A stretch of DNA of 64,000 nt. It comes from Sympetrum striolatum. Taxonomy: Eukaryota > Arthropoda > Insecta > Odonata > Libellulidae. This document shows positions 1 through 64,000 of the stretch, in pieces; position 1 is the first letter of the stretch, and each line of letters begins with the position of its first letter. The DNA is taken from assembly GCA_947579665.1 (NCBI GenBank), contig OX388343.1, positions 100,259,657-100,323,656 on the forward strand, written 5' to 3'. The translations under genes and the position numbers were made by a program. Below the pieces are notes generated by a model. That model saw nothing but the letters and a program-made list of their open reading frames with translations. It searched no databases and had not been told where the DNA came from.

Positions 1-1301
1 CAAGTGCTAGAGCGACCAAAAAACAAATGGCGTACGTGTCCGGGAAATTATTGACTCGGAAGGAAAGGAATGAAAGTGAAGAATGAAAGAATGCGGATTG
101 AAGGAGATGACGGCGTAATTGGCCATGTCGTCATTTGGGGAAGTTGTAGTGGTAGGAGGGTGATGGAAGCGTGGGTGTTTGCGTATGTGTGGATCAATGC
201 CAATGAGCCTAATTCGAGACGGGTTCGGAGTTATCCACTTTCCGAAAGATGGGTCAGATTGGTCAAAATAAATTTGGCGGGAATCTTATTTTAAATTTGG
301 AATCCAGTATCAGCGTAATTTCCCATGAATCATTTCGATTTCCCGAGGGGCGGCGGGCGACTTCCATGAATCGCTATTCGGTTGTCTCTCCGAGGAACAA
401 AATGAGTAAGTCGCTTCAAAAACGCTGGAAGTTATCTAAATTTCGAATTATTTTACTATTGACAATACAACCCTTTTACTGGATTATAAAAGAAAAAAAA
501 ATAAATTTTGATTTACCTCAGTGATAGTGAAAACAATTAGTAATGAAATGAAACTAATAAAACAGCAAATTATTGGTTGCAAATGGAGTTGTAGGTATTA
601 TCGCTGAAGTGAAATTTATAAATATCAAATACATCGCGGAATTTCCACCAATATCATCCCTAAATACATCTCTGTTGTTTGAATTTTTTTTACTTCCTGT
701 ATAACTGAATGTATTGATAGAATTAGACGAGAATGATGATATGTTCATAGGCTAAATACTATGCATGTTTCTCGTGAATTCAAAATTTCTCTAATGTAGT
801 TTAAAGACGAAAAGCGGCCATGCATATATAATCCCCTTCTAATTTGCCTTCTCATATTTATAATTATTAATATGTAGCTAAAAAAGTTTCCATTTCCTGA
901 ATAACTTAAGAACTGTAAATTAAAGAACAAATAAATCCTATCAAATTATTGCGCATTTAATTCGCAGATATAAAATTATTTTTTCGACAATGTAACAATG
1001 AGTATCTTATAGGGGAGACTGGGGTAAACTGGCCACCCTTCGACAAAATGTGTGTTTAGTATACTTGTTAAGAAGGAAACACAATTTAAAAATGCTAAGC
1101 ATGTAGTTTCGTTAATGCTGAATCGATAACCATCAATATATAAACAATAGCTTGAAAGATATTTCCTCAATATTGTTTTTTTTTCAGCCTTCGTAAAGAG
1201 GCCAGGGTTAGCCAGTTAAACCTAAAAAGAAATCTTGAGATGATAAACACGGTTGCATGCAAAATGAAACTATATTTGTATTATTAAGTATTATAAATGA
1301 A

Positions 1302-1473
1302 TGATGAAGAAGAACAATTTGTACTTTTTCCACAGTATTTATTAAAAACAATAAATGGAAACAAAACACGATTTGATGATGGAGATCAATCTCTGAAACT
1401 AGTCGTGTTTTGTTTCCATTTATTGTTTTTGATAAATACTGTGGAAAAAGTACAAATTTTTCTTCTTCATCAT
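1302..1473. repeat. Long hairpin (about 70-bp arms, 31-bp loop)
   Basis: Arms 1302-1371 and 1403-1473 are reverse complements with about two mismatches. The high identity, inside a much more decayed transposon, implies a recent inverted duplication. Confidence 0.9.
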
Positions 1474-1589
1474 GACGTATTTTCACAAGACATCGCCACA
1501 GACTGTGAATTTTATTATAAATGAATATTAATGTTACAATTTACAATAGATGAGTATGAAATTATATGTTTTTATAAAAAGAAACTGTA

Positions 1590-1765
1590 TTTTGTTTTAG
1601 GAATCTTCTTGCAATATTCACAAACAAAATCTTCATCATCTTCTTCGCATCCAGCACACGCTTCATGAGCCCATTTGTGGCAACCAGATCATCGTATCCA
1701 TCCCTCGTTTACTGATTGTGAACAGCTCTCGTTACAGTTAAAACATTCTAATTCATCACTAACAA
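1590..1765 (-). pseudogene. Relic of a PHD-like zinc finger from a transposase C-terminus
   Basis: On the - strand the frame reads LECFNCNES, then GWIR, stop, SGCHKWAHEACAGC, then DFVCEYC. The spacing of Cys and His (C-x2-C, C-x2-C, H-x2-C, C-x2-C) is that of the PHD-type finger found at the C-terminus of many arthropod pogo/Jerky-like transposases. One cysteine codon has become TGA. It is a remnant, not a gene. Confidence 0.6.
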
Positions 1766-3572
1766 TATTATTTTAAAGGTAATTAGACAGAGTTTTCAGC
1801 TATGTTAATTTAAAAATTGTATCAGAATTTAATAACAAAATAATGAGAATTAAACTGATCAAATACCGCAGATCAATCCTGGAAAAATTAGATCTTTTAT
1901 CTGTTGTAACTCAAACAATTCGGCAAATTGATCACTGGCACTTTAACACAACACTAATAGCTTACCTAAAAGTTAATTAAAAACTTTCCCACCAAATTGC
2001 AGTAGTTTCCAGCTAGTAAAGGCCAATGACCATTTTAAGCCTGATGGCCTCAGTCTCCCCTACTTCAGACAGACACCAGAAAGACAATATTTTACATCTA
2101 ATATTCTTCTAGTAACCTTCAGAGGTATATCTACTTCTAGCTTGGTAATTACAAGCGGAATGATCGCACAATCAATTATTCATTCTTACAGCTCCTATGC
2201 ATATCGCCGAATTATTCCTTTTCCTTTGACTAAACCTCTTAAGTATTCAATACAGCACTTTTAATTAATTGTCATCCCTAATATTGCGTTTTTGCGTATG
2301 AGTGCGTCTTTTCTTGTTGATCAATTACTCATTTTCGACCAAAATATAATCGCCAAAACGAATATAAATTTCTTGGAAATCAAGGAAGCAATTCATCGAT
2401 ACATCTTCAGGAAATTTTTCTCTACTTCTTGTATATTTATCACAGTACTATTTATATGATGTTCGTCATCGAGGAAGTACTAATACTAATAAATATTGTT
2501 CGTTGTTTTATGAGAGCGGACCTCAATCAAAGTGTTTAAAACACTTTTCATATGATGCAATGAGTTGCTTTAATTTATTTTTATCTTGTAAAAATCAATC
2601 TTTATTCACACACTCCAGTTCGTAGTTAGGTTTACAAAATTAAAGTATGATTTTTGAAAACTTCTTTCACTAATTCACTTTGCTGTAAAACGCGATATAG
2701 CAATAAAACTATGCCTGCGAAACTAATTTGTTCCACTATTTCTGTAAATACAAATTTTTATGAAAATTCGATAGATTCCTATGATATTGGTTGTTATGAT
2801 GCTGATTCTTACTTAAGATATTCCTTATAGTTGATTCTAGGCAATGAGGTAGATGTTGTGTAAAGTGGCTAATTGTCACGGGAAATATTTCGCAGCTGGA
2901 GAAGAATCGTTGGAATGCCGTTTGGCAAATATTAGAGGATGAGAAAGATACGAGGCATGTGCAAAAACTACCCACGCTCGCAGTGCACTGCGACTTAAAT
3001 GAAGGATAAAGAAGTGGGCCAAGAAAAACTTGGCTTGACCGTGATATTGCGCGAAAAACAAATATCTAGTTTGAGACGAACAGAATGTCACACGCCTAAA
3101 TACAGGTGGAAACTTAAGTAGAGCAAAAAATCTCTCTTTCGCTTTCTAATTTGGTTATATAAATAGGAAGAACATATTTAGCTCGGATATTGATGTTATC
3201 AAATTAAAACAGCAAATAGTCGAAGTTATTACTCCTGACAAAGGTCTTCTTTCTTATTATTAACTCGTGTTGGGAAGTTTTGTAATTAGTAAATTCAATA
3301 ATTTACTTATAGCGAAATAAAATCTTATTAATTACTTGCAAAATTAAGTAAGTTAAAACTTATTAAGAGGCAGAAGCCATGAATATGTTACTTCTACGAA
3401 AGCCAAAAGAGCAGCCTAATTTTACGTTGAGAATAAGTTGTTTAAGCTAAACAATTCATAGATAGATTCCATGATCAAATAGATTGAATATCTAAAGCGA
3501 TGAAAATGAAAAAAATAACAGCTCACTCAGTCCATGATGTTTAATATATGATTTCCTATTCAATTCTATCTT

Positions 3573-3647
3573 GAAATGATAAAAAACACAGTAATTTTTA
3601 CAATAAAAAGTTTTATTGTGGAAATTACAAAGTGTTTTTTATCATTT
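3573..3647. repeat. Short hairpin palindrome
   Basis: GAAATGATAAAAAACAC is matched by GTGTTTTTTATCATTTC, with inner arms TAATTTTTACAATAAAA and TTTTATTGTGGAAATTA. The whole 75-bp block folds on itself almost completely. There is no coding content. Confidence 0.85.
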
Positions 3648-4254
3648 CTAAATGTCGTTCCACGAAGAACAGCCAGAGAACTTAGATTTTTTCAATTCTA
3701 TCTTCTTTAGAGATAAATTTCTACCTTATTTTACTTTCCTTAAGAGTTGCATTGATTGATCCTGTAATTGTAAATTTATCATTAATATTTATTAATCTTA
3801 TGTTTATTCCACATTATATACGATAAAATCCATTACTCTTACCTAATTTTAATTAATCATTACACGCCACATTATTCATACTCTTACCTAATATGTCGAG
3901 TTTAAGTCAAAACACTTCGATCAGTTCCTCTTGAAATCCAATGAATATGCTGAGATAAATTATAACTACCAATAGAAATCGTTAAAATTTATATTTTTAT
4001 TGCTAGTGACTTTGTGTAACGTTTCAATAATATAGTTAATTTCTTGTGTTCTAAGTTCGTATTTTAATCAAAAAGGGAGGAAGGTTTACTGAGTTTCTTC
4101 TATGGTGAACTCGTATCGGTGTATGAATATCCTGACTCTCTCAAAACTGCTTATTTTCGAGTTTATACATAATGCAGGAAATAGTGTCCTCTTTCAAAGT
4201 CGAATCTATCTCAAATGAGCTCATGGCATCAGTGAGTTATTGCATAATATTCTC

Positions 4255-4400
4255 ACTAGCGACTCTGCCCTAAATAAAACATCTTTCCCAAGTTTTCGAC
4301 CGTGTTCCTCATAATAAAACATCATCAGTGAGTTGGCGCTTCGTTCTCTGCGCTGGAAACCAGAAGAAGTCATAAAAAAAACTAATTGTGGTTAATTTAC
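4255..4400 (+). pseudogene. Possible tiny LINE reverse-transcriptase trace
   Basis: One frame reads VFDRVPHNK, the motif of the second RT block (KAFDRVPHNKL). After a frameshift, ELALRSLRWKPEEVIKK resembles the segment that follows it. It is very short and degraded. Confidence 0.3.
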
Positions 4401-4774
4401 GGTGCCACATCGACCATAAAAAATGCTAACTTCTGTTCAGGATTTGCGGTCTGATTTAATTTTTATTATTTCTGGGAAGCAGCAGGTGCTCCTCTGAATC
4501 CAAACTAAACCAGGTTATTGTTCTTCGATGATTCTTATGACCTTTGCTTTTATTGTATTAGTTTTGAATTCAAAATTCTCTTATCTCTTGTGGTGTCACT
4601 TGAGCTCTTATAATATGTGATTCTGGATTTAATTATGAACTGCAGTACTGACAACGTCGTTGCTGAATTAATATATTTTAATACGAATTATACAGATGAC
4701 TTTCCCAACGCAAATTGGTAACCCAATATTCAGCATTCATTTTGTGACTTAAATCGTGATATATATTCCGTGTG

Positions 4775-4855
4775 TACAGTCCTGGCCAAAATTAACGCAG
4801 CACCGGCCGTAAGGATCGCTAGGGAGGTGCTGCGTTAATTTTGACCAGGAGTGTA
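4775..4855. mobile_element. Palindromic MITE, copy 1 (TA-flanked)
   Basis: CAGTCCTGGCCAAAATTAAC at the left is mirrored by GTTAATTTTGACCAGGAGTG at the right. The arms are about 30 bp around a short GC-rich centre (CGGCCGTAAGGATCGCTAGG). A TA lies at both edges, the mark of Tc1/mariner-type insertion. Three further copies occur in this window. Confidence 0.85.
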
Positions 4856-5149
4856 CTTTAAATATTTTGATTTTATAGAATGTTCAGAAGGAATGGGAAG
4901 TATAACAAATCACATAATTACTGCTTCATGTCTTTTCATCTCAGCTTTATAAGATATTTAAATTTGAAGTAGTATTCTCTCTAATTTTTTACGGTTAATT
5001 TCATCAAATATCAACAAGATTCTAACATTTTTAGCTCTGTTAAGTTTTAATCCAAATTTCTAATGTCTATTGACTAACTCATTTCGAACTTTTGTTAAGT
5101 TGAAAAAATATTCTGACATCCACGGCCAGTAAAAAATAAGAGCTCGCTC

Positions 5150-5360
5150 GTGATCAACGAAGTACCGATAAAAATGGCCGAATAATTACAACGGTAAACT
5201 GCAAGGAAAGGGTTGAGGTGACTTTGCACATAAGGTGTACACCCAGGAAATTTGCCAAGGAAAGAAGGACTTGAAAAAAGTCTGAGGGGCCGTGAATCGA
5301 ACCCGGGATCTTCCTCTATCCGGGAGGCTGCCTTAACCATCTAGGCTACCCGGCCAGAAC
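5150..5360 (-). mobile_element. tRNA-derived SINE, copy 1
   Basis: On the - strand the head (5359 to 5284) has an A box TAGCCTAGATGG and a B box GGTTCGATTC inside GATCCCGGGTTCGATTC. It is followed by a body with TTTTTTCAAGTCCTTCTTTC. The internal polymerase III boxes and the repetition in other places identify a SINE rather than a functional tRNA gene. Confidence 0.7.
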
Positions 5361-5517
5361 ATTTTAACAATCCGTTTTGGGGACTTTGTGCGCAAGGACA
5401 AGTGTAGTTTCGTCCGACTGACTGAGTGGCATCGTCTACGGCCATGGCCTTATCGAGGCACCGTCAACACAAAGAGGTGTAAGGAGAAACCCCCCTTAAG
5501 GAAATACATACAAGGAA

Positions 5518-5632
5518 AGGGTAGCCTTGATGGTTAAGGCAGCCTCCCGGATAGAAGAAGATCCCGGGTTCGATTCCCCTGCCCTGTCAGACTTTTTACA
5601 AGTCCGTTTTTCCTTGGGAATGGTTAACTGTT
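5518..5632 (+). mobile_element. tRNA-derived SINE, copy 2
   Basis: The same head as the copy at 5150-5360 but on the other strand (TAGCCTTGATGGTTAAGGCA, GATCCCGGGTTCGATTCC), then the body with ACAAGTCCGTTTTTCCTTGG. The two copies form a loose inverted pair about 160 bp apart. Confidence 0.7.
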
Positions 5633-5639
5633 TAATACC

Positions 5640-8600
5640 TTCAGTTAGCTTATTACCACCGTATTCCTATATTGCGTGACACTGAATCTCTTTGTTTGTT
5701 AAGAGCCGTTTTGGAAAATTTAGTATGCTACCGCAAAAAATTCTTGTTAAGGTCACAATGAAAAATGCGTATCGCGAAATAAAGGGCTGCTCATATCTAT
5801 GAGTATCGTTCTGGAAAGAATTCATCCCCTCCTCATCTGCGGCGGAACCAAACGACAGTTGTTTTCGAATTTACTTACCCGCGCAGTTGTTCCACAATCT
5901 TTTCCTTGTTCACCCTTCTAGCTTGTCTCGCCCTCCCCTAACCACCACACAAAATTACTCCGCACGTAGGAAAACATCGGGATATCTTGAAATAGTCTTC
6001 CGAACACTGTTACCTCCTCTTTCCCCCTTTTTTCTCCTTTTCTCTCTTCGAATGCCAGCATTTCCACCGAATGACTACACCTTCGCGGTCCGCTTTTACA
6101 TTTTCTTCGCTTCCTCTATCGCTTCCATTCGTGGGTTGATGACCTCTTTGGACGGACTCCCCATCGCGTGCACAACTTAACATCTCTTTAGTCCGGCGAT
6201 GGAGAAGTTTTTATCCGTTTCGGTCCTCCACTTGGTGCTTAACCCTTTCTTTGCTTTTTAGAAGGTCTTCTTGCGTCGTAATGCATTCTACTGGGAAAGA
6301 TAACGTATGAAATACGGCTAAACAAAGTGGAAGGGGGTGAATGATGCACACGTGGCTCACAACTACGTGACCGGTAGTAAATCATCTACAATTCATGAAC
6401 TTATTTCACTCTCTTACTGCAGTATCTTATAAGCCATTTTAAGTACTTTGATTCTTGACAAAATAATGCGGAGATATATCCTTAAATTTTCCCGATAGTT
6501 TTAAGACTTTGATCAATGTAGATTGTTTTCACTGCATGGTTTGAATTACCGCATGCTTATATATTTTTTCTTTTAGTAATTGATATGTTCGAAAGACTAT
6601 CCATACTTCAATACGTTATCAAACTGATTGGAAGAGTCTTATGTATGCACTCCTAAAAATCCTAGTATGATCAAGTATCTAACCAGATTTACATAGAATG
6701 ATGGAAATCTAAGGAAGTGTAGCGAAATAGGGCCACCATAAAAGTCCTCCTAATTCCCAAAGCATTCAGCTTTTTATTACTATTCGGTTTGATGAAATCT
6801 AAAATCTAGTTGCACTATAACGATTAGCTTTTTAACTTTACTTGCGTATTTGTATTTTTCTCGCTTTACTGAATAAATAAATTTCTCTATAAATTACATT
6901 TTTATTAGACAGTGATGTTTTCAGGATGAATTCAAAAGAAGATTCTTTTCTCAATTATAGGTAACTTAATATTGGAAATTATCAATAAGTAACCAGGTTT
7001 CATTTGGGAGTACTTTTCAAAAAAATATTTCTTACTCGAAAACTTACTTCCTGCTCCTACCCTATCCGGAGATACAATTTTAGGTTGCCATCTAAAAAGC
7101 AAAGCTTCTACGCTTTACTGGGTGCTATTTGTATCCCACAAATTGAAATAATCCCAACAAGAAAGACTTATTGTACTTTGCCAAAAACCTTATCCGAAAC
7201 GTGCCACTGACCTAATACTGTAGAGTATTATTGAGCTTGTCCAACTTACAAGACGAGAAAGCATGTCGCAGAGTGGCGGAAGTCGCGAGAATATGCCAAA
7301 ATATGATCGCGGGTCGCAGATAATGAATTTGGGGCTAAATGTAGGATATTTTTATAACTTTTGTGTTATTAAAATTTATTTGAACGAAAATTTGAATTAA
7401 TAAACAGTGTGACATGTTACACGTTTTCTGTAATAAGTTTTCGTGCGTGCTTTGGGATTCGACGAAAGACCGATGTTCTTAAAATTTATTCCAGACGCTC
7501 CTAGTGATAGGAGAAATTTTTGTTTTTATTCAATTTATAATTGAAAATGTTTGCTTGCATATAAAACTGCTTCCAAAACTAACATAGAATGCCACAAACT
7601 TTTTTTACATTAGCAAGTCTGTTTTAAGAATGGTTAATTATCGAATAAATAATCACAATAGTTCCTTCTAATTTTTTTCGTCTTTGGGCGGCAAGGAAAT
7701 TACTGCGGACGCTTATTTTACTGATCCGCGCCAATATTTCCAAAGAAGAATTTTAAGTGTTCTAATTTTTCTGATTTTCCTCATGCAAATGAAGAAATGG
7801 ACCATTTGCTCTCACTATGCATTCATAGAATACGAAATAATAGATGCAATTACATAACTGAAGATGAAGGTTTCCTTTCTTTCTTTTTTTCAATGATTAG
7901 TGTTCACTCAACTAATTAGTCGGACGACTCGAATGTGCTGCGCGGCTGCCCAGCCCTCAAGGGGACCCTAGTCACAATATACATAAAAAACGACATTTTA
8001 TTATGTCGTTTATTACTATTTTTCAAGTTGAATTTTGAAGGAGGAGCCCTGCATATGTTATTTTTTCCTGTTGATCTTGAATATCCTCTACGATTTGAAA
8101 AAAAAAATTTGGCGGATTGCGTAGCACAGTAAAGCTATGATATTCCATTCGTCAACTTTGAATCTTACAAAACGCATGAATGCTAATGATTCAATAGTAA
8201 GCAACCATCTCATATAGCAAGATTTTATTTTATTACCTTTTACTGAAACTGTAATACAATGAAGTAGTTTAAGTTTTATATTCACTCATATGTGGCCTTG
8301 AAAAATAATTGAGTCAAATTTTCCTGGTGAACATAGAATATAGAGAAAAATTCCTTTCCACCCCCATGTGGATTGATTTGGTGTATCTCTGTTGTAGTAA
8401 AACCGTTAATTGTTAACATCAATACATATGTTCTATGAATTAATTCTTTTACTTTGTTTATCCAAAATATTTGTACGTTCTAAAATTAACTACGATTTCA
8501 AAACCATGGTATGGCAACCAAAACCATAACTAAAAACTTGGAATTTTAAAATTGAGCGATATAATAAAATTTATGAGGAACACAAATTGTCTCGAGAAAT

Positions 8601-11600
8601 TGGGTCAGTTCCCGTATTTGAGTTGGCCCTGATTATGACGATGCCATATTCAGCACTATTTCCATCAGTCCCAGTCCATTCCCTTCCCAAGATTCGCCTA
8701 CCAGATGATTCCAGCAGGGTAATAAAGTGGGATTGGGGCCAGGAAAAAAGCAGCGTCTTAACCTTAAGATCAAATGTGTTTTAAAGATGTCGGTGGCGAG
8801 ATGAGTGGTACTTTGGCCGCGAGTCTAAAAAACTACGATTTTGCACTTTACGACTCACAGACGGGCGTTTACGAAAAACATTTGCCTTTGTTTACACTAG
8901 CTGCCACCACATTTAGGTGGTTTTTAGAATCAAACCTTTTTCCGCAGTTTAAATGTAGTTTATATTTAAAAAAACCTTCGTTTTAATGAAATTTTCATTT
9001 AATTATGTCGAAGTATACGTTTTTATGAACAAGAATGAGGAAAATTTATCAAATCAGGTTCTTTGCTGTAACAGCTTTGATGTTTTCTTCTGTAAGGATT
9101 CCAATAGTAAGGAATTCGATAATGACTCATCACCATCTAAATAATAATAATAACAATATGTAATTATCTCAAACAGTTACAAAATTACCCAATTACATGT
9201 GATATAATAAAAAATTAAATATTATTATTCTCCATATGTAAGAATACTTCAATGGTTGTTTCAATGATGTCTCATTTTTTTCCGGAACCTGTAACACTTT
9301 ATTTTTTACTTATTCCCAGCAAATATTTTCTTCGAACCGAGCATAACTCTCCGTTTCTCTATTATTTCTCTACATTAATCTTTGAACTTCTCACAAAATT
9401 ATGTAATTTCTTTATTTCCATAAATTTGCTGTTTAAATATTCGAACCTAATATTATAATTTAACAATTCTCTATTAATTAATCGCGTGCCGTCCACTGGG
9501 AGTAGTCGGATTAAAAGCAATCATGTTTGATTGGATGTCCTGACGTCGGATGTTTTCTCACCCTATGCTTGTATTGAAGTCAATTTTTTGTGATAAAATT
9601 GGGTGCTTCGGTTTATATTTTGGTTGGTTTATACTCGAGTATATACGGTGTAATACAAAGTGTCCCACTCTTATCAAATCCGAATCAAGATGTATGAAAT
9701 AGACATTAAAAAATTGAGACTGGTCCCGTGATAAGACACTCCATACACGGTTGATGTATTTAAAAATGTATTTTATTGATTTCACAGATTTCAGATTATT
9801 AAATCATTTCCAAAACAAAACAAATTAAATGACCTGTGTGCAACATTCGGTATCAAATTAACTAAGATTTTGTATTTCGAAAATAACAATTTAAGTCACT
9901 TTCAACGGTTGATTATACATATCATTGTGAACGAAATCAACAGCTTTTCTCTTCTTCTTAGCTTTAAGTAGTCAATAAATACTGGAGCTCGTAATTCATG
10001 ACATTTGTCGTCAGGGGGACCGGTTGTTTACCCCCTAAAATTTTTTCAAAAAGTTTCGTGTATTTCGTGTAAAATCTCAAAAATTCAATTCAAAAACAAT
10101 AATCCAATTCATGCCCACAATAAGATTTTTATTAATTTTTTCTGCTTTTGGTGCTTGTCTCAATTTTGTATTATCATTCTTTTTAATTTTATTTTGCAAA
10201 GAAATAAAACTTGCAGCGGCAAAACGTATCGTGCATTTCTTATGGAAATGCTTTGACTCGTCTGGGATCGAACCGAGGACGAAGTGTCGACATTTCATTT
10301 TACAATAAAAACACGCGCGTATTTGAATTCAAAGTTGTGTTAAAATTTGAAGTCAATTGACCGAGTATTTTTCGAGTTTTGCGGCTACAAAAATATGCAG
10401 GCTGATTTTTTATACACAAGATGAATAACGCAAAGCATCATAAATTTCGAAATTCAATTTGATGCGTCTCTAATATTAAAGAGAAAGCAGCTTTTAAATT
10501 CACGTACTTCACTTAGCACCATTGCGAAGGATATCCATGGACCTTCATGGATATTTCTCATTTCTTCCTTCAAGTTTTAAGCTATCCATAAATTCCAGAC
10601 ACTGGCTACGATAGGGATTAGTCACGTGAGGCGTAGTTTGGCAAGTCGATATCAAAAATTTGTTTACATCCATAAAACTCTGTTCTGGGAAACTCCGCAT
10701 GTGCTTCGGTCACTAACGATGTATCTCTTTCATAGTCAGTCCACTCTTCTCTCACTTTTCCTGTGCTCTCTTAAAGATTACCTGAGAAGGGTAAAGTTTT
10801 TCTTAGGCTGGTAAGATGTCGGATGTTATAATAATTACTTGAACTAAAGGAAGAGACTGTTATCAGAAAATAAATCTTACTTTTATTAATTTGTTTACTC
10901 TTATTTCTAAGATAAGGTATTCAGTATTAGGTGTTTCGCCTTTACCTCTCTATTACTCCTCGTACTTTACTAAGTGTTACACTTACATAAAAACATCTAT
11001 GAATTTTGTTCGTATTTATTATGGATGGTCAATATCAACGCAAAATTTGTTTTATTTCTCTAATATTCTCATAATTACACTATCTATTTCTCTAATTCAT
11101 ATTCTTTGTGATGATTCTATCTTAAAATATAGATATTATGTTTCCTTTATATGATTTAGATTTGAAATGTTGTACTTCTGGATACTATTGTAAAGAGTTT
11201 AGAAAAGAATATTATTTTCAGAATGAGAATTTTAATTTTATGCTCTCTCAAATTATAAATCTAAATATTTTTTTCTGTTTTCGCCTCACCTCCAAGGAAT
11301 AAAGCTTTCTTCAAATAATCCCACAAAATTTTGTCACCAAAGATTTTCATGTAGTACTACTTTCCCAAAACTCTCTTTTCGAATTAATTTTATGTGGTTC
11401 AATTGTATTAAATAAAATTTCTTCCTTTCTATTACATAAATATTCGTTCATTCGTTCGAATTTATAGGATCGTGTACACTTACGCTTTCACTGTCTCAGT
11501 GTATTAGAGTCAAAATGCGAATTTTCACTACCTAAAATATATAACTTAAGTTGCCCCTAAGGTATTCCCATTCTTATTGCTTCCTGGCGCATAAAATTAC

Positions 11601-13254
11601 TCTTTAAATTACATATTCCTTAATTTTGATATTACCGTCATGCTTTGTTGTTGATTCTTTGGGTACGAGCTGTAAAAGTTAAGCCGTTACACGAAATCGC
11701 GTTTGTTTGCCCGTACCTCAGCGCCTTTTCGGCCTTCATACTGTCCGGACCGTCCGGACCACCGCTTTATCGCCACAATGGCATCTTTCTTAATTTCGCT
11801 TATCCTTCCATCACACTCCATCCTTCCTTTCCTATTTTCCATCTGAGAGGGTTAAAAGGACCTCTAGGCATTCCGATACAAATCTAAACTTCGAAACCTT
11901 TCCCTCATTTCATCACCTCAGTTGTTTCTTCCACTTTATTTGGAGGCAGCCTCTTCTTGCGAATTTTATATATTTATTCCTTTGATCTGGAGGAGCTGAT
12001 ACAACTTTTCGCATTATGGGTTTTCTTTTTACAAAAATAATTAATAAATTTAAGGATCGTGGAAAGTGCTATTTATTTATTGCCTCATAACCTTCCTATC
12101 CGACGCAATTAAGTTCACTACTGGAAAACTGTACTTTCAGTATTGGCTGTCTGTAAAAAATTAATAAAAGGCAAACCTTTTGTTTATTTTTGGTATGATT
12201 TTGAATTTTTCAAGCTATAATTCACTGGCCGCTCTACGGGAATTACACGATAGTCAAATCCAATGGTAAAATGCAAATGAATATTCTATATTCATTTACT
12301 AGTGCCATTATTACTAAATCATTGGAATTGGGAATAATTGTAATCTCACTTCTATAATCAATAAATTTCTAATTGGAAATTAAGTTACACAATCTATATA
12401 TTGTCTATATATTTAGAGTAACTTTACTTTGAAAGAAATGTACTTAGATTCATTTAGACATGATATGGGGTAAAAATAAGTCATCTATGGCATTCCGCGT
12501 AAGAAACTCGACCCAACAGGGTAATTATGCCTTCATCTCGCTGTAGGAACATGCTCTCGGAATTTACCGGGCAATTAAACTGAAACACAGTTGAAACACA
12601 GAGAACACCTACCTTATTCACTATGTTCTCACCTGGCTATTAAGCACATGCCGAAGGCCTATTGAAGTACTGGCTGCTAAAATTGTGGTTCGTGTAGTAC
12701 CAGAGGTCTGCTTGTTAACAGGAGTATATAGATTTGATAAATGCCCTGAATGCTGTTAGGAGTTTGCTTTACACCTCATGTCTTCCATGAGTTCGAGGAT
12801 TTCACCATGATGATAAATTGTTATGTTCAAAAATTGTTTGACCAAGGGATACTAAAAAATCATAAAATTATTAATAAAATAAAAAATTCATAATTATTAA
12901 GTTAGATAGTTATCTAAAAAGATGATTCATTCATTAAATATTTAAACGGGGAAAATAATATTTTAATATGAAATGATTTATTTTTGTCCCAACAATGTCG
13001 ATATAAATAATGGTTGAAATTAGGCAGTTGAAAGACAATTGAAAGGCAGTTTTCTGAATATCAATGTACAGAAGAAATATTTATTTATAGATTATATAGA
13101 TCTGAATTTATTGACCGAATAAAGATATATATATCTAATAATTAGCAACACTGACAAAGGCTAAACGATGGTCAAATTATATAGAGTCAATTTTATCTCA
13201 TCCGTATAATTATATCCAAGAATTGCGAAAAAAAAACGAAATGAAAGTCATATA
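5640..13254. other. Intergenic stretch, no gene supported
   Basis: Two GC-richer islands (about 5820-6260 and 11640-11880) have frames of 80-97 codons but no recognisable domain; they could be untranslated or lineage-specific exons. A line at 10240-10290 (CGTCTGGGATCGAACCGAGG) resembles the interior of the Helitrons at 21-24 kb. The rest is AT-rich without recognised features. Confidence 0.5.
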
Positions 13255-13440
13255 ATCTTTAAATGACAAAGTAAAAAGATAAAACTTTTACAAATTCCTC
13301 AAATATAACCCAAAAAGAGGTTTCGGCGACCTAGAACCATCGTCAGTTCCTTGCTCGGTCGTCAAAACCGGTAAACCTCTTTTTGAGTTCTATTTGTGGA
13401 ATTTGTAAAAGTTTTATCTTTATAATTTGTCATTAAAAGT
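13255..13440. repeat. Foldback element with 65-70-bp arms
   Basis: Arms 13255-13324 and 13370-13440 share AGATAAAACTTTTACAAATT and its complement, with scattered mismatches. The loop has its own small stem (CGACC and GGTCG). It is probably a MITE or the product of an inverted duplication. Confidence 0.8.
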
Positions 13441-13829
13441 TTTTAACATGAAATTCAATCATGTAACGCTTGAAAATAATATTATATGAAATTATTATTA
13501 TAATATTTAATGAAAGTAATAGTTTCACACTGATAATCAGAAGCTTCAATCTAAATTTTTAAGGTTTCAGTGACAACGATGAAGTTTGCGATGTAAGAAA
13601 AATTGATCTCTGGAAAAGTCTGGTTTCAAGGAAAGTTATAAGGGCCATCCGTCTCCCTTCGTCTTTTATTATCACCAGTTTGGTACTTTATAGGCAATAA
13701 GCAGTGAAAATCTGAATTCTATCGATTTTCAGATCAGTTTCTATTTTACTCCAGAATATTATCTTCCCTCTAATTTTTAATGCTTAGATAATCATCATCT
13801 TTCAAAATCTCCTTATTTACATTCCCAGC

Positions 13830-13883
13830 ATCTCCCTAGCGATCCTTACGGACGGTGCTGCGTTAATTTTGGCCAGGAGTGTA
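13830..13883. mobile_element. Palindromic MITE, copy 2 (truncated)
   Basis: It holds only the centre (CCCTAGCGATCCTTACGG) and the right arm (GCTGCGTTAATTTTGGCCAG) ending in GTAC. The left arm is missing. Confidence 0.8.
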
Positions 13884-16800
13884 CCATTGATGTCTTCCGA
13901 AGATATGAGTCTCTTATAAGTTTCATATCACTTTCACTCGTCTTTCCACTAATGGCCTTCCCTCCAAATGATTTCTACAATGGCTGATTGGTTTATTAAT
14001 ACTTGGTCGATTAATTTTATTTTCATCATTCTTCAGTAGCACCAAATTTACTTCGCTCTCAAACTTTTATTCTCTGCTTTAGCCGAATTTCATGTTTACT
14101 GCTATCCAAGAGAACACTCCATACCATTTTTTTATAAAGTTCCTTTATGTCCACGTCCGTACCACTTGCTTTTCAAAAATTGTTTCCTCTACTAATAACG
14201 CCGTTTTCGCATAGACTATTTTATCTACTATTTCTTTCTTGCCACTTAAAGTTCTGGTAGTATCATTCACTATCGGTGGACTGAACTACTAGTCAAAAAG
14301 TTTTGTTATTTATGATGTAAGATGGAATTGTTTACCTAATAACACTGGTCAACAACATTTATGTTACAAAGTATATGATGGATGTTTTTAGAAAATTCCT
14401 TCAAAATGCTCAAGCTTGCTTGTACTTTAGAAGCTAATTCTTTTTTTACAGTGAAATAATTGCTGAAAATGGGTCAGATTACCTTCAAAAAACATTATCT
14501 ATGTACCTTTAGTACCAACTTCTTGCTACATCATCCCTACTTATAAATAATAGCGATGTGGAAAAATTGCCGAAAAATTGTGCCTAATCACTTAAAATCG
14601 TAAATATCCAAAAAGTTTAGGGTATATCGTAGAACTTTAAATTTTGAAAAAGAATATATTGCGATTGACGGGATAAAATATTCTTTCCGCCGCGGTTTTA
14701 ATTATATTGAAAATTAAGCTTTAGCGGATGTGCTCGACGCTATCGAATGTTAGGAGGGTTTGCCGTTCTTCACTCTGTCTCGTGTCTGCTTGGCTTACCC
14801 TTCAATCACGGGACCCTTTATTCAAATCCTGTGTTGAGTAATTCATGTAATCAATGGATTTTGAAGGGGTGGAGGGCCCTGGCTGGAAGACCCTTACTGG
14901 AGAGACCAAGGAAAAGATCTCCTATGACCTGCCAAACATGACTCTTCCTCAATCATTGCAAGATGTGTGTTTTCTCGAAAGAATGGGTGGTTCTCGTGGT
15001 GACTGAGATCCTTGATAGAAATTGCAATAAGACAACTCCGGATTTTGAGGGACTTTTAATGATTCAAATATCTGCGGAAATAATTCAGATCGTAGAAATG
15101 TATATATTTTACTTTTCAGAGTGTGAGTGCTTTTAGTGAAAGTTACATTATTTTATTTCTTTTATCAACGATATTCAAACAAATCCTCCTTTTAAGATTT
15201 CAATATCACGTTTTGTTTGATTATTTATAAAAAATAACTTGAGTGTCAATAAGCGGACGAGAATTATAGTTAAAGGTAATTTAAGGTTCTTATTTATGAA
15301 TCATACGTATTATTCCAAAATAATGTTAGTTATTTCCATGATCTTTATCAAATACCAAAATTGTTGACAACTTTTAGTAATCAATGAATATGTTGATATG
15401 AAATATCCTCTCTCCTTTTTGTTGGTTCTTCAAGTGAGATAATTGTCTAATGAAATAATCGGACAGAGGTCAGGAGGGCACACTAAGCAGGAGGGTGTAG
15501 CAGAATAGGGGTCTTTAGGTGTCGCACGAGTTCGGACGTTTTTTGGTATGAGGCAAGTTATACAATGGATCATAGAAATAGTGAAAACCTTAAGGCTTTA
15601 ATTTCTTCCTTTGATGGAACTCCCCTAGCAAAAATTTAATATGCGGCATAGATGTGCAATTACAGTGTTCCCTTTCCAACACATATAATCGTGTTGTGAC
15701 TTGCATTGCAGAATTGAGTTAATCATCTTAGTTTCTTAAGTAATGTACTAAGTGAATTCAAAAGAATGCCTCGCGCATGAGTAAATAGTGCTGATCATTT
15801 TCGTTATATTTGTGGAGAGATCACTCCGAAATCTCAAGAACGAACTCCTTTTGTGAAGAGGTGCTTTTACGTTTTACATTTACGTAAAAGTTATTTTAAG
15901 TAACGCAGGAAATCGGCAAAGAAATGTTTCAGATGTTTTCTTAACTTGAACTTGCTTTCATATTATTCATATTCTTTTACGTAGTGAAACTTTTTCAACC
16001 TTTCATATTCGTAATTAACGCCTTCTCTTGGGCACAAGTCGAGAAATAAGTAAATGAAAAAATAGGAAGTTCACTGTGTTTTTCTAGGTGGGGAATTTTT
16101 CTGGGCTCTTTTTGTTGTAAATTTGAGCTTTTACTATGAAAAGGTATTTTAAAACCAACAACTGTGTATTTTCTGCGGTGATGAAAACACAAACTCGAAT
16201 TTTATGAAAAAATTGTTTTTTTTATCCTTAGGTCCCGCCCGCGAACCTGCATAGAGGTAGAAATTTTATCTTGGTTTTTGATTCGTTATTATACCATAAT
16301 TAGAATAGGAGCAGTGCGCGTTTTTCTGCAAATAATTAATAAATATTGGAAAAATACGGAGTTTTTGGGTTTTTCCGGATTATCTGGAAAATCTGTGACC
16401 AATGGGCAGAAATCTTTTACATATTTATAAACAGAGTAAAATTTTTTATTAGGATAAGGTATCTTACCTCTTGCAACAGACAAATTTTAATTTTGTAAAT
16501 ATGTGTAATATAGTATAATATCTTCCCAGTAATACATTTATTCTTAAAAAAAAGAGATTAGAACTGTTGAGTTAAATTTATTAGGAAGGAAGTTCCCAAC
16601 TTACTTGCAGTTCTAACTTAGCATTTCTGAAAAATTTAAGATATTTTTGCATAAGGTGTGATTTTTTTCTTTAAATTTTACGAAAAAAATACCAAGATTT
16701 CATGCAACTCAAAGTGTTGAAAAAATAAAGACAAGTCAGGTTATAAAGGAATTAAGGGGGATTAAATCAGGTAAAACTGAAGACTAAGGCTTCACTTCTA

Positions 16801-17540
16801 ACAATTGCTCATCGTTCTTTTCCTTCCATCCTTATTTTCGCGTTTTCCTCGTGCAATGCTTTCTTCTCCACTTCTAATTTTACCCTTTTTATGGATTCAT
16901 TGCTCCCTGAGAATGTTTCATATCCTGCCTTTCCCTTAATAGAGGACACGGAAGAATGAAGCCCAATCGCACTTGCAGTGTAGAGTTCTTTGGGAAACAT
17001 CTTAATGGAAACGTGAAAAAGCTCAGATTATTTTGAAAGTTTCATTTTGGTTGGGTCGAAAAGGCCGTTGCAAAACGTTAAGGAAATATAGCTAAAACGA
17101 AGGAAGAAGAATTTCTCTGAAATTTTCTGCCTTTAAAATACTTTATTTAAAAAATATTTAACTCCTAACTAATGTATCTTGATGGATATAAATTTACGAC
17201 ATGTCCTTTCACTGGAGAGTAGTTTAGGTTCATTTTCATTCATTCTCTTGAATTCAGAATTGCTTTCATGGTTTCAGCTCATTCTTTTAAATTTGTGCGT
17301 AGCTGCACAAAATTTTAAATATTTTCTTTTGAAAGGACAGAGGTCGTTTATGGAAAGAGAGCGCCAAACAGGTGAATGCAGGGTTATGAATCGTCAATGG
17401 TACCTCGAAGAATAGACAATTTAGAAAGAACCACTCGCCCTCCCTTCCTACAAATCGTGGAGACCCCACATTCCACGTATCTGCAGACCAGAATCCGAAG
17501 AAAATCATGCAAAACCAGAGCGATTCTAAATTCAAAACGG
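13884..17540. other. Intergenic stretch upstream of the K2P gene
   Basis: No gene or repeat is recognised. A patch at 14740-15000 is less AT-rich and keeps a frame of 64 codons without known domains. 17540-17700 begins the GC-rich first-exon island of the K2P gene. Confidence 0.5.
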
Positions 17541-17699
17541 ACTCTCCGCGAAGCCACGCACGAGCCGAGTTTTTTCCGCTTTCTCCCAACGCACGCCGCA
17601 ACGCGTTCTCATGGGTGCTGCCATCTTTCGAAGAGAGCCTCAACTACCTCTGATGCACTCGCGGCATAACCCACCTCCCTTAAACGGAGAGCGCACGTC

Positions 17700-17735
17700 T
17701 ATTTATATTAGCAGTCTCCGCGTAGGTGGGAGGTG
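17700..17735 (+). promoter_or_regulatory. Candidate TATA-containing core promoter of the K2P gene
   Basis: TATTTATATTA stands alone in a GC-rich stretch about 200 bp upstream of the preferred start codon. If it is used, transcription would begin near 17730, which would exclude the upstream in-frame ATG at 17611. No initiator motif is obvious, so this is inference from position and composition. Confidence 0.35.
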
Positions 17736-17910
17736 GACCTGTCTGGATCGCGGAGGGAGATTGCGTCTCTGTAGCCAAATCACGCGAGCTGAAGAGACTG
17801 CGGCACCGGCGCCTCCCGGTCGACGAAAGGCGGCCGCATCGATTGGGGCGGGAGGAGGAGAGGAGGATTGGGGAGGGATATCCCAATCCTGCAGTCATAC
17901 CGCGCCAGTC

Positions 17911-18799
17911 ATGGCATCCACCGAGGACGCGATGGAGCTATCCGAGTCCCCGAAAGGAGGCGAGGGCCAAGAAGGGGAAGCAGCCGAAAACAAGATAGTG
18001 TCAGAGGTCATGGATGCGGAGGTAGAGGTCAGAAAGCCTCCGGAAAGGAAGGAGAGGGCAGCCAAGAGAGAAAAGGCGAAAGCTAAGAAGGAGGAAGCGA
18101 AGAAGGAAGGTGACGAGAACAGTGGCGAAGTTGAAGGTGCGAAGGTGGGGAGCGAAGCGAAGATGGTGGAACCCCCCGTTGATGACGGCGAGGATGTCGC
18201 AATGGCCGGGGAGGCGTTGACGGTCGACGGAGAGGAAGGGAGAAAGGTGAGGAGGAGGAAGGCGGCTTCGAAGGAAGGGGGAAGGAAGAGAACCAAAAGC
18301 CGCGACGAATCTAGGAAATCGGTGGAGGTCGCAGTGGTAGAGGCGCCGGTGCCCAAGGAAGAGAAGAAGGAGGGAAGGCTGAAGATTTGGTGGCAAGTCT
18401 GCAAAGATGTGACGTATCACTGGAGGACTTTTGGGTCCGAAGAGGTTAAGCAGAGAAGGAAGATCGCTTCGCAGAGAAATCGATGCGTGGGTTCCCTTAT
18501 GCTCATGATCATATACGTAGGGTTGGGGGCGATGATCTTCAGGTTCACGGAGGGGGCTTTCGAGGCGTTTTACAAGTGCGGAGTCAAAAGGGTGAAGAGG
18601 GATTTCGTGGATGGCCTCTGGTCGGATTCGAGAGCCCTGTCCGAGGACGAGTGGAAGTCGAGGGCGAGGAGGAGGTTGATGGAACTGGAGGGACAGCTAC
18701 AAACAGCCTACGAGGCAGGTGTCACGACGTATAGCGGTCGTAGAGCATGGAGCTTCCTGAATGCGGTCGTCTACTGTTTGACGGTTGTGACGACCATTG
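17911..18799 (+). CDS. K2P channel coding exon 1 (N-terminus, TM1, cap, pore loop 1)
   Basis: Encodes residues 1-296 plus one base of codon 297. A charged Lys/Glu/Ala-rich tail of about 190 residues precedes TM1 (CVGSLMLMIIYVGLGAMIF). The extracellular cap region and pore helix (WSFLNAVVYCLTVVTTIG) follow. The donor GTGAGT lies inside the filter glycine codon. The exon is far more GC-rich than its surroundings, as expected for a CpG-rich first exon. Conceptual translation past 18799 is intronic. Confidence 0.9.
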
Positions 18800-21700
18800 G
18801 TGAGTTGGAGAAATGGGAGGGTTGCATTCTTGAATGTTGACATCTCGCCAGGTTGCTCGCTTTGCCGGTTCAGGCTCGCCAAAAGAAAACAACTCTCATC
18901 CCGTGCGGGAGATGACTTGTCTGAGGGGAAATAGCGTTCAGATCCAGCTTACTTTCATTTAGCTTTGTTTTCGTGCAATTTTCATTCTAAGTGTCGCCGT
19001 AAAGTATGACTTTACTTTGGAATCTTTTATTGTGTTACCGGTTAATTATAAGATTTTTCTCTGCTTAATGATTGCCCTTGGCAACATTAAATTCATCTAA
19101 GAAAATTTCAGATTATAAGTTTCTTCTTAAAGTATTTTTACGAATCTCATTAAACAATATATTACTTATCTTGAAAAATATTCCTAAGCTAAATTACTCG
19201 CAGTGTAACAAACGTTCCACGTTTAGCAATCTATAAAATTTACTGTTAGTCTTTATTTTGAGGACAAAATATTTTATTTTCTTCATCTTAATTATACGGA
19301 TTTGCATTTTAATACTCTGATCATAAACAATGATTGCTTAGGATTTCGAAATACTTTAGACTCTATGCACATTTTAAAATTCCAAGCTAACATTTTTTTC
19401 GGAAAGCACTGATCGATGAACGACTCTAGTCGTACGTAAAATTTCCATATCTTATTTCTTCGGGTAAATATTTACAAAAATATTTGCAAACTGTCTTTAT
19501 TTATTGCTTTAACTTACTTTCGTGTTCTTGAAAACGACCTTAAGGTGTGTGATATAAACTTCTGAAAAAAAACATAATAAATTGATGTGGCGATATATTT
19601 CCTCTATAGCTACCACAATCCTTGAAAAATATTTGCTTTTGGAAAACGGAACTTGTTTACATAAGAAAGCCATGACATCAATAATTATAGTTTTATCTAA
19701 AGCATTGATTTAACAAGGAAATCTAACGTCGTTTTACATCACCCATTTAAGCGTCAACATATATCCATGATTCGATGAAGAATTCATACATCGAGGATCT
19801 TACCAAATAAGCTCATAATAAATCGTAGATCTTATATATTGAATATGATCTTATCATGATCTGCATAGAATATGTTATTAAACGGAACAGTTGTCTAACA
19901 CTTCTTCTTAAGGAATTCTTTTCAGGCGAGGGAAGTCTTTCCGATATTTTCGTCGATCATAAATTAAATAATAATCACTTGCATGGACTAGAATTATGCA
20001 ATTTTTCCTGATAGTAATATTGTTTTAAAAATGATTCTCCGAATAAATGGAGGAAATTCACATTTTTAGTTTCTCTCGACGATAAATAAATAAATCTTCA
20101 TTCGATCTTAAATAACATCCAATCAATTAAATGCAAGACTTTTTATGATTGCTCTCATGAAATTTTCACATGACAATTACGATGACCCTGTGATACCAAG
20201 CTTGAATATTTCTTGAGGCACTTATGTATAATGCTTTAGTTGTAATTCCGTATTATGCCAAATTCAAGTATTCTTCATTTTCGGTCCGATCGTTTCGAGT
20301 TGGCTATGAGTAATTTGTATCCCATTTATAATGATCGAAAATCATTCAGTGTTTCTATACTAATATTTCGGAAAGTATGTTTGTAATTTTTCATCGTAAA
20401 GCTAATAATTTAATGATTCTAGAGCATGGTGATCAGAACATGCCCCTTTGCTTGGCAACTCAGCTTCCGTAGCTTGTCATTTCTGGTCCAAAATCGGATA
20501 TATACATTTTGAACTAATTATTTACGTGCATTAATGCTAAAAAAGTTCAAACCTTAGAGATTTGGATAAAAATTAAAAGATTGACCTTTGATATTCTTGC
20601 TGACCTCAGTTGTTTATCATCTAGAAGGAAAAATCCAATCTCGAATTAATTTTCGTCATTAAAATAACTATTTGTACGTATTAAACACATTTGTTCATCG
20701 CTTTCCTTAGATTCCTCGCAATATTTTAAATTTTAATGGCCGCTATCAAGCCCAATCAAGTTCACATCTAAAATCTATTGCCATGAAACTGTTTTTCACA
20801 TGCTGATCGCTGTCAATGAATGCTCGCATACCATGATACTCAATCAAGTTTAGAGTAATGATATTCTTAGTGGATACAACCTGTTAAATATGCGATACTT
20901 GGTTTGTCTTCTCTTTTGGCTATTAAATTTAACAATGAGTAGAAATGTGGTAATCCGATTTGCTCAGTTCTCGCAGGATTATATCGATTTTCGAAATGGT
21001 ATTAGGCGCCTATTTCCCAAATGCAAACGTCTTCCGCTTGGTGACTTCTCTGCAAATCTTTTGGAAAGCATTCATTTCAACAATTTTCCTTTGCTCTGAA
21101 TTCTTTTACGGGTTAACTATTCTAGTCCTTTATATATCTGACTTACCTGCTTATAAATTAGTATGCTGAAGCTTATTGAGCATTTAAGTGGGTAAGTAAA
21201 CGCTAGAACTAATTAATTCAAAAAGAGGAAGATTAAAAACAAATAAGTTAATAAAAAGAACTTCATAGGCCACTAACTCCGAATATTGAATGCTCCTTGG
21301 AAGTGTTTTATCGTATGTCTAGCAGAAGTGCCCGTTGATTCTCAACGGGGATATTAAATTTCATGAATACCAGTATAACAACCTTAATCATAACACCTGC
21401 TTCAAAATTGTTGATAGATAGCGAATACCAGACTTTCCAATCCAATATACAAAGAAATTAAAGTTACAGTGAAGTCTACAAAGCCGCATCAACTCAATAT
21501 TCAATCTTATATACTTTGAATGAATAATTTTTTCAACTAAGACAATATAAAAATATATTCTTATATCGTATTAGGATAATCATTGCCACGTTTAAAGTTA
21601 CATTTTCATAATGGTAAAAGGGGACAAATGAATCAAACATTTAACATAAATGACAGAAATAAATTTCATATTACTCTTATAACCATTGATGAATATACTT

Positions 21701-24700
21701 TGCGGAAAGTAATGTATTACGGAGCTTAGTACTCGTATCTCAATCTTAAAATGTGAACCATAAACACGGAAAACAAATAACACAAAAGTAATCGCAATGC
21801 CAGAATAGAAACAAAGGCTAATAATAGAAGAATAGTAAATTAATATGAATTGGGAGCAATTAAAAAACAAACGAATACATCAATTTTTGCATTCTGCATA
21901 TAACAAAATTAAACCGATTTACCTTTCTGGTCAGTTATACGATGTTGAAGATTTGCTAGAACTTTACAACTCGCCGTTCAACTCTTTAAATATTACATAC
22001 ACCGAATCTGGGAAATCTTTACATTCTTCGCTAATTCTAAACACATAAAATAAATTACATCAACGCAAATAGATTACATCCAATATTTAATTCATAAGAT
22101 TATATTCAATACATCCGCAACTTATCAGGATATTTATATGCAACCAGGTGAATTGATCGAGAGAAATCAATTTTAAGTAAACCACAACTATAAAACTCAT
22201 TCATTTTACGAAAACGACGTTACATAATTTTGTTGAATATATAAAACTTGGATGCTACAGGCTCTTCAACAAAATTCGAATTTTTTTAAATTTTCGTATA
22301 TTTGTCCGAGAGATTCTTCTCAGGATATTGTAATTGCTAATATTTAAATCTCATAAATAATAATGTTTAAATCTCTTACTAATGAAGCCTATATCTTATT
22401 TATAGCATAATTTTTTCTGAGCATTCATTTTCCATGTCATCTTATGGAGTTTAGCATGAGCTCGGAATCAACAATTGCCTTGATCGTCAAAGGAATGAGT
22501 TGTTTATAACCTCAAAATTTCGATCAAATATTCACGTATTTAATCAAAATGTTCGAGATTTCAAATAGCAAACAGCATTATACGGCCAAAGTAAGAATAT
22601 TTATTTAATTTCCCTTCTTTTGGTGCTTGATTCGACTTCCTTCAACTATTATTTCTAATTTAGTTTTGCAAAATAAATGAACCCAACGAAAAAAATGAAC
22701 TTCACGTGTATTTCTTATGCAAACTCTTTTACTCTTCTGGGTTCGAACCGTGGACTTTAGGCAAATTTAATGTACCACTTGATCATTGCCGAGAAGACTT
22801 TTAATTATGTAAAAAGTTTGAACATTGTATGACTGACATTGTATCTGGTTTTTGAGATTATCTGGAACATACATACGTACACACATACATCCATTTTTTA
22901 TAGATACACTAGCTGAGGCGCCCGTTGATTCTCAACGGGGAGAGTAGAAGTAGGATTAAATATAGTAATCCTTTTATATAGAAGATAATCTAACATCTCT
23001 CACTTTAGCTTGGTTACATGGGACAGGTTACCGTAAAATGAAACTTTTCCGTGAAAATCCCAATATTTTACGCTCTCATAATATGTTGCCGAAATCTATT
23101 CATTTGGTCATAAAAATATTAATTTTCATAGAATATGTCTATCAAACTTATCTCAGGTTGATAACAATGATTCCTCTTAATTTTAATTTGCAATTTAAAT
23201 AGATCCCACGAGTAATAACTTACATGCAGTTCTTAAGGAAATCATTGAACTCGTCAGGGATAGTAACGGCGGCCAATGTATCCTAAAAAATAGCCTTATC
23301 ATCTGAGGGGAGTGTGAAATACTTGAATTATTGCAAGTTATGCATCTTCTGGCTTTCGGCTTTTAAGCGAATATTCTTGCTTATTAACCCCGACTGAACT
23401 ATCGCTTGGTTCACGAAAGGGATATTAATATTGATAACTACCATACTAATTACGGTTGAGATATTGATAAGACGCGTTATTAATTTGTGTAGAGCTAGGA
23501 AATCTTTACGATTATCCTTAACTCCATTTTCGTTAATCGCTAATTTTACATAGATGCAAATAGATTAGGTCTAATACTTAATTTAGAAGATTATATTGAT
23601 AGCAATCGCAACTTACCAGGTTATTAATTCGAATTCAGTTGAATTGATAGCGAGAAAGTAATGTCTATCAACGCACTATAAAACCGTTTTACTTAACGTG
23701 AATTCACTAAAAAGTTACGTTGCTTTAAAAAATATTCGGTTGCTACAGACGCTGAAACGAAATTTGAATTATTTTTTTAAATGTTTGCATATGTTTTCGC
23801 GAGATTCTTCGCAGGATGTTGTTCGTATCTTCAAAAACTTAAATCTCATATAATATCTTCTTTCTCATTTACTCTATCTCTTATTTTCAGGATTCATTTA
23901 AACTGGTCATTGATTCTCCATGCCTTCTAATGGATGTTATGAGCTCGGAATTTACAATCGCTTGGGCGTCAAGGGGAATGGTTGTTCACAACATAGAAAT
24001 TTTGACAATATTTTCGTATATATTATCAATATTCTCGCGATTTCGAATAGTAAACGATATTCTACGACAAAAATATGACTCTTAATTCAATTACCCTTCT
24101 TTTGATGCTAGTTTTGACTTCCTGCTACTATTTTTTCTAATTTTAATTTTCAGATTAAGGAAAGCCTGCAAAGACAAAAATGGAGTTTACATCTTATGCA
24201 AAATTGTTTACTCGTCTGGAGTCAAACCGTGGACATTAGGCAAATTGAAGGTACCACTTGATCATCGCCGGGAAGACTTTTAATTATGTAAAAATTTTGA
24301 ACATTGTGCAACATTTGGTTTTCGAGATTTTCTGGAACATACACATATACATACATACATATATACTAGAGGTCTGCATGGGCCGAAAATTTAAGCCCAA
24401 GCCCGGCCCGTTCGTCGTTGAGCCCGACCCGGGCTGTTGATGATGAACATTGATACTAATTTTCGTTCTCAAGCCCGACCCGAGCCCGAACTTTCCATAA
24501 ATCGCCCTGTAATAAATTGTTGTGAATTGTGAACAAATATGTTTTTTCAACCATTCACGAAGACTGAGCATTTTGTTTAAGCATTGCGTTACAACTTTAA
24601 GAGGATTTTTCTGCTATGCAAGAAACTAACACTCTTTAAGAACGAATAATTCTCTCCTTCCCGAATTATCCATGGGCCCGAGCCCGATCGACTGCCTGCT

Positions 24701-27700
24701 TACCCGGCCCGAGCCCGGCCCATGTAGACTTCTAATACATATATACATACATCCATTTTTATAGATACATAAGATAAGATTGAAAATCGTTGCGGAAATA
24801 TTTCAATTTTCCTTCAAACCAAAGGCTTTTTATTTTTTCATCAATTCCAATGCTTATTAAAGCTAATGTTTACGCGAACTTTGAGTTAATGATGTGAATT
24901 TGCGGAGAGGGTTAATGATTGAGAAGCGTTTGCCTAAATTACACTTTTCTTGGGCCTTCTTTTATAAATTGTCGAAGAAAATTGAAAAAAGAAACATCAT
25001 TTGAAATCTTCCTAATATTTTGTGATACTACTGGCTCCTCAAGGGGAGCATTTGTTGAAGAATAAATCAATTTTATTTCTAAACCTTATTTCTTACTTTA
25101 TCTATTACTTACTTTGAGCTCCTTTGTAATTTCTCCCCATTAATGTAAGGTACATTCTAAGGTATTCTCAAGGTAAATATGTACACTCCTGGCCAAAATT
25201 AACGCAGCACCTCTCTAGCGATCCTTACGGCCGGTGCTGCGTTAATTTTGGCCAGGACTGTACATTGAGAATATGCGAGCGTGAAAATTATACGTGCATA
25301 CCTTTATAGGTATGGATAGAGAACAAGAAATACTTCTATGTAATATTATAATGAAATATGACAGTTCCGAGTAAAAATTGAAAAATAATTTATGATTAAT
25401 ATGCAGAATTATGATATAATTAATAATAATTTTCCCCACTGATTTTTCATTGAAAGATTGAGTTACTACGGTAGTCCTATACGCTAACCTTCGATATTGT
25501 CCCAAGTTTAAATAATAAATTGTAACATAATTGTATTCTGATTACCTACCTCTCGTGAATCTTCTCCCAAGAGATTTAATTGTGTACTAGTAATTAGCTC
25601 AGTTACATCTTTATCGTCTCTTATTGCAAAGTAACTGAACCTGTTACCGGCCTTATTATCTAATAGATTATATCCTAGGTTTTCAATAATAACCCTTGTA
25701 TTGTTCTTATAGAAAAATTTTGGGTACCAAGAATAAATTCGATGGGCCATCATGGACCACTCATTGAAGTGCATTTCTTGCCACATGTAATTTAATTTTA
25801 CTTCAGTGTATCCTCAAGTATAAATTTGTCACCATCTGAAATAGATTTTGAAAAGTCTGATGGTGGATTTTACGAATAATTCAGACATTAATCATAGATT
25901 TTGGTTCGTCAATGTTAGTTCTTTCAGTCGACAACGTATATTCGGAAACAGCGATAAAATCCGTTCTTACGAAAATAATAAAATTGCGAATGTTCATAAA
26001 AGCTAAGGAATACATTCTTAAAAATATTTAGTAGTTAATTGAAAATTGGTCAAACTTACTTAGTATTATTAAAGAGCAGTAGAATAATTCGAATGCTATG
26101 GATATTTTCACGCATTATAATTTTAGGTATAAAATTTCATGCCCATGTTTTCCCATTCTTAAGAAAATGAAAAATTACATTAATTGTATATAAAACTTTA
26201 AGTTGTTATATAGAAAAACTGTTCATCCTAAATGTATACTTAGTAATTGTTTCATTTAGAGATCCAATTAAAATTTCCAGCTTAGTAGTAGTATTTAGTA
26301 CTCTGTAGTGTATTTCTCCGTATCACCTTATGCCATTCGCGATATCGATATCCATCCCGGATAGTGGATAGTACTTAGGGTGCAAAAGAACCATCTGCTT
26401 TCTCCACAAAATAAGCCTGCTTTAGGTCCCTCATAACTTCGGTTTTCCTGAAAGTTGGTATTATTATTAATAAAAATTCATTTATTTAGAAATTTCTGTT
26501 GGTTTAATATTCACCTGTTAAATGGTATGTACTTAAGTTTAGGATCTTCTCGTTTCTTTGATTAAATCATCTTTAATCACTCAATAGACAATGATATTTG
26601 GAATCTTGAGCCAAGAAAGGACTATTGGTGTTTAGATTCCAAGATAGCGTTCGTATTCCAAGGAGAATTTACTCAATTTTTACCTTCTGATTCCAAATTG
26701 TTAGAATTCGGAGGTTTTCAGATTCCTGGGGCAAAACTGTGCTCATTTAAAAATTTTCAGCATAATTACATGCTTTATTTTAATCTTTACATATCATATG
26801 CTCGTATTTGACGCCCTTCCTTGGCAATTATGGCGCAGCGACGTAATCTAAGAGCCCATGGTAATTTTATTTTCGTCTAGCGATGCAAAAATAAAACAAA
26901 ATTACAATGTTTATCAATGTTTCACCTTACATAATTTTCTTATGCGATGATTTACTATCAGCCAACCCTTATTTTCGATCGAAACATTTGAAATTTCACG
27001 ATAAAAACATTTTTATCATTCTTCAACACTGCATCAACTGATTTGTGTCGCACCTATAGCCTCCGAGGTGGAGATTCAAATATCCAAATTGATCTACGCC
27101 TCTGGTAAAGCCTTTAAGATAGAAATCCCTCATATAATACCTGTTCCTACAAACTTTTTGATGCGCATTCGATCGCATCTATGTGAAATTTTGATGAATT
27201 AAAAGTGTTTTGGAATAAGTTTTGTGTAATTTTTGGACTTCTATTGAAGTTTTATTTTATTTATATTTCATTACAAATAATGATATCTTGTTCTACATTA
27301 CCTCAGTATCAGAAACATTAAATAATAATATCTGTTGCCACAAAGATTTATCTCTAATACAATTTATGGTTTTGTTGTAGTATAGAGGAAAAGGTGTTAA
27401 AATATAGGAGATCCTGCAGACTCGTGGTTAGGAGTCTAGATAAGATAGCAGTGAGCAGTTAGAACCTTTTTTTCAAGTAGCATGGATGCAGACTTGGTTA
27501 TTGTATGAATTAGTGCTTGTTCTGGTCTTCAAACTTTTGGCAGGATTGAGGAACTGTTTTCTTCTCATGTCCTTATGGTTAGTTTAAAATAATTTCACAG
27601 TGATATCAGGAAAGCAGAAATCCTAAGCTAATTATAGAAGCATGCCTTAGGTTGCGTACACCTTTAGGTCACTTGTGATAGTGGCCACCTTGCTTTGGTG

Positions 27701-30700
27701 GGATTGGTGTAAATGTGGGCCCCTGTTTAAAGGAGGGGCCCATAATTCCATCATCTTTTCTCTGGCCTGTTCTACTCATCGTAGATGGTTATTTTAGCCA
27801 CGTTTGTAAACCGGATGTGATGACTTGGCCAAAAGAACCATGTGACTCTTACTTCCACCCACAAATTGTAGCTCCTAGATAAGACGTTCATGGGGCCTCT
27901 GAAAACATAATACAGAGAGGCAGTGATGCATCAGAATGGGCATGCTCTCACACCCTATGTTGTTATATAGGTTTTTGGCCAAATGTACCTTCGTTTACAA
28001 ATGGCTGAGATAGCAGTAAATGGGTTCAAAGTAACTGGGTTATTCCATATGAATTGTGACATCTTCACCAGTGCAGAATTTATAGCTGCTAAGTTGGCTG
28101 CAGGAAACACTTGCTTCATAATAAAAATAATCTTTCAGAATCACATGCTCTGTGACTTACTTTCTCTCGACCATCAACATCATCTGCCTATTTTCAAGTT
28201 ATCCTGATATAAAGCACATCAGGCTCTTGCTATGACAATTGATGAGGCTGCTCAAACACTAAAATATTACCCGGGTACTTCAAATGCATTTTCTCCATTT
28301 GACATTTCTCCTATCCCCAACGTTAAGAAGAAAACTTGCGCTTTGTACCATATTGTATTGTTTTAAACTTTTTAAACAATATTTTGAGACTTTTGAAGGC
28401 CCATAATTGTACCTCAATTTTTTTGGTTTGATTTTACAAGTGTTTTACATATCTTTGTTTTTGACTATAAATATTGAAATTTATTTGCTAACCATCATTC
28501 AGTAAACTTGTTACAGTTGTTAATGAATATCAAAAATAAAGAATTTTTCTAAAATAAAGAACCATTAAGTCAAAAACAAAAGAGAGTGTCCATACTTACA
28601 CCTTTTCCTCTAAACCATTTACCATTTGTCGTAAAAAATCTAAATCCTGTGGTTAAGTGTTATTTAACCATTGTTTCTCCAAACCTTTACTGTGTTAGCA
28701 AAAATTTAGCTACTCATAAGGTGCAAGATGCTATGCATTAACTGTCCTCTAGGTGGTTCATGTTCTGTGAAAGGTTGTCAAACACAGGTTTAGCATATCA
28801 TCAAGTTGCCCTCCATTAAATTTTGTTTCTTATGTTCAAGCCACCGGTGCAACTTGATGCAATGCAATAAAGTATTAAATATCTCCTTTCAGGATATGGC
28901 CACATTGCTCCAGCAACCAACACTGGGAGAGCCATCACAATTGTATATGCCATATTTGGTATCCCTATGTTCCTCATTCTTCTAGCTGATTTTGGAAAAC
29001 TTTTTACGAGAGGGATCAAGTTTCTTTGGGCTTTTGTGCGTAGGTTGTACTACACAGGAAGCTGTAAGAAGGTTAGAAGAACGGGTCCAGTCCAGGTGAG
29101 AGACAGTGATTAACTTTAAGAGATATTTCATTTGGATACTCATTTTGTGGCAAAATAATAAATTAGTACTTACTTGGTTAAATCCTTGAAATTAAATATA
29201 AATCCATCAAGAAATCTTACGAATTGCTTCTATCTTCTGACAAAAATGGAGCAATGACAGATTGTTCAACTGCTCCATCAAATCACTCAAAATATGGAAG
29301 ATCATCAATGAATCAAAAAAAATTGTAACTATCACATCATTGATTCACTGAATTCCAATACTGGTTTGAAAATTCAGCAAACATTTTACCTCACTTTTCC
29401 CTCCCAATCAACCCATCAATTCTTTTTATTACTTGAACATCACTGGATCTGCCTCCTCTCATTATAGTTCTCCTTGCACTGAAAATTAACTGAAATCAAT
29501 CGTTAACAGTTGTGGCGCTAAATTCAGTACTGGTATTGATGATGTGCCAAACTTAATAATTTAACTTTCTTTTGACCTGGTCATGGGGATGGTCTATTAT
29601 ACCTTACTATTAATAATTCCTTCTTGTTGGCATTTTCCCTTCTGCTCTCAAAACTTCTGAAGTTTTTCCTTTATACAAGACAAAAGGCATTTTATGCTTT
29701 TTCGATTACATACAATCGATCGAATACAATCTTATAAAAGAGAAATTTCACTCTTGGTTTATATATATGTCAATTTTAATTGTTCTTTTCCTTTTCATTG
29801 GTAAAACATTTCAATAGACTAAACCCATGAAAACTATAGTATTTTGGATCTGAAAAGAATAAAATTTTCATTTATTAATAACTTAATTTGGTTTGAAATC
29901 AAATTGTGTAATCGCTCAAGATTAAGCAAAAGAGCAAATAGAAGTTCACATATAATATCAGTTTGTTATCCTTTTCTAATTTCATTGAGTATTTCTACTT
30001 TGCCTTTTATGAAATTGAAATTTATATATATTTACATACTACTTGAATTTTCTTTCTTTCCTAATCTTTCAATTTAGGAGGTAATGAAAGGAGTCCAATT
30101 AGTGTATGATTTTGCAACCTTCCGTCGTCCTAGCACAGTTATAGATAGTAATTCTGGAGATGGAAGTGAAAACCTCAGAGTAGCTATGTCTCCATCGGTG
30201 GGAGTCACCCTAGCTTCTCCTGAGGGATCAGCCTCTCAACCATCTTTGGGAGCAGCAACTGTAACTGCTACATCAGCTACACCAGACTCCATAAGAGATG
30301 GAAAGAATTCACTCCATGTTGGCCAATTGCAGGGATTTGCAGGACCCAGTGACCCTGGCACTCCTGCAGTCAGTGCTTATGCAGTAGATGATGAGTTCAA
30401 CCTGCCCATATCAGTGGCAATCATCATTCTGCTTGGATACATATTTGTTGGTGCCACAATTTACTTTAGGTGAGTATTTTTCCTATAACAACTTCTTTCA
30501 AATTCATGACCCTTGCATAAATTAAAAGGGTTCTGATTATAACCAATGACTTAGAAAGGTGAAATGCTCCTTTATATTTAAAACAAATGTGATAAAACAG
30601 GAAGGATAGGGTTAAAATGAAGATTTCCCTTCTGCAGTGCTCAAGTAATAACATTTATAATACATATTTTACATTAAGATGACATTTAATGTAAATAAAA

Positions 30701-33700
30701 TGAATATTCATTAGTACTATTGGTGCAGGATAATGCTCTTAGTTGTTGTATTACAAGTATTTGTTGCTATCTGACTATATTGTGCTTAAAATTAAGAATT
30801 TTCAAGGTTTATATCAAATGTTTTGGTGAGAGGATATTTTTCATGCTCAGATTGTCACCCTATTTCATTTGAAAATTACCATGCTACTTATATATAATTC
30901 TAATTCATTTTCTAGTAGAGTTCAATTGTAGAAGTTAAATTCACTATTTTATTGTAGACAGTCCCTGGCTTACTGACTTTGAGTTTGACAGGTAAACATG
31001 TACTTAACTTTTAACAATTTTTAATTACTTAAAAATGTATAGAAAATGATAACTCTGAAAAGAAGATGCTTTATTTAAGTATCTTACTATTAGAGTTGCC
31101 TATATCGAACTTAGGTAATATTTGGGAATTGATAGTTTAGAAATATGAAACAGGGAATATTTTGTATATGTAAGTGGATAATATTAAAATATGTGAACAT
31201 ATGCTATCCTAAGTGTATACAAGATTATTTATAATGAAGAAATCCTTTATCCTTAAAAGCAAATAAAGTAGGTATATTATAAGCCTTATCAATAAATTCT
31301 TTCATAAGCCTAACTGGAGAGCTGTTTCTGGAAACTTTTTAGTATATGTCCTTTGCTGTAAGAACATATCAATGCTTACCCATTTCAATATCCTGGGTGT
31401 TTGAAATTGTGGTATGAAATTTTATGTGTTTGAAGATTAAAGAATTATAACTTTTATTTAATAGTGTACATAGTTACATATAATCTCTGTAGGATAAACC
31501 ACTCTAAGACTTCTATGATTATCATAAGTATTTGAAAGATCTATTATGATAGTCATCTGTCAGCTACTACCATTTACAAAGAAGCACTTCAATTACTTCC
31601 CTAAGTATGCTTCAGTGCCTTTTCATTACTATAAATGTCATGTTTGTCGCATGAATTAATGTATTCTGCTTCTCTTGAAAGAAGAATTAGTGGAATATAG
31701 TTTGGCCTATCATTAACCCCTTTTCACCTTTGCTAAAATACCCTTCCCTTTGATTCCTAACAAGGGAAGCCAGTTCACTGATTTTTTGATAGGAATTTTC
31801 TTTTAATAATATTTTTATATTTCAGCAACATATTGCTCTCTATACAACATGTTATGTACACACTTTTCAATTTTTTCATTGCAAATCTTGTTTAACTTAT
31901 AAATAAATCAATACAGAATCACATTTATTAGATAAAGGGCTAAAAGTTAAATTTTTTCTGGAAAATATAATAAATATCTAAGCTGGTGTAATATTTGTAA
32001 GAGAAAATTCAGACTATAATATTTCTAAAACTATTTTTAGCTAAATTTTCTCTTATGTGGTGAGTTACTTTTTAGTAGCACTTTAAGGTGTGTTCACTAT
32101 TGAAATGGAACATTCTCATAAATAATTATACGATCCTACCCCTATCCTTGAAAATTGAAGATTAGGTTTCATTTCTTTCATTCTTGACCATCACCTTCCA
32201 AAATTTAATAATTAAATACTTTAGAGCATCAACAGCATTTCAGCAATCTGACTACTACACAACTAATAACTCATACTTTCATTCAAGCATTATGATCTTG
32301 GAATGTTCAGCCTTATATGAGGAACTTCATGCAACAGTAATAAAATTACTCTAAATCTTGAGAATACTCCAGTATTAAATTTCTCTCTCCAGAAGTCTTC
32401 TGTTGACAATATTATCCTGTGTGAATCAAACATCAATATCTAGTGCCATTCAGGCTAATATTTAGGTCTTATAATGGATTACAACTTATCTTAGGAAGCA
32501 CATTATTTATATAATATTTTCGGCCTGTTATTTACTGAGGTTCCCTCGAAGTTCTGTTCCTACTGAAATCTTACTTCAACTCTACTATGGCATTATTCAG
32601 TCTAAGTTATTATATGGTTTAATTTTCTGGGGAAACACCACTAACATAAGGCCTTTATAGCCCAAAAGAGAAGTCTCAGAATTATTGCTGGTGTTCACCC
32701 TAGCTCTTGCCCTCTCTTTAAAAAATATAATATTTTTACGGTTGTACGAGAAGAGAAAAATAGTGACTTGGCTGGGACTCAAACCCAGGTCTCCCACTTT
32801 CCGGGCAGTTGTTCTAACCACTAAACTACCAAGCCACATTCTTGAGTTACGTTGGGAGACCTGGGTTCGAGTCCGAGCCAAGTCACTATTTTTCTCTTCT
32901 CATACAACCTTTGGGTAAGTTGCTTTCCTGTGCTAAGTTTAACTCCATTTACATCATTTATAATATTTTTCCTTTACCTTGCTTATATATTTTCTCTGTT
33001 GTCGTACATATAAGAAGTTCCTTGCCAATGTACTCTACCGATTCCGATTTTCATTGTTATAACACTAGGTTTAACTCAGATCTCCATCTTAATTTTAATA
33101 GAAATGAACTTGCTGCCTGTGGACCTCGTTCCCTTGTCTTACATTGGTATAATAAGCTGCCTATTGAATGTAAAATTAGTACTTCACTCTCACAATTTAA
33201 AAGAAATGTAAACAATTTCTTCACATGAAAATGTATTATTTTATTAATGATTATTTGAATGAATGATTTTTTTTTTTTGTATGATTCAACAATACTTTAT
33301 ATCTTTGACGTGGCTATATATACTCTGTATATCTTAAGCCCAGTAAAATTTATTATTATTATTGCATTTGAATAGTTTGGAGGCTTCCGGATAGTCATGT
33401 GGACAGCGCGTTTGCCTTAGGTGAAAGTGGTCCCGGGTTCGAATCCCGGTGGGAGTCAATGTGCGAAATGACCTAAGCTGTCAAAGCACTTTTAACAATA
33501 CTATTACTATTATGAATAGTTTGGAGGGTGTCTATTTTTATCAATAGCTTATATACCATTAATCATAGATTTTATAAAATAAACAGCAATATATCTGGAT
33601 ACGTTGTCATAAATCAAATTTAATATTTGTTTTTTCCCCTCTTTCCAACAGCTGGGAAGAATGGAGTTTCTTTGAATCATTTTACTTTGTCTTCATCTCG

Positions 33701-36700
33701 ATGTCAACAATTGGCTTTGGAGACTACGTACCTCAGGTAATCCTTTCCTTGTCATTTATAATGCAGCAAATAGGAAAAAGTATTTATATAAATTAATATA
33801 GCTTGTCTTACTTCAGCAGTCTGTGAGGGAAAGTTGCATAAATATCAAGGTGAATATCATGAAGACTATGGTATTCCTTTTGATCCTTTCTATCAGGCTA
33901 TAATCAAATATGTTATTATCCTTTTTATGCTTTTTGTGTTTAGAATTTATTTTAGCATTTTAACATTTTCTCTTCTTCTTTTGTAAAATTTTTCTGTGGC
34001 TGGAGTTTCTCCTTATCACATCTTAAAAAGCAGACAGTTATAGGAGAATGATACTTGCTGAGGATTTATGTTGTCAGCCTATGATAGTACTCAATAAATG
34101 TGAAATGATTTCTAGTATTATTTCAAACTTCATTATGAACATAATTTTTCTGAAGACAAACTTAAAAAAAAATTCAGAAGATATGTTTGCTGATTAGCAG
34201 CGAGTGTTTCAAAAAGTCAATTATTAAATTCAAATGTTAGATCTTAGCTGTTTCTCTCTGTCATTTCATGCGTTGACGTAATCAAATTCAAGTCTGATAT
34301 AGTAAGTAATCTTTCTTTATTTTTTGGAATAAATTAAAAGCTGATGCTATATTTTGAGCTTGAATATTATTTTTGCAGCGTGTTTTAAATACTAAGATTT
34401 TTTCACTTTTATGCATCACCTAATAATTCATTTATTTATGTAATTTTGATCAGAGCTGCATCAGTTTAGCTGCTTGTGTGTCATGCATGTTATAATGAGA
34501 ATATTACACCTTTCATAGAAAATGAAAATAAATGTTCAAGTTGAGCCATTAGAGAGAACTATTTTACATTGATTTTTGAATGAATGATATGTTACTTTTC
34601 ATTGAAACCAAAATTTAAAAGTATATCAGAATGTAAGTTGCTTATTCTGTAACTGGCTAAGTCTGTTACCTAGTCAGTTCAAGTTATAGCAAGACGGCTA
34701 ACTTTAAAATGAAGTAGGCTTAGATAGATGCCCACATAAGTTATGGCAGCCACTTAAGAATTTCTTACAGTAAATGCTGAAAGTCTGCATGAATTTATTA
34801 TTGTAGATGTTTCATTCATCATTTTTATTTCTAAATAAATCATTAAAAAAATTGAACTTTTCAAGGCAGAACATTGCTTTGCAGTATGTTGATAATTTTT
34901 TGCAGTAAAGTAGAAAAATTATTTTACCTTCTGGTACCTTGCAGAAATAGAAGATAGGTTTCAAGTGCAAAGAGAATCATTACTCTGGAATTCCAGCAAG
35001 TTTTGTAATCTGTTATAGTCCATTTGCAATCTTGGGTCTGATAATATTCTACTGACGTTTATATACTGACGTTTTATTTATTCCACTGTACAAATTTCAC
35101 TGCAGGAAAGGTGTTTCCGTATGGTTCCCCTTTCAGTAAAGGCCTCTCAAATTTTCTGAGTTGGACTTTGTACTGTGGCCTATTATCTGAGTTGTATTAG
35201 GCATCAAGATTGTGAATGGGCTATACATATATTATGTTCAAAATTATGTAAACACGTTTCATTGATGAATGTCTAAATTATGTACTAGATTTAATTTTAT
35301 AATTTATTAATTCATAAGATGCTCTAAAGCAATTTACCATAAATTGATTCATCAGATTTGCAAAATTTAATAACATTTTCTCAAGAATTCCTCCTATATA
35401 ATATGCAAATAATATTACTTGTAAGTGAACCTTCCTTGGTGACTCAAAAATTTATTTATTTCCTTTCCTTTGTATAAGAGCTTTAGGTGTATTGTTATTT
35501 TACATTTTCTTAGGATCTTCACAGCTGTTAAACATAGCTGTTGACGTTGGACTATAATTGATTATATACTATCAAGAGTTATTTTTTAGTTATCCGAATT
35601 TATTAAAGCCCCAAAAATTCATTATTTGCAAGCAAACAAACTGTGTGGTGATTCCAACCTATGGGGGTTAGAGTCTCCATGGCTACAATTTGCAAGGTTG
35701 TTATTCCTGATGAATATTTTGGCAACTAAGTTACCCTCTTAAAGATATGAAGATAATAGTTCTGAATTTCAATCTTACCAATCATAACCTCAGATATCTC
35801 TAACCACTGTTGGTTCTTCTCCATGTCCACCTGGTTTGATTACTTGTAAACTACCTATATCTTTGTGAACCTTTTAAACTATAATATGCCAACACATCGG
35901 TATTCCTTTTTCCTTTATAAATATTTCCCAAATAAAACTTGCATTTTTTCATTATACGAGTAAAATGTAGCTTGCATACTGCAAGCAGATCGACAACACT
36001 TATTTCATTTGGGCATTATATCGGGACGGTCCTAAAAAGAAAAAAAAAGGTTGAACATATTCTTAAAATTTGCTGCAGTTTAATCCTCTGGCATCGAACC
36101 CTGGTCTTTCTGGTTATACGTCCAAATCAGTACAACAGAAAATCACCACCTCTAACTATGTGTGAAAATTCAAGCAGAAATGTTTGCTTCAATTGCCCCA
36201 AAGGACGTCCTACTTTTCCCATATATTCCTTATGAGAGAAATTTTAATGTGCTCTGGCATCGAACCCTGGTTCAGCATGGTCATATCTAATTTTTCTCTT
36301 AAACCGAGTCTTAATATACATCTTCTAGCAAAGCAAGATTTTCCTATTATTTCGATTAATACATCAAAATAAATAATGAAAACTAACTCAATGCATTTTA
36401 AATGGGGGATATATTTACCATCTGGCTTCGAACCCGGGTCTTTCTGGTAATACTTTCTATGCAGCACTAAAGAATATCACATCCTTTAACCATGTTTGAA
36501 AATTCAAGCAGAAATATTAGGTGCAACTGCCTCAAATTACGTCCTAATTTTCCCTTATATTCCTTATGAGAGAAACTTTTATGTGCTCTGGCATCGAACC
36601 CAGGAAATTTACAGTCTTTTCTAATTTTATTTCTGAAACCAATTCTTAATATATATCTTGTAGCGAAGCAAGAACTTCCTATTATTTTGATAAGTCCATC

Positions 36701-39700
36701 AAATAAAATAATGAAAAACTACCTCAATGTATTTTAAACGGCGGATTTTTGCATCGCCCTAGCATCGAACCCAGGATATTTTGCGAGTTAGTCATTACCG
36801 TTTCCGATAGATCATGACCGTATATAAAGGCTCCTAGAGTTTCGATTTTCTACCTATCAGGGAAGTATTTTTTAAAAATTCCGGAAAATCAAAGCAATGC
36901 ATTTAAATGGAAAAAATCGGGACTTTGGGGCCCTCTGGAATCGAACCCATGACACTGAGGTACAAAATCACATTTTTTCTGAGGGTTTCACGTTAGGGCC
37001 AATACGTCGTAAAAATTTCAAGTCAATGACGCTTGTGGTTTAGGCTGTGAATTAGTATCCTATCTATCTATATGAATATATGAATGAATCCGGAGAAGCA
37101 TCTATATATAATAGATATATATGTTGTACTTTTACAATGAAATAGGATTATACTCGTACCCTGTAAGTATGACAGGAATGTAACCATTTTTAAAACTATT
37201 CAAGTTTACAAAATATAATTCAGTGTTACAAGTATTAAGTCAAATTTTCTCCAGTCTAAGCTGACTACATACTTGTTTTGCTTTCTCATTTTTTATTTAG
37301 AAATAAAATTATCCCCATTTTTATAGTCTCATGATGGTATTGACTTAAAGCTATGAATTCAGTTTTGTTTGTGAGATAGCTAACTCATATGTCCTACATA
37401 CCTATGAAATATATGTAGAAGTTAAAGTTCATATGTCAATTGCCACAATGATAGGAGACTTTTAATTGTATAATCATCTCATTCACAAAGTTGATTTGCA
37501 AGCCTATGCTTGATGAATACAATATGCTTGTCTTTCCAGTACATTGTTAGTAATAATTATAAGCTATTGCAGTATTTTTTGACTATGATGATTTCTCAAT
37601 TTGATAGTTTACAATTGCTCAAAATTTTCATTATTTATTATAGAAAGCTTTAATAGTGGCCCATGTAGTACTGCGTAAAATGTCAGGTTATGAAAGGATG
37701 AGTAATTATCCTATAATTGACCAAATAAATGAATAACTTCTTCAAACATATTTATTTAACATTGAACCTTTTTGCTATGACCATAGCAGGTAAGTTACAA
37801 TTGTTGGCTTTTGCTAATGCACTTTTGTATGTTACTTCATAAAGGATCCATTTTTAAAACAAACTCAATTGTATGTACAAATATTGATCCAAAATTTTTC
37901 ATGGAGGTAGGACATAAAGCCTGTACAACTGTTTAAGTTTTCCTATTGAATTACTTATCTGCTTGAACAATAAGCTCATCAGGGAGGAAGGGATGGATAG
38001 TTTCAAGTTTTATCCAAATTTCTGTAATATTCAATTTAGTACACTGAAGAGATATACATATTATACATTCCATTCTATACACATATTTTTCTGCTTACCT
38101 TGAGAAAATGCTGTAGATGTAAGATTCTTAGTATTTTGATAATTTGCAAGTCAATGAAAATTGAATACTCTAAAAAGACTAAATTCAACAAGTATACGTG
38201 TACATTACAAAGTACTCAAATTTTAGCATAAATTGGAAGGATAGCATATATGTTAGCTGGCACACATTTGCATTGCACACTAATCCTAGCAATGCCAAGG
38301 TACAAGGCTGAACTTCAAAAATATGACATAATTCTTATTTCAAAATGATACACACATATTTTTATGGCTTTGCTCAGAGTTTATGAGTGCCATACATAGA
38401 ACAGCTAATCAATATGAGGATGTAATACTCTGCACTACAACATATCTAAGCAAGTTCAGCTTCCAATACACTTTGCAACATAATGATCTATTTACTGTAA
38501 TAAACTTATTTACCTTCGTATCGAATGTTCACTGCGCACTTTATAAAAAGAATGCACCTTAATGAAATTTTAACAAATAATCATCAAAGCACCGTAGTGT
38601 TTTCTCTTACTGCTTTTTACAATTGTTTTTACTGAAGGATTAGTAGTCTCATCCCATATTAGCACTTTAGATATTTAAGTATGCATGAAAATATCTGGCT
38701 AATGAATATTCTTATCACTTCCTGCATAATTTTTAAAGGTGAAATTTCTTAGAAAAGGACTGAGATTAAGCTCTAATGTCTGGTATTGATATTCGGGTGT
38801 TAATGTAAAATTTATTAAATAATAAATACATGTACATGATTTAGGAAAAGTCCATCAAGAATGTTTCTGATTTAACTTATTCAGCATATACCTATAGTGA
38901 ATGTCTAACTACTTTTTATCTTATGTTTTAGCATCCAATGTACATGATGGCATCCATTGTTTACTTGATCTTTGGCTTGGCCCTGACTTCAATGTGTATC
39001 AACGTTGTTCAGGTGAGAAATAAACTTAGGAATACTCATCTATTACTAAAATATTTTGGGTTTAAAATAGTACACTGTTGAATACTTGAAAATACAGAAA
39101 ACATTATGGAAAATTATCAAAAATCGCTGACCAGAAGTAAGCTTATCTTAGGGAAAGAGTAAAGTGATAGATGCTTATATTCCCACAACATAGATTCTCT
39201 AAGATTTATGTGCCTCTTGAGTTACCTTCAGAGTGCTCCAATAGTTCAATACTCCACTTTTTTCAAGTAATAGAAAATAATCATCTCCATTTCAAATTTT
39301 CATGAACTATAACTTTTTCAGAGTCAGATGTCAATACTATAAAAATATTAGACTGAAAAATAAATAACTTATTTAGAGCTACTTTTCAATAAAATTTTCA
39401 ATGATACCTATGTTCTGATTTGTATGTGTAGTTAGCATTTTTACCAATGTATACAGCAGTAGTTATATCCATTACGAGTAAAATGTTGCTTGCATACTTG
39501 ATCTTATTTCATACAAAGTTTGAAGTCGATATCATGCCAGGAAGTACCTAAAACTTGTTTCTGTTATCTCCATAAGAAATGCATTGAGAAATGTAAATGG
39601 CTCTCTGGGATCAAACCAAGCGAATATAAAAAATTTGATTATGAAACATATTTATGATCTCTAACTTCATGCCGAATTTCAAGTTTCCATGCCGTAGGGA

Positions 39701-41736
39701 AGTGGTTCAAAAAAAAATCTTAAAAATCGCCACAATATATTTTAAATGGCCGATTTTTGCCCCGACCTAGCATCAAACCATGGACAATATTCGAAGATGT
39801 CTTTTTGATTTTCGTTGGATATGCACGGCTCCTAGCGATCCCTTGAATTTCAACTCTCTACTTTTCCGGGAAGTGCCTCAAAATAATTTTCGAAAATCCC
39901 CACCATGTATCCTTATGGAGAAAATCGGGACTTTGGGGCCTTCTGGTATCGAACCCATGACACTGAGGTTCAAAGTCGGTTTTTTTCTGGAGGTTACACG
40001 TTATGGCCAATACGTGGTAAAATTTTCAAGTCAGTGGCACTTGTGGAACATGGTTAGAATTTTGATCCCCTATATATATATAGGTATATCCGGAGAAGCG
40101 TCTATATATAATAGATTATTCAGGAGTAAATGTTGTCCCTTTTAGATGTAACTTATCAATTTAATTAAATTACTACTTATGAAAAATTATTATTGTTATT
40201 ATATATACATAAGTTACTACCTGAAAACCAGGTGTGTCACATTATTTCCTACTTAACTATTACAAAGTTTTCATAATAAATATAAAACAATGCATCATAA
40301 TCATTCCTGGACAATCATCATATCAGATTAAATTAAATATTATAAAGATAATTACACACATTGATTTCCTTAATCATCATTATATTTTAATTTCAATAAA
40401 TTTCTTTAAAAAAATATCTCTATTTTGCAGGAAGGGGCTGAAAGTTTCCTTGGGTAGGTCATTTCAATTTGCTGCAGTTCTATTTATGAAGGAAAATTTC
40501 TGAGCATCATTTCTGTGACCCATAATCCTAATTATAAAATTGTGGTAATTTATTCCCAAAAAATATCTGATGTGGTCAAAACATGACTTTCTCCATATTT
40601 AATGAAAACAGAAGCCTAAGCCAGTAATATATAAATAACTCTAAAACTGAGTGTTACAGAAAAATATTTCAAACAAAAGTTGTAGTAAAATACATCATCT
40701 ATAACTTTGGTACAAATTGTATATAAATACATCACATTCTGTCAGATATTTAAGAAAAACTACAATTTTTTGATAAAAAGCAACTTACGGTTTGCGAGCA
40801 TTCACTAATAACTCCTAAACAATCAGTGTTACGAAAAAATGATTCAAACTAAAGTTGTAGTAATGTATATTATCTACAACCTTTGTATGTAATTGTATAT
40901 ACCTACATTGCATTCTGACAGAGATATGTATGAAAAACTTCCATTTCTGGATAAACAACAACTTCCGGTTAACCATTATTCAAGAATAACTCTTAAGCAA
41001 TCAGTCTTATGAAAAAATAATGCAGACAAAAGTTGTAGTAATGTACATTATCTATAACTTTTGTATGTAATTGTATAAACCTACATTGCATTCTGACAGA
41101 CAGGAATCTGACCAGGGACTACTTTCACTGATGCAGAAAATACTGCCCATATGGCTATTCAGGAGCTCCTAATTACAAGACATTTCAGACATGAAATTGA
41201 AACACCCTGTGATAATTTCTTTAATATTATTATAGATATATCCTGAAACTGCAAACCTTATTAATAATAATGTAGGTGAAACTACACCCATGTATAATGT
41301 ACACTCCTGGCCAAAATTAACGCAGCACCTCCCTAGCGATCCTTATGGCCGGTGCTGCGTTAATTTTGGCCAGGACTGTACATAATGGTTATATTAGGGA
41401 GTGCAACATATATATAAATACATTCATGCAATATTTTATGATATTTTGCAAACATACAAATATTGAATGGATTTAAGTTAATAACAAGTTGTGCAGCTAA
41501 TTTTTTCAATTTTAAATTCATGAAATGTAAAAAATGTGTTTTATTTATGTAATAAAATTAATTAATTTGATTTATCACTCTAGGAGAAACTGTCAGACTC
41601 CTTCAGGCAGGCAAGCGTTAAAATAGGGGCAACGATTGGACTTCAAGTAACTGAGGAGGAAGAAGCTGCATTGGCTGCACAAAAAGTGGAACTTGCTGAA
41701 GTTCACACAACTGGAAAGAAGCAGGATAATACGTGA
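17911..41736 (+). CDS. Two-pore-domain (K2P/TWK-type) potassium channel, complete gene
   Basis: Six coding exons join as 17911-18799, 28893-29095, 30078-30469, 33652-33736, 38932-39012 and 41584-41736. All junctions are GT-AG and in phase, giving 600 aa and a TGA stop. K2P channels are dimeric membrane leak channels that set resting potential; each subunit has four membrane helices and two pore loops. Seen here: TM1 about residues 191-215, pore 1 ending in TIGYG (295-299), TM2 about 309-331, TM3 about 470-493, pore 2 TIGFGD (514-519) and TM4 about 524-550. The 190-residue cytoplasmic N-terminus is rich in Lys/Glu and has no recognised domain. The start at 17911 has G at -3 and +4 and lies downstream of a TATA-like sequence; an in-frame ATG at 17611 has a poorer context. 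The intron interrupting the first GYG filter codon is a known K2P position. The family call is firm; the orthologue is not assigned. Confidence 0.9.
21319..22904 (-). mobile_element. Non-autonomous Helitron, copy 1
   Basis: Read on the - strand it starts at 22904 with A|TCTATAAAAAATGGATGTAT. It ends with the hairpin CCCGTTGA-gaa-TCAACGGG (21350-21331), an 8-nt spacer and CTAG (21322-21319). TC at the start and hairpin plus CTRR at the end are the Helitron hallmarks. No Rep or helicase frame is present, so it must be mobilised in trans. The base after CTAG is A instead of the usual T. It lies head-to-tail with a second copy. Confidence 0.8.
22909..24765 (-). mobile_element. Non-autonomous Helitron, copy 2 (with nested insertion)
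   Basis: The - strand start is at 24765 (A|TCTATAAAAATGGATGTATG). The end is hairpin CCCGTTGA-gaa-TCAACGGG (22940-22921), spacer CGCCTCAG, CTAG and then T, fully canonical. The interior is collinear with copy 1 but diverged, for example CTCGTCTGGAGTCAAACCGT here against CTCTTCTGGGTTCGAACCGT. A 368-bp hAT-like element interrupts it near its 5' end. Confidence 0.82.
24367..24734. mobile_element. hAT-like non-autonomous element nested in Helitron copy 2
   Basis: Terminal inverted repeats TAGAGGTCTGCATGGGCC and, at the right, the complement of TAGAAGTCTACATGGGCC; the interior is rich in GGCCCG/AAGCCC. It is flanked by the direct repeat ATACATATATAC (24355-24366 and 24735-24746). The host is itself (ATAC)-rich, so the exact 8-bp hAT duplication cannot be separated from it. 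Confidence 0.65.
25182..25262. mobile_element. Palindromic MITE, copy 3
   Basis: A full 81-bp copy in intron 1 of the K2P gene, TA at both ends, arms nearly perfect (CACTCCTGGCCAAAATTAAC and GTTAATTTTGGCCAGGACTG). Confidence 0.88.
27383..28612 (+). mobile_element. pogo/Jerky-like DNA transposon relic
   Basis: Inverted ends TAGAGGAAAAGGTGTTA and, at the right, the complement of TAGAGGAAAAGGTGTAAG, each beginning with the TA target. It encloses a transposase relic in the same orientation. The organisation parallels the element at 1010-2062, whose end begins TAGGGGAGA. It ends only 280 bp before K2P coding exon 2. Confidence 0.75.
27750..28115 (+). pseudogene. DDE (pogo/Jerky-type) transposase relic
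   Basis: One frame has PVLLIVDGYFSHV, the block with the second catalytic Asp. After shifts come DKTFMGPLKT, then FGQMYLRLQMAEIAVNGFKV and TGLFHMNCDIFTSAEFIAA. These are the C-terminal blocks of DDE_1-family transposases (usually GFKxTGIYPxNxxIF). Several stops and frameshifts make it non-functional. Confidence 0.7.
28893..29095 (+). CDS. K2P channel coding exon 2 (filter GYG, TM2)
   Basis: Acceptor TTTCAG. The exon completes glycine 297 and reads GYGHIAPATNTGRA, then TM2 with the family-typical GIPMFLILLADFGK stretch, and ends in a basic cytoplasmic linker before GTGAGA. It covers residues 297-364, phase 1 in and phase 0 out. Confidence 0.92.
29096..30077 (+). other. K2P intron 2
   Basis: 982 bp, GTGAGA to TTTAG. 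AT-rich, with no repeat element recognised. Confidence 0.75.
30078..30469 (+). CDS. K2P channel coding exon 3 (cytoplasmic loop, TM3)
   Basis: Residues 365-494. A long Ser/Thr/Gly/Pro-rich TM2-TM3 loop of about 100 residues is followed by TM3 (LPISVAIIILLGYIFVGATI). Acceptor AATTTAG, donor GTGAGT. The loop is longer than in many K2P channels and is the likeliest site for phosphorylation or species-specific variation. Confidence 0.88.
32530..33364 (+). mobile_element. 5'-truncated non-LTR retrotransposon (LINE) fragment
   Basis: The frames encode the C-terminal tail of a LINE polyprotein: EILLQLYYGIIQSKLLYGLI, AQKRSLRIIAG, then HCYNTRFNSDLHLNFNRNEL and SLVLHWYNKLPIECK. It ends in a (TTA) repeat tail at about 33350. 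This tail with YNTR and YNKLP motifs is common in arthropod LINEs; the clade is left open. It is interrupted by a SINE foldback. Confidence 0.7.
32741..32908. mobile_element. SINE inverted pair inserted in the LINE fragment
   Basis: Arms of 56 bp (32741-32796 and 32853-32908) with about three mismatches. The left part read on the - strand is a tRNA-like head (A box TAGTTTAGTGG, B box GGTTTGAGTCC) with tail AGTCACTATTTTTCTCTTCT; the right arm repeats the B-box half and tail on the + strand. Confidence 0.7.
33384..33512 (+). mobile_element. tRNA-derived SINE with target-site duplication
   Basis: A box TAGTCATGTGG; B box in a perfect T-arm stem (CCGGG-TTCGAAT-CCCGG). A short tail ends CTATTACTATTA. 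The 15-bp sequence TGAATAGTTTGGAGG occurs on both sides (33369-33383 and 33513-33527), the duplication left by LINE-assisted insertion. It is therefore a retroposed SINE, not a tRNA gene. Confidence 0.85.
33652..33736 (+). CDS. K2P channel coding exon 4 (pore loop 2)
   Basis: A short 85-bp exon with acceptor CCAACAG and donor GTAATC. It encodes the second pore helix (WEEWSFFESFYFVFISM) and the filter STIGFGDYVPQ, residues 495-523. The Phe in place of the filter Tyr is normal for K2P pore 2. Confidence 0.92.
33737..38931 (+). other. K2P intron 4
   Basis: 5.2 kb. Apart from the monomer-array element at 35951-37115 nothing is recognised; the rest is AT-rich. Confidence 0.75.
35951..37115 (-). 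mobile_element. Helitron-like element with six ~167-bp B-box monomers (copy A)
   Basis: On the - strand it starts A|TCTATTATATATAGATGCTT at 37115. It ends with the hairpin GCTTGCA-gta-TGCAAGC (35986-35970) and ACATTTTACTCGT. In between, the core TCGAACCC (seen on +; GGGTTCGA in element sense) recurs at about 36094, 36260, 36428, 36594, 36765 and 36941, a period of 166-176 bp. There is no coding capacity. Confidence 0.65.
38932..39012 (+). CDS. K2P channel coding exon 5 (TM4)
   Basis: An 81-bp exon in phase 0 on both sides, acceptor GTTTTAG and donor GTGAGA. It encodes HPMYMMASIVYLIFGLALTS and the end of TM4, residues 524-550. It is isolated between 5.2-kb and 2.6-kb introns. Confidence 0.9.
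39471..40115 (-). mobile_element. Helitron-like monomer-array element (copy B, three monomers)
   Basis: The start at 40115 (A|TCTATTATATATAGACGCTT) and the end GCAACATTTTACTCGTAAT are conserved. Cores lie at about 39611, 39774 and 39949. The 3' hairpin has lost one arm. It lies in K2P intron 5. Confidence 0.65.
40637..41100. repeat. Tandem repeat, ~175-bp unit, about 2.7 copies
   Basis: Units start at about 40637, 40810 and 40988. Each has AGTTGTAGTAA, CATTATCTA-type and TTGCATTCTGACAGA blocks in the same order. The sequence is unrelated to the B-box monomers but of similar length. Confidence 0.8.
41300..41380. mobile_element. Palindromic MITE, copy 4
   Basis: A full 81-bp copy in the last K2P intron, about 200 bp before coding exon 6. 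TA at both ends; arms and centre match copy 3 almost exactly, suggesting recent activity of the family. Confidence 0.88.
41584..41736 (+). CDS. K2P channel coding exon 6 (C-terminal tail, stop)
   Basis: Acceptor CACTCTAG. It begins EKLSDSFRQASVKIGATIGL, the conserved post-TM4 segment, then a short acidic tail of 50 residues in all, ending in TGA at 41734-41736. Confidence 0.9.
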   Translation, partial: EKLSDSFRQASVKIGATIGLQVTEEEEAALAAQKVELAEVHTTGKKQDNT

Positions 41737-42810
41737 ATGAAAATCTTTAAAAGACAATTTTACAAATCCAAATCATGAATGATCTCGTCTTAAAGAGGAA
41801 ACTTGTTTGCTTCTTGCTGTCTTCATCAATTATTGCCTTCTTCAATACTTTATCAGTGGATTCTGGTAACAATTTGAATCTTCTAGGTAAAAATCTGAAA
41901 ATATTTTAGCAAAATATTTTTGGGTTCTAAAACAATGAGGTGCTTCTGATAAGATGTAATTACTTAAAAATTATTGAATCTGGCATCGTAATCAAAATTC
42001 TATTGGTAAGTTACATCACGTTTTTAAGTTTTCTTTTCGCTGTACCAGTTTTGAAGCATCTTATTGGAATATTAAGTTATGATTTCTTCAACAAAATATT
42101 ATTTAATATGATGATTTTAATGTACTTTATTAAGGTATTCCAGTGTTTATGTTTTACGTTTATAAAATTTCATATTACTAAGTGAAAAGAAATTTACTCT
42201 TGAAAGAGTAAGTGATGACATTGTTTTGAGCAGTTTAATGTAATCTTCAGCGAAATTTGCTCGCTAACTCTCAGCAGACTTTTTGAGCCAATGATTTTTT
42301 TAATGAAAAATCTATAATTTGAATATAAAACGAGAATTATTTTATGTATGATTTAAAATAAGTTTTGAGACTGACATTGTTAGCTGTAAGCATTAGCTGT
42401 TAAGTTGAATTACAAATGTGGTCTTGGTAGAATTCTGAATTGAGAAAAGGGAATCTTAAGATTTTAAGAGGCAAAATTTGTCTGTTCACTTATAATTCAG
42501 TTTTGTGCCTTGCTCTATTTACTTTTTGAAAAGATTTAAATGGAATGCTTCATTAATACATTCTTCATTGAGAGAAGATAAGGAATATATTTTTCATGAA
42601 TGCACAATGCTTGTATGCCCTAATGCTCTCTTTACCTTGAGCAATGACTGATTTTCATTATAAATCAAGCTGAAAAAATTATTGATGCCATCAAAGACAC
42701 TTTGGTTAGATAAGAATGATAAATATATATCATGTATTTATAAGCAACAAAGAGTTGATTTTTTTCAATTGAAAAAATATTCTTTATACAATAAATGTTA
42801 AAAACAGCCT
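41737..42810 (+). other. 3' UTR of the K2P gene with poly(A) signal at 42790
   Basis: An AT-rich stretch without coding potential follows the stop codon. AATAAA at 42790-42795 is the first canonical poly(A) signal I see, giving a UTR of about 1.05 kb. The exact cleavage site is not visible. Confidence 0.5.
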
Positions 42811-42879
42811 TATACATGTTGAGTGAGCTAATCTGATTTACTCAAACTACTGTAAATCATGCATAAACAGTTTATATTT

Positions 42880-43350
42880 TCAGACAATTCTTTTATTTCA
42901 ATGCAACTTTTAATTGAAAAACATCCTGTTTGAATTTAACAGAACTGAACACAATTATTTTCCAAAACTTCACTTCAAACATGAAAAAGAAACTCTGTCA
43001 TAAGTAAATGATTACAAATTAGGTTACGTTAACATTACCAAATTATCTTGAGAAATAAATGCAGAAGTACATGAAAATAAGTCAGACGAGAAATCAAATA
43101 TCACCTACAGGAAAAACTGTAGCTTTATGTTTGTCAATTACCTGAGAGTAAGATGCCAATTCCAGCTTTGGTTTAACTAAAGGTTGCACAATTGGAAAAT
43201 TAAGCATTTCAGTGTTCACCTTGCAATAAAGTGCCTTTACTCACAAGCCACAGTATGTTATGAGTTACACATAAATTAACATGTTAAACTGGTCCATGAT
43301 AGTGTTAAAAATACCAAATTTATATAAACCAAAGAGAGTAAACTGAAATA
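42880..43350 (-). other. lin-54: 3' UTR of lin-54 with poly(A) signal at 42892-42897
   Basis: On the - strand AATAAA (TTTATT on +, 42892-42897) lies about 455 bp after the lin-54 stop. It sits within about 100 bp of the opposing K2P poly(A) signal, so the two genes end almost tail to tail. Confidence 0.5.
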
Positions 43351-44687
43351 TTAAGTAAAACTGTCAACTTTCCCATCTTCAATACTGTCATTGAAATTCC
43401 TGGCACTTTCAACAATTTGAACCAAACATTTGCCAAATTCCTTGAGAACATTTCTTTCAAGGGCAGAATTAGACACATTACTGTTTTGTCGTTTTACATC
43501 AACTACTTGGGCAATCATGCATTGGCAAGCAGCCTCTATCACAGTTGGTGTCATGAATTCTATAGGCTTCTTTATTTGAATTTGTCCTTGGGGCTGGGTT
43601 TGTCCAGACCTGGGCTCAATGCTATCTCTGTAGGACCTGGGTAGTTCCTGTCTGTTTTTTACATCTTCAATCTCTTGACCGAAATCTTTTACATCTCTGT
43701 ATGCACTGGAAATATTGCGACAGCCAACGCATTTACAAATGTCAGTACAAGAAATCTTTGCTTCGTAACATTCACAATAATTCTTCAAGCACCCAGAACG
43801 CTTGCATTGACAACCTCTGTTGTGGCGCCTTCCATCGCCAATTAATCCCTTTCCAATCTTAGGCCGAAAGGCATCCCTATTTCGATCAAGACAGGATTTA
43901 ATTGCTTTCTGGCGATCTTCTTCATGATCTAGATTATTGGAGCAATTAATACATTTGCACTGATAACAGAACTCTCCATTTGCAAAACATTCACAATAAA
44001 GCTTTAAACATTGAGATTTGGTGCAGTTGCATGGTTTACGAGGAAGCAGGGCTTCAGCAGGAAGAGTAACTGGCTTTGTAACTTTTGGTTCTTCTTTGTG
44101 GACAACGATCTCTTCAGGAGGTTTTGTTTGGATTCTGGATACATATGGTGGTTTTGTTTTGGATAAATCGAATGGTTTTTTGATTTTGACCTCCTGCTTT
44201 GATGAAGGAATAACAACCATTTGAAGAGTGGGACAAGAAGATAATTGAGTTGAGGGTGAAGAAACTTGAGTTGCTGCCGGATTTACAGTCTTGGTAGGGT
44301 TTATAAGTTGAACATACTGAACCTGTTTTCCTTGAACTTGAAATTTGGGAATGGCTCTAACAACGTTCTGAGGAATACATTGTAATAACTGCCCAGTGCT
44401 GGAAACTGCAGTCATTACAGGAGTTACATTACTATCCATGGAGCTTGAAGTCTGAATGGTGTATACTCGTTGCTGTCCAGATATTTGAGAGGTAGAGGTG
44501 GCAACACCTTGGTTTGCATTTTGAAATATATATGTCGGAGTAGTTCGCATTGTAGCAGGAATCACAGTGATCTTTGTTGGTGAACTTGTCATGGAAGTAT
44601 TAACCCTTGTAAAGGTGATTCCTTGACTTACAGCAGTATGTTGTATTTTAGTGGGTGAGATCGGCACCTCAACAATTTGTTGATAGC
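43351..44687 (-). CDS. lin-54: lin-54 coding exon 2 (CXC domains, stop)
   Basis: A single 1337-bp exon carries residues 10 to 454, including both CXC repeats and the C-terminal domain. This is odd beside neighbours whose exons are mostly 80-400 bp. No internal stop or frameshift is seen. Confidence 0.92.
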
Positions 44688-45894
44688 CTGAAATATAACA
44701 AACGTTTATTGTTAACATTTTTCACTTAAATTAGTTTTGACGAGAGAGAAATGGTTAACATGAAACTTGTTATCGATGTGCTAAAGCTGAAAGATTAGTT
44801 AGCATTACTTATTGAAGACATGACTGATGAATATCAACATAACATAATTTAACTCGGAATGTTGTTTTACAAATTTAAAAGGATAAGCAAAACGCGCTTA
44901 ACGTCAACTTCGGAATAAAGATAATGTTGAATTATAAATTCAGATTAAAAGGTTAAATTGGCTTGGACATCAAACTCGGACGTATCAATTCCTTACATTT
45001 ACAATTAATTCACCAAAATATCATATATACAATTTTCAATAATTACAATAATGCTGAGCATTTCAACACACAAAAAATTTCACAAAAATGACAAAATGAA
45101 AATGTAACAATCAATGCAACGTTCGATTGAGGAGATTATGCTACAGAGACATAAAAAAATATGTATTTACCGCAAATGGATTGGAAGTGAAATAAATTCG
45201 AAAATGGGTAAATTGGCTAAATCGGTTCGCGCATGCGCACACATCCAAATTTACAAAAACATTGTTCAAACTTAACACAGCCCGGCATCACATCACAGAA
45301 GTGATGTCGCTGTGACGAAAAATGAAATAAACGTATAAAAGCCACTCAGCTTCTGCAATACTTAGGGCGACCATCATCACACCACTACGTGGGATACGAC
45401 AGGGCCCTGCATATTTTGGCGGGAACTACATTGTTTAGTTCGATAAAAACATTTCGGGAAATAAACTAGGTAGAAACATTATGTGAACCAACAAATATAA
45501 AATCCGTTATTCCGCGCTAAACTATAGAAAACGACAAGGAAAACTGCTTAAGTCTAAATAAGGCAAGATGTAAATTCTACCAAGTCAACAAATAATTGCA
45601 GCGGGATGTATACAGCAACGAATAACTACAGAATAATAATTTTTATGTAGAAACGAACCAAGAAAAAGCAACTCAATAAAATCGTACAGATATGGTAATT
45701 GAAAAGACCTTTATACGTCGATCATGACATGCTCTAATATTCACAACTTAAAGAGTAAACAATCACAATAAATCATGCTATTACAATGTCTAACGCGATA
45801 TTAACACAATTATGCTTCATAGAGTAACATTTTCTTAAAAGTTAATCATATATTCATATAAAATACCTTCAGCTTCGTTTCCTTCATCGTTCAT
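43351..45894 (-). CDS. lin-54: LIN54-like CXC-domain protein (MuvB/DREAM DNA-binding subunit)
   Basis: Two coding exons on the - strand, 45894-45867 and 44687-43351, give 454 aa. LIN54 is the sequence-specific subunit of the nuclear MuvB core (DREAM and MMB complexes) and binds CHR elements in cell-cycle promoters. Two tesmin/TSO1 cysteine-rich repeats are seen at about residues 226-261 (KPCNCTKSQCLKLYCECF) and 300-335 (CQCKRSGCLKNYCECYEAK). They are joined by the diagnostic linker with RNRDAFRPKIGKG, and both repeats keep the tyrosine before CEC that inserts into the DNA minor groove. The C-terminus resembles the helical MuvB-binding end of LIN54. The first 200 residues are Ser/Thr/Gln-rich and low in complexity. 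Fly and human relatives are longer; 454 aa is short but appears complete. It shares a promoter with BRD8. Confidence 0.93.
45228..45240 (+). promoter_or_regulatory. NRF1/Ewg-type palindrome in lin-54 intron 1
   Basis: CGCGCATGCGCAC matches the NRF1 (insect Ewg) consensus YGCGCAYGCGCR. It lies about 190 bp from the E2F-like site in a CpG-containing patch. Confidence 0.45.
45414..45425 (+). promoter_or_regulatory. E2F-consensus-like site in lin-54 intron 1
   Basis: TTTTGGCGGGAA matches the canonical E2F/DP consensus TTTSSCGC plus the GGGAA context. It is about 440 bp inside the gene from the start codon. Binding is inferred. Confidence 0.45.
45867..45894 (-). CDS. lin-54: lin-54 coding exon 1 (28 bp)
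   Basis: On the - strand ATG AAC GAT GAA GGA AAC GAA GCT GAA G is followed by donor GTATTT. It joins in phase to the acceptor TATATTTCAG at 44688, giving MNDEGNEAEGYQQIVEV. The apparent ATG at 44718, which opens the long frame, lies inside the intron upstream of that acceptor and is not the real start. Confidence 0.75.
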
Positions 45895-46163
45895 ATTGAG
45901 TAATCAAGCAAAGTCGATGCAATTCTTGTACCTTAATACTGAATATCGATAGTTATCGATGGCACGATAGCGATTCAAAACTCTCCAGCGATATATGAAC
46001 CGAACTGAACGACCTCAACAACGATCGTCAATTGTTACCGCAAGCTATGGTAAAAAGCTTTGGATTTACCGTGGCGGAATCGAAAGAGTTCTACAAAGTT
46101 GAGTGGTTTTCTATATACGTTCCTCTAATTTTCGTCGAGGTCGTAGAAATATAATTAATTACA
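45895..46163. promoter_or_regulatory. Bidirectional promoter between lin-54 and BRD8
   Basis: Only 269 bp separate the divergent start codons. The core has TATCGATA at 45944-45951 (the DRE bound by DREF), a second TATCGAT at 45954-45960 and a further CGATA at 45965-45969. No TATA box is evident, as is usual for DRE-type housekeeping promoters. Both genes encode chromatin or cell-cycle regulators. Confidence 0.7.
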
Positions 46164-46197
46164 ATGAATAAATTGAAAATGGCTGCTGTTCAAGAAA
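46164..46197 (+). CDS. BRD8: BRD8 coding exon 1
   Basis: Encodes MNKLKMAAVQE plus one base, with donor GTAAGT at 46198. Translation beyond this point is intronic. The first exon is separated from exon 2 by only 79 bp. Confidence 0.8.
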
Positions 46198-49100
46198 GTA
46201 AGTTTTTCTCTCTGTTGATAAGATTTGAAAATGGTTCTTATGTTGCCTCCTTCACTGTAATACCTGTTTACTTTAGGATTAAAGTTAAAAAGAGTGCAGA
46301 TAGATACATGGACTACAAGGGAGAAACTGTGTCTAGCTTCCGCCGTTCTAAGAAGTGGTGATCAAAACTGGTAAGCTTGTTTACTTTAAGCTGGGATTCA
46401 GAGTTAGTAATTCATCTGCTGTTATAGTTTAAGTATAATTTAATTGCTATAAGATGTGTTCTTAATTAGTAGCCCTTAATGTATCTTCGTTTGTGTTTTA
46501 GGGTTTCAGTCAGTAGAACACTGAGGTCCTTCGATGAATTGAATAGACCTCCGGATTGGTTTTCTCAGAAGAATTGTGCATTACAGTACTCAAGTCTTTT
46601 GGAAAAAGTAGACACTCCTAAACGTAAAAGAGGAGAGCGTGGTGAAGTGCACGTAGAGACGCCAGGAGAAAGTATCGTTAGAAAATTGACCTCTGGTAAG
46701 TGAATCAATACATTTAAGAGAACACAACCTCTGTTCAATATAATTTAATTTTATTCCGCCTTAAGCAGAAGAAAGAAATTGTTTTGGTAACTATACCAAT
46801 TCTTTTTCCTCTGCCACTCATTGTGTAAATCGTAGCTACCATATTAATTAGATTTATTTGAAATTATTTGTTTATAGTAATTACCTTGCCAAGTTATCGT
46901 GCAGATCACCCGCTATATTCTTTATCTTTAAAGTTTAGGCTCACTTTTCAAATTACTTGGCGCTTACCTGGTGTACTCTTAAGGGACTATTTTATATGTT
47001 AAGATGTGAGAAGGTAGACATTCTTGATTTCAACAATGTACTTCTGGAGAAGTTGAATATTGGAATTGGAATAGGTTGATCAAGTAGCAGCCAATAATTG
47101 GTTGTATACAACTGATGAAAAACGTTTTTAAGGCAGAGAGGTCTGAAAGTTGGTACTTAAAGTCTACGTTTGTCATTGCTCTGGAAGAAATATCTTTATA
47201 TTATGTACTCAGCAAACTTGCTTTGAGTAAAAAATAACACCCAAGTCCTTTTGTTTTTCAAGTCCAATACAAGTTTTGTGTGTAGATCGAGGGAATGATC
47301 TTGCTATACAGATCATTTTGCAATAGCATTAGAGCCATCTAAAAACAAAAGTGTAATTTATTTTTATCTCATTTGGCAACACTTTCATAAATCATAGACC
47401 TAGTAACCATGGGATACCCACCGAAAATGGCCAACAATTTGCTCAGGATACACATTCAATGCACCAACTTGAAAGTTTGGTAATCTTTATTTCTCTATTA
47501 GCTGATGAAAATGGTTACGAACCTTTTAATTTCTATCTACAAAAATGGTAGGTATTCCACATTAAATATAGTAAATGAACATCCTTTTATTTTGTATAAG
47601 AAACTTCTGAAAGCTACCACATGAATAAATTTCCATGCAAATGTATTGAATGTGCAATTTAATTGTATTTACTTGCTTTCTTTGTAATTATCGTGCTTGA
47701 TTTTTGTTTTATACTGACATGTATTAATTTCATGTTTGCCCACATAACTTGATCATTACATCATTGGCTTAAATTACACTCATGGACAAAAGAATCATTC
47801 TCCAAGAGTAACTATGCTTAGTTTAATACTAAACCAACTACTCCTTCTTTTTGCCTTTTTATGCTTTGTTCCATTACTAGCAGAGATATAGGGTATGCAG
47901 TCTTTCATTTTGTCTCTGCGTAACTTATTGTACGTTGCTTTTTCTACTGGATGTCATTATACTGAACAAATAAAGAAATTCACATTCAGATAAACTAAAT
48001 ATTATTTAAATTTTGAAAAATTTAATTTATTTGAATATATTTGCTTATATGTTTGTAAAAATTGAAATATAAACAAGGAAAGTGCATCATATTACAGCTT
48101 GGGTGATAATTATTCCTCAAAGTTATTAATTTGATATTCATTTAATCTAAATTTAATAAATAAAATTTTCTCTTGTACTATTCTATTTCTTCAATTTTTT
48201 TTCCATGAAATTCCACATAGTCAAGCCTGCTACCATTGATTTTTTCATTTAATCTTTCAGAAAGGGTTGAAGAATTGAAGAAGTCAATTGAAACGAAAAA
48301 GATGGTACACCACAAACTGAGTGATGACATTATACTGGTGGAGTCAGGTCAGGCTGATGACAGACTCGATGAAATGTTGCTAGAAATTGAAGAGTAAGTA
48401 TTTCATTGCAAATTAAATTCTCCATATTTTTACTTCTATACACATAATACAATTCTGTGAATCTTAGTAAAGTAATTCAGCGCATTAACAAAGAGCTTCT
48501 AATTGCCTATATTGCTCTTTTATGACTCATTCCTTAATAAATAAAATTGATATGATCTAGCATAGTTTTGCGGAAAAACATCTTAATAAGGAAAAGGACT
48601 TTTCCAAATTATTTATTTGTGGCTGGTTCTGCAACAGGAGTAGCATCATCAAATGCAGAAACTACGAGTACAATGTATAAATAGTAAGAACGTCGAGGGA
48701 GGTTACGAGAAAACCCTTATTAGTTTTGAGTTATTCAAAAACTTAGAGAGAAAGTCCATATTTTCTCTGGTAAGATTTTGTAAATTGTAAGAGATAATGG
48801 TCCCTTTGTCCCATGCTAATAAATACTGTATTTGTTGGAATCTAAGGGACATTTTTTTCAAAATTTAGTTTAGAGGTAACCCTGTGTCGTATATTTGAAG
48901 GTTCATCCTTCATGGTTAACATTCATTGCTGACTTCAATTTTGTGCTTTTTTACTGTTCTACCATAATTGTAGCTCAATTTTATTATTTTTTGTTAATTG
49001 CATCAATGATTGTGTCATCTGTTTTTCTTTCCTGAAATGTAAGAACTGAAATGAACTATAACTTGTTGTCCATTGTTGTGGTGCTGTGCAGACTCATGAA

Positions 49101-52100
49101 GCTTCGTCTTTTTGTGTGCCCTTCGAAAATAAGTGCATTTTATATGGCATCAGATTCTGTATTAATGTAAACTTCATGTCTTCAAGGTATGTTGGCACCA
49201 TATGAATACTGTAGCTCAGACCACTCTTTCATGTTTACCTTTAAAAACTATTACCTTTATATGATTTTCTTATTTTTCGAGGAAAATGTCATTATGTAAA
49301 TTATCTTAAGTGAGGTGATTTCAATATTATAGCTATAGTATCTTCATTATTACTGCTATAGCTCCAACTAGTTACACAATAATATACATCTTATGGAATA
49401 AATTCATTAACAAAGAGTAAGAAACACAATATGAATTGGAAATTAACATATGTTGCAAAAACAAGCGTGAAAAAAATTACAGAAGTGGACTAAAACCTGG
49501 ATTTCCATCTCGCTGGTCAGTTGCTCCATCCGTTAAGATACCTGACCAAAGCTTTCTATAAGGAAGAGTGTGTATGAAAGACCATGTGGTTTTTTTGGCA
49601 TAATTCATATTTATAATGAAATCTGGATTGAAGTCCTAATTCTGTCAGAATTTACTTTTTGTCCATCTTTCCTAGATGCCTTGATGTAATGGTGTAGATC
49701 ACTCCTTTCTGTTGAAATCCACTGTTCACCCATTACCTTGTGTTATCTGTTAGGGGGCTATCCTTCCCACTACTTTACATGGCTAGTACTGTAATGAGGA
49801 CAATAGTTGTGCATGATGCTGTCTCTGATTTTATTAAAGGTATCCTGGACTTGGGGATTCCTCCACCAGAAAATCACCGTTTGATATTATTCTGGACCTT
49901 TTCATTATTAATTATATATCTTATCTTTGTGATGATGAAATTTTATTTTAATTAAATACCTGAAATTAATAATTAGAGTAATATATTTGTATAAGCAAAC
50001 TGTAATGCTTATGTGCATTGCAGTTTGCATAGTTTTTAGCTTAAATTGGTCCTTAAAAGTCCTTAAGAGTAAAATTTGACCTCCAATTTTCTTATATTAC
50101 CTCAAAAACTCTTAATTATTCATAATTACTTATTTTTATTCTAGCTTGCTTAATCCATTGCTAGTTTTCTACCCAGTTAAAGGCACTATTAGCTGTAAAA
50201 AGGTAACAGGCTGTGACGTAGGTTAGGTTCAGGGAAACTTGTTCCATCAGAATGCCAGATTTAACATTTCCTCTCATAATGTGAATGTGAAACCATCAGA
50301 CCACTCTTGTGTTGTCTCTTGCCTATTATCGACAATTAAATATTGACATTTTATGTTATAGATCAAATTTATTTACCATGTAATTTAAAAGAGAACTTTT
50401 TCTAATTTGTTTTTCACTTGGCATCATTAACAAGATTGTAAAAGCACAATTAAATAGGAATTTTTGTTTCTAGAAGTGACTAAAATGCCGCAGGTTCCTC
50501 ACCTATGGTCTTGATATTTCAGAGTGAAGACAAAAAATGGTGCTGTAATTTTAAAATGCAATTAGCTAAACTTATCAATTGCTGCTGTTTTAATTACCAA
50601 TATTTTCAAACAATTGTATGAGTTTTATTTAATAATATTTATGTTTGATTCTTTAGAGAGGAGAGAAAGAAGCAAAGAGAAGCGGAGCAGCATGCTCATT
50701 GGCTTAAAGAAAGAGAAGAAAAATTGTTAGAAATTAGGAGAGCTTGGAAGCCCCCAGGTAATGCAATAAATCAACTAGTTATTAACTAACGATACTTTAA
50801 TCTGAAGCACCTTGAAATTGAATTCCCTGTTGAATGTAGATGGTCAAAATTAAGATTATGTACCATGCATATTTTTAGTGATGATAATTCTTAATGTTTT
50901 ATTGTTGCTTGTGAGTATTAATATAATTTCAAATAAGTGCTGGAATACTGAAATTCCATGAATGAAGTTGCTAAAAATATCATCAGCTGCTTGATCATTG
51001 CCACAAATATCTAAGGCTAAAATAATAATAATAAAATCTAAAATAGATAATAATCTAAATTTCTATGGCTAATGATATAATAAACAGACTTGTAGTTAGT
51101 TAAGGCATCCAGTCAGTCAGTCCTCCGTGGGGTACAAATATTTATTTAAATTTCCATCAGCTACTGCCTCATCAACCTCTACTACCTCATCTCCAAGTCT
51201 ACAAAGAGATCCTGAAATTGGCACTCGACAAAGTAGTAGTCAATCTGAACAAAGCAGTGAAGCAGAGAGCCTAGTAGATAGTCCACTAAGTGAGCCTTTG
51301 CAAGTTGATGTAAGTATTTGTCTTTAATTTCTCTTTCTCAGAGCAGAAATATTTATTTGGATCAAGTTGTTGAACAAAAGCAAGTAATGTAGAATCTACT
51401 GAATATTGCATCAAGTAATGTATATACTTGCATATACACTCCCAGGGTTTTGTTTACTAATAAATAATTATTGTTAATAATTGAATTATTATAAATTGAA
51501 ATAAATTTTTCAATTTAGGATCAAATTTGTTGCTGCTTTTGCTACTCATTTTTGGAGAAAGGATACATAAGTTTGAATTATTTGCAGGAATTCATGAAAG
51601 ATATGCCACTTAAAAATTAGTTTATATTAATATTCCCCTTAGGTAATTGGAGATGAGTCGTTGGAAGGGCAAGTAGAAGTGAAGCCTTCTAGTCCTGTGC
51701 GTGAATCATCTCCTCAACCAAATTCCACACCAGCAGCATCCTCGGCCACCCCTACGTCACCCCTACTAACAAGTCTCCTTAAAAGCCCTTCACAAGCTCC
51801 TTCTCTGCAGGTGAGATAACCTTATATTGGGGTTAATTTTTATTGGATCACACCAGCACTACTGCTGTGAAACTTAATGCAAGCATTTCTAAACTTTTCC
51901 ATTTCTTTTTAGGCATCATCCATTTTGCATTCAGCAATCACAGCCCAAAGAGGATCGTCTCCTACCATAACAAGTCTCCTCAACTCTTCTCCTGGTATGT
52001 CAGTTCTAACTTTGAGGGTTTGAAAGATCAGAAAATTTATTTGAAACTGCAGATTAAACTGCCAATTAAATCTGCAGTTCAAACAAGCTAAACTACATTG

Positions 52101-55100
52101 CACATTGGGAATCATATGTCACTTGTTCTATTTTACTACTCGGCAATCTGTTTTCTAGTGATTCTTTTTATGAGTATGCCATTGGGTTCTGCATCAAGAA
52201 ATAGTTCTTGTAGAGGTTAGTTATGTTGATATCTATGAAAGTAACTGATATTTTCTGGGCTTCTCTTTAAATAAATTTTCCCTAATTTTTATCAATTTAA
52301 AGCGTTTTGGTATTAGAACATATAGAATAACCGTAATGCCATTGCTCATGACTTAAAAACGTTTAATTTCTGTTGCTCATCATTACATTTATTATTCAAT
52401 TGCATTCTAGTCCATTTCTACATGTATATAGTAATTGTATATTAGTTATATTTAGTTATTTAATCTTAATCAAATTAAATTTTTATTTAGTTGATGTTTG
52501 CATTTTCCTTGAATATTCAAAAAAAGTATTTTATCATTATGAATAGTGCCATTCACTGTTAATTGGTTACTTGTATATTCTTGTGCTATCTTATGAATGG
52601 ATGATTTACCTGTAGCACAGCTGCCTGAAGTGGTGCATTACATGATAAGTGGCATATTGAATCCAGATCAAAATTAAAAATAATTTTTTCCACAATTACA
52701 CAAATAATGTAATCTACTCTTAAATTGTAGAGACTGTAATTATCATAGTTTTTTGGCATTATTGTATTTTTATGGTTCATCTAGAGTAAAAATGAAATAA
52801 TGGATGCATGAACTGTAAAAGGTTGACTACCCTTGATCTAACATGAAGCCCTGTTCCAAGTTTGGATAATGCATTAACTAGGTGCCTTTAACACATTAGT
52901 TATTTCACATGTGTCAACTTCTATTGATCATCATTATCTATATCTATTTTATTACATTTTTTATTTATCTATTGGTTGTTTTTGCAGCTGTTCCTGTATC
53001 AGGAAGTGGTGCTATTTCTCCATCTAAGTCTGTTGCTGTTAAAATTCTGAGTTCTACATCTAGTTTTCCATCTGAGGGACCGTCAGAAAAAAATCAGTCC
53101 AATCAACCATCATCATCTACATCTGGTAATTTTTTGACTAATATACTTGTTTTGGAATCCATATTTTTTAAGTTTCCTATACTCAATGTTGAATATTATC
53201 TACATCTACATTAATACCCTACAAGCCGCCTGGCAGGGGGTATAAACACTAGTTGAATCTAAACTAACTTCCTTATTCTGTTATTGTAGCGTATCGTTCA
53301 CGGAAAGAATAAATTTTTAAACGACTCGTCCTAGCATCTATTTCTCTTAACTTGCGGTCATTATCGGATCGACCGAGGTAGCAGGAGGGGTTGCATGATT
53401 CCTATTGTATCTTCCGTAAATGTAATTTCCCTGAATTTATTAAGCAATCGCAGCCTAGCTTCCAATCTCCTTTCTTTCAAGGATTCCCAACCTAGGTCTG
53501 AGAGCATTTGTGTAACGCTTGCTTTTTTATCGTAGCATTTCATAACAAAACAAACTGCTTTACGCTGCACTTTCTCGAGTTTGTGAGTACACGTTTCATC
53601 CGCCGGATCCCATATACTTGTCGCATATTCCAGAAGGGGTCTGACCAAGGTAAAATAACATCGCTCTCTCACCTTTTCATCGCATTTACCGACAATATGC
53701 TTTTCAAAGCCAAACCTTTTACTTGCTTTGCCGCAGATTTTACGAATATGCGTGCTCCAATTTAAGTTATTAGTCAAGTTGATCCCGAGATATTCAACTG
53801 AATCTACTACTTTGATATTAATTCCATTAATTTTGTACGGGTGATTTGGATGCAATTTTTTCTTTTCGAGGAAATTAACTATGGAGCATTTACCTACGTC
53901 AGTATCTAATTCCCATTTTTCTCACCACCTTTGGATGAGGACTAAATCGTTTTAGAGAGATGTTTGGTCTTCCTCGTTTGTTATTTCCCTATATATAACT
54001 GAGTCATCTGCAAATATCTTCACATTGCTAACTATCTCGTCACTTAAGTCATTGATATAGATCAGGAAAAGAAGAGGTCTAATTACACTGCCTTGAGGTA
54101 TGCCAGAGGTAACTTTGACTCTATTTGAGCTAACGCCATCCAGTACAACTTGTTGTTCTCTTTCATAGAGAAAATCCTTAACCCAGTCGACTACTTTCTT
54201 GTTAATGCCTGCTAATATTAGTTTGTAAATTAGTTTGTAGTGGGGGACTCTATCGAATGCTTTTTTGAAATCTAGGAAAATAGCGTCCACTTGCTTTTTA
54301 CTCTTGGCAGACTTTAAGATATCGTGTACAAATAGAGCAAGTTGAGTTTCACATGATCAGGACTTTCGAAAACCATGCTAGTTCACGTCAAGGAATTCAT
54401 TTCTATCTAAGAATTCTATGAGTGAGCTTATGATGATATGTTCCATTACCTTTCCGGGCAGCGAAGTTAATGATATGGGTCTATAATTTCCTGGGTCCTC
54501 CTATAATCTTTTTTTGTAAACAATAGTAATATTAGCGAATTTCCAATTGGATGGGACCCTACCTTCATTTATTGATTTACAAAATATAATTTTGATATAG
54601 GGGGCGATGCTTTCTGCCTGTTCTTTAAGCACTCTTGCTGTAATGCCTTCTGTCCCTGGCAACTTATTTGGCTTAATTTTGCGTAAGATTTTAACTATAC
54701 CATTAAATTCTTTTAATTACTATTTTAAATTTAATGTGATGATTACTTTCCTCAAATCTATGTAGCCAATCAAAAGGTTTTAGTTATTGAAGCAATATTA
54801 CCATATTTACTCGAAAATAACTCTCACCCTTTTGGATCTTATTTCACCTCAAAAATTGAGGTGTGCATTAGAATTGATGGTGCACTAGATTTGCGCACAA
54901 TACTAGTATGCACATGTCCTGTAGTGCACAGACAGCTTCATCCTCAGCTCACTTTGGTTCTATGTTACTCTTCACACATTCCACCACTGTGCTATCGATG
55001 TTTTCACTGCCCCCGAAGATTACAGGTTATTGATAAGTAATAATAATAATTGATAATAATAATAATTGATAATAATAATAATTGATAATAATAATAATTG

Positions 55101-58100
55101 ATATGTAATTGGTTAGCCCATCAAACTTTTTTAAATACCAACTTTGAATTGGTTAACGTGCACACTTATGTATGCACCACAAATTATCTAGGAAGACCCA
55201 GGTTCAAAGCCAGGCAGTAATTATATCTCCCATTTAAAATACATTGAGGTAGTTTTCATTATTTTTTTTTGATATGTAGAACTTACGGCATGGACTACCA
55301 GTATTTCGTATATAGTGTATATGCAGAGATGAATTTATGATCTATGAGGCCCTTGGTGCAGTGGCGCATCAAGAGCTCTGACCTTTTTTTTCTGCTGAAG
55401 AGTACACAACCCCAATCATCACCCAAGGCTTAAAGATTGCTTGATAAATTCAGCGAAAGCTCCACATACCCGTAAATATGGCTCCGATTTCAGCTAATGT
55501 TATGTTTTTGGCAGCAGAGCAGGCCTAGAGCCGACATAGATACCAATGGGACATTAAGATAGGTGAGTTTTGAACTCAATGTTCAACGTATGCACTTCTT
55601 AAGCCTATCCTTTAGTTAGATGACTCACACCATAAGATAATAATAAAATGGCTTTATTCGGGCAAGATTGAGACTAAAAGTCTTCTATCTAACCTATTGT
55701 TGTACAATACATAAATAATTAATTTAAAGAGATAGTATGAAAAAGATATGAGAAGAATTGTGGATGTAAAAAACCTCAGAAATTCTTGGGAAAAATAATT
55801 TATCCACTGCAGGAAAACACCCACTAAGAAGGGGGGTGTGGAAAACCTGCACAAACCTACCGATAGTCATAACTAAAAAGATGGTAAGAAACAAGATTAC
55901 ATTTTATAAATACACTATCAATAGGTACATATATGGGATACATCAATAAACATAGTCATGTTGACATTTAAATAAATGCCAACCTGGGATAAGATTCCCA
56001 TGAGAAAAATTTGAAAGTGCTGATTCGTTTACTCCTCGCAAAAATGCAAGGGAACATTCGTGAAGTAGTTCGAAACTTTCACCCTGAAAACAGAGCTTAA
56101 GATTGCGTTTAAGAGATAAACAGATTGATAAAACCCTCAGTTAGATCTTCTGCCTCTATCGAAAAACCGTTAGTTAAGGGCTATGTGTTTTTTTGTGAAA
56201 TGACCATTATTAGATGCATAAATTAGGATTGCCTTTTTTAGGGCTGTTATCGGAGGGTACACCTGCAGATGAGTTTAGCGACAATTCCAAAGGCACTGGT
56301 TCCTTTATTAAGCATTCTGGACGATTGAAAGTCTGTACAGTAGACTCTTCATTACTCGGGCTGATTGAAAATGTACTGATCCTTATTTTATGATTACCTG
56401 TTATTTTGCTGTATATTTATAAAAATAATTCAATAACCAAATTTCTGTAGAAATTTGAAGAAGTGTTGGACAAGATATCACTAAAAATAATTTTCGATGA
56501 TTTTACTAGTAATATATCATTTTGGAAGCGAATCAGTCAGCTGAAAGGTATTGTGCACGCAAAGTACGCACAAATTTATCGGAACAGTGACTTGATGGCT
56601 TGAAATAAATTTGATGAACTGTTAAAACTGTGGCTTAAATTCTCCAGCTTCCTTTTTCCTCCTTTCACCAATTTTTCTCTGGTAATAGAATCCAATGAAC
56701 CTCCTACCTGTCTGTACTTATCCTGTCAACCACATGGTCATGCAATGCCCCTTCAAAATTTCAATTCATGGAAAAATTTTGTTTTCTTTGAACACGATGC
56801 ATAAGACTGTTTGCGTCAGCTCTCTACTGGTTAACGACCTAACTACTACTTGGTCTAAATAATTGTAAGTTGACGACTTCAATTTTTTCTCCTTGGTGTG
56901 TAACTTTAATTCTGGAAATTCAATTATAATATCAACTATAATCAAGAGTGTACCGTATTTTTTAATGCAGCCGAATTTTTTATGTTCGGTTTGTGACGCA
57001 TTCAACTGAATACTTAGCTAATACATAAATAACGAAATCATGCTTAATTGTAAGCCTACCAGAAAATTTCATCTGGTATAAATGATTTTTGGTTCTTAGA
57101 AGAGAAGTTAATTTAAAAAATAAGGGATGAAGTCACTCCTAAGAAACCTGCCGATGATACAGATACAGCAAGTATGCTCAAAGACTCGGGAAGTTTATAT
57201 CTACTACACTAAAAAACTTCAGCATAGAAAAAAATGACGTTTTGATAGATATTGGACGTATCCAAACAACACTTATGATAAGTTTCCAATAGTTCATTTA
57301 TGTAATTTACTATCTTGGAAAGTGTAATCAGTTGGCTACCTAAGTGTTAAACTCCTCTATTTTTCAATGTATTTAGTTTTTGAAAGAATTGACATATTTG
57401 TAATAATTAACCAGCATGAATATGCTATACATTGGCAAATCCTGTCTGCGCCACTGCCTTGGTGGAATCTAGAATGTGGTCTTATAGTCTTGCCTCCTTA
57501 CAAGCCTCCTCATGACTCCCATGAGACCCCCAGTGCTAGCAAGGCCTCCTGCAGTTGCTGCGTACACCACATATATAGACGCTTCTCCGGATATACCTAT
57601 ATATATAATCTATATATCTATTATATATAGACGTTTCTCCGGATATACCTAGATATACACTTGCTCACTCACTGGGGATCAAAATTCTAACCATGTTCCA
57701 CAAGTGCCACGGACTTGAAATTTTTACAACCTGGTGGCCATAACGTGTAACCTCCATTGAAAGGACGACTTTGAACCTCAGTGTCATGGGTTTGATTCCA
57801 GAAGGGCCCAAAGTCCCGATTTTCTCCATAAAGATACATGGTGGGGATTTTCGAAAATTTTTTGAGTTACTTACTGGAAAAGTAGAGAGTTGATATTCAA
57901 GGGATAGCTAGAAGCCGTGCATATCCAACGAAAATCAAAAAGAGATCTTCGAATATTATCCTTAGTTTGATGCTAGGTCGGGGCAAAAATCACCCGTTCA
58001 AAATATATTGTGGCGAATTTTAAGATTTTTTTTGGATCCTTTCTCAATGGCATGGAAACTTGAAATTTGGCAGTTGGTTAGAGATCATAAATATATTTCA

Positions 58101-61100
58101 TAATCAAATTTTATATATTCGCTGATGGGTTCGATCCCAGAGGGCCATTTACATCTCTTAATGGATTTCTTATGGAGATAACGGAAACAAATTTTAGGTA
58201 CTTTCTGGCATGATATAGTCTTCAAACTTTGCATTATATTAGATCAAGTACTAACAAGTCATCCTGTGCATTTACAGCTACCAAGATGTCCTGGGTTTGA
58301 CCCCAAGTGTCTCTAAAATCAGTAACTGATCTGATTTTTAAGAATTATTTTGAACCCCTTCCCAATAATATCAAAACTTGAAATTTGGCATATAGATAGA
58401 GATCTTAGATACATTTTTAAAACATGTTTTAGATTTCCTAGATCGTCCTTGGTTCGAATCCAGAGAGCCATTTACATTCGTGAAAAGTAGGACGTTGTTT
58501 CAGGCAGTTGCAGCCAATATTTTTGCTTGAATTTTAACACATAGTTAAAAATAGCAAATTAGCAGCAATCTTCTGTTGTGCTGCATAGAAACTATTACCA
58601 GAAAGACCAGGGTCGAAGCCAGGTGGTAAATATATCCCTCATTTAAAATACATTGAGGTAGTTTTCATTATTTGGATGCACTCATTGAAATAATAGTAAG
58701 CTCTTGCTTAGCTAAAAGTTGTTTATTAATACTCCGTTTAAGAAAAAAATTTAGATAAGAGTATGCTGTTCCTGGGTTCGATGCCAGAACTCATTAAAAT
58801 TTCTCACGTAAGGAATACATGTGAAAAGTAGGACGTCGTTTGAGGCAGTTGAATCAAATATTTCTGTAAGTTCACCAGGGAGACCCGGGTTCGATGCCAG
58901 ATGAAGAATATTTTCAATCCTTTTTTTTTTCTTTTGAGGACTGTCCCGATATGATGCTGATATGAAATTAGTGTTGTCGATCTGCTTGCAGTATGCAAGC
59001 CACATTTTACTCGTAATAGATACGTTCATTCATTCATTGATAGGGGATCAAAATTCTAACCATGTTCCAAGTGCCACTGACATGAAATTTTTAGGATGTA
59101 ATGGCCATAACAAGTAGCCTCCAGATAAAAGCTGACTTTGACCTTCAGTGTCATGGGTTTGATTCCAGAAGGCCCCAAAGTCACAATCACTTCCCGATAA
59201 GATAGAAACTTGAAACTTGGTGTGTAGATAGAGATCATAAATATCTTTTATGTATGTTGCTGAACGTTCCGCTGATTGTCCTTGGGTCGATTCCAAGGTG
59301 CCATTTACAGTCCTCAATGCATTTCTTATGGAGATAACAGAAACAAATTTTAGTTACTTCCTGGGATGATATCAACTTCAATCTTTGTATTAAAAATGAT
59401 CAAGTACTAAAACGTCATACTGTGCATTCACAGCTGCAAATATGTCCTGGGTTCGACACCAGGCATCTCTAAAATTAGTAACTGTTACGAGTTAAAAGAA
59501 TTTTTTTTTAACCCTTTTCCGATAATATAGAAACTTGAAATTCGGCATATAAATAGAGATCATAGTTGCATTTCAAAAGCGTGCTTTAGATTTCATTGAT
59601 CGTCCTTGGTTCGATCCCAGAAAGCCATTTACATTACCCAATGCATTTTAGATGGGGATAATGTAGTCTTATTTCAGGACCTTCCTGGTATGATATGGAA
59701 TCAAACTTTGCATTAAATAAGATCAGGTCCTAACAAGTTATAATGTCTACTCGCACTCTTCGTTCGACACTAGGCGTATACAAAAATCAGAAATTTATAT
59801 GATTTTTAAGATTCTTTTTAACGCTTCCCGATAGCATTGAAACTCAAAACTTGGCATGTGAATAAAGATTATAAATAGATTTCATATGCTTGCAGTATGC
59901 AAGCAACATTTTACTCATTAATATACATAAGGAAAAACGGACTTGATAAAAGTCTCAGGAATCAAACCCGGGATCTTCCTCATCCGTAACCGTAGCTCTA
60001 GTAATCCGTAACTGGCTACCTGGCCAGGACTTGTTTTTCCTGGGTGCATGCCCTCATGTGCAAGGTGCTGCCCACTCATTTAATTTGTAATACTTAAAAA
60101 ATTGTGCCGTCATTTGATAAGCAGAAAGCAATCAATCCAATTCCTAGGCTTTCCGAGAGCCCTAGCCCTGCCAGAGAGCACCTTTGGGGCCTTTCTCAGT
60201 ATAATGAAGATGCCAAGGTATACAGTGTATGTATCTTTTGAGTAAGTTATATTCCGTCAACTCCTCGTTGGAAGCCTATGGTTTCTAAAACATAATGAAG
60301 AATCTCTTTTTGGTGGATATGTTGCTTTAATCCTTATTTTTAGAGAAGTATTTCTTCTTTGAAAACCACAAATCCTTCGAAAGAAGGCAGAAATGGTGCT
60401 GAGGGTTCTTGTCTGTGCAGCTCTTATGATAATACGGAGCCCATGCAGCATCTTACATTCTTTTCTTTCAAATGGAATTACCTTAAATAGCAATCAAATA
60501 CCTACACAAGTGGTCAATTAGTTTACGCGTAAACTACCAATAATTCATGTCACTAATACTAAAGTTTTTTTAAGAAGAATAATATAATAATGCTGAATCG
60601 TTAAGTTTAAAATTAAATTTTTGCGCTCATCATTTAAAATATTTCGTCTTTTGTGGTATCTAACCCCTTAAGAAAAATGATATTTCATCAGATTGTAATT
60701 TCAAAGGCATGTGCTTCTACTTATTCAAAGAGACCTACATACATTTGATGGTTGCAGAAATAGGAAATATTTAACTTGGAATTGGAAAATTTAATATTTT
60801 GTGTAAAGCTGTGTATTATAACTAGGAATTGCGTCTCTTACATTAAATTGTAATACCAGTTTCATAGTGATTATGTTTGCCAATTTTATTAGAGCAACAT
60901 TGTTTTCATATATTTTATGATAGTCTGTGTCATGGGATTACATGTTCCTCTTATTTGATAATTGTCTGCTTCTCTTTTAGTTGATGTGAAAGAATAGAGT
61001 TAGGATCATTTTATTCATTCATTTGTAAGGAAGTAATTTTTCATTGTAATGAGTGAGCATAATTTGGCATTTTTAAACTCTGCCCTTAAATAGGCAATTG

Positions 61101-61966
61101 TCTCCAGCCTTTTAATTTCTGAATTGTTTTGTACACAAATTATTTGACCGCAAACATTTTTTACAGAAAATATTACTACAGTAATATCCTTATCTTATTT
61201 TAATTCTTTATTGCATTTCAGGCACTTCAACACTCTCAATGCTCCTTGGACTGCCTCCCACTGTATCGGGTAATCCTTTACCTGACATTCCAGATCTTTC
61301 TCCTCATAAGCCTTCTACTGATAAAGGGGAAAATGCTTCTCTTGTTTCTTCACCTCCTTCATCACCACAATCCCAACAAATTAAAATGGAGTCAGATCCA
61401 CCTGTGATTGATAAAGAAGGTGAATTGGAGGAGGAAAAGACATCAAAGACGGATGATTCTTTGAAAGAGTCCGAAGAGCAAGAAGTGAAACCTGAAATTG
61501 ATGAAAGCGTGAAGGAAGATGATGAATCTTGTAAGTATTTTTAAAGCCTGCAAATGTACAGTGTAATAAATTATTTTACCGAAGTTATCTTAGCTAGCTT
61601 TAAGTAAAATTTCCTTATTATGTAACATTCGATAGAACAGAAATATGTGTATACAGGTTCATTACTCATATCTTTTCTACTTTTGTAGCTCTGTATTATC
61701 TCTTTAATTGTAGAAGTATGCTTTATCAATTTAAAATTAATTATTCCTTACAGTGGTGCAACAATCAGAAAAGTTGAATATTTCAACTGTAGCTGAAGAT
61801 AAAGAAAAAACTGTGGATATAAAAGAGGAGCCAGTTATTCCTGCAGAGGATGAAGCTGCAATCATATCTCATAGTCAACCAAAAGAAAGTAAAGATCTCG
61901 ATAGTGATGAAATTAAGTCTGGTACTGATAGTGAAAATGCTATTAACAGTGAGAATGGTAGTAATG
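46164..61966 (+). CDS. BRD8: BRD8-like subunit of the NuA4/TIP60 complex (5' part of gene)
   Basis: Eleven in-phase coding exons (46164-46197, 46277-46370, 46502-46695, 48261-48393, 50657-50757, 51161-51309, 51643-51810, 51913-51994, 52988-53125, 61222-61530, 61754-61966) give 538 codons and continue past the window. BRD8 is a nuclear subunit of the TIP60/NuA4 histone acetyltransferase complex. The N-terminus carries the BRD8 signature WTTREKLCLASAVLRSGDQNW, then RPPDWFSQKNCALQYSSLLE, TPKRKRGERGE and IVRKLT followed by ERVEELKK. A charged coiled-coil region follows, then a Ser/Pro-rich linker containing repeated LLTSLL-type motifs and an acidic stretch. The bromodomain is not in the window and must lie beyond 64000. 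Start: ATG at 46164; a second in-frame ATG at 46179 has a better context (A at -3, G at +4) and would give MAAVQER. Confidence 0.9.
46277..46370 (+). CDS. BRD8: BRD8 coding exon 2 (N-terminal WxxREKLCLAS motif)
   Basis: Acceptor TTTACTTTAG, donor GTAAGC. It reads RLKLKRVQIDTWTTREKLCL and on to SAVLRSGDQNW, the most conserved part of the BRD8 N-terminus. The conserved frame differs from the frame left open by reading through intron 1. Confidence 0.92.
46502..46695 (+). CDS. BRD8: BRD8 coding exon 3
   Basis: Acceptor GTTTTAG, donor GTAAGT. It encodes VSVSRTLRSF, RPPDWFSQKNCALQYSSLLE, the basic TPKRKRGERGE and SIVRKLTS, all family hallmarks. Confidence 0.93.
46696..48260 (+). other. BRD8 intron 3
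   Basis: 1.6 kb of AT-rich intron without recognised features. Confidence 0.7.
48261..48393 (+). CDS. BRD8: BRD8 coding exon 4
   Basis: Acceptor AATCTTTCAG, donor GTAAGT. It encodes ERVEELKKSIETKKMVHHKL, then DDRLDEMLLEIE, aligning with the helical region after IVRKLT in BRD8. Confidence 0.92.
48394..50656 (+). other. BRD8 intron 4
   Basis: 2.3 kb. A degenerate tRNA-like SINE head lies at 49487-49548; the line at about 48825-48910 resembles part of a MITE also seen near 54.8 and 62.3 kb. Otherwise nothing is recognised. Confidence 0.6.
49487..49548 (-). mobile_element. Degenerate tRNA-derived SINE head
   Basis: On the - strand GGTCAGGTATCTTAACGGAT, an A-box-like start, is followed 30 bp later by a B-box-like GGTTTTAGTCC. 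The spacing fits a tRNA head; no tail or target duplication is seen. Confidence 0.35.
50657..50757 (+). CDS. BRD8: BRD8 coding exon 5 (coiled coil)
   Basis: Acceptor TTCTTTAG, donor GTAATG. A highly charged helix (EERKKQREAEQHAHWLKERE) ends in RRAWKPP. Confidence 0.85.
50758..51160 (+). other. BRD8 intron 5
   Basis: 403 bp, GTAATG to ATCAG. AT-rich, with nothing recognised. Confidence 0.75.
51161..51309 (+). CDS. BRD8: BRD8 coding exon 6 (Ser-rich)
   Basis: Acceptor TTCCATCAG, donor GTAAGT. A Ser/Thr/Gln-rich segment ends SPLSEPLQVD. The split codon from exon 5 makes Ala, and it leaves phase 0. Confidence 0.8.
51310..51642 (+). other. BRD8 intron 6
   Basis: 333 bp, GTAAGT to CTTAG. AT-rich, with nothing recognised. 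Confidence 0.75.
51643..51810 (+). CDS. BRD8: BRD8 coding exon 7 (Ser/Pro-rich)
   Basis: Acceptor CCCCTTAG, donor GTGAGA. VIGDESLEGQVEVKPSSP leads into TPTSPLLTSLLKSPSQAP, resembling the SPLLSELLKKG motifs of vertebrate BRD8. Confidence 0.85.
51913..51994 (+). CDS. BRD8: BRD8 coding exon 8
   Basis: Acceptor CTTTTTAG, donor GTATGT. It encodes ASSILHSAITAQRGSSPTIT followed by SLLNSSP, a second copy of the T-SLL-SP motif. It is preceded by an intron of only about 100 bp. Confidence 0.8.
51995..52987 (+). other. BRD8 intron 8
   Basis: 993 bp of AT-rich DNA, with no repeat recognised. Confidence 0.7.
52988..53125 (+). CDS. BRD8: BRD8 coding exon 9
   Basis: Acceptor TTTTTGCAG, donor GTAATT. It encodes the low-complexity AVPVSGSGAISPSKSVAVKI and a Ser-rich end. 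Support is phase continuity and splice sites rather than strong conservation. Confidence 0.7.
53361..53855 (-). pseudogene. LINE polyprotein C-terminal fragment
   Basis: 164 codons: VDSVEYLGINLTNNLNWSTH, RPLLEYATSIWDP, LEKVQRKA and LGWESLKERRLEARLRLLNK. This is the standard region downstream of the RT in CR1/L2/Daphne-type LINEs. It is separated from the RT fragment by a frameshift. Confidence 0.85.
53952..54290 (-). pseudogene. LINE reverse transcriptase fragment
   Basis: 112 codons: DAIFLDFKKAFDRVPHYKLI, SGIPQGSV and FADD, RT blocks 3 to 5. Stops at both sides and at 54360-54520 break the domain. No starting methionine is expected to be used. Confidence 0.85.
54803..55015. repeat. Dispersed MITE-like sequence shared with 62300-62530
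   Basis: CATATTTACTCGAAAATAAC with the following CACCC, CCTCAAAAAT, GGCATGTCC-type and TTCCACCA blocks recurs in the same order at 62309-62530 (CATATTTACTTGAAAATAAT). The ends are not resolved. Confidence 0.55.
55034..55104. repeat. 16-bp minisatellite
   Basis: ATTGATAATAATAATA is repeated three times plus a partial copy. Confidence 0.9.
57574..57612 (+). mobile_element. Solo 5' end of the monomer-array element
   Basis: ATATATAGACGCTTCTCCGG followed by ATATACCTATATATATAATC matches the 5' terminus of copies A-C but has no body. It lies directly upstream of copy C. Confidence 0.55.
57617..59017 (+). mobile_element. Helitron-like monomer-array element (copy C, about eight monomers)
   Basis: It starts A|TCTATTATATATAGACGTTT and ends with GCTTGCA-gta-TGCAAGC (58984-59000) and CACATTTTACTCGTAAT. 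GGTTCGA-type cores lie near 57790, 57966, 58130, 58295, 58452, 58611, 58777 and 58891. It is the longest copy. Confidence 0.65.
59038..59920 (+). mobile_element. Helitron-like monomer-array element (copy D, about five monomers)
   Basis: Same order as copy C from GGGGATCAAAATTCTAACCA on, without the TCTATT 5' tip. Cores lie near 59156, 59286, 59452, 59611 and 59762. The 3' hairpin GCTTGCA-gta-TGCAAGC is at 59888-59904. It stands head-to-tail with copy C. Confidence 0.6.
59930..60045 (-). mobile_element. tRNA-derived SINE, copy 3
   Basis: On the - strand GGCCAGGTAGCCAG, GAGGAAGATCCCGGGTTTGA and ATCAAGTCCGTTTTTCCTTA match the family at 5.2-5.6 kb. It abuts the left-hand monomer array. Confidence 0.65.
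61222..61530 (+). CDS. BRD8: BRD8 coding exon 10 (acidic)
   Basis: Acceptor TGCATTTCAG after an 8.1-kb intron, donor GTAAGT. It begins GTSTLSMLLGLPP, the third SxLLxLL-type motif, then a Pro/Ser stretch, QIKMESDPP and a Glu/Lys/Asp-rich run. Confidence 0.85.
61754..61966 (+). CDS. BRD8: BRD8 coding exon 11 (acidic)
   Basis: Acceptor CCTTACAG. It encodes KTVDIKEEPVIPAEDEAA and an Asp/Ser/Asn-rich end. The donor is taken as GTGAGG at 61967, keeping the phase-1 pattern of the preceding exons; the frame itself stays open a little further, so the 3' edge is less certain. KEEP-type sites resemble the sumoylation-like motifs of BRD8. Confidence 0.75.
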
Positions 61967-64000
61967 GTGAGGAAAGTTTTTACGTCACTAGTATTCTACA
62001 TATTTTATTCATATTCTTTCAATGGAAAATCCTTGCTATATCAAGATAGAATTAACAAGTTTTTTCCTTATAATTGCATGCAACTTGAATCATTATATAT
62101 ACAGTAGAAGTCCGTTATAACGAGAGCTGACAAAAATCGGAAAAGTAATTGTTATAACGCATATTCGTTATAGCTAATTTCTTGCATTAAGTCAGTCCTC
62201 TTGAATCCAAGAGCAGCAATTGCGACAGAATGGAACTGTAGGGTTTTTAATCCTTACTGTAATGCTTCATTATGCGTAAAAAAGTACATTCACGTCAAAC
62301 ATACCATATTTACTTGAAAATAATGCACACCCTTTAGTCTTTTTTTTTGCCTCAAAAATCAGGGTGTAAGATAGAATCTACGGCAAGCTAGATTCGGGTA
62401 GAATACTACTTGTTGGCATGTCCCGTAGTATGGGGCCTGCCGCATCCTAGGCTTACCCTAGTTCCATATGACTCGTCAAACGTTCCACCAATCCGATATC
62501 GATGTTTGGACTGTATACTTGTGTTTTTTACTGTATCGAAGTTTGCAATACATACAGAACTGTAGGCAGATAGTTTTTAATTGAAAGGGAATTGGCTACC
62601 CCTAAAAATTCTTAAATGAACGATTTTTAATTTGCACTTACATAGAATTTTCGGAGTAAACAACTACTGAAATTTTGTATACAATTTATACTAGTATAAA
62701 TATACGCATATGCCTGTATAGTACAGACATATAAGGTGCAGCAATTGCTGTGACCGCATATATTAAGGGGGGCATTGCATTTTTCGGCAAATGATTTTTC
62801 CATGTCTAACGCTCGAATTTCAGGGTGCCCATTACTTACTATGACACATTATTTTTAAGTTAACACGTAGTTTTATTGATCCATACGTCATAATGAAACT
62901 TGTGTCCACTAATATAAAATTTGGAAAATTATTGCTCACTAAAGGTCGAAAAATAATGGAGTCGCTTTAGATAATCTTAATTCATATCAAATTGCTTTCT
63001 CGAGATATTTTTCATTCACACCCTTCAGAAGCAATGACTAAGTCACGAGGGAGGGAAAGAGGTTACCCTGGGAATACTAATCCTTTTATCTCCTATTTCC
63101 CACTGATCCTGGGTCAGATGGTTTGGTGCCATGTTTTATATGAAAACAAATCCCACGGGTAGATGAAAATATGTTTGGAACTCAATTAAAAATTCCGGTG
63201 CTGACTAGAGGGGTCGTCACCAAAAAGAAACAAGACATGAGGTGATAAGATGCACGGAAGGATAAAAGGGAGAGAGAAACTCATGAGAAGTTTCTAATCA
63301 AAGCTCCCTGAAGCATCTTAGGAAGGGTGAGGCGACTTGTGGAAAAAATTGCATGAATTAGGTGACATTAATTTTTGCATTTAATATTTTTATGCCATTT
63401 TAAGAAATGACATGCCTCAGATTACTATTCCGAGATATGGCTCTTGCATGACAAGCATGGCGCTTGTTATATCGATATTTCAGAAATGACCACTCTTTAT
63501 AATAGATGTAACTTCCTATCCTTTCTGCAGTGAGACAGACACTGGCCAAAAAATCACTCGCTATAATGCAACTCTCGTTATATGCCGTACTCGTTATAAC
63601 AGACTCCTATTTTATATTGTCATTTATATCAGTAGTATTATCTTCCTTAAAAATACTTCTTTTTTTTCTACAAAATAATCCTGCAAATCACTGAAGTTAA
63701 GTAGTGCCTGTATTTTATCTTTTCTAATGAATTTGAAGAATTAAATCAAGAAGCTGTGATTTATTTTTTGAAACTATAAGGGAAACTTTTCTGGTGCTCT
63801 TTGAAAATGTTAGTGAATAACTTTGCAATAGTTTTAATTCTAATAGGGTATATGTAATTTTTCTGTGACCCCTTTTTACTTTCTCCATATACGAAGTATA
63901 GAGAAAGTATTGTTTTCATGAAAAAATTCGACTTCGAGATTTCAACGGAAATACATGTTTTGGGGTCCACGATGTAGAACACGTTTTGACCATTTTCGGA
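61967..64000 (+). other. BRD8 intron 11 (open at the window edge)
   Basis: No further BRD8 exon is recognised. Most of it is a Tigger-like element; the last 390 bp show nothing clear. Confidence 0.6.
62102..63612. mobile_element. Tigger/pogo-like DNA transposon, non-autonomous
   Basis: The left end CAGTAGAAGTCCGTTATAAC and the right end, read in complement, AAATAGGAGTCTGTTATAAC form terminal inverted repeats. TA occurs on both sides (62100-62101 and 63613-63614). CGTTATA-type subrepeats fill both subterminal regions. No transposase is recognisable; a MITE-like stretch (62300-62530) also found at 54803-55015 is nested inside. Confidence 0.7.

What the first reader, a model, noticed from the sequence alone, without database searches (positions are those of the whole stretch)
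35951..59920. Dispersed element family built of ~160-175-bp monomers, each with a tRNA B-box-like core
Four copies (35951-37115, 39471-40115, 57617-59017, 59038-59920) carry between three and about eight monomers with GGTTCGAnnCC cores at a regular 160-175-bp period. All intact starts read A|TCTATTATATATAGACG, and three of the four 3' ends keep the hairpin GCTTGCA-gta-TGCAAGC followed by ACATTTTACTCGTAA. Central tandem arrays and 3' hairpins are known for Helentron-associated elements (e.g. DINE-1-like). A B-box in every monomer, in element sense, is unusual: each unit could recruit TFIIIC and act as a polymerase III or insulator-type site. The canonical CTRR end is not evident, so the class is inferred.
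Basis: partly seen in the sequence, partly recalled or inferred. Interest (0 to 1): 0.75.

Follow-up and report, generated by a model that had tools for sequence, protein, structure and literature searches.

The report
Dragonfly Helitron with B-box-like array
A jumping DNA family in a dragonfly genome, with over 24,000 exact left ends, carries a row of short repeats that each hold a motif resembling a tRNA-gene control site; the same motif also appears near the left end of other, distantly related jumping elements in that genome.

Summary
Four copies in the window carry 22 units at 113-176 nt spacing, each with a GGTTCGANNCCAG-like core in element sense. The fourth copy is split by the third. 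The window is from a dragonfly. The genome holds 24,471 exact 28-nt left ends (control 0). Ends are A|TC...CTCG|T, with a 17-nt hairpin 13 nt from the 3' end; four paralogous empty sites show insertion between A and T without duplication. An autonomous partner has identical ends, ten cores, then a ~1,750-aa open frame; a sister copy's frame is Rep/PIF1 helicase, Helraiser-like. So it is a Helitron with a CTCG end, not a Helentron. The core belongs to a 13-nt motif, GTTCGANNCCAGA, also found about 155-190 nt from the inferred left ends of two other families with 32-34% identical transposases. There is no A-box or tRNA fold. Private mutations hit the B-box as often as flanks; shared variants are rarer there. 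The motif looks selected for element spread rather than host use. I favour an amplified left-end recognition signal; TFIIIC binding is untested.

The parts
35957..37115 (-). copy 1, complete non-autonomous Helitron, 6 units; 5' end at 37115, 3' end at 35957
   Evidence: termini and flanks; units
35970..35986 (-). 3' hairpin of copy 1, GCTTGCA-gta-TGCAAGC, 13 nt from the 3' end
36087..36951 (-). six cores of copy 1 (18-nt windows starting at 36087, 36253, 36421, 36587, 36758, 36934)
39475..40115 (-). copy 2, 3 units, left arm of the 3' hairpin lost; 5' end at 40115
39604..39959 (-). three cores of copy 2 (at 39604, 39766, 39942)
57571..57616 (+). left fragment of copy 4 (first bases of the terminus missing), interrupted by copy 3
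   Evidence: 100% match to copy 2 positions 8-44
57617..59013 (+). copy 3, complete, 8 units, inserted between A and T inside copy 4
57785..58901 (+). eight cores of copy 3 (at 57785, 57960, 58124, 58290, 58447, 58606, 58771, 58884)
58984..59000 (+). 3' hairpin of copy 3
59014..59917 (+). right part of copy 4, 5 units, ends CTCA|T
59152..59774 (+). five cores of copy 4 (at 59152, 59280, 59446, 59604, 59757)
59888..59904 (+). 3' hairpin of copy 4
55188..55269 (+). solo fragment of one unit (type E)
22909..24368 (-). second Helitron family, copy with hairpin and CTAG|T 3' end at 22909; its left end (about 24368) is only approximate; degenerate left-end core at 24215-24232
22055..22904 (-). second Helitron family, next copy, inferred 5' end A|TCTATAAAAAATGG at 22904 (right end not mapped)
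22736..22748 (-). GTTCGAACCCAGA core, about 156 nt from the inferred 5' end at 22904
10252..10356 (-). fragment of the same kind, core GTTCGATCCCAGA at 10261-10273; left end not defined

Best explanation
SHOWN: this is a Helitron family with a Helraiser-type transposase. Autonomous copies carry, from the left end, an array of ~165-nt units and then the Rep/PIF1-helicase gene. The window copies share both ends and 3-8 units but no gene. Copies insert between A and T without target duplication and are often found inside one another's AT-rich left ends, as nests and head-to-tail rows. INFERRED: the window copies are deletion derivatives of the autonomous form; each unit derives from the left-terminal segment of a Helitron, whose GTTCGANNCCAGA core is a cis signal for mobilisation (bound by the transposase or a host factor), and the array multiplies that signal. 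The B-box resemblance is then the first nine positions of this Helitron signal rather than a polymerase III promoter. Identity part about 0.95; recognition-signal part about 0.45.
For: Ends: A before the left end 69/71, TC start 69/71, CTCG 73/82, T after 80/82 (CTC was part of the search pattern with 4 mismatches allowed, the last G and the T were not). Empty sites: joined flanks of copies in L010, L029, L037 and L042 match uninterrupted copies (0-2 mismatches to L013), and nothing matches if 2 bp are removed. 24,471 exact left ends, control 0. Autonomous copy C46:30251912-30261586: exact 5' end, 10 cores, a 1,756-aa open frame with PF14214, exact 3' end. Its relative on C5 has a 1,747-aa open frame behind a unit array and the exact 3' end: PF14214 2.4e-45, PIF1 1.2e-57, Helraiser 7lcc_A 3.2e-190. 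The exact 13-mer lies about 155-190 nt from the left end in family 1 and in two other families (L057, L058; left ends inferred) whose transposases are 32-34% identical; 0 occurrences in 2.56 Mb of random sequence with the window's dinucleotides. Between unit types the core is 0.79 identical, the rest 0.37. In 38 fetched copies plus copy 1, shared variants fall in the B-box at 4/1130 against 806/34033 in flanks, while private ones do not differ (11/1130 against 420/34033, p 0.58); by site, 4/60 against 198/907, p 0.003.
Against: No binding data. Taken as a whole, the 14-nt core does not deviate less than flanks in 23 copies plus copy 1 (56/1680 against 654/21634; its rank among 155 offsets is 96); the depletion shows only for shared variants, and the site set (60) leaves out the two leading G positions. 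Shared variants are not independent; the B-box alone is 2/30 against 198/907, p 0.043. Flanks of the core in family 1 resemble those of the other families only weakly (upstream 3, 28, 32 and 138 of 500 shuffles reach the score; downstream 5, 13, 106 and 127 of 500), so descent from a shared left end is not proven. The L054 family has no core near its roughly defined left boundary, and the left end of the L056 family was not reached. Left ends of L057 and L058 were read from sequence, not mapped by copies; L058 has a further exact core outside its inferred end. Gene conversion between units could also keep the core alike.
Confidence: 0.6

Rival explanations
1. The core is a true B-box that recruits TFIIIC without polymerase III (an extra-TFIIIC site), so the arrays are ready-made TFIIIC arrays or insulators.
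For: The pattern of fixed and free positions fits a B-box: G, T, T, C, G, A and C61 largely fixed, N59 and N60 free. Drosophila has TFIIIC sites away from tRNA genes that cluster at domain borders (PMC4226948, passages). C. elegans Helitrons have spread functional HSF-1 sites (PMC6927752, abstract).
Against: Conservation continues into CCAGA, outside a B-box. No A-box enrichment. No excess protection of the core from private mutations. C56, recalled as critical, is T in 6 of 22 window units.
Confidence: 0.15
2. The array is a promoter or enhancer for the Rep/helicase gene, carried passively by the non-autonomous copies.
For: In both autonomous copies read, the array lies upstream of the ORF, in the same sense.
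Against: 29 of 34 full copies, nearly all of the short gene-less length class, keep six cores (a sample chosen by similarity to copy 1), and shared variants are depleted in the B-box within that class, where no ORF needs a promoter.
Confidence: 0.2
3. The units are a satellite-like passenger; recombination and gene conversion among units keep the core alike and it has no function.
For: Satellite-like central repeats are common in HINE elements (PMC7492417, passages and part of Results). A 334-bp two-unit period in copy 1.
Against: The same 13-mer occurs near inferred left ends of other Helitron families, where no array of family-1 units was seen on that strand next to it.
Confidence: 0.15
4. 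A Helentron-associated element (HINE).
For: Central repeats, 5' microsatellite, 3' palindrome.
Against: A^T insertion, no significant subterminal inverted repeats, Helraiser-type transposase.
Confidence: 0.03

Closest known systems
Canonical animal Helitrons (Helraiser, PDB 7LCC)
   Same: TC start, 3' hairpin close to the end, A^T insertion without duplication, one Rep/PIF1-helicase ORF
   Different: 3' end CTCG instead of CTRR; array of ~165-nt units with a conserved core between the left end and the ORF
Cg_HINE elements of the Pacific oyster (PMC7492417) and DINE-1 (PMC4067079)
   Same: short arrays of satellite-like units (140-180 bp in the oyster) between end modules, 5' microsatellite, 3' palindrome
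   Different: those are Helentron-associated with subterminal inverted repeats and T-rich targets; the oyster paper's only 'B box' is a CENP-B reference title
Pearl / BIV160 / Cg170 bivalve repeats (PMC5139131, passages)
   Same: ~160-bp units that share two conserved motifs, in short arrays of a mobile element
   Different: sequence relation not tested; no bivalve DNA was available
C. elegans Helitrons with heat-shock elements (PMC6927752 abstract; PMC4595182 passages)
   Same: Helitrons that carry a short repeated binding-type motif and spread it
   Different: there the motif is an HSF-1 site with occupancy data; here the binder is unknown
tRNA-type polymerase III promoters
   Same: core matches GTTCRANNC
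   Different: no A-box, no tRNA fold, conservation beyond the B-box

Membership tests
Canonical Helitron | 5' TC end | tested here: met
   69 of 71 left ends
Canonical Helitron | 3' CTRR end | tested here: not met
   CTCG 73 of 82, CTTG 3, CTCT 2, CTCA 2, CTAG 1, TTAC 1. Hence called a variant, filed by transposase and insertion mode
Canonical Helitron | 16-20-nt hairpin about 11 nt from the 3' end | tested here: met
   17-nt hairpin, 13 nt from the end; loop GTA 74 of 82; lost in window copy 2
Canonical Helitron | A^T insertion without target duplication | tested here: met
   flank counts and four paralogous empty sites; of 14 full copies with any joined-flank match, 2 were ambiguous and 8 uninformative (neighbouring copies in rows)
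Canonical Helitron | Rep/PIF1-helicase transposase in an autonomous partner with the same ends | tested here: met
Helentron / HINE | subterminal inverted repeats | tested here: not met
   best matches (9-10 of 14) reached by 75-163 of 200 random sequences in the 4 window copies
Helentron / HINE | T-rich TT target | tested here: not met
Helentron / HINE | endonuclease domain in the partner | tested here: not met
   none among the Pfam hits of the 1,747-aa ORF; other ORFs of the element were not scanned
Helentron / HINE | central tandem repeats and 3' palindrome | tested here: met
Polymerase III type 2 promoter | B-box | tested here: met
   322 of 370 units keep GTTCRANNC
Polymerase III type 2 promoter | A-box upstream | tested here: not met
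   6 of 22 against 5.4 expected
Extra-TFIIIC site | TFIIIC occupancy | not testable with these tools
   needs ChIP
BIV160 / Pearl repeats | sequence homology of the unit | not tested
   no bivalve sequences available

The most novel reading that the evidence does not exclude
A Helitron lineage uses a B-box as its left-end signal: host TFIIIC docks on the GTTCGANNCCAGA motif and guides or licenses rolling-circle transposition, and array amplification has scattered perhaps over a hundred thousand TFIIIC-type sites through a dragonfly genome (24,471 exact left ends times several units, extrapolated).
Probability: 0.12. Interest if true: 0.85.

Novelty: new variant of a known kind. Interest (0 to 1): 0.6.

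Why it matters
It ties satellite-like arrays to an identified autonomous Helitron with the same ends; in the oyster study no autonomous Helentron could be related to its array-bearing elements (PMC7492417, passage). It also points to a motif shared by Helitrons whose transposases are about 33% identical, a concrete candidate for a left-end recognition signal, and offers a natural test of whether mobile elements spread TFIIIC-type sites in bulk.

Tried and rejected
Arrays of tRNA or SINE origin: ARAGORN and Rfam find no tRNA in the arrays (relaxed search of 57560-59930 only), and A-boxes are not enriched. Palindrome-binding reading of TTCGAA: the symmetric A at position 59 is found in only 3 of 22 units. 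Relatives in viral and prokaryote collections: 0 hits for both termini in viral contigs and 0 for the two-block pattern in viral and prokaryote contigs; three hits of a looser pattern (L001-L003) showed no such arrays (best unit match E 0.11) and were dropped as chance. The pairwise identity test of left ends was badly posed (gap-permissive null; only one of three pairs exceeded all shuffles) and is replaced. The block-1 scores use a matrix built from the same units, so their p-values are circular for family 1. Copies dropped before the mutation count: matches under 600 nt or under 85% identity to copy 1; 36 of 39 loci remained. Literature: all 10 searches used; Helitron with B-box and TFIIIC gave 0 papers, GGTTCGA with satellite DNA and transposable element gave 4 unrelated ones, Helitron with Odonata and dragonfly gave 1. 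This covers one open-licence library only. Not done: protein structure prediction, a transposase tree, genome-wide counts of the core and the 3' end (tool busy).
Full report
Organism and setting. The lin-54-like ORF at 43351-44721(-) is 83% identical to a Ladona fulva protein and 54% or less to the damselfly proteins listed, so the window is from a dragonfly. It lies at G000:C8:100259657-100323656 of a 1.35-Gb assembly.

Observation. The four copies and the regular cores are there. Units number 6, 3, 8 and 5. All 22 cores point in element sense. Spacings run from 113 to 176 nt and none of the 18 is near double length. Unit types are ordered: A-B-C-D-C'-E-F-E' in copy 3, A-B-C in copy 2, A-B-F-E-F-E' in copy 1, A-C-D-C'-D' in copy 4 (my typing from the alignment). 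Two blocks are conserved in a unit: ACTTGAAATTT-like, starting 82-83 nt upstream in 17 of 22 units, and the core. Core identity between types is 0.79 against 0.37 for the rest, and the core is the top window of 151. To avoid picking units by their core, I found 370 units by flanks only: 322 keep GTTCRANNC.

The fourth copy is not a separate truncated element. Its left end lies at 57571-57616, upstream of copy 3; the match to copy 2 stops at position 44 there and resumes at 44 after copy 3.

Genome level. The exact 28-nt left end occurs 24,471 times, the reversed control 0 times. The 100 places listed, all in the first 3 Mb of contig C1, often lie 1.1-2.4 kb apart or are stacked within tens of bases. 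In 39 loci plus the window, 71 left and 82 right ends gave A before the left end in 69, TC in 69, T after the right end in 80 and CTCG in 73. 51 of 71 left flanks and 53 of 82 right flanks are the family itself, a sample biased to copy-rich places. Four copies sit inside another copy's left module, and their joined flanks match uninterrupted copies without any duplication. Of the other ten full copies with a joined-flank match, two are ambiguous and eight match only with 2 bp removed; in these eight one flank is a neighbouring copy's own end, so they say nothing on duplication.

Autonomous partner. A Pfam PF14214 search gave 93 matches, many in long open frames. Of five loci read at length, one has family-1 units upstream of its ORF in the same sense. 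Its relative on C46 has the exact left end at 30251912, ten cores, a 1,756-aa open frame, and the exact right end at 30261557-30261586, 9,675 bp in all; the 3 kb in the middle of the frame was not fetched, but one search reports the frame open. The C5 copy has a 1,747-aa open frame and the exact right end, but no intact left terminus. The C5 ORF has Helitron_like_N, PIF1 and Pif1_2B domains and matches Helraiser over residues 427-1693. The window copies are therefore taken as internal-deletion derivatives of this Helitron (inference from shared ends, units and the last ~110 nt).

The core elsewhere. Two further families with long open transposase frames (L057, L058) and window copies at 22904 and 10264 carry GTTCGANNCCAGA. 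Where a left end could be inferred it lies about 156-168 nt in, in family 1 189 nt. These left ends were read from the sequence (A or G before TC, in two cases next to a CTAG end), not mapped by comparing copies, and L058 has another exact core 227 nt upstream, outside its inferred end. In the window the exact 13-mer occurs 13 times, 11 in family-1 arrays and 2 in these other copies; 0 in 2.56 Mb of random sequence. L057, L058 and the two window copies also share the ~100 nt downstream (0 of 500 shuffles in all six pairs); family 1 shares flanks only weakly. The L054 family has no core near its roughly defined left boundary, and the L056 left end was not reached.

Function. In 38 fetched copies plus copy 1, private mutations fall in the seven B-box positions as often as in flanks (11/1130 against 420/34033, p 0.58; non-CpG): no sign of host protection. 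Variants shared between copies are rarer there (4/1130 against 806/34033), also for block 1 (25/2310), CAG (6/678) and N59-N60 (4/452). The 14-nt core as a whole shows no lower total deviation than flanks (56/1680 against 654/21634 in a first set of 23 copies plus copy 1). Because shared variants are not independent, the site count is the fairer measure: 4 of 60 core sites against 198 of 907 flank sites, p 0.003; B-box alone 2 of 30, p 0.043; block 1 8 of 62, p 0.11. This fits, modestly, a signal needed while the element spreads. A-boxes are not enriched. That the motif runs on into CCAGA, across families, speaks for a Helitron signal of which the B-box is a subset. TFIIIC binding is not excluded.

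Known work. Helentron and Helitron features were taken from PMC4067079 (passages), oyster elements from PMC7492417 (abstract, passages, first part of Results), BIV160/Cg170 from PMC5139131 (passages), a scallop study from PMC5874043 (passages), HSF-1 Helitrons from PMC6927752 (abstract), Helitron satellites from PMC4595182 (passages), a review PMC6947457 (passages), TFIIIC in flies from PMC4226948 (passages). No paper on a B-box array in a Helitron appeared in the listings.

Noticed in passing
5252-5351 and 5519-5620; about 59929-60030: tRNA-related SINE-like repeats; two lie inverted to each other at 88% identity, a third, with the same tail as the copy at 5519-5620, lies directly beyond the 3' end of copy 4
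   Followed up: partly
32764-32835 (-), about 32823-32894 (+): tRNA-Ser-like gene (Rfam 52.8 bits) next to a partial inverted copy of itself
   Followed up: no
4773-4856, 13826-13884, 25181-25264, 41298-41381: about 84-bp repeat matching itself on both strands, up to 97% identical between copies, possibly a MITE
   Followed up: no
40634-41100: 178-bp tandem array of 2.7 copies close to copy 2; it gave no match to the units
   Followed up: no
53361-54356 (-): reverse-transcriptase-like ORF pieces, recognised by eye as a non-LTR retrotransposon
   Followed up: no
L047, L048, L049: another Helitron family whose copies are 99.4-99.8% identical over 3.5 kb with open frames of 1719-1761 aa, so probably recently active
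   Followed up: partly
L054:2174-2977; L056 ORF: tandem repeats inside Helitron ORFs: 63-bp units in L054, STPR peptide repeats in L056
   Followed up: no
G000:C1 first 3 Mb: left ends of the family stacked within tens of bases and in rows about 1.15-2.3 kb apart, almost satellite-like
   Followed up: partly
57608-57616 joined with 59014-59021: the target of copy 3 is a 17-nt exact inverted copy of the left end of copy 1
   Followed up: partly
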